From: Proteiniphilum acetatigenes DSM 18083 | GTDB lineage: Bacteria; Bacteroidota; Bacteroidia; Bacteroidales; Dysgonomonadaceae | Direction: 5' to 3' | Assembly (NCBI RefSeq): GCF_000380985.1 | Contig: NZ_KB905692.1 | Span: forward strand, 248,001-312,000 | Length of the DNA: 64,000 bases | Shown here: positions 1-64,000 of the stretch, in pieces | How the letters are laid out: every line of letters starts with the position of its first letter | Numbering within the stretch: position 1 is the stretch's first letter | The notes under the pieces: generated by a model | The model's input: the letters and a program-made list of their open reading frames with translations, nothing else | The model's database searches: none | Told to the model about the DNA's origin: nothing | Position numbers and translations under genes: made by a program

Positions 1-1986
1 TTTTTCTTTCGTTAATTCTTCAGGATTAAAATAGCAGACACCATTGAGTGAACCAAAGAAAAGGATGCCGTCTTCCCTGAGACTTGCAGCACCATTGGTA
101 AAATCTCCGATAGGAGTACCGTCCTGATGGTTGTAATTATTAAACTTTTCTCCGTTCCATAGTGAAATACCGGCATTGGTACTGATCCAGATATTTCCCA
201 TATCATCTTGCTGAATGGCACGAACAAAAGAGTTTTCAAGCCCTTGTTTTTCATCGTATGTTTCATATTGGCCTGTATCTTCCGTGTTTTTAAAATAAGC
301 CATTCCATTGCGTGTAGCAACCCATACCCCACCCCCGGAATCCATATAAAGATGATTGATGGCATTTGAGATGAAACCTTTATCCTTGACTATATTATCT
401 ACTAAATTATCATTGCCATCGAAAATAAATATTCCTTTTCCAAATGTTCCGATCCATAATTTCCCCTGTCTGTCATGGAGAACACTGTATATTGTTTTAT
501 CCTCTAACTGATCATTAATGTGGTTTTCCTTTTTTATCGTTCCACTCTGGTAGGAATATAATCCGGTTTCTGTGCCAATCCATATTTTCCCATCGATGTC
601 TTCATAGAATTCATGGACATACTCACCCCTTCCTTCAAAAGGAATATTTTTTATCTGATAATTATCCGGGTTCTGTTGAAGTATCTCGCCAGTAGATGTC
701 CCGAACCAGAGAATTCCGTTCCTATCGCTTCTTATCTTGTTGACATATACATTTGAACTTATTCCTGACAAATAAGGTTGAATATTGATTGCTCTCTTAA
801 CCTCATTATCCTGAAGAAGAATGACTTCATTTTCAGTTCCAACCCATAATCGCTGATTTTTATCCATGCATATATCCCATATCTGCCTTTCGTTTGTATC
901 TCTGTATTTATCAGTAGAATGTAAAAGTGTCTGAAAAACGGGAGGTTTATTACCGATAAAATCTATTCCCCGATTATAATGTCCAATCCATATATTATCG
1001 TAAGAATCCTGAAACAAAGATCTGACATTAGACGATGATAATCCGTAATGATCTTTTGTGACAGATATATTTTTGAATGTAACCATCCTGGGATCAAGTA
1101 ACGTAATATTGCTGAGATCAAGAACACTGATCCCCGCCATATCGGTACTGATCCACAAAGTACCGTCCTTCATTTCCCTGATATCGTAAATATAGTTTGC
1201 ACCCAAGGAATTAGGGTCGGACGGATTGTGCCTGAAAGTAATAAATTCTTCTGTCTGGGAATTAAACAGAGCCAATCCGTCATTGGTCCCAATCCAGATA
1301 TTTTTTTGATGGTCCATGTAAATGGTACGGACAGTATTACCCGGCAAACTTTTAGGATTTCCTGGTTGGTGGCGGATATTGCGTGCTGTTTTATTCTTTA
1401 TATCAATAATACTCAATCCGTCGAAGGCGTGGCCAATGTATAGACTACCCTTGCCATCATCGAAAGAACACCAGTTCTGGCTTTTCATCCCTTCTATATC
1501 CCGATCCAAAAAATGAGTTAATTGCCTGGTATTCTTATCATAATATTCAACTCCTACATGATAGTGAGTTATCCATATCCCCCCGTCCTCTGCATGTGAA
1601 AGGTGCGTAACATCATTAGTTGCCAGTCCTTCTTCTGTTCTATAATCTCTAAACGATTGCGAGGTACAATCGAAAATGCTGATCCCTTCGCGTTGTGAAC
1701 CTATCCATATCCGGTTTTCTTCATGGTCGTACAGCAATGCATTTAATTCATTACTTACGATATCTGAATTATTTTTTGTATATACCGTAAAATTCTTTCC
1801 GTCGAAACGGCTTAATCCCGATTCTGTTGCTATCCATATAAATCCCTGGCCATCTTGTGTAATGTCGGTAATATAACTGTTGGATAATCCGTCTTCTACG
1901 CCAAAATGTTTTAAAGCCTGCGATTGCCCCGATGCATTAAAAATAATTAATAACAGAGTATATAAAATAACTGCTTTTTTTAACAT
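1..1986 (-). CDS. Hybrid two-component system sensor (HTCS), N-terminal part, cut by window edge
   Basis: The frame stays open from an ATG at 1986 to base 1, giving 662 residues with no stop. It begins with a signal peptide (MLKKAVILYTLLLIIFNASG) and then carries repeated beta-propeller units of the Reg_prop type (for example GFIWIATESGLSRF near residue 55 and recurrent IWIGT/LWIGT motifs). The visible end (GVCYFNPEELTKEK) is where such proteins pass into the Y_Y_Y domain, so the membrane helix, kinase, receiver and AraC parts must lie left of the window. HTCS proteins sense a periplasmic oligosaccharide and activate an adjacent polysaccharide utilisation locus. Divergence from the SusC gene at 2406 makes that locus the likely target. 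The family call is firm; the ligand is unknown. Confidence 0.93.
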   Translation of the reverse strand, partial: MLKKAVILYTLLLIIFNASGQSQALKHFGVEDGLSNSYITDITQDGQGFIWIATESGLSRFDGKNFTVYTKNNSDIVSNELNALLYDHEENRIWIGSQREGISIFDCTSQSFRDYRTEEGLATNDVTHLSHAEDGGIWITHYHVGVEYYDKNTRQLTHFLDRDIEGMKSQNWCSFDDGKGSLYIGHAFDGLSIIDIKNKTARNIRHQPGNPKSLPGNTVRTIYMDHQKNIWIGTNDGLALFNSQTEEFITFRHNPSDPNSLGANYIYDIREMKDGTLWISTDMAGISVLDLSNITLLDPRMVTFKNISVTKDHYGLSSSNVRSLFQDSYDNIWIGHYNRGIDFIGNKPPVFQTLLHSTDKYRDTNERQIWDICMDKNQRLWVGTENEVILLQDNEVKRAINIQPYLSGISSNVYVNKIRSDRNGILWFGTSTGEILQQNPDNYQIKNIPFEGRGEYVHEFYEDIDGKIWIGTETGLYSYQSGTIKKENHINDQLEDKTIYSVLHDRQGKLWIGTFGKGIFIFDGNDNLVDNIVKDKGFISNAINHLYMDSGGGVWVATRNGMAYFKNTEDTGQYETYDEKQGLENSFVRAIQQDDMGNIWISTNAGISLWNGEKFNNYNHQDGTPIGDFTNGAASLREDGILFFGSLNGVCYFNPEELTKEK

Positions 1987-2019
1987 AATTAGAAGGAAGG
2001 AATGATCTATTATTCTTCA

Positions 2020-2027
2020 CAAATTTA
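2020..2027 (-). promoter_or_regulatory. -7 promoter box for the left HTCS gene
   Basis: Read on the minus strand this is TAAATTTG, a match to the Bacteroidota sigma factor -7 consensus TAnnTTTG. It lies 33 bases upstream of the ATG at 1986. No TTTG-type -33 element is visible at the usual 19-21 base spacing, so the call rests on the -7 box alone. Confidence 0.45.
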
Positions 2028-2186
2028 TAAAAAATTCTCATATTTATTTTTTAGAAGTCATCATTCTGTTTATATGAAAAAACTCGCATTGACCCCATAG
2101 AGTAAACATATACAGATAGTTATCACTCAAGACAGGTAAATCTTTCATTCTTACAATGATTATTTTATCCCTTTAGAATGATTGAT

Positions 2187-2253
2187 TTATTATCTATCGC
2201 TATTAACGGATCTTGATACTTTTGCTGTCCTGATTATTAGCGATAGATTATAA
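2187..2253 (+). promoter_or_regulatory. Inverted repeat bracketing a -7 box, control region of the first PUL
   Basis: Arms at 2187-2202 and 2238-2253 are complementary at 15 of 16 positions, including a perfect core TCTATCGCTA/TAGCGATAGA. The 35-base interval holds TACTTTTG (2217-2224), which matches the Bacteroidota -7 consensus TAnnTTTG on the plus strand. A transcript from it would have a leader of about 175 bases before the SusC gene at 2406. The symmetric placement suggests an operator or a DNA loop controlled by the divergent HTCS or another regulator. The rest of the 1987-2405 gap is AT-rich with no other recognisable signal. Confidence 0.5.
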
Positions 2254-2405
2254 AAATGTTTTTTACCGGAAAAAACAATAGAAATTAATTCCATCATAAA
2301 ACATTTTTTAGCGGTATATAGAGGGGAATGTCAAGCATAAAAACTTTAATATCTTAATTTTCCAAATAATATTTAATACTTGGTATATACTAAAAAGCAT
2401 TTATT

Positions 2406-5400
2406 ATGTTCAAATTGAAAACATTTATTGTAAGTATCGTCATAAGCTTATGTTGCGTTATGACGTATGCTCAGAACAGCGTCACCGGGAATGTCTCCGA
2501 TATAAACGGCGAATCTGTTATCGGTGCGAGTATACTGGAGAAAGGCACCACCAACGGTACGGTTACCGATATCGATGGGAATTTCACCTTAAATGTATCG
2601 AAAGGTGCCACTCTTCAGATTAGCTATATTGGTTACACAACGCAGGAGGTGGTTGTAACCGGCCGGCCATTGACGATCATTCTGGAAGAAGATGCTCAAA
2701 CATTGGATGAGGTAGTGGTGGTTGCATACGGTGCACAAAAGAAAGTAACAGTAACCGGTGCTATTTCGTCCGTCAGTGGGAGTGATCTTATCAAATCTCC
2801 TACTGGGTCTATCGGTAACGCATTAGCCGGAAAATTAACAGGGGTCAGTACCGTTCAATATTCCGGAGAACCGGGTGCCGATGCTGCAGAAATTTATGTC
2901 CGGGGTATTACAACGTTAAACAGTTCGAGCCCCTTAGTACAAGTCGATGGGGTTGAAAGAGATTTTACACAGATAGACCCGAATGAAATTGAGAGCATAA
3001 CCATCCTTAAAGATGCCTCTGCTACCGCTGTTTTTGGAGTTCGTGGTGCCAACGGGGTAATTTTGGTAACAACGAAAAGAGGGAAAGAGGGGAAAGCAAA
3101 TATTTCGGTAACAACCTCTACCGGAATTACTGTTCCTACCCGATTGCTTGAGTTTGCCGACAGTTATCAATATGCAAGTTTCTATAATGAAGCCCAAATC
3201 AGGGATGGGGTGAATCCAAACAATGTGAAATTCTCTCCCGAGATGCTAACCGCATTTCAAACACAGTCCGATCCCTTATTGTATCCCAATATGGACTGGC
3301 TTGATTATATTCTTAAAGACTATGCCCAGCAATCGCAACACAATGTGAATATATCCGGAGGGAATAAATTTTTCCGCTATTTTGTTTCAGCGGGGATGTA
3401 CACCCAGGGTGGATTATTTAAAACATTCGATACCGGTTATGATTTCAATTTTGATTTTAAACGATACAATTACAGGGCAAATCTTGATTTTAACCTGTCA
3501 AAATCAACAGAGTTGTCATTAAATATAGGAGGTCGTGTGGAAGATAAGAACACTCCTATCTCCGCCGAGGATCAAAATCAGTTGTTCCGTCATTTATATT
3601 GGGCTACACCCTTTTCCGGGGCCGGTATCGTAGATGGAAGGTGGATCAAGACCAATCCTGATGTTATCCCGAATCCCGGAGCGGATGGATTAAATCCATA
3701 TTATGGTAGAGGATATAACAACAAGGTAGGCAATACATTGAACGTAGACGTTCAGTTAAAGCAAAAATTGGATTTCGTGACAAAAGGACTGTCTTTCAAT
3801 GTGAAAGGATCTTATAATAGTAGTTATGCCCAAACAAAATCGAGAAGTTCGTCGAAAGCATATTATGTGGCCGTAAAAAATGATGATGGATCAATGGGTT
3901 ACCGTAAATACGGAGAAGACGGAACTTTAGGTTATGGCGAATCATTTGATAAGGGACGTAACTGGTATTTCGAAACAAGTTTAAACTATAATACCACTAT
4001 AAATTCCGACCATAACCTGGGTGCATTACTGTTATATAACCAATCAAAATACTATTATCCGAGGACATTTACCGACCTCCCCAAAGGATACGTAGGAATG
4101 GTAGGGCGCCTTACTTATGATTATCTCTCCAAATACATGATCGAATTCAATATGGGATATAATGGTTCTGAGAACTTTGCACCTGGAAAACGATATGGCT
4201 TCTTTCCCGCAGGATCCATCGGATGGGTCGTTACCGAAGAGCCCTTTATGAAAGAAATAAAGGATTATATCTCATACCTGAAATTAAGGGCGTCATATGG
4301 AGTTGTAGGAAATGATAACACACAGGATCGAAGATTCATGTATATTGCTGATCCGTTTTATCTTGACGGATCGGGATACAATTTTGGAACAAATGTGAGT
4401 GGTAAGAGAGGTGGCGCCTATGAAGGAGCTAAATCTAATCCCGATGTAACCTGGGAGAAAGCATATAAGCAAAACCTGGGAGTAGACATGTACTTTTTGA
4501 ATGATCGTTTAATGACAACCTTCGATATATTCAAAGAAAACCGTAGAGATATTCTTGTGGTTCCATCTTCACTTCCCAGTTATATTGGCATGTCGCTGCC
4601 GGTACTGAATAATGGGATAGTCCACAGTCGCGGTTATGAGATCACTCTCAGATGGGATGATAAAATCGGAAACGATTTCAGGTATTGGATCAATCCCAAT
4701 TTATCATTTGCCAGAAATAAAATTGTAGAGCAAATGGAAGTCAGACCCAATGAAGATTATCTGTGGAGAACCGGGAAACCTATTAACCAGCCCTTTGGCA
4801 GAAAATTCTGGGGTTTTTATGATGAAACCGCCAATGAACGTTACAAAGCCCAATTTGGAAGGGATATTGCTGATCATTCCGTTGTATTAAAGAATGGAGA
4901 TGCGGTGTATGTAGACATAAATGAAGATGGTGTGATCAATGATGATGACAAGATAGCCATGGGATATACCAACGTTCCTGAATATGTAGTAGGCGCCAAT
5001 ATGGGCTTTGAATGGAAAGGCTTTGATTTGAGCATGCAATGGACGGGGGCGTGGAACACTTCCCGCATGTTACAGGAAACATTGAGAGAACCGCTTGGAG
5101 ATACCAACAATAAAGGTTTATTGCTGTATCAGTATGAAGATAGATGGACTGAGGAAACCGTCTCTACAGCAAAACTGCCCAGGGCAAGTATAACCAGCAA
5201 GGCGAATAATATTGTTGATTCCGACTTGTACCTCGTAGATGCTAAATACCTCCGGTTAAAGAGTCTTGAGGTCGGTTATAATTTCAATGCACCCTTTATG
5301 GAAAAAATGAGGCTAAACTCTTTACGGGTATATGCCAACGGGTATAATTTATTAACATTCGATGTCCTCAAGATCACGGATCCCGAATCGAGAACAAGCG

Positions 5401-5459
5401 ACAGGCCTAATTATCCATTAACCAGAGTATTTACCGTGGGATTGAAACTAGGGTTTTAA
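2406..5459 (+). CDS. SusC/RagA-family TonB-dependent glycan transporter (first pair)
   Basis: Predicted 1017-residue outer membrane transporter importing oligosaccharides in complex with a SusD lipoprotein. It has a signal peptide (residues 1-22, ending VMTYA), a CarboxypepD-regulatory-like beta-sandwich (about 24-97), a TonB-box-like stretch DEVVVVAYGAQKK from residue 101, a plug domain with the usual SITILKDASATAVFGVRGANGVILVTT-type signature around 197-222, and a long beta-barrel ending TVGLKLGF, the typical C-terminal barrel strand. Length is normal for SusC. The SusD partner follows after 21 bases, and a second SusC/D pair follows that, so two transporters are probably co-transcribed. 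Substrate cannot be read from the sequence; arabinogalactan fragments are inferred from the downstream GH43+GH16 enzyme. Confidence 0.97.
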   Translation: MFKLKTFIVSIVISLCCVMTYAQNSVTGNVSDINGESVIGASILEKGTTNGTVTDIDGNFTLNVSKGATLQISYIGYTTQEVVVTGRPLTIILEEDAQTLDEVVVVAYGAQKKVTVTGAISSVSGSDLIKSPTGSIGNALAGKLTGVSTVQYSGEPGADAAEIYVRGITTLNSSSPLVQVDGVERDFTQIDPNEIESITILKDASATAVFGVRGANGVILVTTKRGKEGKANISVTTSTGITVPTRLLEFADSYQYASFYNEAQIRDGVNPNNVKFSPEMLTAFQTQSDPLLYPNMDWLDYILKDYAQQSQHNVNISGGNKFFRYFVSAGMYTQGGLFKTFDTGYDFNFDFKRYNYRANLDFNLSKSTELSLNIGGRVEDKNTPISAEDQNQLFRHLYWATPFSGAGIVDGRWIKTNPDVIPNPGADGLNPYYGRGYNNKVGNTLNVDVQLKQKLDFVTKGLSFNVKGSYNSSYAQTKSRSSSKAYYVAVKNDDGSMGYRKYGEDGTLGYGESFDKGRNWYFETSLNYNTTINSDHNLGALLLYNQSKYYYPRTFTDLPKGYVGMVGRLTYDYLSKYMIEFNMGYNGSENFAPGKRYGFFPAGSIGWVVTEEPFMKEIKDYISYLKLRASYGVVGNDNTQDRRFMYIADPFYLDGSGYNFGTNVSGKRGGAYEGAKSNPDVTWEKAYKQNLGVDMYFLNDRLMTTFDIFKENRRDILVVPSSLPSYIGMSLPVLNNGIVHSRGYEITLRWDDKIGNDFRYWINPNLSFARNKIVEQMEVRPNEDYLWRTGKPINQPFGRKFWGFYDETANERYKAQFGRDIADHSVVLKNGDAVYVDINEDGVINDDDKIAMGYTNVPEYVVGANMGFEWKGFDLSMQWTGAWNTSRMLQETLREPLGDTNNKGLLLYQYEDRWTEETVSTAKLPRASITSKANNIVDSDLYLVDAKYLRLKSLEVGYNFNAPFMEKMRLNSLRVYANGYNLLTFDVLKITDPESRTSDRPNYPLTRVFTVGLKLGF

Positions 5460-5480
5460 ACTTAAAAATAAAATAATCGT

Positions 5481-7388
5481 ATGAGACGAAATATAAAATC
5501 ACTATTTATCTCCTTAACCATAGGAATAGCCATATTCTGTTCATCCTGCGTTGATGAGTTGAAATTTGGAGATAGTTTTTTAGAGAAAGCTCCCGGAGTG
5601 GATGTAACTCTTGACTCTGTTTTCGCCAAGGCCGAAAATGCACGTTACTTTTTATGGGACACCTATGCCAAGTTATACTACGGCCTACCGGTGTACTGGA
5701 ATAGTGTGGATAACAAAATGAATATGGGGATGTTTGAGACCCTGTCCGATACATGGCATAGCCATTTGAGTTGGGATGGAGTCAACAGATCCTATTATAA
5801 TGGAACGTATAACGCGAACAGGGAAGACACCAGTGACGATACCAAATTTGGTTTTTCCAAAGAAAACACATGGGAAGCTATCAGAAAAGCATGGTTGTTT
5901 ATTGAAAATATAGACCGGGTACCTGATATGCAACAGACTGAAAAGGAGAGACTGAAAGCCGAAGCGAAAGTAATTATCGCTTCCCGCTATTTCGATATGT
6001 TCCGCCATTTTGGTGGACTACCAATTATTGATAAAGCATACGACTTCTCTCTTGATGAATCATATTATCAAACCCCCAGAGCAACCGTTGAACAAACAGT
6101 AGAGTTCATGGCTGCCCTCCTGGACGATGCTGCAAATGTACTTCCATGGGCACTTGATGAGGGTGAAATATCTAACTGGGATGGCCGTTTCACGAAAGCG
6201 GCCGCGATGGGGCTAAAATGTAAAATATTACTGTTTGCAGCCAGCCCCCTGTTTAATGACACGGAACCTTATTCCACAGCGTCACCCCAGGATGCCGTTA
6301 CCAATTATAGTGTATGGTATGGAGGCTACAAACCGGAATTATGGGTAGAAACACTGAAAGCCTGTGAAGATTTTTTCAGGGAAGTCAATACTCAGGGACG
6401 CTACGGTTTGGTTCAACCAACTGCAGCGACTCCGTCAGCCTATAGGGAAGCTTTCAGAAAGGCGTACTATACCAGAGGAAGTGGAGGTGATAATCCGGAG
6501 CTATTGATATCGACAAGAGTACGATACACCTATGGAGATGATTATCAATGGGATTATTACTTCCCCCAGTCGGTAATGAACGGTGCATTCACACCTACAT
6601 TGGAATACGTTGATATGTTTTCGTTATCCGATGGAACCCCTTTTGACTGGAATAACCCGGATCATGTAGATCTGATTTTCTCCGACAGAGATCCCCGTCT
6701 GTTTGAAACAATATTGGTCAATAACGCATCCTATCAGGGACGTCAGGTTGAACTCTGGGTTGGTGGACGTGAAGCACAACAAGGACCAAAAACCGAACAG
6801 GGACAATTCGCAACCGGCTTCGGATTGTATAAATTTATCCTGGATTTTACTTCAGCACGGAATCGCCCTACCCTGTGGCCCTATTTGAGAATTGCTGAGA
6901 TCCATCTGATTTATGCAGAAGCATTAATGATAGCCGGTCGGACAGACGAAGCGATCAATGAAATTGACAAAGTTCGTGGCAGAGTAGGTTTGAATGGTTT
7001 GAGAGAGTCTAATCCCAATAACGATTACAGTAATCAATCCTTGCTGCTTGAAGCTATTTTGAATGAGCGTGCATGTGAACTCGGACTTGAAGATGTCAGG
7101 TTTTTTGATCTTATAAGGCATAAGAGGGCTCAGGATTTCAAAAAAGTCCTGCATGGATTAAGAATTTATCGTTTGGACGAGAACGGCAATGTCGTGGAGG
7201 AGTCATGGTCGGACAAACCCGCCAATGAAAGAGGACCTCGTCCCACAGAATTTAGATACGAGAAATTTCAACTTGAAAATTCAAGGCGCTCCTGGTGGAC
7301 AAATTTCAATTCCAAATGGTATTTGTCTGCATTTCCCACGCTGGAGGTGAATAAAGATTATGGATTAACACAAAATCCGGGATGGTAA
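5481..7388 (+). CDS. SusD/RagB-family surface lipoprotein (first pair)
   Basis: Predicted 635-residue glycan-binding lipoprotein that caps the SusC transporter. The signal peptide ends in a lipobox (IFCSSC, lipidated Cys23), and the protein ends LTQNPGW, the usual SusD C-terminus. The helical RagB/SusD core shows typical segments such as RYFDMFRHFGGLPII (about 174-188) and AEIHLIYAEALMIAGRTDEAINEIDKVRGR (about 475-504). The ATG is preceded by an A-rich leader, AAAATAAAATAATCGT, repeated exactly before two other unrelated starts in the window. At 635 residues it is somewhat longer than many SusD proteins. Confidence 0.96.
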   Translation: MRRNIKSLFISLTIGIAIFCSSCVDELKFGDSFLEKAPGVDVTLDSVFAKAENARYFLWDTYAKLYYGLPVYWNSVDNKMNMGMFETLSDTWHSHLSWDGVNRSYYNGTYNANREDTSDDTKFGFSKENTWEAIRKAWLFIENIDRVPDMQQTEKERLKAEAKVIIASRYFDMFRHFGGLPIIDKAYDFSLDESYYQTPRATVEQTVEFMAALLDDAANVLPWALDEGEISNWDGRFTKAAAMGLKCKILLFAASPLFNDTEPYSTASPQDAVTNYSVWYGGYKPELWVETLKACEDFFREVNTQGRYGLVQPTAATPSAYREAFRKAYYTRGSGGDNPELLISTRVRYTYGDDYQWDYYFPQSVMNGAFTPTLEYVDMFSLSDGTPFDWNNPDHVDLIFSDRDPRLFETILVNNASYQGRQVELWVGGREAQQGPKTEQGQFATGFGLYKFILDFTSARNRPTLWPYLRIAEIHLIYAEALMIAGRTDEAINEIDKVRGRVGLNGLRESNPNNDYSNQSLLLEAILNERACELGLEDVRFFDLIRHKRAQDFKKVLHGLRIYRLDENGNVVEESWSDKPANERGPRPTEFRYEKFQLENSRRSWWTNFNSKWYLSAFPTLEVNKDYGLTQNPGW

Positions 7389-7415
7389 CCGGCTTATAAG
7401 AAAAAAAATAGTCAT

Positions 7416-10415
7416 ATGAAAAATAAAATATTAATGCTTTTGGTTTCAATAGCAGTTTCATTTGCGACAGCAGGACAAGATACCTCAACGCTCAAAGGCA
7501 GGGTTGTGGACAGTAAGGGAAATCCTGTTTCCGGTGTTGCAATCTATAATGCAATTAATAATCAACCTCTTGCATCTACTGCTTATGATGGAAATTTCGA
7601 AATAAAAACGATGGAAGGTGATCAGTTACTGATTGAAGCTTCAGAAGGATATAGAAAGGAAGTTACAGTAACCGATCTCTCGCAGGAATTGACCATCACG
7701 ATGGATCTTAGCACAAGGTTGGTTGATATAGGATTTGGATTTGAGCGTGAGCTTGCACTTTCTACTGCAGCCATTTCCCGCACTGACATTGAAGATATCG
7801 ATAAACGTTCGGCAATGAATTTGGGCAATTCATTATTTGGTAACGTATTGGGATTAACTTCATTACAGAATTCAGATGTTATCTGGGGTACACCTGCCTG
7901 GTTCAGTATCCGGGGACTGCAGACTTTATCTGACAACAATATTCTGGTGTTGGTTGACGGGTTTGAAAGGCCTATTAATACACTGACCCTCGAAGAAGTT
8001 GAATCGGTTTCTGTACTTCGTGATGCGGCTGCAGTCGTTCTGTATGGATACAGAGGTATAAATGGGATTCTCTCCGTAAAAACAAAAAGAGGAAAGATGG
8101 ATAGCAGAGAAGTTAAAGTGAGTTATGACCATGCTTTTACATCACAGACTCGCTTACCTGAGTTTGCGAATGCCTACAGGTATGCCGGTGCATTGAATGA
8201 GGCTTTGGCTAACGACGGACTGCCTGCCCGGTATAACCAGAACGAGTTGAATGCCTTCAGGGATGGTACATATCCCCATCTATATGCTGATGTGAACTGG
8301 CTGGATGAGGTCTTCCGTAATAATGGTGCCTCCAACATGTATAATATAAGCTTCAGGGGTGGAGGTACGTTTATGCGATATTTCACCGTAGCCACTCTAC
8401 AGTCTAATAGCGGATTTATCAATGAAAACAATGCAGTAAGTGATTACTCTACCCAGATGAAGTTTTCAAAACTAAATCTCAGAACCAATCTGGATATGGA
8501 TCTGACCAGTACAACGAAAATGCAGGTTAACCTGCAAGGGGTATTAAGTGAATTTAACCGGCCGGGATTAGGTTCTGATAATCTGATGACAAAGTTATAC
8601 ACAGTACCTTCCGCTGCTTATCCCATACAGACCTATGACGGCTTTTGGGGTGGAAATTCCATTTGGGGTACCAACATGAATCCTGTGGCATTAGTTCAAT
8701 CGAGAGGTTTTTCAAAAGGACACAACAGAGCCTTATATGCAGATGCAAAACTTACCCAGGATTTATCAACTTTGGCAGAAGGATTAAGTGCCTCTGTCAG
8801 GGTAGGATATGATAATTTCGCTGCTTATTGGGAAGGTTCTATTAAGGATTACCAATGGGCGAGCGATGCTGTAGACTTATCATCCGGGATACCTGCGGAT
8901 ACGTCTCGCGTTCAGGGAGGAAATATCGGCAAATTGAATTACAGCAGTTCACTTGATTACCAGACACGTCATTTCAACTTTGTAGCGAACGTGGATTATA
9001 AAAAATCAATTGATGAACACGACCTCTTCACTTCCTTCATATATTCAACTGAAAAGAAGGTACAGAAGGATCGTTATAACACCAATTTTCGGCAAAACTT
9101 CGCAGGATATATCAATTATATCTACAGAGATAAATATATAGCGGATATGGCATTGGTCTACTCCGGATCCAACAGGCTGGCACCCGGACACAAATATGCC
9201 TTTTCTCCTACTCTTTCCGCAGCATGGGTAGCTTCGCGTGAAGAATTTATACAAAATGTCAATTTCATTGATTTCCTCAAGTTAAGGGCATCTGCCGGAT
9301 TGATCAATGCGGATTTCATACCTGCAAATGATTATTGGTCTCAAAATTTCGGTGGAGGTAATGGTTATCCGTTAGGGAACAATGCATCCTGGTATAATGG
9401 TACACAGGAGTATTATCTACCCACAGAGAATATTAAAAACGAGAGGGCGCTGAAATACAATTTGGGAATGGATGCATCCATCTTCAAAGATGTTAATCTT
9501 TCGGCAGATATATTTTTTGAGAGAAGAGATAATATATTCGTATCGGGATATTATACGGTATCTGCCGTATTAGGTAACTACCCATCCTTTGCCAATGAAG
9601 GAGTGGTGAATAGTCATGGTTTTGAATTAGGTGCTTCCATTAATAAAAAAGTAAGGGATTTCTCTTATAATCTGGGAGGAAAATTCACAATGGCAAAAAG
9701 TAAGATCATAGAACAACTGGAAGAGGAAAAACCTTATGAATACCTGAGAAGTACGGGTAAACCGGTCGGACAGTTATTTGGTTTGGAAGCCGTTGGTTTC
9801 TTTATTGATGAGAATGATATTCTCAATAGTCCCGCGCAGGAATTTTCTACCGTACGTCCCGGGGACATCAAGTACAAGGATCAAAATGGAGACGGTGTTA
9901 TCAATGATTACGATATTGTCCCCATCGGATATAACAGCCAGATCCCGGAATTATATTTTTCTTTTGACTTAGGTGCTGAATGGAAAGGAATAGGAATAAG
10001 CGCCAGTTTCCAGGGTGTGGGAAATTACAGTACGATGCTGATGACACCCAGTGTGTATAAGCCCTTGATAGACAATACCACTATTTCTACACACTATTAT
10101 GAAAACAGATGGACGCCGGAAACAGCGGGTACAGCAAAATATCCAAGGTTGACAACATTGGCTAACGAAAACAATTACCGGAATAATACGGTTTGGTTGG
10201 CTGATGCATCCTATCTGAAATTACGCAGTTGCGAGATTTACTATAAATTTCTGAACAACAGATTATCGGGAATGAAAATAAATAATGTCCGTCTTTACGT
10301 CAGAGGTGTAGATTTATTGACTTTCGATAGAATAAAAATTGCTGATCCCGAATCTACGGGAATCGCTTTCCCGCTGACAAGATCAATCCATATTGGACTT
10401 GCTTTAGGTTTTTGA
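7416..10415 (+). CDS. SusC-family TonB-dependent transporter with atypical TonB-box region (second pair)
   Basis: Predicted 999-residue outer membrane transporter. Signal peptide (MKNKILMLLVSIAVSFATA), CarboxypepD-regulatory-like domain, plug and beta-barrel ending HIGLALGF are present. The region where the other SusC proteins here read DEVVVVAYG or similar is replaced by LVDIGFGFERELALS (from about residue 101), and the plug reads VLRDAAAVVLYGYRGINGILSVKT. The barrel still looks complete, so it is unlikely to be a dead copy. Tandem SusCD pairs with one divergent SusC may import different fragments of the same glycan. Gaps of 27 and 26 bases to the flanking SusD genes indicate one operon. Confidence 0.93.
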   Translation: MKNKILMLLVSIAVSFATAGQDTSTLKGRVVDSKGNPVSGVAIYNAINNQPLASTAYDGNFEIKTMEGDQLLIEASEGYRKEVTVTDLSQELTITMDLSTRLVDIGFGFERELALSTAAISRTDIEDIDKRSAMNLGNSLFGNVLGLTSLQNSDVIWGTPAWFSIRGLQTLSDNNILVLVDGFERPINTLTLEEVESVSVLRDAAAVVLYGYRGINGILSVKTKRGKMDSREVKVSYDHAFTSQTRLPEFANAYRYAGALNEALANDGLPARYNQNELNAFRDGTYPHLYADVNWLDEVFRNNGASNMYNISFRGGGTFMRYFTVATLQSNSGFINENNAVSDYSTQMKFSKLNLRTNLDMDLTSTTKMQVNLQGVLSEFNRPGLGSDNLMTKLYTVPSAAYPIQTYDGFWGGNSIWGTNMNPVALVQSRGFSKGHNRALYADAKLTQDLSTLAEGLSASVRVGYDNFAAYWEGSIKDYQWASDAVDLSSGIPADTSRVQGGNIGKLNYSSSLDYQTRHFNFVANVDYKKSIDEHDLFTSFIYSTEKKVQKDRYNTNFRQNFAGYINYIYRDKYIADMALVYSGSNRLAPGHKYAFSPTLSAAWVASREEFIQNVNFIDFLKLRASAGLINADFIPANDYWSQNFGGGNGYPLGNNASWYNGTQEYYLPTENIKNERALKYNLGMDASIFKDVNLSADIFFERRDNIFVSGYYTVSAVLGNYPSFANEGVVNSHGFELGASINKKVRDFSYNLGGKFTMAKSKIIEQLEEEKPYEYLRSTGKPVGQLFGLEAVGFFIDENDILNSPAQEFSTVRPGDIKYKDQNGDGVINDYDIVPIGYNSQIPELYFSFDLGAEWKGIGISASFQGVGNYSTMLMTPSVYKPLIDNTTISTHYYENRWTPETAGTAKYPRLTTLANENNYRNNTVWLADASYLKLRSCEIYYKFLNNRLSGMKINNVRLYVRGVDLLTFDRIKIADPESTGIAFPLTRSIHIGLALGF

Positions 10416-10441
10416 TGATAACATATTAATAAGATAACAAC

Positions 10442-12133
10442 ATGAATTCGAAATTTATATATATAATTGCAACTGCTTTGTTTTTGTTCTTTTCCTGTGA
10501 AGACGATATGAACTACACAGAAACGACAAGTAACAGCAAAGAAGAGGTATTTTCCAGTTTTTCCAGAACAGCCAATTTTGTGACTGACATTTATGGAAGG
10601 TTGGATTATGATTTCGGGAATTACGGAGGTGCAATGCTGGCATCCGCATCCGATGAGGCGGACTATGCCTGGTCAAATTCATCCATCCATGATTTTTACA
10701 ATGGATCATGGAGTCCAATTAATCCCAAAGCGGATATTTGGCGTCAGAGTTATGCCGGTATACGTGCTGCAAACTTCTATCTGGAAGCGTCTGCGGGACA
10801 AACGTTCGATGGCAACAAGTACGATCAGGATTATGAAGAACAGTTTGTCCGCTTCCAGCGCTATCAATATGAAGTCCGTTTTTTACGGGCATATTTCTAT
10901 TTCAATCTGGTCAGGCAGTATGGAGATGTTCCTCTGGTAACAACTGTACTGGCATCAGCAGAAGCAAACAGCGTTGAGCGTACTCCGGCGGAGCAGGTAT
11001 TTGATTTTATCATTGACGAGTGTGATGCCATCGTAAATCATTTGCCTGTCAGATATACGAATCTGTCCGACAGGGCCAATAATGAGACAGGTCGCATAGG
11101 ACGCATTGCAGTAGTAGCTTTAAAAGCAAAAACCTTACTTTATAAAGCCAGCCCGCTGTTTAATACGGATAATAACAAGAATTTGTGGAGAGATGCAGCC
11201 TTGGCCAGTAAAGCGGTTATTGATAGCTGTTCTGTACACGGTATTTCGCTCGGAGCTTATACGGACCTATGGGGAACTGAAAACTACGTTGCCAGAGAAG
11301 GTATTTTTATGAGACGAATCGGGGATTTGAACTATCTGGAAGCATATAACTACCCGATAGGCGTAGAAGGTGGCAATTCCGGGAATTGTCCTACGCAAAC
11401 CCTTGTAGACGCTTATGAAATGAAAGAAACCGGATTGTTATGGAACGAGCCCGGTAGCGGATATAGCGACAGCGACCCGTATACCGGCCGTGATCCCCGT
11501 TTTGCAATGACTATTGTTAAAAATGGAGACGAGAAATGGCCTATTTATAATGAAAATCCGATTGAAACATTTGTAGGAGGCAGGAATGCTTCTCCTTTGG
11601 CCGGAGCTACTACTACAGGATACTATCTCCGTAAATATCTTGATCCGTCGGTTGATCTCCGCGTCGGAAATACGAATTCGAAAAGGCACTCCTGGATTAT
11701 TTTCCGGTTAGGAGAATTTTATCTGAATTATGCAGAAGCATTATTCAATTATCTCGGGTCCCCGGATGCTACAGATGATACTTTTACCCTATCAGCGGTA
11801 GATGCGATAAATGTAATAAGAAACCGATCCGGTGTTGGAATGCCTCCTTTTGCTACAGGAATGACAAATGAAGCTTTCCTGAAAAAATATAAAAACGAAC
11901 GAATGGTAGAGTTAGCTTTCGAAGGGCATCGTTTTTGGGATGTAAGACGTTGGAAAGAGGGTGAAGTTTTAAGATCTGTCACACGTATGCAAATAACAAG
12001 AAATCCTAACGGAACATATAACTACAACCGTGTAACCAAACAGAGGAGTTGGGAAGATAAAATGTATTTCTTCCCGATTCCGGATAGTGAACGTAGGATT
12101 AATCCTAATCTGTATCAAAACGAAGGTTGGTAA
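10442..12133 (+). CDS. SusD/RagB-family surface lipoprotein (second pair)
   Basis: Predicted 563-residue SusD homologue pairing with the preceding atypical SusC. The signal peptide ends in a lipobox with Cys19 (FLFFSCED). Core SusD segments include RFLRAYFYFNLVRQYGDVPLVT (about 142-163) and LGEFYLNYAEALFNYLG (about 423-439), and the C-terminus reads INPNLYQNEGW. The family's usual helical repeats and the ERMVELAFEGHRFWDVRRW motif (about 486-504) are intact. It lies 26 bases after the SusC stop. The glycan bound is unknown. Confidence 0.95.
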   Translation: MNSKFIYIIATALFLFFSCEDDMNYTETTSNSKEEVFSSFSRTANFVTDIYGRLDYDFGNYGGAMLASASDEADYAWSNSSIHDFYNGSWSPINPKADIWRQSYAGIRAANFYLEASAGQTFDGNKYDQDYEEQFVRFQRYQYEVRFLRAYFYFNLVRQYGDVPLVTTVLASAEANSVERTPAEQVFDFIIDECDAIVNHLPVRYTNLSDRANNETGRIGRIAVVALKAKTLLYKASPLFNTDNNKNLWRDAALASKAVIDSCSVHGISLGAYTDLWGTENYVAREGIFMRRIGDLNYLEAYNYPIGVEGGNSGNCPTQTLVDAYEMKETGLLWNEPGSGYSDSDPYTGRDPRFAMTIVKNGDEKWPIYNENPIETFVGGRNASPLAGATTTGYYLRKYLDPSVDLRVGNTNSKRHSWIIFRLGEFYLNYAEALFNYLGSPDATDDTFTLSAVDAINVIRNRSGVGMPPFATGMTNEAFLKKYKNERMVELAFEGHRFWDVRRWKEGEVLRSVTRMQITRNPNGTYNYNRVTKQRSWEDKMYFFPIPDSERRINPNLYQNEGW

Positions 12134-12366
12134 TACATTAGTGTATAAAACAAATATTTCAAAATTCAAATTAGTATGAAACGAGCAGGACAATCATTTT
12201 CACACTAGAACGTTTTCGATAAGCGAATACATAGTAAAAACAAGTTTTTCCTCTGTTGAACGTAGAATTGAAAATCGAGGAGCGAAGGCGACTCAAAACG
12301 ACTAACTTCAGTGAACATGATTAAAGCGAGTTCCATACACCGAAATATAAAAAATAAAATAATCGT
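12134..12366. other. 233-base gap inside the first PUL, no gene
   Basis: No ORF with family resemblance and no strong terminator is visible between the second SusD and the surface lipoprotein. There is only a short 6-bp A/T stem (AAAAAC, 2-base loop, GTTTTT near 12237). The last 16 bases form the A-rich leader that recurs before the starts at 5481 and 45048. Confidence 0.5.
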
Positions 12367-13254
12367 ATGAAGATAAAATCATATATCAGTTATTGCTTAG
12401 GTGCAATACTATGTGTATCATCTATAATAGGCTGTAGTGGAGATTATGACTCTTTTGTCGACTCCGACCAGAAGATAACGGGAAAACCGTCACCTGTTTC
12501 AAATATAACATCAGACGAACTGCCGGGGCAGATTAAATTAAACTGGGATATTCCGGCCGATTCAAACTTCTATTTTTTGAAGATAACCTATTTTGATCAT
12601 TTGACACAAACAGAAAAAACAAAAGTTGCGTCTGTATATACCGATGAACTTATTATCGACAATACAAGAGCTAAATTCGGAGATTATCAATTCGCTTTCC
12701 AGACTTTCAACAGCAATAATGAAGGAGGTGATATTACATCATTAAGTGCAAAATCCGGCATAGCTCCGGCGATTGAAACTATAACTTCTACTAAGTTGAA
12801 ACTGGACAACAGCCAGTTCAGTACCGATAATCAGGAACCAAGTGAGGGCCCCATCAGCAATCTTAACGATGGAAATCCAAATACGTTTTTCCATACACGA
12901 TGGTCTTCCCCACAGGTACCGCTTCCACAGTATATACAAGTTGACTTATATGAGCCGCTTACCAATTTTTCGTTCTCGTATCAGAACAGAAACGGAGCAC
13001 AGGTTGGCCCCGAACATCTGAAAGTATTGATAAGCAACGACGACACTGACTGGACTGAAATAGCCGAATTCACATCGGGGTTACCTTCTGCTTCGCAGGC
13101 AATCTATAATTCTCCTGTGATCAGGAATTCTACTCCGTTTACATATGTCCGTTTCTCAGTAACAAAGACATATGGCGATAGAAATTACTTTAACTTAGCA
13201 GAATTCATGTTATACGATGTGCAGATCGATATTTATGATCCGGAATCTGACTAA
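12367..13254 (+). CDS. Surface glycan-binding lipoprotein with DUF4959-like and F5/8 type C (discoidin) domains
   Basis: Predicted 295-residue lipoprotein (lipobox SSIIGC, Cys23). Residues about 37-135 resemble the fibronectin-like DUF4959 domain found in PUL lipoproteins (GKPSPVSNITSDELPGQIKLNW). Residues about 145-290 resemble a discoidin/F5-8C carbohydrate-binding module (NLNDGNPNTFFHTRWSSP, QYIQVDLYEPL, YVRFSVTKTYGDRNYFNLAEFMLYD). It lacks catalytic motifs, so a surface glycan-binding role is the simplest reading. Position between the SusCD pairs and the GH43+GH16 enzyme supports this. The domain call is by recognition of motifs, not a search. Confidence 0.78.
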   Translation: MKIKSYISYCLGAILCVSSIIGCSGDYDSFVDSDQKITGKPSPVSNITSDELPGQIKLNWDIPADSNFYFLKITYFDHLTQTEKTKVASVYTDELIIDNTRAKFGDYQFAFQTFNSNNEGGDITSLSAKSGIAPAIETITSTKLKLDNSQFSTDNQEPSEGPISNLNDGNPNTFFHTRWSSPQVPLPQYIQVDLYEPLTNFSFSYQNRNGAQVGPEHLKVLISNDDTDWTEIAEFTSGLPSASQAIYNSPVIRNSTPFTYVRFSVTKTYGDRNYFNLAEFMLYDVQIDIYDPESD

Positions 13255-13271
13255 CTCAAACTATAGTATTG

Positions 13272-13304
13272 TCAGTCGAGAAACAAATATGGTTTTCCGA
13301 CTGA
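13272..13304 (+). terminator. Stem-loop between surface lipoprotein and GH43+GH16 gene
   Basis: Arms 13272-13284 (TCAGTCGAGAAAC) and 13292-13304 (GTTTTCCGACTGA) pair at 11 of 13 positions around a 7-base loop. There is no clean U-tract, so it may act as a processing or attenuation element rather than a full terminator. Confidence 0.4.
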
Positions 13305-13334
13305 TATTGTTAAATATTTAAATGAAATAATTGA

Positions 13335-15308
13335 ATGAAAAAATATCTTGCCCATCTATTTATCCTGTCCTGTATTTTAATTTATAGTTGCGGGCTGCAG
13401 AATAGATCTATGCAACAGAGTGATGAAATTGCAGAGAAATTAATAGTATCGGGAGAAAAATGGTTCGACACCGATGGAGATATCATCAATGCCCACGGAG
13501 GAGGAATTCTCTATCACGAAGGTAAATACTACTGGTTCGGCGAACATAAAGGCGAACGGTCTAACGCCGCATTGGTCGGTGTAACATGTTATTCATCGTC
13601 CGATTTATATACATGGAAAAACGAAGGGATAGCCCTGCCCGTAAGCGAGGATCCGAAAAGCCCGATAGTAAAAGGTAGCACCATTGAGCGTCCCAAAGTG
13701 ATCTATAATGCCAGAACCGAAAAATTCGTGATGTATTTCCATCTTGAACTCAAAGGCCAAGGCTATGATGCTGCCCATGCAGCAGTAGCGGTCAGCGATC
13801 ATGTGACGGGTCCTTACAAGGTGGTGAAAAACGGTCGGGTAAATGCAGGGAAATGGCCGATGAATATGACGGAAGCGCAACGGAACTCACCGGTAAAAGC
13901 ATCCGATTTTGAAAAATGGTGGACTCCCGAATGGATGGCAGCCATAAAAGATGGTCTGTTCGTGCGCCGCGATTTCGAGGGTGGACAAATGTCCCGCGAT
14001 ATGACCCTGTTTGTGGACGATGATAAGAAAGCCTACCATATCTATTCGTCTGAAGACAACCTTACATTGCACATAGCAGAATTAACCGGCGATTATCTGG
14101 ATTATACCGGAAAATATATCCGCATAGAACCGGGAGGGCACAACGAAGCGCCGGCTGTCTTTAAGAAAGACGGACGCTATTTTATGATAACTTCCGGTTG
14201 TACAGGGTGGGATCCCAATGCCGCCCGTTTGCTGACAGCTGACCATATTATGGGGCAATGGACATTACATCCGAATCCCTGCAAGGGAGAAGATGCGCAG
14301 CTTACATTCCATTCACAAAGCACTTTCCTTCTTCCCGTACAGGGAAAGGAGAATGCCTTTATATTTATGGCAGACCGCTGGAGACCTCAAAACCCCATCG
14401 ACGGCAGGTATATTTGGCTGCCCATTCTTTTCGAAAACGGCTTACCGGTACTTAAATGGTTTGATAAATGGGATCTGGGTATCTTTGACAAATTAAACAC
14501 GGATTTTTCCACCCCTATGGAAATAGAAGGGTACAAGCTCGTATGGAACGATGAGTTCGATAAAGAAGGTACGCCTGACAGTGAGGTATGGTCCTTTGAA
14601 AAGGGTTTCGCACGCAACCATGAACTACAATGGTATCAGAACGAAAATGCAGTATGCCGTAACGGCCTGTTAGTGATATCGGCACGCAGGGAAAAAAGAG
14701 AGAACCCGCTATATGAACGTGGCAGTAATGACTGGCGCCGGAGCAGGGAATATATCGAATATACTTCCTCCTCAATAAAAACAGAAGGAAGGAAAGAGTT
14801 TCAGTACGGCCGTTTCGAAATACGGGCGAAGATACCTACCGCCGGAGGGTCCTGGCCAGCCATCTGGACGCTGGGAACAGAGATGGAATGGCCATCCAAC
14901 GGTGAGATTGATATTATGGAGTATTACCGCATCGACGGTGTGCCGCATATCCTGGCAAACGTAGCCTGGGGTACTGAACAACGATGGAATGCCAAATGGA
15001 ACACCTCGGCAATCCCTTTTACCCATTTCACCGACAGAGATCCGCATTGGGCGGATAAGTTTCATATCTGGAGAATGGATTGGGACGAAGAGGCCATCCG
15101 GCTCTATCTGGATGATGAGTTGCTGAACGAAACACTTCTGTCGGAAACCGTCAATGGTTCATTGGGAGAGTTTAAAAATCCGTTCAAACAACCTCATTAT
15201 CTGCTATTGAATCTGGCTATTGGCGGACAACACGGCGGCACACCCGACGATCCGGCATTTCCTCTGCATTACGAGATAGACTACGTGCGCGTATATCAGA
15301 AGAAATAA
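13335..15308 (+). CDS. Fused GH43 + GH16 lipoprotein, probable beta-1,3-galactan (or beta-1,3-glucan) hydrolase
   Basis: Predicted 657-residue lipoprotein (lipobox LIYSC, Cys19) with two catalytic domains. Residues about 35-375 form a five-bladed GH43-type propeller. Where most GH43 enzymes have the catalytic-base Asp in a DP motif, it reads INAHGGGILYHEGKYYWFGE, a pattern seen in the exo-beta-1,3-galactanase-like GH43 subfamilies (24/34). Residues about 398-657 form a GH16 jelly-roll (GYKLVWNDEF) with the ExDxxE catalytic signature EIDIMEY at about 524-530, so both nucleophile and acid/base glutamates are present. An exo- plus endo-acting pair on a beta-1,3-galactan backbone is inferred; laminarin remains possible for the GH16 part. 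It is the last gene of the first PUL and is followed by a strong terminator. Confidence 0.85.
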   Translation: MKKYLAHLFILSCILIYSCGLQNRSMQQSDEIAEKLIVSGEKWFDTDGDIINAHGGGILYHEGKYYWFGEHKGERSNAALVGVTCYSSSDLYTWKNEGIALPVSEDPKSPIVKGSTIERPKVIYNARTEKFVMYFHLELKGQGYDAAHAAVAVSDHVTGPYKVVKNGRVNAGKWPMNMTEAQRNSPVKASDFEKWWTPEWMAAIKDGLFVRRDFEGGQMSRDMTLFVDDDKKAYHIYSSEDNLTLHIAELTGDYLDYTGKYIRIEPGGHNEAPAVFKKDGRYFMITSGCTGWDPNAARLLTADHIMGQWTLHPNPCKGEDAQLTFHSQSTFLLPVQGKENAFIFMADRWRPQNPIDGRYIWLPILFENGLPVLKWFDKWDLGIFDKLNTDFSTPMEIEGYKLVWNDEFDKEGTPDSEVWSFEKGFARNHELQWYQNENAVCRNGLLVISARREKRENPLYERGSNDWRRSREYIEYTSSSIKTEGRKEFQYGRFEIRAKIPTAGGSWPAIWTLGTEMEWPSNGEIDIMEYYRIDGVPHILANVAWGTEQRWNAKWNTSAIPFTHFTDRDPHWADKFHIWRMDWDEEAIRLYLDDELLNETLLSETVNGSLGEFKNPFKQPHYLLLNLAIGGQHGGTPDDPAFPLHYEIDYVRVYQKK

Positions 15309-15334
15309 TACTTGGGAATTTTAAGGGATCATAT

Positions 15335-15379
15335 TGCAATGCCCCCAAAAGTTTTTGTCCAACTTTTGGGGGCATTGCA
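15335..15379. terminator. Bidirectional intrinsic terminator between convergent genes
   Basis: A perfect 19-bp stem (arms 15335-15353 and 15361-15379, core TGCCCCCAAAAGTT/AACTTTTGGGGGCA) with a 7-base loop lies between the GH43+GH16 gene and the convergent HTCS. The arms contain A4 and T4 runs, so it can work in both directions. Confidence 0.85.
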
Positions 15380-15391
15380 TGTATATCCCCT

Positions 15392-18300
15392 TTATTCCGT
15401 TTTGATCTTTTTGAGGTATTCCGAAGGAGACAGGCCGAATTCTTCTTTGAAGCATTGCCTGAAATAAACAGGACTGCTCATGCCGACTCTGAAGGAAACT
15501 TCCGAGATATTGTATTTTCCTGTTAACAGGAGGCGCTCTGCATTATTCATCTTTACTTTGCGTACAAACTCATTGGTGGAAATACCCGTCAGCGCTTTCA
15601 CTTTTCTATAGAGGGTGGAATTACTCATAAAGAGTTTACCGGATAAATAGCTTATATCGACTTTTTCCGATTGGATATTTTCCTCGATCAGGCGTGTCAG
15701 GTTCTCCAGAAACTCATTATCGAGTTTGTTCAGTGACTCTTTAAACAGAGCGCTTTTTTCATCCTTCCCCGAATCGAGCACGAACTGTGTGGCCAGTCTT
15801 TTCCGGGTCTCCAACAGATTGTTGATGCGGCTGTGCAGAAGAGAAGCGCTGAAAGGTTTTGTTAAATAAGAATCGGCTCCCGATCTGTAACCCTCTTCTT
15901 TATCTTGCAGTGAGTCTTTCGCCGTGAGCAGGATAACCGGGATATGACTGGTCCTGACATCGGCTTTTATTTTCTGACAGAAAGTGATCCCATCCATACC
16001 GGGCATCATGATGTCACTTACAATAATATCGGGAATATGGGTAAAGGCCCCATTGCACCCTTCTTCACCTTCACCCGCAGTAATAACATGGAATGAATCC
16101 GATAATGAATCGAGTATATATTCACGGATCTCCGGGTTATCCTCAACAACCAGCAAAATAGGTTTCCCATTCGACTTTGTCTCCTCCGCAGATTCATTTA
16201 TACTTTCTGCTGATTCAGTAGTCTCTTCTTCCCGGTCATTGTGTAATGCATTCGGATATATATTATGTGTGAGCAATGAAAAATAGAAACTACTACCCTC
16301 GTCTATTTTACTTTCAACCCTGATCTCTCCCTCATGCAGATCTGCAAGATTTTTCACAAGTGCGAGCCCTATACCCGTACCCGGGACTTGCCGGGTGCCT
16401 TTTGCCTGGTAGTATCTGTCAAAAATACGGGTCTGGTCTTCTTTTGATATTCCGTAACCGGTATCCTCCACTTTAATTTCGGTATAGGAAAGATTATTAC
16501 GCATTGTTGCGTATAAAGATATTTTTATTGATCCTTTGTCAGTATATTTCATTGCATTGGAGATGAGGTTATCCAATATGATATTCACAATCTCTTTATC
16601 AAAATAGAGAAACATCTCCTCATCTTCAATATTTATCCCAAATTGGATATTTTGTTTTACATTCAGTTCCATGTATTTAAGTCCGGCTTCTTTTACCAGG
16701 ACAGCCAGATTGGATTTACTTACACAGAGTTTTCTGTTCTGGGTCTCTGCTTTCCTGAATTCGAGTATTTGATTGATAAGATTCAATAGTTGGAGCGCAC
16801 TCTGATGCACCACGGATATTTTCTGCTGCTGTCTGGGTAATAATTGAACATCCTTTTGTAAATCTTCCAGAGGACCTAATATAAGTGTCAGCGGTGTACG
16901 TAATTCATGGGCAATATTCGTATAGAACCTCAATCGCTCATTATTCAATTCCTGCTCCTGCTCACGGTTATTCTTCTCCAACTCATAAGAACTCTGCATT
17001 TCCAATCTTTTTTTATAAGCCAGCAGGAAAAAGAACACGATGAGCAGGCCTGCCGCCACATAAAGAGTTTTAGCCCACCAGGTGAGCCATAAAGGAGGCT
17101 GTATATGAATGGAAAGAGGGTAGATGCTTTCCGGAGACCACTCCTGATTTCTTATCCGTGTGTTGACAAGGAATTTATAACGTCCCGGAGGGACATTACG
17201 GAACATAACCGTATTGTCGTTTACTGTATGCCATACTTCATCCAGGCCTTCCAGCATATATGCATAATCTACGTGATTGGTCAACGAATAGTCCTGAATA
17301 TTGAAAGAGATACTGAATGTATTCTGTTTATGATTCAGAACGATATGTCTGTTTTTTTCTACAAATGAGTTGATATGCTGGTCATTCTTTGGTGCTACTC
17401 CCGATTCATAGATTTTCATATCAGTTATAACAACCTGAGGTACAATACGCTCTTCCAATACAAAGACTGGATTAAAATAGCAAACCCCTTTGTTATACCC
17501 GAAATAGATACTCCCTTTTTTGTCTTTTGTTACGGCACCGGATGAGAAACTACCCATCGGCGACTTATCGAGGAGGTTGTAATTATAGAATTGTTTTTTT
17601 TCTCTTACATAGCAAGTGATTCCGTCGTTACTGCTGAACCAGATATTTCCCGCAGCATCCTCTGTGATAGCCCGGATATTGGTATTATGTAAACCATTGT
17701 CACGCTGAAATACTTCGTAATTGAACGAATCGTGTTCTGCAAAACGTACCAGTCCCTCCCCTGTAGCAATCCATATCTCTCCATATGAATCCCGGAAGAT
17801 CTGATTTATAGTATTGGAACAGAAATTGTTGTATTCATTAAAGTCGGCCAATAACTGCATATCTTTGGTATAAACGGCAAGTCCCAGCCCAAAGGTACCA
17901 ATCCACATCCGTCCGAGATGGTCCTGATTAATCGCTCTTACCTGGTCCTCCGGTAGCTGATTGTTTTTTGTATTATAGTGATGTATCATTCTCTTTGTTT
18001 TCCAATCCAATACCCAGATACCTTCCTGAGTGCCAACCCATATATTTGCATCTGCATCCTCAAAGAAGCAGCGGACATCCCAATTGCGACCACCATTCAC
18101 TACAATAGGTTGGAATCTTTTGCTCTGGTGATCGTAAAAGTCTATCCCTGTCAGAAAGGATCCCAGCCAGATATTCCCCCGGCTGTCTTTCATCATTGTC
18201 TGTATCGTATTATGAGTAAGAGTGCCCCTCTCTTTATTGTATATCCGGATGCGCTGTCCGTTCTCAAAAACATTGACACCGCTTCCGTCGGTACCGATCC

Positions 18301-19480
18301 ATAGCCTTTCATCATTGTCTAAACATAAACTCAATGCAATACGGTTATTCAGACTATTCACATCGTCCGGTAGCGGGGAGTATCCGTAAGATTCGAATAG
18401 CGGTTGCGTGTGACCGATAAAATTGATTCCTCCACCATAGGTGGCTAACCATATATTCCTGAATGAATCCTGAAAAATTGATCTGACCGTTGCCACGGAA
18501 AGGCTATATTTATTATGTCCTGCCATGTAATGTTGTATGGAAGGCTGGCCCGACGGCATAAAAAAATGTTGCTTTATATCAATCACAGCAATACCGTTGA
18601 GTTCTGTTGCTACCCATAACTTATTATCGTTCAGTTGCCGGATATCGAATATCCTGGAGGTTAGAATTCCCCGGGAGGAATTGTCTACGGAAATAAATTT
18701 ACCCGTATCACTGTTAAAAAGAGCCAAACCCTTATCGGTGCCGACCCAGATATTATTGTTGGTATCTTTATATATACATCTTACCTCGTTTCCGGGGATA
18801 CTCTCCTTGTCGGAAGGGTTATTCCGGAAGTTGACAACCTGTCCGTCATTCAATGACAAAACACTCATTCCATGTTGTACATGTCCGATGTAAAGATTCC
18901 CGTTATGGTCGTCTAATATTGTCCATACCATATCCGATACCAGATCAGGCAAAGTTCCTGTATTGTAGTGGGTAAATTCTTTTGTACGCTTATTAAAATA
19001 TTCCACCCCCCGGTAATAGGTACTGATCCACAGGTTACCGTCGGCAGCAGGAGTAATCGATGTGATATCATTGGTGATAAGACTTGAAGGTGACTCATCA
19101 TTATGTGTAAAAACTTCTAAAGTGTTATGCTCATAGTTGTATGCATCCAGTCCGGCGCGTTGAGTCGCTATCCAAATGACAGGTTCAGCCGGATCGGCGT
19201 AAATATAATTGAGTTCATTGCCGCTGATATTTCCGGTATGTTTGTAATAACTGGTAAAACGGGTCCCGTCGAATTTATTGAGTCCCTCTTCAGTGGCAAA
19301 CCAGAGGAACCCATCCTTATCTTGTGTAATACTTACCACATAATTATTGGATAATCCCTGCTCCCGTCCCAGTGAAGTAATGACAGACGGCTGTGCTTGC
19401 AGTCCGGCCATCGTAGCGACTAAAATCAGTATCAAAAATGTTCCTTTCTTTGTACCCTTCATACTATAAAATAGCTTCAT
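15392..19480 (-). CDS. Complete hybrid two-component system (HTCS) regulator of the second PUL
   Basis: 1362 residues combining sensor kinase and response regulator in one inner-membrane protein. The order is signal peptide, two Reg_prop beta-propellers (GLSNNYVVSITQDKDGFLWFATEEGL, many IWVGT repeats), Y_Y_Y domain (about 720-790), membrane helix (about 803-822), HisKA with HELRTPLTLILGP (phospho-His near 858), HATPase (DNLISNAMKYTDKG; GTGIGLALVKNL), receiver domain (IIVSDIMMPGMDG, phospho-Asp near 1157) and C-terminal AraC-type HTH (about 1260-1362). All key catalytic residues seem present. It diverges from the SusE/F-like-SusCD-GH30-GH2 operon, its likely target. A -7 box ends only 4 bases before this ATG, so Met7 (19462; MKGTKKGTFLILILVATMAGLQAQ), which starts a good signal peptide, may be the real start. 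Confidence 0.95.
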   Translation of the reverse strand: MKLFYSMKGTKKGTFLILILVATMAGLQAQPSVITSLGREQGLSNNYVVSITQDKDGFLWFATEEGLNKFDGTRFTSYYKHTGNISGNELNYIYADPAEPVIWIATQRAGLDAYNYEHNTLEVFTHNDESPSSLITNDITSITPAADGNLWISTYYRGVEYFNKRTKEFTHYNTGTLPDLVSDMVWTILDDHNGNLYIGHVQHGMSVLSLNDGQVVNFRNNPSDKESIPGNEVRCIYKDTNNNIWVGTDKGLALFNSDTGKFISVDNSSRGILTSRIFDIRQLNDNKLWVATELNGIAVIDIKQHFFMPSGQPSIQHYMAGHNKYSLSVATVRSIFQDSFRNIWLATYGGGINFIGHTQPLFESYGYSPLPDDVNSLNNRIALSLCLDNDERLWIGTDGSGVNVFENGQRIRIYNKERGTLTHNTIQTMMKDSRGNIWLGSFLTGIDFYDHQSKRFQPIVVNGGRNWDVRCFFEDADANIWVGTQEGIWVLDWKTKRMIHHYNTKNNQLPEDQVRAINQDHLGRMWIGTFGLGLAVYTKDMQLLADFNEYNNFCSNTINQIFRDSYGEIWIATGEGLVRFAEHDSFNYEVFQRDNGLHNTNIRAITEDAAGNIWFSSNDGITCYVREKKQFYNYNLLDKSPMGSFSSGAVTKDKKGSIYFGYNKGVCYFNPVFVLEERIVPQVVITDMKIYESGVAPKNDQHINSFVEKNRHIVLNHKQNTFSISFNIQDYSLTNHVDYAYMLEGLDEVWHTVNDNTVMFRNVPPGRYKFLVNTRIRNQEWSPESIYPLSIHIQPPLWLTWWAKTLYVAAGLLIVFFFLLAYKKRLEMQSSYELEKNNREQEQELNNERLRFYTNIAHELRTPLTLILGPLEDLQKDVQLLPRQQQKISVVHQSALQLLNLINQILEFRKAETQNRKLCVSKSNLAVLVKEAGLKYMELNVKQNIQFGINIEDEEMFLYFDKEIVNIILDNLISNAMKYTDKGSIKISLYATMRNNLSYTEIKVEDTGYGISKEDQTRIFDRYYQAKGTRQVPGTGIGLALVKNLADLHEGEIRVESKIDEGSSFYFSLLTHNIYPNALHNDREEETTESAESINESAEETKSNGKPILLVVEDNPEIREYILDSLSDSFHVITAGEGEEGCNGAFTHIPDIIVSDIMMPGMDGITFCQKIKADVRTSHIPVILLTAKDSLQDKEEGYRSGADSYLTKPFSASLLHSRINNLLETRKRLATQFVLDSGKDEKSALFKESLNKLDNEFLENLTRLIEENIQSEKVDISYLSGKLFMSNSTLYRKVKALTGISTNEFVRKVKMNNAERLLLTGKYNISEVSFRVGMSSPVYFRQCFKEEFGLSPSEYLKKIKTE

Positions 19481-19484
19481 AATT

Positions 19485-19542
19485 CAAATATAATACTAAT
19501 TTGTATTCCAGGGATGTTAAATCATGCATTGCACGATTTAAC
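19485..19542 (-). promoter_or_regulatory. HTCS promoter box and adjacent 27-bp palindrome
   Basis: On the minus strand 19492-19485 reads TATATTTG, a match to the -7 consensus TAnnTTTG. About 24 bases further upstream, 19516-19542 is a near-perfect palindrome with outer arms GTTAAATC/GATTTAAC and inner TGCA/TGCA, imperfect only at one symmetric pair of bases and the centre. A further half-site-like TGCATGATTT lies at 19552-19561. It sits in the 366-base gap between the HTCS and the divergent PUL, so it may control either. The remaining gap to 19846 holds only a weak -7-like TAACTTTT at 19760-19767. Confidence 0.5.
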
Positions 19543-19846
19543 GTCCTTCTTTGCATGATTTTTGTCTCGTCACAGGCTGTAATTTGTCATAATTTTGCTT
19601 CAGTTATGATATCATCGAAAGAAATTGTTATTAACGTTTAATTGGAAATTGAAATATGAGAGAACTATTCTAATGCTATGGTTTTCATCATCGGGCACAA
19701 TTTCCGAAAAAAGGTGAGGCAGGTAATAACGTGGGTAACAGGCTTCCTGTAGTCTGTTCTAACTTTTAATACGTTAAGAATCGAGGTCGGATGAGCATTT
19801 GCATATAATTTAAAATTGTATTATAATCTAAAAAAAGCATGAAAGA

Positions 19847-21379
19847 ATGAAAACAAAAAACTATTTTTTTTATTCAAAAAGAGGGTTGAAATATTTTATC
19901 AATACCTTCCTGCTATGGACTTTTTCATTATCAGCCTTATGGTTTACAGGATGTAATGATGATGGATATCCAGAGGTTGATGGTCAGAATCCTGTGCTGA
20001 CATTGACAACGAGTCATATTCAATCCGGAGTTGGACGGACAATCACGATTGAAGGGAGTGTCAGCGATAAAGACGGAATTTCAGCGATCAGACTCGAATG
20101 TGAGGATCTTAATCTCGATAAGACCATTAACCTGATTGAGATTTATGAAAAACCACTCGAAACGTATGATCTGAGTTACAAATTCAATATTCAGAGGGAT
20201 GAAACCGGAGACCAATTTACTATTAAAGTTACAGTGACCGACGTGGGAGGGCGTACTGTCTCGGAAGATTTGCTGGTGACAATGGACGGTGATTTTGAGA
20301 ATCCTTTATTCACGCTCTCTCCGGACAAGAATGTTACGGTGCTTATTAAAGCCGAGACTAAATTTAATCTGCGTTTTTCTATTTCGGACGATCGTGCTTT
20401 AGATCATGTAACGATTGAGATTCCCGGCATAGACGGTTTTACATCACTCCGATTGGAAGCCAACGGGGAAAAAACATTTGACTATGCAGAAAGAATCACT
20501 TTGCCGAACATTGAGCAGGAGTATAATGTGACGATTACGGCTGTAGACAAAATGGGCAAAGAGTCTAAGATCAGCAGTGTCATTGCAGTGTCTGAAATGC
20601 CCGATTTCGAAAAAATGTATCTGGCAGACGTGGCTACAGTCAAGGAACTTAATAGTGACGTATTCGGGGTTCCGATGCGTATTGAACGTACAGGCGCTTA
20701 TCAATATAAGGCCAATTACTATAACCAGCAGGCCGGTACGAAAATATTTTTCCTGCCGCAAAAGAGCGATTTCTCTCCGATTTGCTTCGGACTCGATCCG
20801 GAGAATAACAGCAAATTGACAGACGATCCTGATACTGCGGAACCGATCATACTGGAACAGGCCAATATTTACTATGAGATTATATTTGATATCCAAAACA
20901 GTACTTACAGTATCAGGACTTATCCGATTGCCGAAGCTGTTAATCCCATACCTCATAAATACGGATCAACAAGTCTCGATACATGGGGAGATGGCGGTTC
21001 CTGGCTGCAGGAGTTTTATTTTGGTTACATGACAAGCAATCCCCGAGAGGTAGAACGGTTCTCGCAGGATGCGACAAACCCGAACCTCTTTTATCTTGAA
21101 GAACCATTATTCCTTGAAGCCGGTACTCAGATGAACTTCGTTATCCACAATTGGCATTCTGATGGTTGGTGGAACTATTGTACATGGCGTGTGGATAATT
21201 CGGCTGAACCCGAAATCTTCGGATACTACGGCAAAGAGGCCAAATACACCAATCCAGCGTGGACAAAACCTGACCATGTAGGTGATAACTGGGCGAAACC
21301 GGCCGTTAATACCACCGGAAATTATAAACTTGTATTTGATGCTCATCTTGAAAGGGCCAAACTGGTTCCTGCTAATTAA
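19847..21379 (+). CDS. SusE/SusF-like surface glycan-binding lipoprotein
   Basis: Predicted 510-residue lipoprotein (lipobox LWFTGC, Cys36). Residues about 48-150 and 155-250 look like Ig-type beta-sandwiches (GRTITIEGSVSDKDGISAIRLEC; FNLRFSISDDRALDHVTIEIPG). The C-terminal half has two SusE/SusF-like binding modules (FGVPMRIERTGAYQYKANYYNQQAGTKIFFLPQKSD; FYLEEPLFLEAGTQMNFVIHNWHSDGWWNYCTWRVDN) rich in Trp and Tyr, suited to stacking on sugars. No catalytic motif is seen. It is first in the operon, 16 bases before SusC. The role as a surface glycan-binding protein is inferred from module type and context. Confidence 0.8.
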   Translation: MKTKNYFFYSKRGLKYFINTFLLWTFSLSALWFTGCNDDGYPEVDGQNPVLTLTTSHIQSGVGRTITIEGSVSDKDGISAIRLECEDLNLDKTINLIEIYEKPLETYDLSYKFNIQRDETGDQFTIKVTVTDVGGRTVSEDLLVTMDGDFENPLFTLSPDKNVTVLIKAETKFNLRFSISDDRALDHVTIEIPGIDGFTSLRLEANGEKTFDYAERITLPNIEQEYNVTITAVDKMGKESKISSVIAVSEMPDFEKMYLADVATVKELNSDVFGVPMRIERTGAYQYKANYYNQQAGTKIFFLPQKSDFSPICFGLDPENNSKLTDDPDTAEPIILEQANIYYEIIFDIQNSTYSIRTYPIAEAVNPIPHKYGSTSLDTWGDGGSWLQEFYFGYMTSNPREVERFSQDATNPNLFYLEEPLFLEAGTQMNFVIHNWHSDGWWNYCTWRVDNSAEPEIFGYYGKEAKYTNPAWTKPDHVGDNWAKPAVNTTGNYKLVFDAHLERAKLVPAN

Positions 21380-21395
21380 TTAAGTAACATTTGAT

Positions 21396-24300
21396 ATGAA
21401 AAAACAGATATTATTATTGTGTCTTGCCTTGATAAGCCTGGGTGCTCATGCGCAGATCACTGTAAGGGGTAAAGTCACTTCAGCAACAGATAATGAGCCG
21501 CTGATCGGTGCAACAATACAGATAAAAGGTTCCGGTAACGGGACTGTAACTGATCTGGATGGTAATTACTCATTGAACAATATCGCAGGAGATGATATAC
21601 TTGTCTTCTCTTCGATAGGTTATGAAACCCAAGAGATCCGGGTAGCTAATCAGAATACGATCAATGTAGTGATGGAAGAGGCACAGGAACTTCTTGAAGA
21701 ACTGGTGGTGATCGGTTACGGCACCGTACGGAAGAGCGACCTGACCAGCTCCATCTCTACCATAAAAGGAGAGGAAATCACCAAAGTAACTACCGGTAAT
21801 GCCATGGATGCCCTTCAGGGTAAGATTAATGGGGTGCAGGTAACCAGTGGAGGCGGACCGGGTACAACTCCCAAAGTATTGATTCGTGGTGTCACTACAG
21901 TGAATGGCAGCGACCCGTTGTACGTGGTTGACGGAATGCCTGTAGGTACGAACATCAATTTCCTGAACAGCAACGACATCGAGTCCATGGAAGTGTTGAA
22001 AGATGCTTCGGCTGCTGCTATCTACGGTACGCGTGGTTCTAACGGCGTCATCCTGATTACTACTAAAAAAGGTTCTGCCGGAAAGACTTTGTTCAATTTC
22101 ACTTCTTCAGTCGGTTTCCAGAATATAGCCAATCCGAATATGGCAAAAGCTTCGGAATATGAACAGGTTTTCAAGGCCCGTTATACAAACGACGGACGTA
22201 CACCGGTATGGAACAGCAAAGACAATATCACCGATGCTGAAGGTACCGACTGGTGGAATGAAGTTGTCAATAAAACGGCGCTGGTACAGAACTACGCGTT
22301 CAGCGCTTCGGGAGGAAACGACAAACTTGTGTATAATTTGAGCCTGGGCTATTTCCGTAACAATTCACAGTACGATGTGGGCTACTGGGATAAGATCAAT
22401 GTCCGGTTGAATACGGAATATACATTCAATCAATATATAAAGATGGGCTTTGATATTGCTCCACGTGTAGAGTCGTGGGATAATACTCCAAATTTATTTT
22501 CAGCGGCGATGTCTATGGATCCTACTACGCCTATTTTTAAACCGGAGGAAGAATGGGTGGACAATCACTATAACAATTATGCGCGCTCTTACAACAACCA
22601 GGAGTGGAACCCCGTAGCATCACTTGCGCGCCAGAACGCTTACTCCCGTGAGTACGGCGTAATTGTTAATCCCTATTTACAATTAACGCCTTTAGAAGGA
22701 TTAACACTACGCACCCAGTTTGGTGCCAATGCCCATATCCGTCGTTCGGACGCCTTTACTCCGGAATTCGAGATCGATCAGCTCGAAAAATCCACTTACA
22801 GCAATGTTTCCCGGGAGATGAAAGAATGGTTAGACTGGAACTGGACGAATACCGCGAATTATATGCGGACTTTTGACGATAAACATAATCTTAACCTCAT
22901 GGCGGGTTTTACCGCAGAACGCTTTGCAGAATACTGGGTAAAGGGAGCACGCGACGATACTCCCAATAATTCCGAAAATTTGCAGGAGGTAAGTGCCGGC
23001 ACACTGAATCAACAAGCCACAGGTAATACTGCATACAGCACTTTACTTTCTTATATCGGGCGTGTGATGTACAATTACGATGGTCGTTACTATCTGACCG
23101 CTTCACTCCGTACAGATGGCTCTTCTAAATTCCCTGAGGGCAACAAATATGCAGTATTCCCATCTGTTTCGGCAGCCTGGCGTTTAACCGGAGAAGAATT
23201 CATGCAGGATCAGGACATTTTCAACAACCTGAAAATACGTGCCGGTTGGGGACGCGTAGGTAACCAAAATATCTCCAACTCCGCTTACCTGACCCTTCTC
23301 TCAAGCGCTGACGCCGTATTTGGTAGAAACCCAAGCCGTGTAACCGGTACGACTATCTCTTCTGTCGGTAACAACAGGCTGAAATGGGAAACTGTAGAAG
23401 ACTATAACTTAGGATTGGATATGTCTTTTTTGGATTCCCGCCTGAATGTAACGTTTGACATCTATCAAAAAAAGTCATACGACATGCTTTATAGAAAACA
23501 GAATATTTTTGCCGTAGGATATCCGGACTGGAATAGCCAGGTAACCATGAATATCGGGAGCATGAAAGCTACCGGTTGGGAATTGAGCTTCGATTGGAAC
23601 GACAGGATCACCAATGATTTCAGTTATAATATCGGCCTGAACCTTTCAGCTGTAAAAAATAAAGCAGTAAAACTTTCCGGAGACGGTCCTGTCAGTACCG
23701 GCGGTTTCAACTCCGATCAGATTATCCGTAATGAAGATGGTGCCGAAATCGGCCGCTTCTATGGATATGTGGCAGACGGACTGTTCCAGAATTTAAGTGA
23801 AGTGTATGCACACACCGATGAACATGGAACCATCCTCCAGCCTAACGCACAACCGGGTGATATCCGTTTCAAAGATTTGAACCATGACGGTGTGTTGGAT
23901 GAAAATGACAAAACTTATATCGGTAATGCCTATCCCGATTTAATGGCGGGACTGAACTTGGGTTTGAACTATAAGAGTTTCGATTTCAATGCTAACTTTT
24001 ACGGTACATTTGGTAACGATATTTTCAACACCACCAAGAGACTGTATGCCGGCACGAACGGCAGCAACGTGTATGCCGGTACACTGAACAAGGTTTGGCA
24101 TGGCGAAGGAACCAGTAACGATATTCCCCGCTTAACGGTTAACGACAATAACTTAAATTACACCCGCGTTTCCAGCTTCTATGTGGAAGATGGGTCGTAT
24201 TTCCGCTGTAAGCTGCTCCAGGTGGGTTACACGTTGCCAAAGAATATTATTCCCGGCACAAACCTTCGCATCTCATTCTCTGCCCAAAATCCTTTCACGA

Positions 24301-24428
24301 TTACCGGCTATTCGGGAATGGATCCGGAACGTCCACAGATGGGTGCAAGCGTCATTGAAACCGGAATTGACTGGATAGCTTATCCGAATCCGCGTACTTT
24401 TTTATTCGGTATTGATTTAAAATTCTAA
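21396..24428 (+). CDS. SusC-family TonB-dependent transporter of the second PUL
   Basis: Predicted 1010-residue transporter: signal peptide (MKKQILLLCLALISLGAHA), CarboxypepD-regulatory-like domain, TonB-box-like LEELVVIGYGTVRKSDLT from about residue 100, a plug with MEVLKDASAAAIYGTRGSNGVILITT, and a beta-barrel ending FLFGIDLKF. Everything expected for SusC is intact. Its stop overlaps the next ATG by one base, indicating tight coupling with SusD. Given the downstream GH30 and GH2 enzymes, beta-1,6-galactan-type oligosaccharides are the likely cargo; this is inference. Confidence 0.97.
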   Translation: MKKQILLLCLALISLGAHAQITVRGKVTSATDNEPLIGATIQIKGSGNGTVTDLDGNYSLNNIAGDDILVFSSIGYETQEIRVANQNTINVVMEEAQELLEELVVIGYGTVRKSDLTSSISTIKGEEITKVTTGNAMDALQGKINGVQVTSGGGPGTTPKVLIRGVTTVNGSDPLYVVDGMPVGTNINFLNSNDIESMEVLKDASAAAIYGTRGSNGVILITTKKGSAGKTLFNFTSSVGFQNIANPNMAKASEYEQVFKARYTNDGRTPVWNSKDNITDAEGTDWWNEVVNKTALVQNYAFSASGGNDKLVYNLSLGYFRNNSQYDVGYWDKINVRLNTEYTFNQYIKMGFDIAPRVESWDNTPNLFSAAMSMDPTTPIFKPEEEWVDNHYNNYARSYNNQEWNPVASLARQNAYSREYGVIVNPYLQLTPLEGLTLRTQFGANAHIRRSDAFTPEFEIDQLEKSTYSNVSREMKEWLDWNWTNTANYMRTFDDKHNLNLMAGFTAERFAEYWVKGARDDTPNNSENLQEVSAGTLNQQATGNTAYSTLLSYIGRVMYNYDGRYYLTASLRTDGSSKFPEGNKYAVFPSVSAAWRLTGEEFMQDQDIFNNLKIRAGWGRVGNQNISNSAYLTLLSSADAVFGRNPSRVTGTTISSVGNNRLKWETVEDYNLGLDMSFLDSRLNVTFDIYQKKSYDMLYRKQNIFAVGYPDWNSQVTMNIGSMKATGWELSFDWNDRITNDFSYNIGLNLSAVKNKAVKLSGDGPVSTGGFNSDQIIRNEDGAEIGRFYGYVADGLFQNLSEVYAHTDEHGTILQPNAQPGDIRFKDLNHDGVLDENDKTYIGNAYPDLMAGLNLGLNYKSFDFNANFYGTFGNDIFNTTKRLYAGTNGSNVYAGTLNKVWHGEGTSNDIPRLTVNDNNLNYTRVSSFYVEDGSYFRCKLLQVGYTLPKNIIPGTNLRISFSAQNPFTITGYSGMDPERPQMGASVIETGIDWIAYPNPRTFLFGIDLKF

Positions 24429-26062
24429 TGATTATGAAGCAGATATTTATTATATTGGCACTCTTTGCCACCGTATCCTTTTCAGCATGTTCCGACTTCC
24501 TGGTGGAAGATGTGAGGGGACAAGAGAATCTCGACACCTACTTTCAAAGTGAAAACGATGCAGAATCGTTTCTCACTGGCTGCTACAATGCGATCACCTA
24601 TCATGGCTGGTGGCAGATTGAAAACTTCTGGATTTTGACCGATATGTGTAGTGATGACCTCTGGATGGGTAACACCACGCAAGACCAAAGCGGATATATT
24701 TCACTGGCACATTACCAGGGTGTCGGACAAAGCAATGGTACCATATCCAACTTCTGGCAGTACCGTTATAAAGGTATCCTGCGTAGCAATATCGCTATTG
24801 AACGTATACCTGAAGCACCTATACGGGACGAAAGAAAAAAAGAACGCTTAATTGGTGAAGCCAAATTCCTGCGTGCTTATTTCTATTTTGAACTGGTAAA
24901 GAACTTCGGCGATGTGCCTATTATAGAAGGATTTTTATTGCCGGAAGAAGTGAGCGGCATCACGCGTTCGAGTACGGAAGATGTGTATGCTTTGATCGAA
25001 CAGGATCTCACAGATGCAGCCAGTGTGCTTCCGCAGCGCAGTGAATATAGTGCCGATGACATGGGGCGTGCAACCCGCGGTGCCGCTCTTGGGATGTTGG
25101 GGAAAGCATATCTTTATCAGAATAAATTTGAAAAGGCCAGGGATATCCTCAAAACAGTCATCGATGAAGGTGAATATAAGCTGATGACTGATTTCGGCGA
25201 TGTATGGAGTATAGATGCCGAAAATAATGAAGAGTCGCTCTTTGAGGTGCAGAATATGTATGATGAGACGTATGAACTTGGCGGCAGCTTGTCAATCGTA
25301 ACGGGCAACCGTTCCGGCGGCGACCAGGATGGATGGGCCTGGGGATTGCCTACTGCTAATCTTGAAAATGCTTTCATTGAAGCCGGGGACACAGAACGAC
25401 TGAGATGGACGATTATCAAGCACGGTGCAACAGAAATAGCAGGAGAAGACAATTTCGACGAACTCATTACTGCACAGGGTAACCAGAATGGTGACGGTAC
25501 TTATTGTATTGATCCTGCCAAACATAAGCCGGCCCGTATCAATCGCAAATTCTGGTTGCCTTTTACTAAACGTCCCGCAAATTATAATCAACCGAGAGTG
25601 CCTTTGAATCATCGCATTCTGCGCTATGCCGACATCCTTCTGATGTATGCTGAGGCTTGCAATGAGACCGGTGACGATGCAACTGCCCGTAATGCTTTGA
25701 ATCAGGTACGCAATCGTGTTAACCTTGACGCTGTAACTCTCAGTGGAAATGAACTTCGGAATGCCATCCGTGCAGAGCGTCGTCTTGAACTGGCATGTGA
25801 AAACCACCGACTTTATGACATTCGTCGTTGGACGGACGACAATGGGAAAAAGGTGATTGCCAATATTATGGGAGTAAACGGATCATTCGTGCAATGGAAT
25901 ACGAGTGAAACAACCGCTGATCCTTACGAATGGGAGAATCAGTATGAACCGAGTAATAAAGGGATCACATTCAACGAAAACCGGGACTTACTGTTCCCGA
26001 TTCCGCTATATGAAATCACCATGTCCAATGGGTCGATTACACAGAATCCGGGTTGGAATTAA
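24428..26062 (+). CDS. SusD/RagB-family lipoprotein of the second PUL
   Basis: Predicted 544-residue SusD homologue with lipobox SFSAC (Cys21). SusD signatures include EAKFLRAYFYFELVKNFGDVPII (about 139-161), ILRYADILLMYAEACNETGD (about 397-416) and AIRAERRLELACENHRLYDIRRW (about 442-464), with the usual C-terminal ITQNPGWN. The first ATG (24428) overlaps the SusC stop (TAATG); an in-frame ATG six bases on (MKQIFI) is an equally good start. It should form the SusCD import complex with the preceding gene. Confidence 0.96.
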   Translation: MIMKQIFIILALFATVSFSACSDFLVEDVRGQENLDTYFQSENDAESFLTGCYNAITYHGWWQIENFWILTDMCSDDLWMGNTTQDQSGYISLAHYQGVGQSNGTISNFWQYRYKGILRSNIAIERIPEAPIRDERKKERLIGEAKFLRAYFYFELVKNFGDVPIIEGFLLPEEVSGITRSSTEDVYALIEQDLTDAASVLPQRSEYSADDMGRATRGAALGMLGKAYLYQNKFEKARDILKTVIDEGEYKLMTDFGDVWSIDAENNEESLFEVQNMYDETYELGGSLSIVTGNRSGGDQDGWAWGLPTANLENAFIEAGDTERLRWTIIKHGATEIAGEDNFDELITAQGNQNGDGTYCIDPAKHKPARINRKFWLPFTKRPANYNQPRVPLNHRILRYADILLMYAEACNETGDDATARNALNQVRNRVNLDAVTLSGNELRNAIRAERRLELACENHRLYDIRRWTDDNGKKVIANIMGVNGSFVQWNTSETTADPYEWENQYEPSNKGITFNENRDLLFPIPLYEITMSNGSITQNPGWN

Positions 26063-26086
26063 ATAATTCTCCAGGTTAGTTATATT

Positions 26087-26124
26087 TCTGCCGCGGGTAG
26101 TTCGGAAAAATTATTCGCGGCAGA
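26087..26124 (+). terminator. Stem-loop between SusD and GH30, likely attenuator
   Basis: A perfect 9-bp stem TCTGCCGCG/CGCGGCAGA (26087-26095, 26116-26124) is followed by TTTTATT. It lies in an 84-base gap where the operon passes from transport genes to enzymes. A partial terminator or 3'-end stabiliser that keeps SusCD mRNA more abundant than enzyme mRNA is the likely role. Confidence 0.6.
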
Positions 26125-26146
26125 TTTTATTAAAATAACAGTTATT

Positions 26147-27730
26147 ATGAAATTTAAATATTATTTCTGCTTACTTTTAATATTTGTAATTTCTGCTTGC
26201 GACGACGGCACAGACCCGGAACCCGGACAGTCCGGTACAAACGTGAAAAAGACGGTTACAATTGATATCGGAAAAACGTTTCAGACGATAGACGGATTCG
26301 GTGCTTCTGACTGTTGGACGGCCAACTATGTTGGAAGAGACTGGGAAGGTAGCCAGAAGGAATCGATAGCCCGTTTATTATTTTCACAGGATATCAATAA
26401 TGGTGCCCCGGAAGGAATAGGCTTGTCGATGTGGCGTTTCAACCTGGGAGCAGGAACGGCTGAACAGGGTGATGATAGTGGCATCGACGACAAATCGCGC
26501 CGTGCAGAATCTTTCCTCAATGCTGACGGGACTTATGACTGGAGCCGTCAACAGGGGCAACAGTATTTCCTGGAAAAGGCGCGTGAGTATGGTTGCGGGT
26601 CATTTGTAATGTTCAGCAATTCGCCGCCGGTTCACTATACCTACAACGGAAAAGGATTTTCGGCACGCGGAGCACGTAGTAACCTGAAGGAAGAACACTA
26701 CGATGATTTTGCTGCCTATATGGCCAACGTAGCTGAATATTTCAAAAATAATAAAAACATTACATTCTCATATATAAGTCCGGTGAACGAGCCTCAATAC
26801 AATTGGGAAAGCGGCCAGGAGGGAAGTGGCTGGCAAAATGCCGAAATAAAACGTCTGGTTATTGAACTGGATAACGCCCTCAGTCGGAAAAATCTGGATA
26901 GCAGGATCCTTATTACGGAATCGGGAGACTGGGAGTACCTTTATAAAATAAAGGGTGATGCTGCCCGCAGCAATCAGATAACCGACTTTTTCTCGCCCGA
27001 GTCAGCCAATTATATCGGTGACCTCACGCATGTAGATCTCCTGATAGGGGGACACAGTTACTGGACAGACGGAAACTGGGATACGATGAAGAGTGTCAGA
27101 AGCCAACTGGGAGCAGCGGCGTCAGCAAAAGGATTAAAAATATATCAGACCGAATGGAGCATGCTTGGAGATCATTTCAACGACAAGGATTACCCCGGCC
27201 ACGAGTCGGCAACTCCTCTTGACATAGCGCTTCACATGTCAAAAGTTATCTATCACGATTTAACCACTGCCAATGTCAGTTCATGGTCGTTCTGGACCAG
27301 TATGGACATGGCACGCTGGGATCATAAGAACCGTTTTCTATTGATCGATCTGGTGCCGGGAAGCGGTATTTACGGGGATATTTCCGAAAGCGGCAGGCAT
27401 GAGGCCACCAAAAGTTTATGGGTACTGGGAAATTACAGTCTGTTTATCAGACCGGGTTACCAACGTGTCGATCTGAGCATAGAGAATCCGTCGAGCTCGT
27501 TTTTCGGATCTGCCTGGATGTCCCCCGACAAAAAACGGCTGGTGGTGGTATATACCAATATGACCGGAAAATCTATCGCCATTAATCTGAACGTTACAGG
27601 GCTGGGAAGGCATTCATCAGTGAAACAATATACAACATCCCGGACAAAAGACCTGGGAGAAAATACTCCTTCCGGGGAGGAAACAGTGATTGACCCTTTA
27701 TCTGTTACTACATTTGTCTATGAATTTTAA
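26147..27730 (+). CDS. GH30 lipoprotein, probable endo-beta-1,6-galactanase
   Basis: Predicted 527-residue lipoprotein (lipobox VISAC, Cys18) with a GH30 (beta/alpha)8 barrel plus C-terminal beta-domain. Conserved features are FQTIDGFGASDCW (about 44-56), GSFVMFSNSPPVHYTYNGKGFS, the acid/base glutamate in SPVNEPQYN (E215) and the nucleophile in YQTEWSM (E336). The DGFGASDCW and SNSPPVHYTYNGK patterns resemble subfamily 5, whose characterised members are endo-beta-1,6-galactanases acting on arabinogalactan side chains. It is downstream of SusCD and 20 bases before a GH2 beta-galactosidase, which fits. Glucosylceramidase or beta-1,6-glucanase activity is less likely but not excluded. Confidence 0.83.
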   Translation: MKFKYYFCLLLIFVISACDDGTDPEPGQSGTNVKKTVTIDIGKTFQTIDGFGASDCWTANYVGRDWEGSQKESIARLLFSQDINNGAPEGIGLSMWRFNLGAGTAEQGDDSGIDDKSRRAESFLNADGTYDWSRQQGQQYFLEKAREYGCGSFVMFSNSPPVHYTYNGKGFSARGARSNLKEEHYDDFAAYMANVAEYFKNNKNITFSYISPVNEPQYNWESGQEGSGWQNAEIKRLVIELDNALSRKNLDSRILITESGDWEYLYKIKGDAARSNQITDFFSPESANYIGDLTHVDLLIGGHSYWTDGNWDTMKSVRSQLGAAASAKGLKIYQTEWSMLGDHFNDKDYPGHESATPLDIALHMSKVIYHDLTTANVSSWSFWTSMDMARWDHKNRFLLIDLVPGSGIYGDISESGRHEATKSLWVLGNYSLFIRPGYQRVDLSIENPSSSFFGSAWMSPDKKRLVVVYTNMTGKSIAINLNVTGLGRHSSVKQYTTSRTKDLGENTPSGEETVIDPLSVTTFVYEF

Positions 27731-27750
27731 TTAATTAAAAAAATAATCGC

Positions 27751-30246
27751 ATGCGAAAAAAAACTCTGTCAATCGTTATTTTACTGGTTATGTGTATTGC
27801 CCCGTCTCTCCGGGCACAGGTATCTTTCGGGTCGCCTGAAAAGATCAACGACAACTGGAAATTTATCCTGAACGATGTGCAGGACGGACAATCGGTCACG
27901 TTGGACGACACAAGGTGGCAACCCATATCGTTACCCCATGACTGGAGTGTAAAAGGTCAGTTAAGTCCTACGCTTGCCAGTTGCACGGGATACCTTCCCG
28001 GAGGTATCGGCTGGTATCGTAAAATAATCGATATTCCTGCCGACAAACAGGGACAGAAAGTATATCTCTATTTCGAAGGAGTTTATAACCGCAGCGAAGT
28101 ATTCCTCAACGGGCAATCTCTTGGGAAGCGCCCTAACGGGTATATCTCGTTCATGTATGATGCGACTCCCTATATTCAATACGGTCAGGAAAACGTAATT
28201 GCAGTACGGGTCGATCACAGCCAGTATGCCGATTCACGATGGTACACCGGTTCGGGTATTTACCGCGATGTATGGGTGGTATATGCCAATCCTGTACATA
28301 TTGCCCAGTGGGGTGTATATGCCTATCCCGAAGAAGTAAAGAATGGCTACCAGTTGAATGTGGAAGTCGATATTAATAGCGAAGAAGTAAATAACACTTC
28401 ATTAACTATTGTGAACGAACTGTTCTCTCCGGAAGGTAAACTTGTGGCGAAAGATTCGAAGAGGCTTACCGCAAAGCCGGGCAATGACAACAAACTGATT
28501 ACTTCTTTAAAGATCAATAAACCGGCACTGTGGTCCCTGTCCGATCCTAATCTCTATGAGTTGAAGACGACCATACTCAGAGATGGTGTTGAAACCGATC
28601 AGACCACAACCCGTACCGGATTCCGCACCTACACCTTCGATCCCAATAAAGGATTTGCTTTGAACGGGGAGTGGATGAAAGTGAAAGGAGTATGTATACA
28701 TCATGACGCAGGTGTACTGGGTGCGGCTGTTCCCCGGGAAGTATGGAAAAGACGTTTACAGACCCTGAAAGAGATAGGGGTGAATGCAGTCCGTACGAGT
28801 CACAATCCGCAGGCCACCGATCTGTACGAACTCTGTGATGAAATGGGGATATTGGTACTCAACGAAATGTACGACGAGTGGGTATTCCCCAAACGCAAAT
28901 GGATAGAAGGCTGGAATGTAGGGACTCCCGGCTTTCAGGGCTCTTATGATATATTCAAGGAATGGGGGGAGATAGATCTGGCCGACCTGGTACGGCGCGA
29001 CCGGAACCATATCTCTGTTTTTGCATGGAGTATCGGTAACGAGGTGGACTATCCCAACGATCCCTATTCGCATCCGGTTCTCGGAGGAGAGAAAGCGGGA
29101 TTTACGCAGGCCACCTATGGCGGATATAATCCCGATGCCCCTGATGCAATGGAACTGGGTGATATTGCAAAGCGTTTGGTCAAAGTAGTAAAAGAATACG
29201 ACCGGGCACGTCCCGTGACCGCGGGATTAGCCGGAGTGGCCATGTCGAACGAGACCGAATACCCGGGAGTATTGGACATTGCCGGATATAACTATACCGA
29301 AGACCGGTACGATAGCGACCATAAGAAGTATCCCGACCGGGTGATCTATGGAAGTGAGAACCGGCACGATATGGCAGCATGGAAAGCCACGCGCGACAGG
29401 GAACATATTTTCGGCCAGTTCCTCTGGACAGGGATCGATTATCTCGGGGAGTCGGGCAGATGGCCTTCAAGAGGCTTCTATTCGGGACTGCTCGATTTCG
29501 GTGGATTCATCAAGCCCAGAGGATACTTCCGGCAGTCATTATGGTCCGACAAACCGATGGCCTATCTGGGAACATATCCCACACCGGGCAGAGGAAGCCG
29601 GAACCAGTCAAGGGACGTATTGTCGCAGACGGAAACCGGGAATGTCTCGAACTATGTGGAAAGAGCACCCTCGATGGATGCATGGCCTGTATGGAACTAC
29701 AGTGAAGGCCAATCGATCCGGGTGGTATGCTATACCAATGCCGCCAAAGCAAAACTGTTGCTGAACGGGACAGAGGTCGGCGAGACAAAAGAGTATGACG
29801 ACAATACCGGCATTATATTCTGGGATATCCCCTACAAAGCCGGAAAATTGGAAGTGGTGGGTATGGATAAGGATAACAACCCTGTTTCCGGCTATACCAT
29901 ACAGTCATCGAAACGTCCCCATGCTTTACAGGTCGTTCAGTCCGAAAAGCAGATAGATAAGGGGAGAGGGCTGACCCAGGTCGTGGTACAGGTGGTGGAT
30001 GAAGACGGCATCCCGGTGATACTGTCGGACGACGAGGTTACCTGCCGGATAAGCGGTCCTGCCAAACTCCTCGGTCTGGAAGCCAGCAACAATTCCGATA
30101 TGACCGACTATACCGATAACAGGCATCGCGTGTTCCACGGACGTATCCTGGCTTATGTACAGGCAACCGGTGAGCAGGGCGAAATAAAAATAGACTTTAC
30201 CTCACCCTGGCTGGAACCGGTGGAAATAACAGTGACGGCTGAATAA
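27751..30246 (+). CDS. GH2 beta-galactosidase
   Basis: Predicted 831-residue secreted enzyme (signal peptide ending SLRA). Domain order is sugar-binding jelly-roll (about 30-190; GIGWYRKIIDIP, NGYISFMYDATPYI), Ig-like domain (about 190-300), TIM barrel with acid/base E431 (WSIGNEVDYP) and predicted nucleophile E536 (YGSENRHDM), and C-terminal DUF4982-like and Ig-like domains (about 630-831). The VCIHHDAGVLGAAVP and RTSHNP motifs are typical of Bacteroidota GH2 beta-galactosidases. It would remove galactose from the products of the upstream GH30. It is last in the operon; its stop is one base from the stop of the convergent AraC gene, leaving no room for a terminator. Confidence 0.9.
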   Translation: MRKKTLSIVILLVMCIAPSLRAQVSFGSPEKINDNWKFILNDVQDGQSVTLDDTRWQPISLPHDWSVKGQLSPTLASCTGYLPGGIGWYRKIIDIPADKQGQKVYLYFEGVYNRSEVFLNGQSLGKRPNGYISFMYDATPYIQYGQENVIAVRVDHSQYADSRWYTGSGIYRDVWVVYANPVHIAQWGVYAYPEEVKNGYQLNVEVDINSEEVNNTSLTIVNELFSPEGKLVAKDSKRLTAKPGNDNKLITSLKINKPALWSLSDPNLYELKTTILRDGVETDQTTTRTGFRTYTFDPNKGFALNGEWMKVKGVCIHHDAGVLGAAVPREVWKRRLQTLKEIGVNAVRTSHNPQATDLYELCDEMGILVLNEMYDEWVFPKRKWIEGWNVGTPGFQGSYDIFKEWGEIDLADLVRRDRNHISVFAWSIGNEVDYPNDPYSHPVLGGEKAGFTQATYGGYNPDAPDAMELGDIAKRLVKVVKEYDRARPVTAGLAGVAMSNETEYPGVLDIAGYNYTEDRYDSDHKKYPDRVIYGSENRHDMAAWKATRDREHIFGQFLWTGIDYLGESGRWPSRGFYSGLLDFGGFIKPRGYFRQSLWSDKPMAYLGTYPTPGRGSRNQSRDVLSQTETGNVSNYVERAPSMDAWPVWNYSEGQSIRVVCYTNAAKAKLLLNGTEVGETKEYDDNTGIIFWDIPYKAGKLEVVGMDKDNNPVSGYTIQSSKRPHALQVVQSEKQIDKGRGLTQVVVQVVDEDGIPVILSDDEVTCRISGPAKLLGLEASNNSDMTDYTDNRHRVFHGRILAYVQATGEQGEIKIDFTSPWLEPVEITVTAE

Positions 30247-30247
30247 T

Positions 30248-31108
30248 TCATGCCTGCATCCTTTTCTTATATTTACCCGGACTTTCTCCCGTGAGTTTTA
30301 TAAAAAGCCGGTTGAAATAAGAAATATTTTCGAAACCTAAGCCATACGCGACATCCTTGATATGGACATTATCGACTAACAGTCGCAGTTGGGCGTATTC
30401 AATCTTCTTTTGATTGATATATTTGCCTGGGGTACAGTTCATCTCTTTTTTGAAGAGGCGGATGAAATGATCTTTGGTCAAGAAACACATATCGGCCAAA
30501 TGATTGATGTCGATCATGCTGTCAATATTTTTATGAATGTGGCGGAGAGACATAAGTATCCGCTCTTCAATATGCTCATTTTTATGAACCGCCTGCGCTA
30601 AAAAACGAGATATAATTTGTTTAATTATCGCCTGTGTCTCCATTTCAAAGGCAATGGGACTTTGCTTTTGGAGAATCATATTTTGCTCAATATTCGCCGA
30701 ATTATCATAAAGGTATGGATCGTAATACTTTAATTCTCTACCCGGATTTATTTTTATCAGACGTTCAATCAATTGTATATCCAGAGGATCCGATTTGATT
30801 TCTACCGGAAAATCAAGCAAATCAAATATACTCAGGTTCTTTCCCGGATTTTCATATATATGGATATAATAAAGTTCCAAAATACCGTCGCTTTCATAGG
30901 CATGCCTTGTAAAGGAAGGAGTCATATATAAATGATCTTTTTTCAGTTCGAAGACGCCATCTTCCCTGATGATCTTTGCCGTGCCGTTTTTCACATAATG
31001 TATCCGGGTGAAAGGGCTATCGACATTCTTCCAGTTCCAGTCAGCATTATGATAGGCATAGCCCACATTCAATAAAATGAAATCTCTTCTTAATCCTTCT
31101 TTATTCAT
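30248..31108 (-). CDS. AraC-family transcriptional regulator of the fucose module
   Basis: Predicted 286-residue regulator: an N-terminal AraC-type cupin sensing domain (about 10-150; IHYVKNGTAKIIREDGVFELKKDHLYMTPSFTRHAYES) and a C-terminal double HTH (about 185-286; INHLADMCFLTKDHFIRLFKKEMNCTPGKYINQKKIEYAQ, then IKDVAYGLGFENISYFNRLFIKLTGESPGKYKKR). The frame extends 30 codons further upstream, but that extension covers the promoter and is unlike the family, so Met at 31108 is chosen. It diverges from the SusCD-fucose operon, which it probably activates in response to L-fucose or a derivative. The ligand is inferred from the neighbours. Confidence 0.88.
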   Translation of the reverse strand: MNKEGLRRDFILLNVGYAYHNADWNWKNVDSPFTRIHYVKNGTAKIIREDGVFELKKDHLYMTPSFTRHAYESDGILELYYIHIYENPGKNLSIFDLLDFPVEIKSDPLDIQLIERLIKINPGRELKYYDPYLYDNSANIEQNMILQKQSPIAFEMETQAIIKQIISRFLAQAVHKNEHIEERILMSLRHIHKNIDSMIDINHLADMCFLTKDHFIRLFKKEMNCTPGKYINQKKIEYAQLRLLVDNVHIKDVAYGLGFENISYFNRLFIKLTGESPGKYKKRMQA

Positions 31109-31128
31109 TCTCACCGCTATTTGGGCTG

Positions 31129-31172
31129 TAAATATAGCAATAATATCGATAAAGTGCAATTTTATATCGATA
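31129..31172 (-). promoter_or_regulatory. AraC gene promoter with 21-bp-spaced direct repeat operator
   Basis: On the minus strand TTG (31159-31157) and TATATTTA (31136-31129) are separated by 20 bases, a good Bacteroidota -33/-7 pair. The 10-mer ATATCGATAA occurs at 31143-31152 and 31164-31173, exactly 21 bases apart (two helical turns), as expected for two AraC-family subsites. One copy lies inside the promoter spacer and the other just upstream of the -33 element, suggesting autorepression and activation of the divergent SusC operon. Confidence 0.6.
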
Positions 31173-31202
31173 ACATATAAAAAATGGGATGCTAACAATC
31201 TC

Positions 31203-31210
31203 TAATTTTG
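31203..31210 (+). promoter_or_regulatory. -7 box for the fucose SusC operon
   Basis: TAATTTTG matches TAnnTTTG on the plus strand. The nearer AraC-type repeat (ending 31173) would lie about 40-45 bases upstream of the predicted start, the usual place for an activator. No -33 element is seen, as expected for an activator-dependent promoter. The leader to the ATG at 31494 would be about 280 bases long. Confidence 0.45.
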
Positions 31211-31228
31211 CACAGTGAGAATTTTACT

Positions 31229-31386
31229 GGTGAAAAGGAGAATTCCGTGCATGAAGACAAAGCAATTTATTGAAAAACAAGAAACTGTTTCTTTCAAGTG
31301 GCCCGCCACATTTCAATAAATGAAAATCCAAATCCATCAAAAAATGGCTAAAAAACAATGGATGAAAAAATTCAAAACAGCTTCTA
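31229..31386 (+). repeat. Left copy of a repeat block flanking the fucose operon
   Basis: Three blocks occur here in the same order and orientation as downstream of the operon at 41099-41171: 31229-31241 (12 of 13 identical), 31312-31348 (34 of 37 identical) and 31376-31386 (11 of 11). The spacers are longer here (70 and 27 bases against 11 and 1). No ORF is visible in it. It lies in the leader between the AraC gene and SusC. Confidence 0.75.
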
Positions 31387-31493
31387 ATATGTGAGAATGA
31401 AAAAAGATCTATTTACGGGAAAAATGCAAGAAAGGTCATGATATATACATCCTGTATTGTGTAATAATTAATAAACTATTAAATATCAATGTT

Positions 31494-34472
31494 ATGTGCA
31501 AGACACATTTAGTCTGTTTTTTCATCTTTTTGATGAGCGGCATTTCGGTTTTTGCTCAAAGGAGCATAACCGGGAAAGTGGTTGATGTCAATGGGGAATC
31601 GCTGATTGGTGTCAACGTGGAAGTAAAAGGCAGTTCCGTTGGTACTGTCACTGACATAGAAGGTAATTACCGGATTACGGCCGATGCCGGCAATACCTTA
31701 ATATTTACCTATGTGGGTTTTATAAGTGAAGAGGTGGATGTGGCTGGCCAAGATGTCATCAACATTACGATGAAGGAGGATCATAAAATGTTGGATGAGA
31801 TTGTGGTTGTGGGTTACGGCAGCATGACTCGCAAGGATGTCACCAGTTCTATTACCACCGTGAAAGCCGACAAACTGAATACCGGTGTGTATACCGACCC
31901 CGGGCAGTTGTTGCAAGGCAAGGTTCCCGGGTTAACAATTGTTCAGAGCAGCGATCCTACTTATGGAACAACTTCCATCTCTCTCCGGGGGGCCTCTTCT
32001 CTGCGTACAGGCAAAGCTATGGAACCTTATTATGTTGTTGACGGTATTCCTGACGTGTCTTTGAACCTTATAGCTCCGGAGGACATTGAATCAATTGATG
32101 TACTTCGCGACGCCTCTGCAACGGCTATTTACGGTTCTAAGGCGGCCAATGGCGTGATTGTCATCACCACAAAAAAAGGTAGCAAAACAGATCGTTCATC
32201 TGTCTCATATAGTGGTTATGTAGGATTTGACAACATAGCCAAACGCCTGGATATGATGTCGGCCAGCGATTTGCGGTCTTATGCGTCCGCCAATAACATA
32301 ACACTTCCCAATGATAAGGGCTACAATACCAATTGGAATGATGAAGTGCTTCGCACGGCAGTCAGCCAAAGCCACAATGTTTCTATTAACGGAGGGAGCG
32401 AACGTTCCAGCTACAATGCCAGCTTGAATTATCTGAATAAAGAAGGTATTGTGCTCGGTACTGAATTTGAACGTATTTCAGGTCGAGCTTATGCCCAGAC
32501 AAAATCTTTGAACGATCGTTTGACTTTGGATTTAAATGTCAATACCGCACAAACCAAAGGCAAGTCCGTTTCATCAAGTAAGGACGGCCAAAGTGTGTTT
32601 GATGCCATGAACTATTATTCACCCTTGCTCCCCACAAAAAATGAAGACGGATCGTGGTATAATTACACATCAGTAAACCAATATCATAACCCGCTGTCCA
32701 TGATTTATGAGGACAATTATGAAACCATCAAGAAAGTACTTCAGGGAACGGGTAAGGCTTCTCTGCAAATCAACAAGGATTTATTGTGGAACCTAAACCT
32801 TTCCTATGAAAACGAACAAATCAATTACAACAACTACAACAGCACTGCCTCCCAGATAGTTACCGCGAACGGGCAGGCTTTTCGCGGAACGCTTGAAAAT
32901 AAGAAAAAAGTGTTGGAAACCTATTTCAATTACGATCATACATTCGCCAATGCTCATAAATTGGGTCTGATGGGCGGTTATTCTTACGAGCAAACCGACA
33001 ATAACGATGGCTATGGCCTTACCGTTTATGATTTCTATAGCGATGCCACTTCTTATTATAATCTTGGGTTTGCCAATAAAATGGATATGAGCGGCATAAC
33101 GGCCTATGCACTGGAAACGCTCCGTATGATTTCTTTCTATGGCCGTTTAAACTATTCATACAATAGTAAATACATGCTCCAGGCCACTGTCCGTCGCGAC
33201 GGATCATCGGCTTTCGGTAAAAATAATCGTTGGGGAACATTCCCTTCCGCATCTCTTGCATGGCGCGCAAGCGAAGAGAAATTCGTCAATGATTGGAATG
33301 TGTTTGATGATTTGAAGTTACGGGTAAGTTATGGCGTAAGCGGCAACTCTTTGGGATTCGGAGCATACCAGGCCATTCAGACCTATGGCCCTTCGGGATG
33401 GTTTACCTATACTGACTCTCAGGGAAATTCCAGCCTTTATCGCACGATAGCCGCCCAGTCAAATGCAAATCCCGATTTGAAATGGGAAAGAACGGCCATG
33501 CTGAATGCGGGCATTGATTTTTTATTTCTCAAAGGACGTCTGGGAGGCACCATTGAATACTATGACAAAAAGACAAGCGATCTGATTTATTCATACAATG
33601 TATCGACAAACCGCTATCCTTATGGTTCGATGTATGCCAATGTGGGTGATATCACCAACAAGGGGATTGAGTTTACAATCAATGCAACGCCTGTCCAACT
33701 GAAAGACTTCACTTGGGATACAAGCCTGAACCTTTCACACAATAAAAATAACGTGAAAAGCATTTCCAACAGCAAGTATTCTGTAGATTATATCTCAACG
33801 GGCAATCCGGAGATCGCCGGTTATTCCACCGCAAATATTGGACGTATCATGGAAGGCCATCCGCTCGGAACTTTCTACACATTTGAATGGGCTGGTTATA
33901 ATGACGACGGCATATCAGTATTCTACAAACGTGACGCGGAAACAGGCGAGCGTACCGGTGAGACTACAACGGACCCCGTTGACTCGGACCGCACCATTAC
34001 AGGCTGTGCGCAGCCCAAGTTGAGTTTGGGTTGGACAAACGACTTCAAATATAAGAATTGGAGTTTGAATATGTTCTTTACCGGAGTTTTTGGCCATAAG
34101 ATTTATAATGCAACTCGCGAACAATACAGTAATGTCGCTTTCGTCACCGAAGGTCGAAATGTGTTGAAATCGGTGGCTACAGAACAAAAACCAACCGATG
34201 TCCAGTCACAGGCTCCTTCCGATCGTTGGTTGGAAAATGGAGATTATTTCCGCTTGTCGACTCTTTCTTTAGGTTATTCATTTGGAAAGTTGGGTAATTG
34301 GGTTAACTCACTCAAAGTATATGGAACCTGCAATAACTTGTTTACAATTACCGGATATTCCGGCCGTGATCCTGAAATTAATCTTGGTGGCTTGGAACCG
34401 GGAATTGACAGGCGTACTAATTATTATCCTCGTACTCGCACATTTATGTTTGGTGTAAATGTGAATTTCTAA
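31494..34472 (+). CDS. SusC-family TonB-dependent transporter of the fucose module
   Basis: Predicted 992-residue transporter: signal peptide (MCKTHLVCFFIFLMSGISVFA), CarboxypepD-regulatory-like domain, DEIVVVGYGSMTRKDVTSSI around residues 102-121, a plug with IDVLRDASATAIYGSKAANGVIVITT, and a beta-barrel ending FMFGVNVNF. It is a full-length SusC. It is the first gene of an operon ending in a fucosidase and fucose oxidation enzymes, so a fucosylated oligosaccharide is the likely cargo (inference). Confidence 0.97.
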   Translation: MCKTHLVCFFIFLMSGISVFAQRSITGKVVDVNGESLIGVNVEVKGSSVGTVTDIEGNYRITADAGNTLIFTYVGFISEEVDVAGQDVINITMKEDHKMLDEIVVVGYGSMTRKDVTSSITTVKADKLNTGVYTDPGQLLQGKVPGLTIVQSSDPTYGTTSISLRGASSLRTGKAMEPYYVVDGIPDVSLNLIAPEDIESIDVLRDASATAIYGSKAANGVIVITTKKGSKTDRSSVSYSGYVGFDNIAKRLDMMSASDLRSYASANNITLPNDKGYNTNWNDEVLRTAVSQSHNVSINGGSERSSYNASLNYLNKEGIVLGTEFERISGRAYAQTKSLNDRLTLDLNVNTAQTKGKSVSSSKDGQSVFDAMNYYSPLLPTKNEDGSWYNYTSVNQYHNPLSMIYEDNYETIKKVLQGTGKASLQINKDLLWNLNLSYENEQINYNNYNSTASQIVTANGQAFRGTLENKKKVLETYFNYDHTFANAHKLGLMGGYSYEQTDNNDGYGLTVYDFYSDATSYYNLGFANKMDMSGITAYALETLRMISFYGRLNYSYNSKYMLQATVRRDGSSAFGKNNRWGTFPSASLAWRASEEKFVNDWNVFDDLKLRVSYGVSGNSLGFGAYQAIQTYGPSGWFTYTDSQGNSSLYRTIAAQSNANPDLKWERTAMLNAGIDFLFLKGRLGGTIEYYDKKTSDLIYSYNVSTNRYPYGSMYANVGDITNKGIEFTINATPVQLKDFTWDTSLNLSHNKNNVKSISNSKYSVDYISTGNPEIAGYSTANIGRIMEGHPLGTFYTFEWAGYNDDGISVFYKRDAETGERTGETTTDPVDSDRTITGCAQPKLSLGWTNDFKYKNWSLNMFFTGVFGHKIYNATREQYSNVAFVTEGRNVLKSVATEQKPTDVQSQAPSDRWLENGDYFRLSTLSLGYSFGKLGNWVNSLKVYGTCNNLFTITGYSGRDPEINLGGLEPGIDRRTNYYPRTRTFMFGVNVNF

Positions 34473-34494
34473 TCATCTTAAAATTGAACTTACA

Positions 34495-36126
34495 ATGAAG
34501 AGCTATATCAAAAACACCTTACTTGCAGGTTTGCTGTTATCATCAGCCATGGCCTGTACCGATTTGGATGTAGATATCAAATCCACCTACACTTCCTATC
34601 CGAATTCCGACATTGCCACCGAAGCGAAAATGGCAGATTTATACTATGGATTCCGTGGCGCTTTGGGGCGCCGTTACACGGAAGCCGCGTGGTTGTCTTC
34701 CGATGAATTCGCGGCGGTCACTTATGGTGGCAACTGGTACGACGGGGGCAATTATGTCCACGCAACGCTCCACATGACTAACCCGGATGACGCGCATATC
34801 GATTGGCTTGGCGATATCACAGGAGTCATCACCAAGTGTAATCAGGCTATTGTGGATCTCGGAGGCGACGAGGCAAGCGATGAGTCTATCGCTCAAGCCT
34901 TGGCAATGCGCGCTTTTTATCATTTCATTTTTATGGATATGTTTGGCGATGCTCCTATCTTGGACCATGTCGTTGGAAGTGATGAGGCGATCGAACGTTC
35001 TCCGCGTGCCAAGGTGGCAGCCTTTATAGAGGAGGATCTGCTTCGCGCCATCCGTTCCGGCGGCTTGTCCGAAAATGTGGATGCTTCCACGTATGGAAAA
35101 CCCACGAAATGGATGGCTGAGGCTCTCCTTGTTAAACTCTATCTAAATTGGGCTGTTTACTCTTGCGCTGATGTCGCCGACTATGAACCCACTTTGACAA
35201 ACTCCAGACTTAATGATGCCGTGAGCTACTGTGATGATATAATTAACAGTGGCAAGTTTGATCTGAGCGACAGTTATCGTAAAAAATTCATGCCCGATAA
35301 CGGTTATCATATTAAAGATTTCATCTACGCGATGCCTTATGATAATGCCACGGCACAAGGCATGACATACGCCCGATTCCAATTGTGGCCCAAATTCAAT
35401 AATGACGGAGCGAATGGCGCCGGGTTATTCGGGATAACCCTTTCAAGGAATGCCGGTGGTATTTTCACAGTCACACCTGAAGCGGCCGATCGTTTCTCTC
35501 TGGCAGGAGACGAACGCAATGATATTATCTTAAAAGATGCGCTATTCACCTATAATATTTCCACCTTTGACAAAACCACAACGCCTTACATGTATAACGG
35601 ACAGCGTGTGACGCTTAAGAAAAATATTACTTTACTCATACCCGGCGATGCTTCTATGAATGTGGGCGATGATTTTAACGGTTGGAATCAAGGTTACCGC
35701 TGTATCAAGTGGGGTATCCAGGTGGCTGATTATGAAACCTATAACCGCAACCAAAGTAACGATGTGCCTGTTCTTCGTTATGCGGATATTCTGCTGATGA
35801 AGGCGGAAGCTATTCTTCGTGGCGCCACAGCAACCAATAGCGATACTCCCATGAGCTTATTCAATCAGGTTCGCAGTTATGTAAAAGCTCCTACAATAAC
35901 CACACCTCCCACTCTACAAGATATTCTTGACGAACGTGGGCGTGAGTTTTTCAGTGAGATGTGGCGCCGCAACGACTTGATTCGTTTTGGCCAGTTCGAG
36001 AATGACTGGGGGTTAAAACATGTGATAAATCCAGCCGCCAAAACTCAGAAATGGCGGCGCATCTTCCCGATTCCCACAGGTGTTATGAACTCTAATACCA
36101 ATTGGGCACAAAACCCGGGTTATTAA
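34495..36126 (+). CDS. SusD/RagB-family lipoprotein of the fucose module
   Basis: Predicted 543-residue SusD homologue with lipobox SSAMAC (Cys21). Family segments include AQALAMRAFYHFIFMDMFGDAPILDHV (about 132-158), VLRYADILLMKAEAILRGA (about 424-442) and LDERGREFFSEMWRRNDLIRFGQF (about 479-502), and the C-terminus is NWAQNPGY. It follows SusC by 22 bases and should form the import complex with it. Confidence 0.96.
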   Translation: MKSYIKNTLLAGLLLSSAMACTDLDVDIKSTYTSYPNSDIATEAKMADLYYGFRGALGRRYTEAAWLSSDEFAAVTYGGNWYDGGNYVHATLHMTNPDDAHIDWLGDITGVITKCNQAIVDLGGDEASDESIAQALAMRAFYHFIFMDMFGDAPILDHVVGSDEAIERSPRAKVAAFIEEDLLRAIRSGGLSENVDASTYGKPTKWMAEALLVKLYLNWAVYSCADVADYEPTLTNSRLNDAVSYCDDIINSGKFDLSDSYRKKFMPDNGYHIKDFIYAMPYDNATAQGMTYARFQLWPKFNNDGANGAGLFGITLSRNAGGIFTVTPEAADRFSLAGDERNDIILKDALFTYNISTFDKTTTPYMYNGQRVTLKKNITLLIPGDASMNVGDDFNGWNQGYRCIKWGIQVADYETYNRNQSNDVPVLRYADILLMKAEAILRGATATNSDTPMSLFNQVRSYVKAPTITTPPTLQDILDERGREFFSEMWRRNDLIRFGQFENDWGLKHVINPAAKTQKWRRIFPIPTGVMNSNTNWAQNPGY

Positions 36127-36155
36127 TCATTGAAGAATAGATTAACACGACTATT

Positions 36156-37088
36156 GTGGAATACAGGGAAATTGGGAAAACCGGCATGAAAGTCTCGAAT
36201 CTCAGCTTCGGGGCTTCCTCCCTTGGGGGTGTTTTTCATCCGATCAGGGAAGAAGAGGGCATTCAGGCCGTTTATGCGGCCATCGAGAATGGCATCAATC
36301 TCATCGATGTCTCCCCCTACTACGGGTATCTCAAAGCCGAAATCGTCTTGGGCAAGGCATTAAAAAACATCAACCGCGGTAAGTATTATCTTTCCACTAA
36401 GGTAGGGCGTTACGGCAAGGATGGCATCAAGATTTGGGATTATTCCGCGAGAAGAGCGAAAGAAAGTGTTTATGAAAGTTTGGAACGTCTGCATGTCGAC
36501 TATATCGACTTAATCAATGTGCATGATATTGAATTTGCCGATTTGGAACAGATTTGTGATGAAACACTTCCACTTTTGGCAGATCTCAGGAACGAAGGGG
36601 TGGTAAGACACGTGGGCATAACCAATCTGAATCTGCGTCATTTTAAATATGTAATTGACCATGTACCCCGGGGAACCGTTGAGTCTGTTTTATCTTTTTG
36701 CCATTACACGCTCAACGACGACTCTTTGGCCGATTATTTCAATTATTTCGAATCAAACCAGATAGGCATTATCAATGCCTCGCCCTACGCCATGGGATTA
36801 TTGACCCAACGGGGCGTGCCCGATTGGCATCCCGCGCCGGAATCGTTGAAACGGCTTGCAAAAAAGGTAATCGGTTTTTGCGAGATGAAAGGCGTCCCGA
36901 TTGAACAACTGGCTGTAAGCTTCTCTGTGTCCAATCCCCGTATTTCCACCACATTGTTCAGTACAGCCAACCCTGAAAATGTGTTGAAAACTATCCGGTA
37001 TGCGAATACCCCTTTAGACATGGAATTGTTGAAAGAAGTGCAAACGATGTTCGAGCCCGGGTTTCGGGACACATGGGTTAATGACTGA
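36156..37088 (+). CDS. Aldo/keto reductase, probable L-fucose (L-galactose-type) 1-dehydrogenase
   Basis: 310 residues starting at a GTG that gives the family-typical MEYREIGKTGMKVSNLSFG; the first in-frame ATG (Met11) would cut conserved sequence. The aldo/keto reductase tetrad is visible as D51, Y56 (INLIDVSPYYG), K82 (STKVG) and H123 (NVHDIEF). The pattern matches the L-galactose/D-threo-aldose 1-dehydrogenase branch, which oxidises L-fucose, L-galactose or D-arabinose to the lactone. Followed by a lactonase-like gene and a mutarotase, an L-fucose to L-fuconolactone step is the best reading. The gene overlaps the next by 8 bases. Confidence 0.85.
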   Translation: MEYREIGKTGMKVSNLSFGASSLGGVFHPIREEEGIQAVYAAIENGINLIDVSPYYGYLKAEIVLGKALKNINRGKYYLSTKVGRYGKDGIKIWDYSARRAKESVYESLERLHVDYIDLINVHDIEFADLEQICDETLPLLADLRNEGVVRHVGITNLNLRHFKYVIDHVPRGTVESVLSFCHYTLNDDSLADYFNYFESNQIGIINASPYAMGLLTQRGVPDWHPAPESLKRLAKKVIGFCEMKGVPIEQLAVSFSVSNPRISTTLFSTANPENVLKTIRYANTPLDMELLKEVQTMFEPGFRDTWVND

Positions 37089-38109
37089 AAAAATGAAAGC
37101 GATACAAATAACGGATCAAGGGAAAACGCGCGTTGTTGAAACACCCAAACCGGAGCTTATTCCCGGCCACGTATTGTTGAAAACAGGCTACGTGGGATTT
37201 TGCGGTTCCGATCTCAACACTTTCAGAGGATTGAACCCTTTGGTAAAACTTCCGGTTGTACCAGGGCATGAAATCGGTGCCCGGATAGAAGAAATGGCGC
37301 ATGACGTTCCTCCTTTTTTCAAACCGGGCTTGAACGCCACAGTCAATCCTTATTCCAGTTGTGGACATTGTCCGGCTTGTGAAAACGGGCGCCCCAACGC
37401 ATGTGAATTTAATCAAACATTAGGCGTTCAACGCAATGGCGCCATGGCAGAATATATTCTTGTCCCGTGGGAAAAAGTAATGGCAGACCCGGCGATTTCT
37501 GTCCGCGATTTTGCATTGGTGGAACCGATGAGCGTAGGCTTCCATGCGGTAAATCGCGCGCAAGTAACCGACATAGACACCGTTATGGTGATTGGCTGCG
37601 GTATGATTGGCATGGGAGCCATCGTGCGGGCGGCCCTCCGGGGAGCAAAAGTCATCGCCGTGGACGTTGATAACAAAAAACTGAGACTGGCCAAACGCCT
37701 GGGCGCACAATACACTATTCATTCAGTGGATGAAAACTTGCATGAGCGTACTCAGGAAATAACACGACAACGGGGCGCGGATGTGATTATAGAAGCAGTA
37801 GGCCGTCCCGAGACTTATATCGCCTCCATTTCGGAAGTGGCTTATACCGGCAGGGTGGTTTATATCGGATATGCGAAAGAAAGGATACCTTTCGACACGC
37901 AATACTTTGTCAAAAAGGAAGTAAATATAAAAGGGTCGCGAAATGCCACGCCGGCCGACTTCAAGGCGGTCATGGAATATATGAAAAAGGGTGGTTTGCC
38001 GGTGGAAGAATTGATCACGGCGGTCCATCCCCCTGAAGAGGCGCAGACTGCGTTAGAAAAATGGTCCGCTCATCCAAGTGAAGTTTTCCGGATATTAATT
38101 CGTTTTTAA
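37081..38109 (+). CDS. Zinc-dependent medium-chain dehydrogenase, sugar-acid or polyol type
   Basis: 342 residues. The catalytic zinc site is visible as C41, H63 and E64 (GFCGSDL; VPGHE), the structural zinc cysteines as SSCGHCPACENGRPNAC, and the Rossmann nucleotide-binding motif as VIGCGMIGMG. It belongs to the sorbitol/threonine dehydrogenase-like group that also holds L-galactonate 5-dehydrogenase and RspB-like enzymes. In this operon a substrate such as L-fuconate or a later acid is plausible, but the position oxidised cannot be read. Met5 (MKAIQIT) could be the true start. It overlaps the aldo/keto reductase by 8 bases, so the two are translationally coupled. Confidence 0.85.
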   Translation: MTEKMKAIQITDQGKTRVVETPKPELIPGHVLLKTGYVGFCGSDLNTFRGLNPLVKLPVVPGHEIGARIEEMAHDVPPFFKPGLNATVNPYSSCGHCPACENGRPNACEFNQTLGVQRNGAMAEYILVPWEKVMADPAISVRDFALVEPMSVGFHAVNRAQVTDIDTVMVIGCGMIGMGAIVRAALRGAKVIAVDVDNKKLRLAKRLGAQYTIHSVDENLHERTQEITRQRGADVIIEAVGRPETYIASISEVAYTGRVVYIGYAKERIPFDTQYFVKKEVNIKGSRNATPADFKAVMEYMKKGGLPVEELITAVHPPEEAQTALEKWSAHPSEVFRILIRF

Positions 38110-38110
38110 A

Positions 38111-39034
38111 ATGTTCCCGATCATCGATGCCCACGCACATCTCTGGCTGTATCAGGATACCGTGGTGGAAGGTAAGAAGATAAGGACTCTCGAGAATGGC
38201 AAATCCGAGTTTATGGGAGAAATACGGCAGATGCTTCCCCCTTTTATGATAGAAGGGCGAAATACCGCTGAGATTTTACTCTCAAACATGGATTACGCGC
38301 AAGTGTCGGCGGCAGTCATTACACAGGAGTATATCGACGGATTACAAAACGACTACCTCCTGGAAGTGCAGCAGAAATATCCGGAACGTTTCTTTTGTTG
38401 TGGAATGGTGGATGCCCGCAAACCGGGTTTCTACGCACATGCCGAAAAATTGATCAACCAAGAAGTTTTCAAAGCATTGAAAGTACCTGCCCAACGATTG
38501 ATCAGCACGGGCAAGAGGGTTTGGCTTACCTCTGATGAAATGATGAAAATGTTTCGTCTGATGGAAAGAAAAGATCTCATCCTTTCGATTGACCTGGCTG
38601 ACGGTGCCACACAGGTAGCCGAGATGCGGGAAGTGATCAAAGAATGTCCATCCCTTCGAATAGCGATCGGCCATTTTGGAATGGTTACCCGCAAAGATTG
38701 GCAGGAACAGATCAAACTGGCGCGGCATAAAAATGTGATGATTGAATCCGGGGGAATCACCTGGCTCTTTCATGATGAGTTTTACCCTTTCAGGGGTGCA
38801 ATTCGGGCAATAAGGGAAGCCATTGAGTTGGTGGGGATAGACAAATTAATGTGGGGTTCCGATTATCCGCGCACCATTGTAGCAATTACCTATCGGATGT
38901 CTTATGACTTTATCGTCAGATCCAATTTATTGACGGAAGAAGAAAAAGCCCTGTTTTTAGGCAAAAACGCCGTCCGGTTTTACGGCTTTAAACGGTGGGT
39001 GCAGCTTCCTTACATTAAAAACATGTCGGAGTAA
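38111..39034 (+). CDS. Amidohydrolase-family (PF04909-type) lactonase, probable L-fuconolactonase
   Basis: 307 residues of the amidohydrolase_2 metal-dependent TIM-barrel group. The N-terminal metal motif is IDAHAHLW (H8, H10); other conserved points are IGHFGM (about 193-198) and the C-terminal MWGSDYPR (about 253-260), whose Asp is the usual catalytic residue. Members next to fucose dehydrogenases hydrolyse L-fucono-lactone to L-fuconate. It starts one base after the dehydrogenase stop. No signal peptide, so cytoplasmic. Lactonase activity is inferred from family and operon. Confidence 0.78.
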   Translation: MFPIIDAHAHLWLYQDTVVEGKKIRTLENGKSEFMGEIRQMLPPFMIEGRNTAEILLSNMDYAQVSAAVITQEYIDGLQNDYLLEVQQKYPERFFCCGMVDARKPGFYAHAEKLINQEVFKALKVPAQRLISTGKRVWLTSDEMMKMFRLMERKDLILSIDLADGATQVAEMREVIKECPSLRIAIGHFGMVTRKDWQEQIKLARHKNVMIESGGITWLFHDEFYPFRGAIRAIREAIELVGIDKLMWGSDYPRTIVAITYRMSYDFIVRSNLLTEEEKALFLGKNAVRFYGFKRWVQLPYIKNMSE

Positions 39035-39121
39035 TAATCCAAACGAATAGGAAAAATTCAACAGGAAATTCATAAACCCAGCATGACATCGGATCGTGTT
39101 GTAAATCAAGATTAATCAAAT

Positions 39122-39508
39122 ATGGAAAAGGCGAAAGGATATACACAGAAAAATCATACCATTCCAACAAAACGTTATTGCCAAACATTAGAATTAAAGG
39201 ACAATCCGGAACTTATAAGGGAATATATCCTACTGCACAGCGAGGCGTACCATTGGCCGGAAATCAGAGAGGGAATCCGTTCGGTGGGTATCTTGGAAAT
39301 GGAGATATACTTTTATAATACCACTCTTTTTATGATTGTGGAAACACCCCTGGATTTTGATTGGGAAGTTGCTTTTACCAAATTGGCCGAACTTCCCCGC
39401 CAAGCCGAATGGGAAAAATACATGTCTGGTTTTCAAGAAACATCATGTGACGATGATCTGTCGAAAAAATGGAAGAAAATGGAACGATTATTTCATTTAT
39501 ATGAATAA
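39122..39508 (+). CDS. L-rhamnose mutarotase (RhaM)-family protein, probable L-fucose mutarotase
   Basis: 128 residues of the DUF718/RhaM fold (RYCQTLELKDNPELIREYILLHSEAYHWPEIREGIRSVGI, then MEIYFYNTTLFMIVETP). These small dimeric enzymes interconvert the alpha and beta anomers of 6-deoxy sugars. Beside an L-fucose-type dehydrogenase and a fucosidase, L-fucose is the likely substrate. It is separated by 87 bases from the lactonase; the gap has no visible promoter or terminator. Confidence 0.85.
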   Translation: MEKAKGYTQKNHTIPTKRYCQTLELKDNPELIREYILLHSEAYHWPEIREGIRSVGILEMEIYFYNTTLFMIVETPLDFDWEVAFTKLAELPRQAEWEKYMSGFQETSCDDDLSKKWKKMERLFHLYE

Positions 39509-39543
39509 GGTTGAATGCATACATAATTAAAAATTTGATCCTC

Positions 39544-41091
39544 ATGAAAAAAAGAATATCAGTAACTATGATAGGTTTGCTTTTACTCCTGTCATGCCAG
39601 TCAACAAAAAAAGAGTTTTACAACATCGATTCTGTTGCCTCTCCTAAAGGTACGGACCTATTTCAGCCAAATTGGGATAATATTGCCGAATATTATCAAT
39701 TCCCGGAATGGTACGTAGATGCAAAATTCGGTATATTCATCCACTGGGGAGTTTTCACGGTTCCGGCGTTTGATAATGAATGGTATTCACGCAACATGTA
39801 CCAGAAAGACCATAAAGTTTACAAGCATCATATTGAAACATGGGGGCCGCACGACAAATTCGGTTATAAAGACTTCATACCTCTCTTTAAAGCTGAACAA
39901 TTTAATGCACAGCAATGGGCCGAATTATTCAAAAAATCAGGCGCGAAATATGTTGTCCCCGTAGCAGAGCATCATGACGGGTTCTCGATGTATAACAGCA
40001 GCCTGAATGAATGGAATGCTGTGAAAATGGGCCCTAAAAAGGATGTCATAGGACTCCTGAAAAATGCGGTAGAGAAAGAAGGGCTTATCTTTGGCTTATC
40101 CTCGCATAGAGCCGAAAACGCATGGTTTTTTAATGGAGGAATGGAATTCGCTTCCGATGTGCAAGATATGGACATTTCCCTCTATGGGAGGCGTTACGAT
40201 GACCAGTCATATACGGAAGATTTTGCACGCGAATGGTTAACGCATGCTTATGAATTAGTCAACAAATATGAACCTAAATTATTCTATTTTGATTGGACGG
40301 TAAACAATCCCGTTTTGATGCCTTATTTTAATAAGTTCATGGCATATTATTACAACAATGCCATAGATTGGGGGCAAGGTGTTGTTGTAAATACCAAACA
40401 AGGATATCCTACCAATATACATGTGTGGGATGTTGAACGGGGGAAATCCGGTAAAATGATGCAATTTCCCTGGCAAACCGACACCTCCATTGGTAAAAGA
40501 TCATGGTCACATATTGAAGGCGAAGAATACAAAACTCCTCAACAAATAGTGCATGATTTGGTGGATATCGTTAGTAAAAACGGAAACCTGTTACTCAATA
40601 TAGGCCCCCGGGCTGACGGGATCATCCCTGATGAGCAGAAAAACATATTACTTTCCATTGGAGAATGGCTCAAAGTAAATGGCGAAGCTATTTACGGTAC
40701 ACGTCCATGGAAGAAATTCGGCGAGGGAGAGACAGAACCGGCCAAAGGCTCTTTTTCCGACAATGAGGCAACTCCTTATACGGCACGTGACATTCGTTTC
40801 ACAACCAAAGGCAATGTTTTCTATGCTGTTGTACTGGATTGGGACGATGAGGGGGTACTTATCAAATCATTAAACCAAGAAACTATGGGAGATGCTGTAA
40901 TTGTAGATATCAACCTGCTGGGTTCAGACGAAAGGATCAATTGGGAAACAACAGACATGGGGCTAAAGATATCTTTTCCTGAAAATAAACCTTGTAAATA
41001 CGCTTATTCATTTAAAATCACTTTTGACAAAAAAGTGGGAGAACATTTGGAGTCAGAGGCTGTAAATGAAGTAATGAAGCACGGCGCATAA
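39544..41091 (+). CDS. GH29 alpha-L-fucosidase lipoprotein
   Basis: 515 residues from the ATG at 39544. The frame opens 11 codons earlier (39511), but that extension precedes a complete lipoprotein signal (MKKRISVTMIGLLLLLSCQS) and is rejected. GH29 signatures are WYVDAKFGIFIHWGVFTVPAFDNEWY, YVVPVAEHHDGFSMYNSS and the nucleophile aspartate in LFYFDWTVN (D250). The C-terminal region (SKNGNLLLNIGPRADGIIPDEQ and the beta-domain after it) is standard. It would release L-fucose from oligosaccharides imported by the operon's SusCD; lipidation suggests a periplasmic or surface site. Last gene of the operon. Confidence 0.93.
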   Translation: MKKRISVTMIGLLLLLSCQSTKKEFYNIDSVASPKGTDLFQPNWDNIAEYYQFPEWYVDAKFGIFIHWGVFTVPAFDNEWYSRNMYQKDHKVYKHHIETWGPHDKFGYKDFIPLFKAEQFNAQQWAELFKKSGAKYVVPVAEHHDGFSMYNSSLNEWNAVKMGPKKDVIGLLKNAVEKEGLIFGLSSHRAENAWFFNGGMEFASDVQDMDISLYGRRYDDQSYTEDFAREWLTHAYELVNKYEPKLFYFDWTVNNPVLMPYFNKFMAYYYNNAIDWGQGVVVNTKQGYPTNIHVWDVERGKSGKMMQFPWQTDTSIGKRSWSHIEGEEYKTPQQIVHDLVDIVSKNGNLLLNIGPRADGIIPDEQKNILLSIGEWLKVNGEAIYGTRPWKKFGEGETEPAKGSFSDNEATPYTARDIRFTTKGNVFYAVVLDWDDEGVLIKSLNQETMGDAVIVDINLLGSDERINWETTDMGLKISFPENKPCKYAYSFKITFDKKVGEHLESEAVNEVMKHGA

Positions 41092-41098
41092 TTCAATA

Positions 41099-41171
41099 GG
41101 TGAAAAAGAGACAGGGGTCCCCTTCAATAAATGAAATTCCAAATCCATCAGAAAATTGCCAACAGCTTCTA
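41099..41171 (+). repeat. Right copy of the repeat block flanking the fucose operon
   Basis: Blocks 41099-41111, 41123-41159 and 41161-41171 match 31229-31241, 31312-31348 and 31376-31386 in order and orientation. It begins 8 bases after the GH29 stop. A small 5-bp stem (AGGGG/CCCCT) sits between the first two blocks. Confidence 0.75.
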
Positions 41172-41240
41172 TCTAATCCCGGTAATTGAACAATAAAGTT
41201 TATTCCTTTATTGGAAGGGGCATTCACCAAATAGCGTTTT

Positions 41241-41292
41241 TAAAGAAGAACCATCTGAATTAGCTAAAAATATTTAGGGTGGTTCTTCTTTA
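41241..41292. terminator. Terminator-like stem-loop between GH29 and the convergent TonB receptor
   Basis: A perfect 13-bp stem TAAAGAAGAACCA/TGGTTCTTCTTTA (41241-41253, 41280-41292) has a 26-base interior with a smaller CTAAA/TTTAG stem. It lies between convergent genes in a 295-base gap that otherwise holds only the right repeat block. Confidence 0.65.
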
Positions 41293-41386
41293 CTTTATCC
41301 ATAATAAATGATCATAAGGGTTGTAATACCAAACCTGATGAGTAATTATTAATATCGGATGAGAGAGAAAATAAAACACATCCTGG

Positions 41387-43771
41387 TCACATCTTGATAA
41401 TCAGTCCGAGTGTTGGAAGAATTGTGCCGCTACTCTCCTCGAGCACTCTCAGTCCCTGTTTGGAAAAGTCTCCTCCCGGATCGGAAATTATGTCTCCGTT
41501 TTGATTCCTATTTGTATATATCGGAGGTCTCTGACTTTTGAAGTTGTAAACATTCTGAATGTCAACATAGAGGTTGAGCAGCCATCTATTAAAATAGAAC
41601 TCCTTGTCAACCCGGACATCGAGTTGATGCGAATCGCTCAGCCTTAGCGTATTGAAGCGGGAGTAGTCAATATAAGCCTGGTTTGTCACCTCCCACGCTT
41701 CCCTATCCGATGAGAGCGATTCATCAATAGGGGAATAGGGGGCTCCTCCCGCATATCTCCATCTGGCCGCAATGTTCCAATTATTTGCGATACAATATCC
41801 CGCGATAAGATTGAGCAGGTGCCTGGTATCCCATGAAGAGGGACGATAAACCAGGTTATTATCGGTAAATTCACTCCTGAACCATGTATAGGTAGAGGTA
41901 AGATTGAGATTTTCCCATTCTGTGATTTTATACATGATCTCTATACCGTAAGCTCTTCCCTTGCCCGCGGAAATAATCTCCTCGTCGCCTACCTGTCCGT
42001 AATCGGTGCCTTTGCTGGCGATGCTCAAACCGTCTACAAGCGAGAGCGGGTATTTGTCATAATGCTTATAGAATCCTTCCATTGTCCATCGCATATTTTC
42101 ATGCGGACGATGTTCGAAACCCACCACCAGTTGATCGGAGACTATATATTTTAAATTTTCATTGCGGTTTACAAATTTACCTTCTCCATCTTTGAATCCC
42201 ATTGTCGTATAGGCCGGTTGGGCAGTATAGCGTCCGAGATTTGCATTGATACTCCAGCGTACCGACAAGGAATAGGAGGCAGACAATCTCGGAGAAAGTT
42301 GATTCAACGGATTCCGCATATTCTCATTGAAATTATTTCCTACCGCATTAAGTCCAAAGGAGAGCTTCAGGCGGCTGTCGATATACTCGTCAGAGACCTG
42401 CGCGAACAGTTGATAACCCAAAAGGTTTAGTGCTGTATTATACCGTAGTTCGGTCACCCTACCCTTTCTGTATAAACGTCTGTAAGTGTCATTTACATAG
42501 CGAGAGTAGCGTAATCCTCCTCCTACTTTAAGTTGTACCGGCAGGGATCGGAAATCACGTTCAAAACGAAGTTTATTTTCAGCTTCGTCCGAGAGGTAGT
42601 CTGATGTCTTTTGTTTTGATTCATTGTTGTCTTCAAACTTGTAATTCTTATTGCGAAGCATATTCCTGCTGAGTACCCATGTGTCGAGATGGTTATCACT
42701 AAAACGTTTATAGACCGCACCTACCGTGTAATTCCATTGTTCATAGATTGGCAGGTAGTTGAGAATATACTTTTGGCTTTCGGTGCCGGTTGTTTGAAGC
42801 TCTTTGTTCAATGTCATATGATCAATCGCTCCGATTCCGATAAACGTAATTTCGTTTTTCCTGTTGATGTCATATTTATATTTTACCTGAAAATCATTAT
42901 AGGTAGGCAAGAATGGCAATTTAAGTGCCTTGAATAGTAATTGCAGGTAAGACTGCCGTGCCGACACGATGAAGGTGGCATTGTCCCCGGCAGGACCATC
43001 GATTGTCAATGCTGCATCAGAAGCACCAACCGATAGCTTTGTATGAATACGATCCTTGCTACCCTCTTTTTGTCGTATCTCCATCACCGAACTCAAAGCG
43101 TTCGCACGGTTGGCAGGAAAGGCCCCGGTATAAAAATCTATTTCACGCACAAAATCGGGATTTATCACTCCGATGGCTCCCCCTGATGATCCTTGCGTGG
43201 AAAAGTGGTTGATTACCGGGATTTCAATTCCGTCGAGATAAAAGACATTCTCGGAAGGTCCTCCGCCGCGTACAATAAGATCGTTCCTGTTAGGATCCAT
43301 GGCTCCGACTCCCGGCAGTGTTTGCAATGCCTTAGACACATCACGGTTAACCCCGGCACTTTTTTCTATCTGCTGCACATTCACAAAAAAAGAGGAGACT
43401 GGACTTTCAATACGGCGCGTCTCAAAATTGGGGCGTACGACCACTTCTTTTAATGCAATTTCGTCTTCAGCCAGCGCTATATCGATGAACGCCGTTTGGT
43501 TTCCCTGTACCTGAATTTCAGGAGAAACTACACTTTTGAAACCGACTGAGCTCACGATAAGCCTGAAGAATCCGGGATTTACCTCCTGAAGGGAGAAGAC
43601 TCCCGTACTATCGGATACTGTCCCACGGTCAGTCCCCTGTAGCAGTATTGTCGCATACTCAATAGGTTCATTGGTAGCACCATGATATATCCGTCCGGCA
43701 ATCGCGCCTTTTTGTGCAGACACATTGCATGCTGCCAAAAGGAAAAAGAGAATTCCTGTCAATCTATGCAT
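41387..43771 (-). CDS. TonB-dependent receptor (non-SusC type)
   Basis: Predicted 794-residue outer membrane receptor. The frame extends 46 codons upstream, but the ATG at 43771 gives a proper signal peptide (MHRLTGILFFLLAACNVSA). It carries a CarboxypepD-regulatory-like domain (GAIAGRIYHGATNEPIEYATILLQGTDRGTVSDSTGVFSL), the linker LKEVVVRPNFETRR, a plug (SKALQTLPGVGAMDPNRNDLIVRGGGPSENVFYLDGIEIP) and a beta-barrel ending PTLGLIIKM. It is shorter than SusC and has no SusD partner, resembling receptors of the FecA/PorV-independent class in Bacteroidota. Cargo (metal chelate, peptide or glycan) is unknown. It is transcribed alone, away from its neighbours. Confidence 0.9.
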   Translation of the reverse strand: MHRLTGILFFLLAACNVSAQKGAIAGRIYHGATNEPIEYATILLQGTDRGTVSDSTGVFSLQEVNPGFFRLIVSSVGFKSVVSPEIQVQGNQTAFIDIALAEDEIALKEVVVRPNFETRRIESPVSSFFVNVQQIEKSAGVNRDVSKALQTLPGVGAMDPNRNDLIVRGGGPSENVFYLDGIEIPVINHFSTQGSSGGAIGVINPDFVREIDFYTGAFPANRANALSSVMEIRQKEGSKDRIHTKLSVGASDAALTIDGPAGDNATFIVSARQSYLQLLFKALKLPFLPTYNDFQVKYKYDINRKNEITFIGIGAIDHMTLNKELQTTGTESQKYILNYLPIYEQWNYTVGAVYKRFSDNHLDTWVLSRNMLRNKNYKFEDNNESKQKTSDYLSDEAENKLRFERDFRSLPVQLKVGGGLRYSRYVNDTYRRLYRKGRVTELRYNTALNLLGYQLFAQVSDEYIDSRLKLSFGLNAVGNNFNENMRNPLNQLSPRLSASYSLSVRWSINANLGRYTAQPAYTTMGFKDGEGKFVNRNENLKYIVSDQLVVGFEHRPHENMRWTMEGFYKHYDKYPLSLVDGLSIASKGTDYGQVGDEEIISAGKGRAYGIEIMYKITEWENLNLTSTYTWFRSEFTDNNLVYRPSSWDTRHLLNLIAGYCIANNWNIAARWRYAGGAPYSPIDESLSSDREAWEVTNQAYIDYSRFNTLRLSDSHQLDVRVDKEFYFNRWLLNLYVDIQNVYNFKSQRPPIYTNRNQNGDIISDPGGDFSKQGLRVLEESSGTILPTLGLIIKM

Positions 43772-43969
43772 TTTGCCGGGATTTATCTTACTGCCACCAC
43801 CTGTTCGAACTAGAGAACAAAATACAACCCTACTTTGTTTGAAAATTGAAACTCTTTCTCTTTTAATCACTCTTCGAGGAGTTGCTTTTTTAACATCAAA
43901 ACACGGCAAGGATACTATTAGTATTGCAGAATGAATAAAAATCGGCTATTTTTACCGAATATTTTTATG

Positions 43970-43977
43970 TATCTTTG
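43970..43977 (+). promoter_or_regulatory. -7 box for the GH43-like / GH106 operon
   Basis: TATCTTTG matches TAnnTTTG and lies 107 bases before the ATG at 44085, in the divergent gap 43772-44084. No -33 element is visible. Nothing else recognisable is seen in this gap; the ORFs that overlap it lack family features. Confidence 0.5.
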
Positions 43978-44084
43978 TTTTAGAGGATGGAGAACAGGAG
44001 CTAGCATACGCAAAATGGTTTGTGACAGCCATAAACCGAAATCTATTGTCTTCACTGAATACTATAAACCTTTCAATTGTAAAT

Positions 44085-45038
44085 ATGAAAAATTTAATCG
44101 GATTAGTGCTTGTAACATTGTGCCTATGCGCTTGTAACAACAATCAAATTTCGAAAAACGAAAGAGAGGTCTATTTGTTCTCTTATTTTAAAGGGAATGG
44201 AGACGGATTGCATTTGGCTTACAGTGAGGATGGGCTTAAATGGGAAGCTTTATTTGACGACTCTATTTTACTGAAGCCCGAAATAGGAAAAGATAAACTG
44301 ATGCGCGACCCGAGTATTGTGCAGGATGATGAGGGTACTTTCCACATGGTATGGACTACAGGTTGGTGGGATCAGGGTATTGGTTATGCCTCATCCGAAG
44401 ATCTTATACACTGGTCCGCACAACAAAATATCCCGGTGATGGGAAAATTTGAAGGGACAAGGAACAGTTGGGCACCTGAGCTTTTTTACGATAGGAAAGA
44501 AAAAACATTCTATATCTTCTGGGCATCCACCATCCCCGGAGCCTTTCCCGAACTACCAACCTCCGAAAGTGAGAAAGGCCTTAACCACCGGCAGTACTAT
44601 ATAACTACCAAAGATTTCAAAACATTCAGTGAAACCAAACTCTTTTTTAACCCCGGCTTTAGCGTAATAGACGGAGCCGTATTGGAAAAAGATGGTCTAT
44701 ACTATCTGTTTGTCAAGAATGAAAATTCTGCTCCTGCCGAAAAAAATATCCGTGTCACCTCTCATACAAAACCGTATGATTTTCCTGCCGAAGTATCTGA
44801 ACCTATTACCGGTGATTATTGGGCGGAAGGACCTGCTCCTCTTCTGATAGGAGATTATGTGTATGTCTACTTCGATAAATATACGCAAGGAAAATATGGA
44901 GCTGTACGTTCAAAAGATATGCAGCATTGGGAAGATGTATCCGTTTCTATCTCCTTTCCTGACGGAATAAGGCATGGAACGGCGTTCAGAGTGTCAGAGA
45001 GTGTACTTGTCAAGCTGAAAAACAGGTTCTCAAAATAA
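44085..45038 (+). CDS. GH43-like five-bladed propeller lipoprotein, putative arabinosidase
   Basis: 317 residues from the ATG at 44085, giving lipobox LCLCAC (Cys17); a 21-codon upstream extension in the same frame has no signal character and is rejected. Propeller motifs are clear: VYLFSYFKGNGDGLHLAYSEDGLKWE, DKLMRDPSIVQDDEGTFHMVWTTGWWDQGIGYASSEDLIHWS, and RNSWAPELFYDRKEKTFYIFWAS. MRDPSIV and APELF resemble the catalytic Asp and Glu motifs of GH43-clan enzymes. Related Bacteroides proteins are commonly labelled arabinosidase; true specificity is open. It begins an operon with the GH105 remnant and GH106. Confidence 0.65.
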   Translation: MKNLIGLVLVTLCLCACNNNQISKNEREVYLFSYFKGNGDGLHLAYSEDGLKWEALFDDSILLKPEIGKDKLMRDPSIVQDDEGTFHMVWTTGWWDQGIGYASSEDLIHWSAQQNIPVMGKFEGTRNSWAPELFYDRKEKTFYIFWASTIPGAFPELPTSESEKGLNHRQYYITTKDFKTFSETKLFFNPGFSVIDGAVLEKDGLYYLFVKNENSAPAEKNIRVTSHTKPYDFPAEVSEPITGDYWAEGPAPLLIGDYVYVYFDKYTQGKYGAVRSKDMQHWEDVSVSISFPDGIRHGTAFRVSESVLVKLKNRFSK

Positions 45039-45047
45039 AATAATCGT

Positions 45048-45311
45048 ATGAAGACAATTTCTTATATAGCCTTATGCTTTGCCTTGTCCTCTACAATCGT
45101 ACTACCGTCATATGCACAGACAAAAGCGGATGAAGAAGCAATAAGGGCTGTAGCCGACAATATCCTGGCGCAACCCGTAACCCAATTTGTGGGAGTGGAT
45201 GACGGTACCGTATATCATAGTACAGTGGAGATACCCAAGGGGAAAGATGTACGTTTCAAAAGTCCGCTCACCGAATGGCATTATTCAAACGGTGTGCTGG
45301 ATATGGTTTAA
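45048..45311 (+). pseudogene. Truncated GH105-type unsaturated glycuronyl hydrolase (N-terminus only)
   Basis: 87 codons: a signal peptide (MKTISYIALCFALSSTIVLPSYA) and then AIRAVADNILAQP and SPLTEWHYSNGVLDM, which match the first helices of GH105/GH88 unsaturated uronyl hydrolases. Intact enzymes of this kind are about 350-400 residues, so roughly three quarters is missing. The stop at 45309-45311 is followed by only 76 bases before GH106 and no residual GH105 sequence, pointing to a deletion rather than a point nonsense mutation. Its start retains the A-rich 16-base leader shared with the genes at 5481 and 12367. It may still be translated as a short secreted peptide. Confidence 0.7.
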
Positions 45312-45387
45312 TAATACGCAATGAATCTGAAGAGCTCTGAGGGGAATAGAAAACTTTGAGATCAGGCATTCCAAAATTGTTAGGATA

Positions 45388-48183
45388 ATGATACAAAAAG
45401 CAGTAGTCATAGGGATATTACTCCCGCTTTTATTGATGGGGTGCTCTTCCTCTGTAGGATCCGCATATGACACTGATTGGCCTGAGATAACCAACGAGTG
45501 TAAACCCTGGACACGTTGGTGGTGGATGGGAAACGATGTGGACTCTGTAACCCTTGCATACAATCTGGAAGCGTTAAGTAAAGCCGGTATCGGAGGTGTG
45601 GAAATTACCCCTATCTACGGTATAAAAGGCCGTGAAGCCTATTATCTGGACTACCTCTCACCTGAATGGATGAGTATACTCGATTTTACTATCTCCGAAG
45701 CTACCCGTTTGGGAATGGGTGTAGATATGAATAACGGTACAGGATGGCCTTTTGGTGGTCCCGAGGTGAGCCTGGAAGATGCCGCAACTATGGCTATATT
45801 TGAAGAATACCGGCTCAAAGGAGGGCAACCACTCAATGAACCGGTCATGGTGCGGGACAAAAGGCAAAAAGCGTTTGCCCGGTTAGATAAACTTATTGCA
45901 TACTCGCCGGATGGGGAGAAAGTGGATATCACGGATAAAGTATCGGCGGAAGGGAAGCTTGACTGGCTTGCTCCGCAGGGAAAAGATTATAAACTGATTG
46001 CCCTGTTTTTAGGAAAGACACGGCAACAGGTAAAGAGAGCTGCTCCGGGAGGAGAGGGTTATGTCATCAACCACTTCGATAAAAGGGCGGTTATGCGTTA
46101 TCTCGGAAAATTCGATACTGCTTTTGCCGAAAACAATACCCCTTTCCCCAATACCTTCTTCAACGATTCGTATGAAGTGTACGGCGCAGACTGGACACCG
46201 GAACTGTTGGACGAATTTGAAAAAAGGAGAGGATACGAACTGCAGGATTATTTCCCTGAACTTCTGGCGAACGGAGCGACGGATATCTCCGCACGAGTCA
46301 TTACTGATTACAGGGAAACCATCGGAGAATTGCTGAAAGAGAATTTCACGCTGACATGGACGGAATGGGCCCACGCACATGGAGTAAAAACAAGGAATCA
46401 GGCACACGGATCACCGGCAAACCTGCTGGATCTTTATGCATCTGTAGATATACCCGAATGCGAATCGTTCGGTATCACCAATTTCGATATCCCCTATTTG
46501 AGGAAAGATTCCATCCGTAAAGAGAACGATAGTGACCCGACTATCCTCAAATATGCTTCGTCTGCAGCCCATGTGGCAGGAAAGCCCTATACCTCTTCCG
46601 AAACATTCACCTGGCTGACCGAACATTTCAGGACTTCCCTCTCCCAATGTAAACCGGAGATCGATCAGATGTTTATCTCAGGGGTAAACCGTGTCTATTT
46701 CCACGGCACCACCTATTCCCCTAAGGATGCCGCATGGCCGGGTTGGAAATTCTATGCATCGGTGGATATGTCGCCCACCAATACCATATGGAAAGATGCT
46801 CCCGCTTTTTTCAATTATATAGCACGGATACAATCATTCCTCCAAATCGGAAAGCCTGATAACGATTTTCTGCTGTATCTCCCTATCTACGATATCTGGG
46901 AAGCACAACGCGATCACTATTTCACCACATTCGCCATTCACGGTATGCGGGAGAGACTGCCCGATTTTTGCGATGCAGTGGAAGAGATCATGGAATGTGG
47001 CTACGATCTCGATTATATCTCCGACCATTTCATCGGGACAACCTCCGTTGAAAACGGATTGCTGAAGACAGAAGGAGGAACAACATACAAAGCCCTGATA
47101 TTGCCGGCTGTAAAATATATCCCTGCTGAAACAATGGAACAGATAAAAAAACTGACAGAACAAGGGGCAACCGTGATCTTCGCAGAACATTATCCTTCCG
47201 ATGTCCCGGGACTGTCGCAGCTGAAGGAAAGGAGAGAGCGGTTCAATATCTCGCTGTCCCAATTTCCACAGGTTAGGGCCTTCGAGAATATGTCTGTCCG
47301 TCCATTGGGGAAAGGAACCGTTATTACCGGAACCGATTACCGGGAAATGGTTGCAAAATGGAAAGAAAACGAAGAAACTTTTGTATCGGAACAAGGCGGA
47401 CAACTGATCCGGCGCTCGCATGAAAACGGACATGTCTACTTTTTCTCCATGTTACATAATAACTCCGTCGACGGGTGGATAACGCTGGGGGTAAAGGCAG
47501 GAAGCGCCATATTCTTCGATCCGATGACCGGGAGAAAGGGGCAAGCCGCCATACGACAAAATAATGGCAGAACACAGGTGTACATGCAGCTCAAACCCGG
47601 GGAATCCATTATCCTGAAAACATTTTCCGGGAAGAACACCATCACCGGGGAGTGGGCATACTATCAACCCACGGGAAAACAGATTGATCTCAACAATGGC
47701 TGGGAGTTAAGCTTCGAAGAGAGCGAACCGGCGGTGGCCGAACAGTTTCATCTCGATACGCTCACTTCATGGACGAATCTTGATAATGACATCCTGAAAA
47801 AGAATATGGGTACAGGACGTTATCGTTTGACATTCGATTTCACCAAAGAACCCGGACATGAATACCGTATTTCTCTGGGTGATGTGCGGGAAAGTGCCCG
47901 GCTAAGAGTAAACGGGAAAGACGCAGGTACATTGTTTGCCGTACCGTTCGAAGCAATGATCGGTTCGTTCCTGCATGACGGGGAAAACACCATAGAGATC
48001 GATGTGACGAATCTTCCGGCAAACCGCATCGCCGATTATGACCGCCGGGGCGTGGATTGGCGCATTTTTCACGAGATTAATTTTGTAAGCATAACATATA
48101 AACCTACCCTGTTCGACCACTGGGATGTCGTTCCCTCCGGTTTATTAGACCCGGTAATCATTCAGGAACTTAGACCCAAATAA
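45388..48183 (+). CDS. GH106 alpha-L-rhamnosidase lipoprotein
   Basis: Predicted 931-residue lipoprotein (lipobox LLLMGC, Cys19). The GH106 signature region is present: CKPWTRWWWMGNDVDSVTLAYNLEALSKAGIGGVEITPIYG, MGVDMNNGTGWPFGGP, NDSYEVYGADWTPELLDEFEKRRGY and SSETFTWLTEHFRTSLSQCKPEIDQMFISGVNRVYFHGT. A C-terminal sugar-binding beta-domain (about 760-931; GRYRLTFDFTKEPGHEYRISLGDVRESARLRVNGKDAG) is typical. The enzyme removes terminal alpha-L-rhamnose, as found on rhamnogalacturonans and on glucuronic-acid-capped arabinogalactan. It follows the GH105 remnant; intact GH105 enzymes often act just after rhamnosidases on unsaturated uronides. Confidence 0.88.
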   Translation: MIQKAVVIGILLPLLLMGCSSSVGSAYDTDWPEITNECKPWTRWWWMGNDVDSVTLAYNLEALSKAGIGGVEITPIYGIKGREAYYLDYLSPEWMSILDFTISEATRLGMGVDMNNGTGWPFGGPEVSLEDAATMAIFEEYRLKGGQPLNEPVMVRDKRQKAFARLDKLIAYSPDGEKVDITDKVSAEGKLDWLAPQGKDYKLIALFLGKTRQQVKRAAPGGEGYVINHFDKRAVMRYLGKFDTAFAENNTPFPNTFFNDSYEVYGADWTPELLDEFEKRRGYELQDYFPELLANGATDISARVITDYRETIGELLKENFTLTWTEWAHAHGVKTRNQAHGSPANLLDLYASVDIPECESFGITNFDIPYLRKDSIRKENDSDPTILKYASSAAHVAGKPYTSSETFTWLTEHFRTSLSQCKPEIDQMFISGVNRVYFHGTTYSPKDAAWPGWKFYASVDMSPTNTIWKDAPAFFNYIARIQSFLQIGKPDNDFLLYLPIYDIWEAQRDHYFTTFAIHGMRERLPDFCDAVEEIMECGYDLDYISDHFIGTTSVENGLLKTEGGTTYKALILPAVKYIPAETMEQIKKLTEQGATVIFAEHYPSDVPGLSQLKERRERFNISLSQFPQVRAFENMSVRPLGKGTVITGTDYREMVAKWKENEETFVSEQGGQLIRRSHENGHVYFFSMLHNNSVDGWITLGVKAGSAIFFDPMTGRKGQAAIRQNNGRTQVYMQLKPGESIILKTFSGKNTITGEWAYYQPTGKQIDLNNGWELSFEESEPAVAEQFHLDTLTSWTNLDNDILKKNMGTGRYRLTFDFTKEPGHEYRISLGDVRESARLRVNGKDAGTLFAVPFEAMIGSFLHDGENTIEIDVTNLPANRIADYDRRGVDWRIFHEINFVSITYKPTLFDHWDVVPSGLLDPVIIQELRPK

Positions 48184-48234
48184 TTTTTATATGATTAAAA
48201 CTATTTCCGGGGTGTGAGCGGTTTTCATGCTTGA

Positions 48235-48924
48235 TCACAAAGAGAAATAGTACCCCTTCTCGAGTAACTGGTCGTATTTCTCCTTGTTGAATTTATAATA
48301 GAATGCTCCCCGTTTCGAGTTTGATTTATCCTTGTCCTGCTGTTTCTCTAGTATATCCATATCCAGAATCCTTTTACGAAAATTGCGTTTATCCAGTTTA
48401 GTCTGATAAATGGCTTCATACAAAGATTGCAATTGCGGCAAGGTGAATTTTTCGGGAAGCAGGTTAAAACCTAATGGCTGGGTAGCTGCTTTTCTTCTCA
48501 GTATTTCTATTGTATCCTCCAGCATCTGATTATGGTCGAAGATCAATTTACCTACTTTATCCAGCTCCTCCCAGCGGGCGTTATGTTTTTTACACAGTTC
48601 CTCATCGAATAATTCAAGGTTTATAAGGGCATAATAAGCGACAGAGATCACACGCTCACCTTCGTCACGGTGGATACTTCCATATGTGCCCACCTGTTCC
48701 ATATAAACATCCTTAATGCCGGTATATTCATATAGTACGCGCGAAACAGTATCCTCGAGATTTTCGTCAGAACGCAGGAATCCTCCCATCAGGGTATCCT
48801 GGTTTTTCAACGGCTCGAATTTTCGTTTCGAGATCAATAAATACAATTTTCCTTTTTTAAAGCCAAGTATTATACAATCGACCGATAGTAAAAACTTCTC
48901 TTGTTCTATATAAAACGGCGCCAT
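48235..48924 (-). CDS. araR: AraR-type Nudix-family arabinose repressor
   Basis: 229 residues from Met at 48924; the frame extends 33 codons upstream, but that extension covers the promoter. The N-terminal Nudix domain (about 10-140; VDCIILGFKKGKLYLLISKRKFEPLKNQDTLMGGFL) has a degenerate Nudix box, RVLYEYTGI replacing the catalytic REUxEExGU, so hydrolase activity is probably lost. The C-terminal part (about 150-229; FTLPQLQSLYEAIYQTKLDKRNFRKRILDMDILE) is the winged-helix DNA-binding domain. This matches the Bacteroides AraR/NrtR-like regulator that uses the Nudix fold to sense L-arabinose and represses arabinose genes. It diverges from GH97 and lies near the araDAB genes. Confidence 0.87.
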   Translation of the reverse strand: MAPFYIEQEKFLLSVDCIILGFKKGKLYLLISKRKFEPLKNQDTLMGGFLRSDENLEDTVSRVLYEYTGIKDVYMEQVGTYGSIHRDEGERVISVAYYALINLELFDEELCKKHNARWEELDKVGKLIFDHNQMLEDTIEILRRKAATQPLGFNLLPEKFTLPQLQSLYEAIYQTKLDKRNFRKRILDMDILEKQQDKDKSNSKRGAFYYKFNKEKYDQLLEKGYYFSL

Positions 48925-48953
48925 TAAAAATATCTCCTTTTTTGTGTTTTGCG

Positions 48954-48961
48954 CAAAGGTA
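48954..48961 (-). promoter_or_regulatory. -7 box for the AraR-type gene
   Basis: On the minus strand this reads TACCTTTG, a match to TAnnTTTG, 30 bases upstream of the chosen ATG at 48924. It also argues against the longer upstream start, which would lie before the promoter. No -33 element is visible. Confidence 0.55.
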
Positions 48962-49079
48962 CAATATATTTCACCAATCTCCTGTATTTGAATATATGTA
49001 ATACCACTGCATACGATTATCATGAAAAGATCATCTTGATATAATAACCTTAGTATGAGGTAAAAATGAATATCTTCAA

Positions 49080-49138
49080 TTTTATGTTTTTAAACATAAA
49101 AAAATAAGTGTACGTTATTACACTTATTATTAACTTTG
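49080..49138 (+). promoter_or_regulatory. araR operator: Two adjacent palindromes and -7 box upstream of GH97; probable AraR operator
   Basis: Palindrome 1 (49080-49101) has perfect 10-bp arms TTTTATGTTT/AAACATAAAA around TT. Palindrome 2 (49103-49128) has perfect 10-bp arms AATAAGTGTA/TACACTTATT with a 6-base spacer. Two bases later TAACTTTG (49131-49138) matches the -7 consensus. Palindrome 2 covers the core promoter, where a repressor would block polymerase. A degenerate copy of its arms lies before GH51. Assigning palindrome 2 to AraR is inference from position and symmetry. Confidence 0.6.
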
Positions 49139-49190
49139 TCACAATAAATCTATTTCATTAAGCGAGAGAAAATAATAGTATTTTATCATC

Positions 49191-51131
49191 ATGAAGAAAT
49201 TATTGACTTTATTATTAACGATTTGCCTGTTTCAGTATATTTCTGCCAATGATTTCATTATAGTGAGTCCGGATAAGAATCTGCAGGTTTCGGTTTTTCT
49301 GAAAGAAGGAACTTTGAATTACAACGTAAACTATAAAGGGAAAGTTATTCTGGAAGATTCTCCATTAGGAATGATCACCAATGTAAGTGATTTTAGTAAG
49401 GATCTGGTATTTGTAGAGAAAAGAGAACAGGTTGTCAACAAAACATATAATGAGCCTAAGATTAAGAAAAGCCGTGTGGAATACCTGGCAAACGAGGTGG
49501 TCTGTACCTATCAAACACCGCAGGAAGAAAAGATTACCGTTACTTTTCGGGTCAGCAACAACGATATCGCGTTCAAATACGCATTAGTTCAAAATGGTGA
49601 GACAGCCCGCTGCATCATTGAAAAGGAATTGACGGGATTCAAATTTCCGCAACAGACAACTACATTTCTTACACCTCAGGCAACACCCATGATCGGTTGG
49701 ATGCGCACCAAACCGAGTTACGAAGAGGAGTATATGCCCGATGAACCGGTCGGCACGCCTTCCAAATATGGTGTAGGATATACTTTTCCGGGATTGTTCC
49801 ATGTGGGGGATAACGGTTGGGCGTTAATCTCAGAAACCGGTGTCAGCAGTCTGTACTGCGGATCAAAACTGAGTGAAGGAACAAAAGAGGGGCTTTACAC
49901 AATTGCCTTTCCGGAGGAGGGTGAGAATAACGGTATCGGCAGTGCCAAACCGGCGATTTCATTGCCGGGTGAAACACCCTGGCGTACAATTACGGTGGGT
50001 GACAATTTGAAACCGATCGTTGAAACCACTATTGCGTTCGACGTAGTGGAACCATTATATGAGCCTTCAAAAGAATACGGGTTTGGACGTTCTACATGGA
50101 GTTGGTTGCTTTGGCAGGACGGAAGTATCAACTACGAAGACCAGAAGACATTCATCGATCTCTCTTCTGAATTGGGGTATGAACTGGTACTGATAGATAA
50201 CTGGTGGGATACCCGCATAGGTCGTGAAAAGATAGAAGAACTGGCGCAGTATGCTGCTTCTAAAAATGTAGGTATTTGCCTGTGGTATAACTCTAACGGA
50301 TTCTGGAGCGATGCTCCACAAGGACCGAAAAACAGGATGAACACTTCCGTAGCCCGCAAGAAAGAGATGGCCTGGCTAAAAAGTATCGGTGCGAAAGGGA
50401 TAAAGGTGGATTTCTTTGGCGGCGACAAGCAGGAAACCATGAAGTTATACGAAGATATCCTGTCGGATGCCAACGATTACGGTCTGGCGGTGATCTTCCA
50501 CGGGTGTACATTACCGCGGGGATGGGAACGGATGTATCCGAACTTCGCAGGAAGTGAAGCAGTGCTAGCTTCCGAAAATCTGATCTTCACCCAACATGCC
50601 AATGATACCGAAGCCTATAACGCAACCTTGCATCCGTTTATCCGGAACAGTGTGGCGTCCATGGATTTCGGGCCGGTTTTACTGAACAAGCGTCACAACC
50701 GTAATAACGACGGAGGAACCGAACGCAGGACAACAGAAACATTCCAGTTGGCCACAGCCATACTCTTTCAGACGCCCGTGCAGAATTTCGGTATTACCCC
50801 CAACAACCTGGTCGAATATCCCCCGTTCGTTATCGATTTTATGAAAGAGGTGCCCACCCTCTGGGATGAGACAGTGTTTATCGACGGTTATCCCGGGAAG
50901 TATGTAATACTGGCCCGTCGTTACGCCGAGCAGTGGTATGTGGCAGCCATCAATGCCGAAAAAGAAATAAAGAAACTGAAGGTGAAACTTCCGATGTTCT
51001 CTGATACGAAAGTGAATATATATTCCGACAGAAAAGACCGTTCTCCGCAATTGGAACAGGTAAATATTGAAAAGAGCGGTGAAATCACATTGGAAATACA
51101 ATCCGGCAGTGGAATGATATTGAAAAATTAA
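49191..51131 (+). CDS. GH97 glycoside hydrolase, retaining type (alpha-galactosidase or beta-L-arabinopyranosidase)
   Basis: Predicted 646-residue secreted enzyme with signal peptide (MKKLLTLLLTICLFQYISA). GH97 layout: N-terminal beta-super-sandwich (about 20-275), TIM barrel (about 285-560; RSTWSWLLWQDGSINYEDQKTFIDLSSELGYELVLIDNWW), C-terminal beta-domain (about 565-646). GIKVDFFGGD places an aspartate (D407) where retaining GH97 enzymes have the nucleophile, unlike the inverting alpha-glucosidase type. Retaining members include alpha-galactosidases and beta-L-arabinopyranosidases; the arabinose context favours the latter but does not prove it. It lies 17 bases before the HTCS gene. Confidence 0.88.
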   Translation: MKKLLTLLLTICLFQYISANDFIIVSPDKNLQVSVFLKEGTLNYNVNYKGKVILEDSPLGMITNVSDFSKDLVFVEKREQVVNKTYNEPKIKKSRVEYLANEVVCTYQTPQEEKITVTFRVSNNDIAFKYALVQNGETARCIIEKELTGFKFPQQTTTFLTPQATPMIGWMRTKPSYEEEYMPDEPVGTPSKYGVGYTFPGLFHVGDNGWALISETGVSSLYCGSKLSEGTKEGLYTIAFPEEGENNGIGSAKPAISLPGETPWRTITVGDNLKPIVETTIAFDVVEPLYEPSKEYGFGRSTWSWLLWQDGSINYEDQKTFIDLSSELGYELVLIDNWWDTRIGREKIEELAQYAASKNVGICLWYNSNGFWSDAPQGPKNRMNTSVARKKEMAWLKSIGAKGIKVDFFGGDKQETMKLYEDILSDANDYGLAVIFHGCTLPRGWERMYPNFAGSEAVLASENLIFTQHANDTEAYNATLHPFIRNSVASMDFGPVLLNKRHNRNNDGGTERRTTETFQLATAILFQTPVQNFGITPNNLVEYPPFVIDFMKEVPTLWDETVFIDGYPGKYVILARRYAEQWYVAAINAEKEIKKLKVKLPMFSDTKVNIYSDRKDRSPQLEQVNIEKSGEITLEIQSGSGMILKN

Positions 51132-51148
51132 AGAAGTATCCCTGATAC

Positions 51149-54100
51149 ATGAAGCGCCAGTTATTATCTGTATGCCTGTTGCTCCCTCTCTCCCTCCATG
51201 CACAGCATTTACAATTGTCCGGAGACAATTGTAATATCTCTTATCTCACTATGGAAGATGGGCTATTGCATAATTATATAGATGATATCTACAAGGACAG
51301 CAGAGGTTTTATCTGGCTTTCTACCGGGGGCGGATTGTCAAGATATGATGGTTTTTCCTTTACGAATTACCAGATGGAAACTTCTCCGGTTACACTGAAG
51401 GGGAATTCTGTACACAGGGTGTACGAAGATAATTTCAACAGATTGTGGATCGCATCTGACGGCGGATTGGATATTCTGGATCTTGAGAATTCAGAGTTGG
51501 TGAATTTGTTCGAAGAGATTGATCCTGAAATGACAGCATTTCTGAAAAATCCGGTAAAAAATATCATAAAAGACAATAAAGGAAATATCTGGCTTTTATC
51601 AGGATATATCTATAAAATACATTTCAATCAAAAGGGAGGGATAGCTGATATATTCAGGCTTCCTGAAAATTTGCAATCGGTACGCTATATAGCGATGAAC
51701 GATGTGGACGGAGACGGTAATATCTGGGCGGGATATAACGATAACATATATAAACTATACACCCATAATAATCATAATTTGAGAGCGGTTCCCATATCAA
51801 AAAACCTGAAATTCAGGAGTAACAGTATCCTGACGAAATTTCTTCCCGACAAGAATGAAGTCTGGATCGGAACCGTACACGGTTTGTACAGATACTACAG
51901 GAATGAAGACGCTGTAAAGGTTTATGAGAATAATCCTTTGGACCTCACCTCCTTATCCCATAATTATATTTCTGATCTGGCATTAACCGAAACCAATCAG
52001 GTAATAATCGGAACATTGAAGGGAATAAACATCTATAACCCTATGACAGATGGTTTTGAACAGGTGTTCTCCGAAAGTTCCGGCAGCATAAACGGACTCA
52101 ACAGTAATTTTATCAGTCGGATCTATTATGACGGGAATAGTCTATGGTGCGGTACTGAAACCGGTGGGGTCAATAAGATCAATTCCAACACATTGGACAT
52201 AAAAAGCTATTCCCATAGGAACAATGAAAGAGGAAGCATTTCACAAAATCCGGTCAATGTCATATTAGAAGACGAAAAACACAACCTGTGGGTTGGTACT
52301 GTTGAAGGAGGATTGAATCTGAAGAAGGAGGGAGAGGAAACATTCTCTCATTTCACGGACTCTTCTTCTACCCGTCTCAGCCATAATTCCGTAAGTGCTT
52401 TAAGTATTGATAATAAAAGCCGGCTATGGGTAGGTACCTGGGGATATGGTATTTCGGTTATTGATAAAGATAATCCGTTTAAACCCTCATCCATCTATAT
52501 CAACTCCGGTAAATACCCCGAACTCCTGATCGACCTGATCGGCGGTCTTTTTTATGATGATATCAACAATGTCATGTGGATTGGCTCTAATCAGGGATTA
52601 TACTTCTATGATCTGGATAACGACAAATTAATTATTCCGGCTCCCATTGATACTTTTGCCAATATCCAGGGTATTATCGGGATGGCTGTAGATAATAAGG
52701 GATTTTTATGGGTAGGAAGCCAGGAAGGTGTGTATGCGATTGACCTGAACAGTAGAAACCACAACCAATTCGGTTTTCACCATTACAGATATAAACTGGA
52801 TAATCCGCAATCTTTTTTGGTCGAAAAGATTACAAGCTTCTGTCTCGACTCTGACAATGTGCTCTGGCTTGGAAGCGACGGTTTCGGCTTTTATAAAAGA
52901 ATTGAGAACGGCGACGGAACTTATTCGTTTCAATCGTACAATATCGCAGACGGATTGGCGAACAATAGTGTTAAAGGTATATTGGAAGACGATTTCGGGA
53001 ATTTATGGATCAGTACCAGCCATGGACTCTCTTGTTTTAACAGGGAAGAGGAGAGTTTTATCAATTTTTTCAGGAATGACGGGATCGAAAATAATCAATT
53101 CTACTGGAATGCTTATCATAAAGCCAAAAACGGCACACTATATTTCGGGACTTTAAGCGGATTGATAGCGCTCAACCCGGCACTTATGAAACCTCAACCA
53201 GTAAATTACAGGGTGACCTTAACTGATTTTTATCTGGAAAATGAAAAGATCTACCCCGGGAAGATCATTGAAAAAGATATTTCCCGGATAAATAAAATTG
53301 TTTTGCATGAGAAGTATAAATCCTTTTCAATTGATTTCTCTGCCCTGAACTTTACTACCACGCCCAATTTTGTATACGCATACCGGCTGGCAGGATATGA
53401 AGAGAAATGGATTGAACTGGCGCAAAATATGCACTCCGCGAGATATATGAATCTGCCTCCGGGAAATTATACTTTCCAGGTAAAGTATGTACCGAAAAAT
53501 CAAATCGACCTGGGAGAGATCACTGAATTGCAAATTTATATCAGACCCTATTTCTATAAAACAACATGGTTTGCACTGATTGTCCTGGCTCTGCTTATTT
53601 CAGCTTTTCTCCTATGGTATTTTCGTCATATAAGATCTTACGAAGCACAACAGAGAGCTCTTGAGCAGATTGTGGAAGAACGTACCAAAGAGTTGGAATT
53701 GCAAAAAGAAACATTGGTTGAACAGAAGAGAGAATTATCCCAACAAAATCTGATCCTGAGTCAGCAAAATAAAAAGATCACCCAACAAAAAAACCAATTG
53801 ATAAAAATGTCCCGCAAAGTACACAGAATGCACGTGGACAAACTGGAATTTTTTACCAATATTTCCCATGAATTCCGGACTCCGATCACGTTAATCATAG
53901 GACCGGCACAACGTGCCATACGATTGAGTTCCGATCCGTATGTGATTGAACAACTGAATTATGTGGAAAGAAATTCCAGATACCTGTTGAGTCTTGTGAA
54001 TCAGTTAATGGATTTTCAAAAAGTGGAATCGAAAAAGATTGAGATAACATTTGCTAAAGATAATTTTCTGCATTCCATAGAGTCAATACTCTCCTCTTTT

Positions 54101-55414
54101 GAACCACAGGTACAGGATCGGGATATATCCCTGCTGAGACGGTTTTCACTGTCCGACCCGCTGTTTTTTTTCGACAGTGAATCACTGCATAAAATATTGA
54201 TAAATCTCTTGTCGAATGCTATCAAATATACCCCGAATGGAGGCAATATAACTGTCTATGTAAGGCCAGTCCATGACAGGAAAACAGACGAAGAAAAATT
54301 ATACATTGCTGTAAAGGATTCAGGAGCAGGTATCCCGGAAGAAGATCTGGGAAAAATTTTCAAGCGCTTTTATCAATCCCGCCATCGCACCATATTTCCG
54401 GTATATGGGCAAAGTAGTACAGGGATCGGGTTATATCTGTGCAAACAGCTTATCCAACTCTTAGGGGGATCTATATGGGTTAAAAATAATAAAAAAGCGG
54501 GATGTACATTCCGGATCCTTCTCCCGCTATACAGATCAAACCCGCAATCGGGCGGGACAGACCATCAAATGGTCGATAAACGCGGTGATTCCGAAACAGG
54601 GCAATCGACAGAAAAACAGAAAAACAAACAGAAAGGGAGATTGACGTTTTTAGTGGTCGAAGACAATCACGATATGAGAAATTACATCTGTTCTATCCTT
54701 TCCTCCAGCTATAATACACTCAAAGCCACCCATGGCGTTGAAGCGCTTACAATACTCGACAGCCATCATGTCGATTTTATCATCAGCGATCTGATGATGC
54801 CGGAGATGGATGGCATAGAACTGTCGAAAAGGGTGAAAGAGAAGATGTCCACCTCACATATCCCCTTCCTGATGCTTACAGCCAAATCATCTGAAACAGC
54901 CCAGCTCGATAGCTACCGTGTGGGTGTGGATTCCTATATTATAAAACCATTCGATGAGGAGATGCTGATAACCCGTATCAGGAATATCCTGAAGGCACGG
55001 CAACGCTATCAGCAATTGTTCTCCGAAAAGATGAGTACTGATATTTTAGAGATGGATGAGGAGTCGAATGATAAAAAGTTTATGGATCGCGTATTAGAGG
55101 TGATGAAGGATAATTATCAGAATCCGGATTTCTCGGCAGGAGATTTTGTAAAAGCAATGGGAATGAGTAAATCTCTTCTCAATAACAAACTGAATGCACT
55201 AAGTGGCAGATCATCAGGGGAATTCATAAGGGTTTACAGACTCAATATAGCTTACAGCCAGATCCTCCATAATAAGAAAACAAAGAATAAAAACATTTCA
55301 GATATAGCTTATGATGTGGGATTCAACGATCCGAAATATTTTACCCGTTGCTTTTCCAGACATTTCAACATAACTCCAAGTAAATTAATCGATAATGATG
55401 AAGATAAACCGTAA
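51149..55414 (+). CDS. Complete hybrid two-component system (HTCS) regulator, arabinose/arabinan region
   Basis: 1421 residues: signal peptide (MKRQLLSVCLLLPLSLHA), Reg_prop propellers (about 30-690), Y_Y_Y domain (about 730-795), membrane helix (about 808-826), a long coiled coil (about 828-895, rich in Q, E and K), HisKA (ISHEFRTPITLIIGP, His near 907), HATPase (LINLLSNAIKYTPNGG; STGIGLYLCKQL), receiver (FIISDLMMPEMDG, Asp near 1213) and AraC HTH (about 1315-1421). All signature residues are there. It is co-directional with GH97 (17-base gap), unlike the other two HTCS genes, which diverge from their loci. The likely targets are GH97 itself and the GH51-ara operon downstream. Confidence 0.95.
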   Translation: MKRQLLSVCLLLPLSLHAQHLQLSGDNCNISYLTMEDGLLHNYIDDIYKDSRGFIWLSTGGGLSRYDGFSFTNYQMETSPVTLKGNSVHRVYEDNFNRLWIASDGGLDILDLENSELVNLFEEIDPEMTAFLKNPVKNIIKDNKGNIWLLSGYIYKIHFNQKGGIADIFRLPENLQSVRYIAMNDVDGDGNIWAGYNDNIYKLYTHNNHNLRAVPISKNLKFRSNSILTKFLPDKNEVWIGTVHGLYRYYRNEDAVKVYENNPLDLTSLSHNYISDLALTETNQVIIGTLKGINIYNPMTDGFEQVFSESSGSINGLNSNFISRIYYDGNSLWCGTETGGVNKINSNTLDIKSYSHRNNERGSISQNPVNVILEDEKHNLWVGTVEGGLNLKKEGEETFSHFTDSSSTRLSHNSVSALSIDNKSRLWVGTWGYGISVIDKDNPFKPSSIYINSGKYPELLIDLIGGLFYDDINNVMWIGSNQGLYFYDLDNDKLIIPAPIDTFANIQGIIGMAVDNKGFLWVGSQEGVYAIDLNSRNHNQFGFHHYRYKLDNPQSFLVEKITSFCLDSDNVLWLGSDGFGFYKRIENGDGTYSFQSYNIADGLANNSVKGILEDDFGNLWISTSHGLSCFNREEESFINFFRNDGIENNQFYWNAYHKAKNGTLYFGTLSGLIALNPALMKPQPVNYRVTLTDFYLENEKIYPGKIIEKDISRINKIVLHEKYKSFSIDFSALNFTTTPNFVYAYRLAGYEEKWIELAQNMHSARYMNLPPGNYTFQVKYVPKNQIDLGEITELQIYIRPYFYKTTWFALIVLALLISAFLLWYFRHIRSYEAQQRALEQIVEERTKELELQKETLVEQKRELSQQNLILSQQNKKITQQKNQLIKMSRKVHRMHVDKLEFFTNISHEFRTPITLIIGPAQRAIRLSSDPYVIEQLNYVERNSRYLLSLVNQLMDFQKVESKKIEITFAKDNFLHSIESILSSFEPQVQDRDISLLRRFSLSDPLFFFDSESLHKILINLLSNAIKYTPNGGNITVYVRPVHDRKTDEEKLYIAVKDSGAGIPEEDLGKIFKRFYQSRHRTIFPVYGQSSTGIGLYLCKQLIQLLGGSIWVKNNKKAGCTFRILLPLYRSNPQSGGTDHQMVDKRGDSETGQSTEKQKNKQKGRLTFLVVEDNHDMRNYICSILSSSYNTLKATHGVEALTILDSHHVDFIISDLMMPEMDGIELSKRVKEKMSTSHIPFLMLTAKSSETAQLDSYRVGVDSYIIKPFDEEMLITRIRNILKARQRYQQLFSEKMSTDILEMDEESNDKKFMDRVLEVMKDNYQNPDFSAGDFVKAMGMSKSLLNNKLNALSGRSSGEFIRVYRLNIAYSQILHNKKTKNKNISDIAYDVGFNDPKYFTRCFSRHFNITPSKLIDNDEDKP

Positions 55415-55493
55415 AAAAACTGTTATTTCCTGTTTTAAGCTGAATTTCCTCTTTAAATGGTCATTTGTCCACCTTAGGAGGTCACTGGCTTTT

Positions 55494-55611
55494 TATTTTT
55501 GTGATATCTATATACGATCTCACTTAGGATTAAGAATTATGCGATGTAATAATTACTAATCAGATTGACAATATAGGTAATAAAATAATAAGTATTAACT
55601 TTACGCTTATT
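55494..55611 (+). promoter_or_regulatory. GH51-ara operon control region with candidate AraR site
   Basis: TATTTTTG (55494-55501) matches the -7 consensus. Further down, 55587-55611 carries AATAAGTA and CGCTTATT half-sites resembling the arms of the palindrome before GH97 (AATAAGTGTA/TACACTTATT), with one base less between them and two mismatched arm positions. It encloses a -7-like TAACTTTA (55596-55603), so a bound repressor would cover it. The rest of the 305-base gap (55415-55719) is AT-rich with nothing else recognised. Confidence 0.4.
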
Positions 55612-55719
55612 TGTCTGTTATCTGAAAAATGACTATTGCCGTGTTCTGTAAACGAGACCTTTATGACTTATATCTTACATAAAATCAGATGAACATAAAC
55701 AATAAAAAAGCAGAGACTC

Positions 55720-57261
55720 ATGAAATCAAAAAGAACATTCCAAGTGGCACTACTACTGCTTATCGGTAGTATATCAATCTCGGCCCAGAACCGATTGATC
55801 ATCGAGGCCGACCGTGGACAGAACACCATCAACCGGCATATCTACGGCCACTTTTCCGAACATCTGGGACGCTGTATTTATGGCGGCTATTGGGTAGGTG
55901 AAGACTCGTCAGTTCCCAATACACGCGGTATCCGTAACGATGTGGTGCAGGCACTGAAAGATATCCGTATTCCCAACCTTCGCTGGCCGGGTGGTTGCTT
56001 TGCCGACGAATATCATTGGATGGACGGTATAGGTCCCCGTGAGGATCGCCCTAAAATGATCAATACCCATTGGGGAGGAGTTGTGGAAGATAACAGTTTC
56101 GGTACGCACGAATTTCTCGACCTGTGCGAACAACTCGACGCAGAACCCTATATCAGCGGAAATGTAGGCAGCGGCACAGTAGAGGAGATGTCGAAATGGA
56201 TCGAATATATCACTTTCGATGGTGAAAGCCCAATGGCTAATTTGCGGCGCAAGAACGGTCGTGAAGAACCTTGGAAAGTGAAATTCTGGGGTGTCGGGAA
56301 CGAAAGCTGGGGTTGCGGCGGTAATATGACGCCTGACTACTATTCCGACCTGTATCGCCATTACGCCACCTATTGCCGCAATTACGGCGACAATCGTCTT
56401 TACCGCATTGCCTGCGGTGCTAACGGGGGTGATTATAACTGGACGGAGACTGTGATGAAGAACGCTGCCCGCCATATGCAGGGCTTATCACTGCATTACT
56501 ATACTGTACCCAGGAATTGGGGTGATAAAGGTTCGGCAACCAATTTCGATGAAGAGGAATATTTCACTACTATCGAAAAAACACTGTTCATGGACGAACT
56601 GATCACCAAACATTCGGCCATCATGGACCGTTACGACCCGCAAAAGAGAGTAGGAATGATTATTGATGAATGGGGCACATGGTATAATGTGGAGCCCGGT
56701 ACTAACCCTGGTTTTCTCTATCAGCAGAACACCTTGCGCGATGCCATCGTAGCGGGTATCAACCTGAACATTTTCAACAACCACAGTGAGCGGGTACAGA
56801 TGGCCAATCTGGCCCAGACAGTGAACGTGCTGCAGGCTGTGATACTTACCGACGAGGAAAAGATGATACTTACTCCTACTTACTGGGTGTTCCATCTCTA
56901 CAAGGTACATCAGGATGCGACGCTTTTGCCCATTTCCTTTACCAGCAATAAGTACCGCCAGGGTGACAAAGAGATAGACGCGGTAAGCGTTTCCGCTTCT
57001 AAAAATGCCGGGGGTAAAATTCATATCACGCTGGTAAATGCCGATCCTAACAATGAACAACGTATCTCAACACAGTTGGTTGGTGCATCGGCAAAGAAGG
57101 TAAGTGGTAAAATGCTTACCTCCGCAAAGATAAACGATTACAATTCTTTTGAGCAACCGTCTAAAGTAACGGTGAGTGACTTCAAAGGCGCTTCGCTCTC
57201 CAATAGCGGTCTTTCGGTGGTATTGCCGCCTAAATCGGTGGTATTGATCGAACTTCAATAA
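55720..57261 (+). CDS. GH51 alpha-L-arabinofuranosidase, secreted
   Basis: Predicted 513 residues with signal peptide ([22 protein letters not shown]). GH51 layout: TIM barrel with [18 protein letters not shown]-type N-terminus, [25 protein letters not shown], acid/base E195 ([11 protein letters not shown]) and nucleophile E317 ([10 protein letters not shown]), then a C-terminal beta-domain. The enzyme removes terminal arabinofuranose from arabinan, arabinoxylan or arabinogalactan side chains. It heads the arabinose catabolic cluster, separated from araD by 193 bases that include a large stem-loop. Confidence 0.93.
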
Positions 57262-57287
57262 ATTATACAACTAAATCCTCGACTGAC

Positions 57288-57398
57288 GATATTTTGTGAC
57301 CCATTATAGCTCTCATTCGCTAAAAGAGTAGAACTCGTTTCACTCAGACAGCTACTCTTTTTACGCTCCTTGCAAGCTATGGGTTCCCACAAAATATC
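57288..57398. other. 111-nt imperfect stem-loop between GH51 and araD
   Basis: Outer arms GATATTTTGTG/CACAAAATATC (57288-57298, 57388-57398) pair perfectly over 11 bp and continue with ACCCAT/ATGGGT and TAGCT/AGCTA. An inner stem AAAAGAGTAG/CTACTCTTTT (57322-57331, 57352-57361) closes a 20-base loop. The element may be an mRNA processing structure, a terminator/attenuator, or a miniature inverted-repeat element. No ORF is present. The 56 bases after it lead to the araD ATG with no clear promoter. Confidence 0.6.
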
Positions 57399-57454
57399 TA
57401 AATGTCTCCGCTTTAGTGGTATATATACGAAACTTCTATAAATAAGAGTAGACA

Positions 57455-58144
57455 ATGAGCATACAAGAACTGAAACAGCAGGTATTCCAGGCTAACCTGG
57501 ATCTGGTAAAACACGGTCTGGTGATCTTTACCTGGGGAAATGTAAGCGGTATCGACCGGGAAAAAGGATGGGTGGTTATCAAACCCTCCGGGGTGTCGTA
57601 CGACGACATGAAAGCCGAAGATATGGTAGTCGTGGACCTGGAGGGCAACATAGTGGAAGGCAGTCTGAAACCTTCGTCCGACACACCCACCCATGTGGAA
57701 TTATACAAAGCATTCCCTTCCATAGGTGGAATTGTGCATACCCATTCAACCTATGCCACTGCGTGGGCACAGGCCGGATGTGACATCCCCAACATAGGTA
57801 CCACCCATGCCGATTACTTCAGCGGGGATATACCCTGTACCCGCGATATGACTGAGCCCGAGGTGAAAGGCGAGTATGAAAAAGAGACCGGTGCCGTTAT
57901 TATCGAGCGTTTCAGTGAACTCAACCCGGCCCATATCCCCGGCGTACTGGTGAAAAATCACGGGCCTTTCTCCTGGGGAAAGGATCCGCACGAGGCAGTT
58001 CATAATGCCGTCGTAATGGAACAGGTGGCAAAAATGGCCTTTATCGCCTATCAGGTCAACCCGAACCTCACCATGAACGAATTGCTTATCCAAAAGCATT
58101 TCTTCAGGAAACACGGACCCGGAGCATATTACGGACAGAAATAA
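57455..58144 (+). CDS. araD: L-ribulose-5-phosphate 4-epimerase
   Basis: 229 residues, close to the E. coli enzyme's 231. Class II aldolase/epimerase fold with zinc ligands H95 and H97 ([12 protein letters not shown]) and H169 ([12 protein letters not shown]), plus the substrate motif [20 protein letters not shown]. It converts L-ribulose-5-phosphate to D-xylulose-5-phosphate, the last arabinose-specific step, in the cytoplasm. It precedes araA by 92 bases and belongs with araA and araB below. Confidence 0.95.
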
Positions 58145-58178
58145 TATTTCAGATTCAAAATTCAAGATTTCATAACTC

Positions 58179-58213
58179 TTAATTTTTAATTCTTAACTTT
58201 TAATTTTTAATTC
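58179..58213 (+). repeat. Short AT-rich tandem repeat between araD and araA
   Basis: TTAATTTTTAATTC occurs at 58179-58192 and 58200-58213, a 21-base period, inside an AT-rich 92-base gap. Such repeats are frequent between genes in Bacteroidota; no function is assigned. Confidence 0.6.
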
Positions 58214-58236
58214 ATAATTCATAAACGTTCAATATT

Positions 58237-59739
58237 ATGCAATTCAAAGATCAGGAAGTATGGTTTGTTACAGGAGCGCAACTCCTGTACGGGGGCGACG
58301 CGGTAGTAACCGTCAATGCCCATTCGGAAGAAATGGTCAAAGGGCTGAATGACGCGGGACTACTCCCCGTAAAAGTGGTTTATAAAGGAACTGCCAATTC
58401 ATCGCCCGAAGTGGAGAAAATATTCAAAGAAGCCAATACGGATGAAAAATGTATCGGTGTGATCACCTGGATGCACACTTTTTCTCCTGCCAAGATGTGG
58501 ATCAGAGGTTTACAAAATTTCAGGAAACCGTTAATGCATCTACATACCCAGTTTAACAAGGAGATACCCTGGAATGAGATCGACATGGATTTCATGAACC
58601 TGAACCAGTCAGCACACGGCGACCGTGAATTTGGACATATTACAAGCCGTTTGCGAATGCCCCGCAAGGTTTTGGTTGGCTATTGGAAAGATGAAGAGAC
58701 GCTGCGGAAAATTGCGTCATGGATGCGGGTTTGTGCCGGTTGGGCTGACGCTCAAGGGATGTTGATCATCCGCTTTGGAGATAATATGAACAATGTGGCT
58801 GTAACGGACGGAGACAAGGTAGAAGCGGAAATACGTCTGGGATACCATGTCGACAATGCACCTATCGCAACCCTGGTTCCGTATGTGGAAGCAGTTACAG
58901 ATGACGAAATCGATGCCCTTGTTTCCGAATATGCACAAATATACGACTTTGCCGATGATTGCAGGAAAGGCGCCGAAAAACATCAGTTTGTACGCGATGC
59001 CGCAGCACAGGAAATAGGATTGCGCCGTTTCCTCCAGGATAAGGGTGCCAAAGCCTTTACAACCAGCTTTAACGAGTTGGAAGGCATGAAACAGTTGATG
59101 GGGTTCGCTTCTCAACGACTGATGGCCGAAGGCTATGGATTTGGAGCGGAAGGCGACTGGAAAACTGCTGCCCTTGTACGTACCATGTGGGTAATGGGCC
59201 AGGGTTTACCCGGTGGACAATCGTTCCTCGAAGATTATACCCTGAATTTCGATGGGGAGAACAGTACCATCCTGCAATCGCATATGCTCGAGATCAATCC
59301 CGATATTACAGGAACGAAACCACGCATTGAAGTGCATTTCCTTGGGATAGGTGATGCCCGTACCTGTGCCCGTCTGGTATTCCAGGCGCATGAAGGGAAA
59401 GGGGTGGCTGCCACTATCGTGGATATGGGTAACCGATTCCGCATGATTGTCAATGAGGTGGAAGTGGTAAAACCGCAAGCTTTACCCAAATTGCCGGTTG
59501 CCTGCGCATTATGGAAGCCAATGCCAAACTTGGAGGTCGGAGCCGGTGCATGGATATTGGCCGGAGGAACGCATCACACCAGTTTCTCTTTTTCAGTGAC
59601 CACCGAAATGCTGGAAGATTATGCCGAAATAGCCGGTATCGAGCTGGTTACTATCGATAAAGATACAACTATCAACAACTTCAAGTTCGAACTCAAAGTC
59701 AATGAAGTTTACTATTTATTGAATAAAGCGCTGCAGTAA
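58237..59739 (+). CDS. araA: L-arabinose isomerase
   Basis: 500 residues, the same length as E. coli AraA. It is recognisable throughout, starting VWFVTGAQLLYGGDAVVTVNAHSEEMV, with MHTFSPAKMWIRGLQNFRKPLMHLHTQFNKEIPW, GYGFGAEGDWKTAALVRTMWVM and EDYTLNF. It converts L-arabinose to L-ribulose in the cytoplasm. It lies between araD and a GH43 gene in one strand-consistent cluster. Confidence 0.97.
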   Translation: MQFKDQEVWFVTGAQLLYGGDAVVTVNAHSEEMVKGLNDAGLLPVKVVYKGTANSSPEVEKIFKEANTDEKCIGVITWMHTFSPAKMWIRGLQNFRKPLMHLHTQFNKEIPWNEIDMDFMNLNQSAHGDREFGHITSRLRMPRKVLVGYWKDEETLRKIASWMRVCAGWADAQGMLIIRFGDNMNNVAVTDGDKVEAEIRLGYHVDNAPIATLVPYVEAVTDDEIDALVSEYAQIYDFADDCRKGAEKHQFVRDAAAQEIGLRRFLQDKGAKAFTTSFNELEGMKQLMGFASQRLMAEGYGFGAEGDWKTAALVRTMWVMGQGLPGGQSFLEDYTLNFDGENSTILQSHMLEINPDITGTKPRIEVHFLGIGDARTCARLVFQAHEGKGVAATIVDMGNRFRMIVNEVEVVKPQALPKLPVACALWKPMPNLEVGAGAWILAGGTHHTSFSFSVTTEMLEDYAEIAGIELVTIDKDTTINNFKFELKVNEVYYLLNKALQ

Positions 59740-59759
59740 AAATAATTAATTTCCAATTT

Positions 59760-60791
59760 ATGAAGAGAAATACATTCTTTCTTCCATTTGTATTTTTCCT
59801 CTTTGTTTTTTTACCGCAGGGTAAAGCTGCAGACCAATTACCGGAAAGGATCGGAGTACATGACCCGGTAATGGCCAAACAAGACGATACCTACTACCTC
59901 TTCACTACAGGTAGGGGTATCGCTGTCTGGTCATCGACCGACATGAAAACATGGAAACGGGAGAAAGCGGTATTTGCAGAAGCACCTCAGTGGGCTGTCG
60001 ATGCTGTACCTACTTACCGGGGACATACCTGGGCACCGGATATCAGCTACCATAACGGATTGTATTATCTCTACTATTCGGTATCAGCCTTTGGGAAAAA
60101 TACATCCTGCATGGGCGTGGTGACCAACAAGACGCTTCATCCCGATGATCCCGATTTTGAGTGGGTAGATCACGGAGCCGTTATCTGCTCTACGCCCGAT
60201 GTCGATAATTGGAATGCAATCGATCCCAATCTTATTTTTGATGAAAACGGAGTTCCTTACCTGTTTTTCGGTTCGTTCTGGGATGGACTGCAGATGGTCA
60301 GGCTTACCGATGACCTCAAATCCTGCTATTCGGGTGAAGAGCCGGTTACCATTGCCTCACGCAAAAAAGAGAGACGACAGGAGAATCCGCCGGCAATCGA
60401 TAACAATCCGGTGGATGCCGGAGGAAATGCGATAGAAGCTCCTTTTGTTTTCAGGAAAGACAACTACTACTACCTGTTTGCATCCATAGACTATTGTTGT
60501 AAGGGAGTGGAAAGTACCTACAAGATGATATACGGAAGGTCAGACAAGATCGATGGGCCCTATTATGACAAAGAGGGAAAAGATCTCCTTTTTGGTGGAG
60601 GGACAATCCTGATGGAAGGGGATGAAAACTGGCATGGTGTGGGACATAATGCGGTCGTCAGTTTCGACGGTGAAGATTATCTTGTATTCCATGGATACGA
60701 TGCTAACGACGAAGGGCGGTCCAAACTGCGTATTTTCCGGCTCTCATGGGATCAGAGCCAGTGGCCCGGCGTAGAAGAGGCCATCTACTAA
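59760..60791 (+). CDS. GH43 arabinan-type hydrolase, secreted
   Basis: Predicted 343 residues with signal peptide (MKRNTFFLPFVFFLFVFLPQGKA). The five-bladed propeller has the three GH43 acidic residues: D35 (IGVHDPVM), D155 (NAIDPNL) and E226 (NAIEAPFV). The pattern (GHTWAPDISYHNGLYYLYYSVSAFGKNTSCMGV; WHGVGHNAVVSF) is that of endo-1,5-alpha-L-arabinanases and related arabinofuranosidases. It sits 20 bases after araA and 88 before araB, placing an extracytoplasmic enzyme inside the catabolic operon. Exact substrate is open. Confidence 0.88.
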   Translation: MKRNTFFLPFVFFLFVFLPQGKAADQLPERIGVHDPVMAKQDDTYYLFTTGRGIAVWSSTDMKTWKREKAVFAEAPQWAVDAVPTYRGHTWAPDISYHNGLYYLYYSVSAFGKNTSCMGVVTNKTLHPDDPDFEWVDHGAVICSTPDVDNWNAIDPNLIFDENGVPYLFFGSFWDGLQMVRLTDDLKSCYSGEEPVTIASRKKERRQENPPAIDNNPVDAGGNAIEAPFVFRKDNYYYLFASIDYCCKGVESTYKMIYGRSDKIDGPYYDKEGKDLLFGGGTILMEGDENWHGVGHNAVVSFDGEDYLVFHGYDANDEGRSKLRIFRLSWDQSQWPGVEEAIY

Positions 60792-60879
60792 AATGGGTTG
60801 CTAAACCGGCCCCTAATTCAACACTTCAGTAGTGAATAAATCAGACAAAACAAACTAAAAATAAAAAGGATAAGAAGAG

Positions 60880-62538
60880 ATGAGTAAATACGTCATAGGA
60901 TTAGATTACGGCACGGACTCATGTCGTGCCATCATTGCCGATGCCTTGAGCGGTAAGGAAATATCTACCGCGGTGAAATATTATCCGCGTTGGAAACAGG
61001 GGAAGTATTGTGATCCCAAGACCAACCGTTACCGTCAGCATCCGCTCGATTATATCGAGGTATTGGAAGAGAGTATCCGGGAAGCTTTAACAAAAGCACC
61101 CGCAGGAACAGCAGAAAATGTAGTGGGGATGGCTTTCGATACTACAGGATCAACGCCTGTGTTTACTGACGAAGCAGGAATCCCGTTGGCTTTACGACCT
61201 GAATTTGCCGAAAACCCCAATGCGATGTTCGTTCTCTGGAAAGACCATACCTCCATAAAAGAGGCGGCCGAAGTAAACGAACTGGCAAAGAAATGGGAAA
61301 TTGATTATACCGCCTATGAAGGAGGTATTTATTCCTCCGAATGGGTATGGGCCAAGATGCTGCATATTCTGCGTGAAGATGAGCAGATAAGGAAAGCGGC
61401 TTATTCATGGGCTGAACACTGTGACTGGATGCCTGCGCTGATCACCGGGAACTCCAAACCGGAAACGATGCCGAGAAGCCGTTGCGCTGCAGGACATAAA
61501 GCGATGTGGCATGCTTCGTGGGACGGACTGCCTTCCGAAGAGTTCCTGACGGCGCTGGATCCGCTGCTTGCCGGCTTCCGTTCTCATTTGTATAAAGAAA
61601 CCTACCCGAGTAATGTAAAAGTAGGATACCTGACTCCCGAATGGGCCGAACGGCTGGGATTGACTACCAAAGTGGCCGTGGCCGTGGGAGCGTTCGACTG
61701 CCACATGGGTGCTGTAGGAGCACAGATCAAGCCGGGAGATTTCGTACGTGTGATCGGGACATCCACCTGCGATATCATGGCGGTGCCTTATGAGGAGATC
61801 GGCGACAAATTGATCCCGGGTATCTGCGGACAGGTAGACGGGTCGGTGATCCCGGGAATGGTCGGACTGGAAGCCGGGCAATCAGGCTTCGGCGATATTT
61901 ACGCCTGGTTTAAACAGGTATTGGAATGGCCTCTTACACAGCTCGTTTCGAAATCGAACCTGCTGGATATGGAGACTAAAGAAAAGCTGATTACAGAAAT
62001 CGCAGATGCGATCATCCCCGAATTGACCAGGGAAGCCGAAAAAGTGCCGCCCGGCGAAAGCACCCTTATCGCTACTGACTGGATGAACGGACGTCGTACA
62101 CCCGATGCCAATCAACTGTTGACAGGTTCTATTTGTGGATTGACGTTGGGAAGCACCGCACCGCTGATCTTCAGGGCACTGGTAGAAGCAACTGCTTACG
62201 GTTCCAAAGCGATCGTCGATCGTTTTCTGGAAAATGGTGTCGAGATCAAAGAAGTGATCGGTATAGGCGGTATCTCTTTAAAATCTCCTTTTGTGATGCA
62301 GACATTATCCGATGTGTTGGGTATGCCGATCAAAGTGGCAAAGACCGAGCAGGCATGCGCCTTCGGAGCCGCTATGTTCGCAGCCGTTGCAGCAGGTGTA
62401 TATGAGAAAGTGGAGGATGCCCAGGATGCGATGGGACAAGGATTTGCTTTCGAATACCATCCGAACGCTGAAAATCACGCCGTATATATGGAGTTGTATA
62501 AGAAATACCAACAAATCGGCAAGTTCACTGAAAACTAA
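60880..62538 (+). CDS. araB: Ribulokinase
   Basis: 552 residues of the FGGY kinase family (E. coli AraB is 566). The N-terminal phosphate motif is GLDYGTDSCRAIIAD. Other marks are AFDTTGSTPVFTDEAG, EWVWAKMLHILRED, WAEHCDWMPALITG, GTSTCDIM and the C-terminal GIGGISLKSPFVMQTLSDVLGMPIKV ATP-binding region. It phosphorylates L-ribulose to L-ribulose-5-phosphate. With araA and araD it completes the arabinose to xylulose-5-phosphate pathway. Confidence 0.95.
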   Translation: MSKYVIGLDYGTDSCRAIIADALSGKEISTAVKYYPRWKQGKYCDPKTNRYRQHPLDYIEVLEESIREALTKAPAGTAENVVGMAFDTTGSTPVFTDEAGIPLALRPEFAENPNAMFVLWKDHTSIKEAAEVNELAKKWEIDYTAYEGGIYSSEWVWAKMLHILREDEQIRKAAYSWAEHCDWMPALITGNSKPETMPRSRCAAGHKAMWHASWDGLPSEEFLTALDPLLAGFRSHLYKETYPSNVKVGYLTPEWAERLGLTTKVAVAVGAFDCHMGAVGAQIKPGDFVRVIGTSTCDIMAVPYEEIGDKLIPGICGQVDGSVIPGMVGLEAGQSGFGDIYAWFKQVLEWPLTQLVSKSNLLDMETKEKLITEIADAIIPELTREAEKVPPGESTLIATDWMNGRRTPDANQLLTGSICGLTLGSTAPLIFRALVEATAYGSKAIVDRFLENGVEIKEVIGIGGISLKSPFVMQTLSDVLGMPIKVAKTEQACAFGAAMFAAVAAGVYEKVEDAQDAMGQGFAFEYHPNAENHAVYMELYKKYQQIGKFTEN

Positions 62539-62577
62539 CTGTTTCGTTAATCGAATATATACTTAAAAAAACATCTT

Positions 62578-64000
62578 ATGAATTGGAATTCACATGAATT
62601 TATTTGGCTGGATTGGTTAATTATCGTTATTGGAATTTTAGCTGTAACCTGGGCTGTATGGCGTTCTATACAGAAAGATAAACGTTCGCAACAAGGTCCT
62701 GACAGTGAAGATTACCTGTTTGGTAAAGGTGAGCCATGGTATATTATTGGTGCGGCTATCTTTGCCGCCAATATCGGTTCGGAACACCTGGTAGGCCTTG
62801 CCGGTACCGGTGCAAAGGCAGGAGTCGGTATGGCACACTGGGAAATGCAGGGATGGATGATACTCATCTTAGGGTGGCTTTTTGTACCCTTCTATCAACT
62901 GTTGAATATTAAGATGGGAAAGATCATCACAATGCCCGATTTCCTTAAATACCGCTACACACCTACAACCGGTTCGTGGCTCTCTATCATTACACTTATA
63001 GCCTATGTGCTGACAAAGGTGAGTGTCACGGCATTCACCGGTGGTATCTTTATGCAAAGCCTTCTTGGCTTGCCTTTCTGGTTCGGGGCTATCGGCCTGA
63101 TCGTTTTAACAGGGATCTTTACCGTCCTGGGTGGCATGAAAGGGGTGATGACGCTGTCGGCAATTCAAACACCTATACTGATCCTCGGTTCGTTCCTTGT
63201 GTTGTTTCTGGGATTGTCGGCACTTGGAGGCGGCAATATCGCTGAAGGTTGGACTGCAATGATTGAACATGCCAAAACGCTGAACGTAGGAGAAGATGGT
63301 GTCGCATACGGTACCAACCGTATGTTCCATTTCAATACAGGCGACCCGTTGTATGATGATTATCCCGGTTTTTGGGTATTTATCGGGGCATCGATCATCG
63401 GTTTTTGGTATTGGTGTACTGACCAGCACATCGTTCAACGTGTACTTGGACAACGTAAGGGAGAACCTGCTGACGTAGTGATGAAACGTGCACGCAGAGG
63501 AACCATTGCTGCTGGTTATTTCAAATTATTGCCTGTATTTATGTTTTTGATACCGGGGATGGTAGCCGCTGCATTGGCAGCACGTCCCGATAGCGGTTTC
63601 TCGTTAAGCGATCCTGATACCGCCTTTGGTTCCATGGTCAAGTTCGTATTGCCGGCCGGTGTAAAAGGGATTGTTACCATAGGCTTTATATCGGCATTGG
63701 TTGCCTCTTTGGCGGCTTTCTTCAATTCCTGTGCCACGCTGTTTACAGAAGACTTTTACAAGCCGATGTTCAAAAACAAAAGCGAAGCCACCTACGTTCT
63801 GGTAGGCCGCATCGCCACAGTCGTGGTTGTGATACTGGGTATTGTATGGATACCTATCATGATGAGTCTCGGCAGTCTTTACGATTATCTGCAAGGTATT
63901 CAGTCACTCCTCGCCCCCGCAATGGTGGCTGTATTTGCGTTGGGTATATTTTCCAAGAGAATTACACCAAAAGCCGGAGAGGCCGGGATGATAGTGGGTT
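62578..64000 (+). CDS. Sodium/sugar symporter (SSS family), probable arabinose importer, cut by right edge
   Basis: The frame is open from the ATG at 62578 to the window end (474 codons). Multiple membrane helices of the solute:sodium symporter fold are visible (LDWLIIVIGILAVTWAVW, then many more). SSS signatures include FAANIGSEHLVGLAGTGAKAG, MPDFLKYRY and GFWYWCTDQHIVQRVLGQRKG. It starts 39 bases after araB, so L-arabinose uptake across the inner membrane is the likely role. The C-terminus is missing from this window. Confidence 0.93.
   Translation, partial: MNWNSHEFIWLDWLIIVIGILAVTWAVWRSIQKDKRSQQGPDSEDYLFGKGEPWYIIGAAIFAANIGSEHLVGLAGTGAKAGVGMAHWEMQGWMILILGWLFVPFYQLLNIKMGKIITMPDFLKYRYTPTTGSWLSIITLIAYVLTKVSVTAFTGGIFMQSLLGLPFWFGAIGLIVLTGIFTVLGGMKGVMTLSAIQTPILILGSFLVLFLGLSALGGGNIAEGWTAMIEHAKTLNVGEDGVAYGTNRMFHFNTGDPLYDDYPGFWVFIGASIIGFWYWCTDQHIVQRVLGQRKGEPADVVMKRARRGTIAAGYFKLLPVFMFLIPGMVAAALAARPDSGFSLSDPDTAFGSMVKFVLPAGVKGIVTIGFISALVASLAAFFNSCATLFTEDFYKPMFKNKSEATYVLVGRIATVVVVILGIVWIPIMMSLGSLYDYLQGIQSLLAPAMVAVFALGIFSKRITPKAGEAGMIVG

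Follow-up and report, generated by a model that had tools for sequence, protein, structure and literature searches.

Arabinogalactan is used by Bacteroides thetaiotaomicron through polysaccharide utilization loci (PULs) that we take to be BT0262-0290 and BT3674-3687. L-galactose is a scarce yet diagnostic plant-wall sugar, and a pathway for it in Phocaeicola (Bacteroides) vulgatus was reportedly described by Hobbs in 2014 as BVU_0219/0220/0222, BVU_0220 being presumably one of its members. The passage on this pathway in PMC12632266 names BVU_0219 and BVU_0222. BpGH29 is an exo-alpha-L-galactosidase according to the part of PMC12316285 that deals with its function, and GH51, GH43, GH2 and GH97 are among the regulated genes in the section of PMC4666351 on the Bacteroides AraR regulon.

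The window analysed here, a stretch of 64,000 nucleotides, is by its sequence a modular variant of these known systems, with activities that are predicted. Rather than one unit, it is probably a patchwork in which distinct plant-sugar gene sets adjoin. Our overall explanation, with a probability of roughly 0.64, is that at least four separately inherited PUL blocks lie side by side in this Proteiniphilum-type bacterium of the Dysgonomonadaceae, an L-galactose block among them. An earlier note on this DNA had the 60 kb acting together on a fucose-capped type II arabinogalactan; its placing of a beta-1,3-galactan enzyme near an arabinose operon was supported, while the GH30_5 assignment, the removal of caps by GH106, the fucose caps and the single unit were not. 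Genomes of the family are designated by G numbers, G000 being the window's own and G053 and G063 two close relatives.

Gene content of the window

The gene inventory given earlier was confirmed with the ORF map, Pfam (covering all but three of 33 main ORFs) and NCBIfam (the remaining three and more). All glycoside hydrolases that had been listed are present (GH43+GH16, GH30, GH2, GH29, two GH43, GH106, GH97 and GH51), as are four SusC/SusD pairs (2406-7388, 7416-12133, 21396-26062 and 31494-36126), three hybrid two-component regulators (HTCS; 1-1986, 15392-19480 and 51149-55414), two further regulators of the AraC and AraR/NrtR types, and araD, araA and araB, which lie within 57455-62538 and pass NCBIfam models. 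A lone TonB-dependent-receptor-like protein (41387..43909, minus strand; 96% identity in G053) and a mutarotase were absent from that list; an aldo-keto reductase (AKR), a Zn-dehydrogenase and an amidohydrolase (36156-39034), likewise unlisted, constitute its second pathway.

The first two SusC/SusD pairs are arranged in tandem on the plus strand. SusC2/D2 share 90-93% identity with G053, and G063 carries other SusC/SusD genes (26-36%) at this position. The pairs are followed by a candidate surface-binding lipoprotein with DUF4959 and F5/8 type C domains (12367..13254, plus strand; 95% in G053). HTCS1 (15392..19480) is on the minus strand, and the HTCS cut by the left window edge matches it at 54% over the flank part; HTCS2 (51149..55414, plus strand) is 100% identical in G053 and missing from the corresponding position in G063. 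In the window, an Rfam scan gave no matches at gathering score and a tRNA scan no genes.

Predicted arabinogalactan enzymes, arabinose operon and adjoining PULs

The protein at 13335..15308 (plus strand) is a GH43_24-GH16 fusion, predicted to combine exo- with endo-beta-1,3-galactanase, the latter activity putatively residing in its GH16 half. The best PDB match of the GH43 part is 6eug (526 bits). Catalytic and subsite residues of BT3683 include Glu367, Asp490, Cys538, Trp541 and Gln577 in the portion of PMC7939473 that treats them; read by position, without alignment, E118, D241, C289, W292 and Q328 match all five at a constant offset of 249, which bears out the GH43_24 assignment. The locus resembles the B. 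thetaiotaomicron arabinogalactan PULs in having GH43_24 with the BT3683 catalytic positions, joined to GH16 and surrounded by SusCD and HTCS, and differs from them in its GH43-GH16 order and, in this genus, in its proximity to araDAB. A literature search returned no paper joining arabinogalactan, Bacteroides and both subfamily names. Both domain orders are found among the compared loci, Bacteroides faecis (L067) having GH16-GH43. As a separate observation, real but outside our topic, 31 of 80 are GH43-GH16 and 18 of 80 GH16-GH43, where one locus may count repeatedly; placing the GH16-GH43 label on the GH43 tree, which contains long branches, takes six changes, of which at least three are forced by well-supported branches.

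A GH43-GH16 match lies within 100 kb of a close GH97 orthologue, and with it of the GH97-GH51-araDAB arabinose operon, in 9 of the 11 genomes holding both (own included); the nine matches include two that cover the GH43 half only (G059, G072) and a partial one (G058). In G067 and G074 the two are on separate contigs. The beta-galactosidase-like GH2 (27751..30246, plus strand; Pfam, with GalA/GalB-like NCBIfam matches below cut-off) has orthologues (82-87%) adjoining the GH43-GH16 match in G054, G055, G059, G072, G078 and G087. At the level of the genus, the fusion protein and GH2 would form a core that acts on type II arabinogalactan by eroding its beta-1,3-galactan chain, and the AraR-controlled operon of the same core (GH97, GH51, GH43, araDAB and a Na+ symporter) would free and consume L-arabinose.

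GH97 (49191..51131, plus strand) is close to PDB 5xfm (887 bits; next match 132 bits), whose activity we take to be that of a beta-L-arabinopyranosidase; the PDB listing says alpha-glucosidase. By Pfam and NCBIfam, GH51 (55720-57261), araD, araA, an AbnA-like GH43 (59760-60791; below cut-off), araB and an SSS transporter (from 62578) occupy 55720..63999 on the plus strand, and this order, with some genes missing, is kept in G053, G054, G055, G058, G059, G063, G072, G078 and G087.

The repressor at 48235..49023 (minus strand) is of the AraR/NrtR arabinose type, with PF21906 and PF19368 (AraR_C) above cut-off (PF19368: 40.6 bits, cut-off 23.8); its NCBIfam NtrR match, 139.8 bits, is below the cut-off of 400. 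A palindrome, AAGTGT-N8-ACACTT (49106..49125), was first spotted by reading the gap between araR and GH97 and was then searched for across 104 kb. This predicted AraR operator is the only copy there at 0-1 mismatches; at two mismatches there are 4 copies, no more than shuffles give (1-9). Perfect copies occupy the same gap in G053, G055 and G063, and the palindrome is present in 4/4 regions with araR and 0/6 without. G063 has an additional AraR-type palindrome beside HTCS1. Compared with what PMC4666351 gives for Bacteroides, the NrtR/AraR-type repressor and a GTGT...ACAC palindrome are alike; here, the half-site spacer is 8 bases instead of 7, and araR diverges from GH97. The exact B. thetaiotaomicron pattern GTGT-N7-ACAC had no match, and with one mismatch there were 5 matches against 14.7 expected by chance. 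The idea of a single regulon was rejected, the B. thetaiotaomicron pattern having no exact match and the N8 palindrome occurring once in 104 kb.

Inside the arabinogalactan core of this genome lies a further, conserved PUL, made up of an SGBP-like protein, SusC3/SusD3 and GH30 (19847..27730, plus strand; GH30 at 26147-27730). SusC3, SusD3 and GH30 are linked in 11 of the 11 other genomes with this GH30, G053 and G063 excluded. Previously this enzyme had been taken for a GH30_5 beta-1,6-galactanase. A profile of 12 orthologues matches 3clw (GH30_4) over its full length with 342 bits, compared with 118 bits for 7n6h (GH30_10), 63-69 bits for xylanases and, over the N-terminal half, 63 bits for 24td (GH30_5). 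By sequence, the GH30 would fall outside GH30_5, an outcome that the earlier note itself had named as refuting its view; it is GH30_4-like by score, and 3clw is itself uncharacterised. For GH30_4, the part of PMC5966431 devoted to it mentions two characterised beta-D-fucosidases. GH30 and a GH43-GH16 match lie within 100 kb of each other in 2 of the 8 genomes holding both (G000 and G053).

The block that contains the other GH43 (44022..45038, plus strand) and GH106 (45388..48183, plus strand) would be of RG-I (pectin) type. The former passes PF04616 and is weakly similar to alpha-arabinofuranosidases (NCBIfam 77.6 bits, cut-off 500). GH106, a predicted RG-I-type alpha-L-rhamnosidase, passes the equivalog model NF049897 (AlphaRhamBT4145) with 1469 bits (cut-off 1300); BT4145 is RG-I-specific in the relevant part of PMC8002723, which speaks against the removal of arabinogalactan caps that had been suggested for this enzyme.

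Such an enzyme would also suit a scheme in which all blocks, though assembled separately, cooperate on a single RG-I pectin whose side chains are arabinan and arabinogalactan and in part terminate in L-galactose, as in seed mucilages. An AbnA-like GH43 and GH51 are present, and enzymes for galactan, arabinan and rhamnose share one region in G000 and G053. We consider the scheme unlikely: no RG-I lyase or GH28 was found among the 33 main ORFs scanned, a search for AraR-type palindromes gave no common operator, and of the 12 genomes with both GH106 and the close GH97, 3 (G000, G053 and G063) have them within 100 kb, G078 has them far apart and the remaining 8 have them on separate contigs, where breaks in the assembly may hide linkage.

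The predicted L-galactose block

Genes for L-galactose are easily misread as fucose genes, and the 'fucose' genes of the earlier note most likely, judging from their nearest relatives, encode an L-galactose pathway. The AKR, a predicted L-galactose dehydrogenase (36156..37088, plus strand), matches PDB 7lh6, 'L-galactose dehydrogenase', with 438 bits; four further so-named chains score 269-324 and the next chain 94. GH29 (39511..41091, plus strand), a predicted exo-alpha-L-galactosidase, matches 7snk and 7ljj with 632 and 621 bits, the next group reaching 287, and by these scores is a member of the BpGH29 exo-alpha-L-galactosidase sequence group. These two assignments argue against fucose caps. 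Against our reading of GH29, the SSN cluster of BpGH29 includes xyloglucan fucosidases, as far as the relevant part of PMC11189522 goes. The likeness to the B. plebeius porphyran PUL (PMC12316285) lies in GH29 (632 bits to 7snk); by Pfam and NCBIfam, the window has no sulfatase and, except for the GH16 half, no agarase or porphyranase family.

Between AKR and GH29 lie a Zn-dependent dehydrogenase, predicted to be L-galactonate 5-dehydrogenase (37081..38109), an amidohydrolase-2 protein, predicted to be L-galactonolactonase (38111..39034), and a mutarotase of the rhaM family (39122..39508; PF05336, 90.9 bits), all on the plus strand. The families of the Zn-dehydrogenase and the lactonase fit a P. 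vulgatus-type pathway, yet both are below every NCBIfam cut-off shown (Zn-dehydrogenase: IolM 190 and PRK10083 170 bits; amidohydrolase: fuconolactonase 37 bits, cut-off 400). The AKR occurs in 36 of 101 family genomes, and AKR, Zn-dehydrogenase and lactonase are together in 30 of 31 neighbourhoods, so that the trio is usable as an L-galactose marker. Other neighbours of the AKR are rarer: the mutarotase (5/31), GH95 (4/31), a BT_1020-like protein (4/31) and an AraC orthologue of at least 60% identity (3/31, G063 among them). A close GH29 is encoded in 7 genomes and adjoins AKR in 4 (G000, G063, G011 and G043); no AKR was found near it in G072 or the retrieved part of G058, G082 being left out. 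The mutarotase family is filed as an L-rhamnose enzyme, which counts against the L-galactose reading; two PF07881 fucose-isomerase-family genes elsewhere in the genome were counted in its favour. As in P. vulgatus, AKR, amidohydrolase and Zn-type dehydrogenase are adjacent; here, the block that holds them also has SusCD genes, an AraC regulator and GH29.

The same enzymes could instead burn L-fucose by a non-phosphorylating route of fucose dehydrogenase, fuconolactonase and fuconate oxidation. L-fucose is 6-deoxy-L-galactose, and cross-activity is therefore likely; the weak fuconolactonase match and the family name of GH29 point the same way. We nevertheless hold this route to be quite improbable, with L-galactose dehydrogenases so far ahead of other chains among the AKR matches and no fuconate dehydratase gene in the block by Pfam and NCBIfam. 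Oxidation of fuconate at C5 would, moreover, lead to no intermediate known to us.

Under the L-galactose reading, the 11.1-kb block, with its own AraC-family regulator (30248..31198, minus strand; a candidate L-galactose sensor) and SusC4/SusD4 (31494..36126, plus strand), would take in L-galactose-bearing oligosaccharides. GH29 would cut off terminal alpha-L-galactose, and mutarotase, L-galactose dehydrogenase, lactonase and L-galactonate 5-dehydrogenase would convert it to D-tagaturonate. An exit of the latter through UxaB/UxaA was set aside. GD_AH_C altronate dehydratase had no matches in the genome (search controls were positive in 5/14), and the sole PF08125 (tagaturonate reductase) match is MtlD-like, leaving no clear UxaB; in both respects, and in having UxaE, the genome differs from P. 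vulgatus. UxaE, the PF16257 tagaturonate epimerase (182.8 bits, cut-off 27.1; profile positions 76-462 of 475), is beside UxaC in a UxaC-UxaE-SDR cluster on contig C2. Since UxaC and UxaE are present, the carbon may therefore exit through tagaturonate epimerase, D-tagaturonate leaving toward D-fructuronate.

The borders of the block are sharp. The alignment with G053, where the block is missing, runs to 30,251 and resumes at 41,382, placing the block at 30,252..41,381. In G063, by contrast with a left flank that is 88-95% identical per kb, 30,252-41,197, including SusC4/SusD4, has 27 mismatches in 10,946 bp (99.75% identity); to the right, alignment in the TonB-receptor-like region is limited to 41,212-41,833 and one short segment near 43,800. 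The block differs in age from its surroundings and would have moved between species; its absence in G053 could be a loss. We tentatively propose, at somewhat less than even odds, a PUL dedicated to alpha-L-galactose in terminal position on polysaccharides of land plants, which species have recently exchanged and which has its own AraC, SusCD, GH29 and oxidative pathway and a carbon exit via UxaE and not UxaB/UxaA. A literature search for L-galactose, arabinogalactan protein and polysaccharide utilization together returned no paper, which is not proof of absence, and among the matches listed in a wider search none mentions a PUL, which does not prove such a PUL unpublished.

Combinations of blocks in relatives

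G053 and G063 carry the window's blocks in other combinations. Because block combinations vary, one block differs in age and the predicted AraR operator is single in 104 kb, joint action of the whole 60 kb is unsupported. The view of one unit for type II arabinogalactan with fucose caps, in which GH30_5 acts on beta-1,6-galactan and the enzymes at 36-39 kb oxidise fucose, can appeal to the linkage of GH43_24-GH16, GH2, GH97, GH51 and araDAB across the genus, to the Pfam filing of GH29 as alpha-L-fucosidase, to the joint presence of the GH43-GH16 protein and GH30 in G000 and G053, and to the extra palindrome next to HTCS1 in G063. We regard it as highly improbable, given a GH30_4-like GH30 that is near GH43-GH16 in so few genomes, an AKR and a GH29 nearest to L-galactose enzymes, a BT4145-type GH106 and the varying block combinations. 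The sharp-bordered L-galactose block illustrates how PUL neighbourhoods may be assembled piecewise, and cautions that gene adjacency need not mean co-function.

Density as a sign of a special locus was dropped. The genome has 85 SusD places (87 match rows minus two short split rows), and four SusD per 64 kb are not unusual in it: since comparable 64-kb spans, with four or five SusD, start at C6:231264, C6:241068, C15:19731 and C1:395195, the density of the window is not unique. PUL genes extend beyond the window on either side.

Gene content and probably separately inherited blocks

Within the window (G000:C1:248001-312000 of the 4.78-Mb genome), the inventory of the earlier note was correct: four SusC/SusD pairs, GH43+GH16, GH30, GH2, GH29, GH43, GH106, GH97, GH51 and a second GH43, together with araD-araA-araB, three HTCS and two further regulators, of AraC and AraR/NrtR type. 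The third HTCS is truncated by the left window edge, and its flank portion is a 54% match to HTCS1. While the genes are real and were well read, their reading as one system went too far. We favor a patchwork of separately inherited blocks, including one for L-galactose, as the best explanation, with a probability of about 0.64. Every part has known relatives; new elements are the reading of one block as an L-galactose block, its proposed exchange between lineages and a likely exit of the carbon via UxaE.

The GH30 had been linked to GH30_5, the beta-1,6-galactanase subfamily. Its sequence favors 3clw over 24td, assigned to GH30_4 and GH30_5, respectively, in the available part of PMC13431644. 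A single-sequence search gave 252 bits to 3clw, 84 to 7n6h and 44 to 24td; a profile of 12 orthologues gave 342 bits to 3clw over nearly the full length, 118 to 7n6h, 68–69 to three xylanases and 63 to 24td, the latter over the N-terminal half. The GH30_4 activity described in the excerpts of PMC5966431 and PMC11058611 is beta-D-fucosidase. This GH30 is found in 14 of the 101 Dysgonomonadaceae genomes, three of them being the own genome (G000) and its close relatives G053 and G063. In all 11 further genomes it is linked to SusC3-SusD3; SusC3-SusD3-GH30 therefore forms a separate polysaccharide-utilisation locus. GH30 and a match to the GH43_24-GH16 fusion co-occur in 8 genomes and are less than 100 kb apart only in G000 and G053.

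Predicted galactan, arabinose and pectin enzymes

For the fusion protein (13335-15308), the suggested GH43_24 identity is borne out at the sequence level. Residues named for BT3683 in the available part of PMC7939473 (Glu367, Asp490, Cys538, Trp541, Gln577) correspond to E118, D241, C289, W292 and Q328 at a constant offset of 249, by position and not by alignment; these positions and a score of 526 bits to PDB 6eug place the protein in GH43_24. Pairing of GH43 with GH16 is widespread (GH43-GH16 order in 31 of 80 loci, GH16-GH43 in 18), and Flavobacterium loci, among those listed, carry the two as separate adjoining genes. Both fusion orders of GH43_24/GH16 occur (13335-15308 and loci L009-L088), and the GH43 tree forces at least three changes for the GH16-GH43 label.

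The fusion has a match (E<=1e-200) in 22 of the 101 family genomes and GH97 a close orthologue (at least 72% identity) in 18; 11 genomes have both. Nine of these (G000, G053, G054, G055, G058, G059, G072, G078, G087) have both on a single contig, less than 100 kb apart, the match covering only the GH43 half in G059 and G072 and being partial in G058; in G067 and G074 they are on different contigs. A GH2 orthologue (82–87%) adjoins the fusion match in six of the nine. Thus, the arabinogalactan-arabinose link predates this strain. GH97 is closest to PDB 5xfm (887 bits), named alpha-glucosidase in the structure listing, which we take to be a beta-L-arabinopyranosidase.

GH106, previously proposed to remove arabinogalactan caps, scores 1469 bits with the NCBIfam equivalog model for BT4145, above its cut-off of 1300. 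Since BT4145 is RG-I-specific according to the available part of PMC8002723, the predicted function points to pectin instead.

The probable L-galactose block and its proposed exchange

The block at 30,252-41,381 had been read as acting on fucose; its aldo-keto reductase (AKR, 36156-37088) and its GH29 are nearest in sequence to L-galactose enzymes. AKR scores 438 bits to 7lh6, 'L-galactose dehydrogenase', and 269–324 bits to four other chains of that name (next chain, 94). GH29 scores 632 and 621 bits to 7snk and 7ljj (next group, 287), both of them BpGH29, an exo-alpha-L-galactosidase in the accessible text of PMC12316285, although the 7snk entry is titled alpha-L-fucosidase. In the part of PMC12632266 available, BVU_0219 is an L-galactose dehydrogenase and BVU_0222 an L-galactonate dehydrogenase.

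AKR matches occur in 36 of the 101 family genomes. Besides the own copy there are 36 full-length matches, and 31 neighbourhoods were counted (L190 of G043 and four others were left out). AKR, Zn-dehydrogenase and amidohydrolase (partners at least 50% identical) are together in 30 of the 31; the sole exception, L132 of G011, has AKR, mutarotase and GH29 in the stretch, without Zn-dehydrogenase or amidohydrolase. GH95 (at least 30%), a BT_1020-like protein and GH78 are each found in 4 of the 31 neighbourhoods. BT_1020 is presumably an RG-II enzyme, and RG-II carries L-galactose. A DUF5703_N-type protein lies near the trio in 9 of the 31 (L125, L136, L139-L143, L152, L153; Pfam for L125); our guess is a glycoside enzyme tied to L-galactose.

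Against L-galactose, the amidohydrolase (the predicted lactonase) and Zn-dehydrogenase pass no NCBIfam cut-off among the models shown, and the SSN cluster of BpGH29 also includes xyloglucan fucosidases (PMC11189522, available part). In addition, a close GH29 is present in 7 genomes and was seen adjoining AKR in only 4; because of this, and of the two linked fusion matches without a GH16 half, our confidence in the patchwork is slightly lowered.

The G053 alignment stops at 30,251 and restarts at 41,382, with a GH43 and a BNR_4 protein in place of the block. G063 differs from window 30,252-41,197 by 27 mismatches in 10,946 bp (99.75% identity), while its left-flank pieces are at 93.6% (15,382-19,601) and 92.8% (21,394-26,062); the final kilobases left of the border are at 88–94%, and identity climbs to 100% near 30,300. 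To the right of the block, a SusCD insertion follows 41,197 in G063, then 41,212-41,833 at 99.4%, past which only a short piece of the lone receptor matches. The fusion has no match in G063 at E<=1e-200. The simplest reading of these alignments would be recent transfer into the G000 or G063 lineage; loss from G053 is conceivable.

A 37-base intergenic repeat (31315-31351 and 41126-41162, 89% identical) flanks the SusC4-to-GH29 stretch; a 21-base pattern from both copies revealed no third copy in the window. It is possibly a recombination or mobile element. G063 carries a further, inverted copy of 98 bp (96%) between SusD3 and GH30 (L122:15873-15970). The lone receptor (41387-43909) is a plug-type TonB receptor without SusD; in G063 it aligns partially, over two overlapping short ORFs, and the gene is seemingly broken.

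Regulation and possible carbon exit

A perfect AAGTGT-N8-ACACTT palindrome lies in the araR-GH97 gap (49,106-49,125). Across 104 kb scanned here in the own genome it is the single copy at 0–1 mismatches; therefore, none of the SusCD, GH30 and L-galactose operons has a predicted AraR site, contrary to the idea of one co-working system, and most blocks have their own regulator. Perfect copies are present in the same gap of G053, G055 and G063, and none was found in six regions without araR. G063 has two extra perfect palindromes, the first preceding GH51 and the second next to HTCS1, plus a copy that carries a mismatch. B. theta AraR sites have a 7-base spacer (PMC4666351, available part); that exact form was not found here.

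Altronate dehydratase (GD_AH_C) has no match in the own genome and was found in 5 of 14 control genomes; the only PF08125 protein is MtlD-like, under NCBIfam cut-offs. UxaE is present (PF16257, 182.8 bits) in a cluster at L193:8242-11910 (G000:C2), where it overlaps the UxaC end and is followed by a short-chain dehydrogenase. With UxaE present and no GD_AH_C match, L-galactonate could pass to D-tagaturonate and be epimerised by UxaE to D-fructuronate. The cluster itself may represent a hexuronate route via tagaturonate epimerase in a Bacteroidota genome without a GD_AH_C match. At other sites the own genome carries two members of PF07881, the fucose isomerase family, and fucose therefore probably has a separate route.
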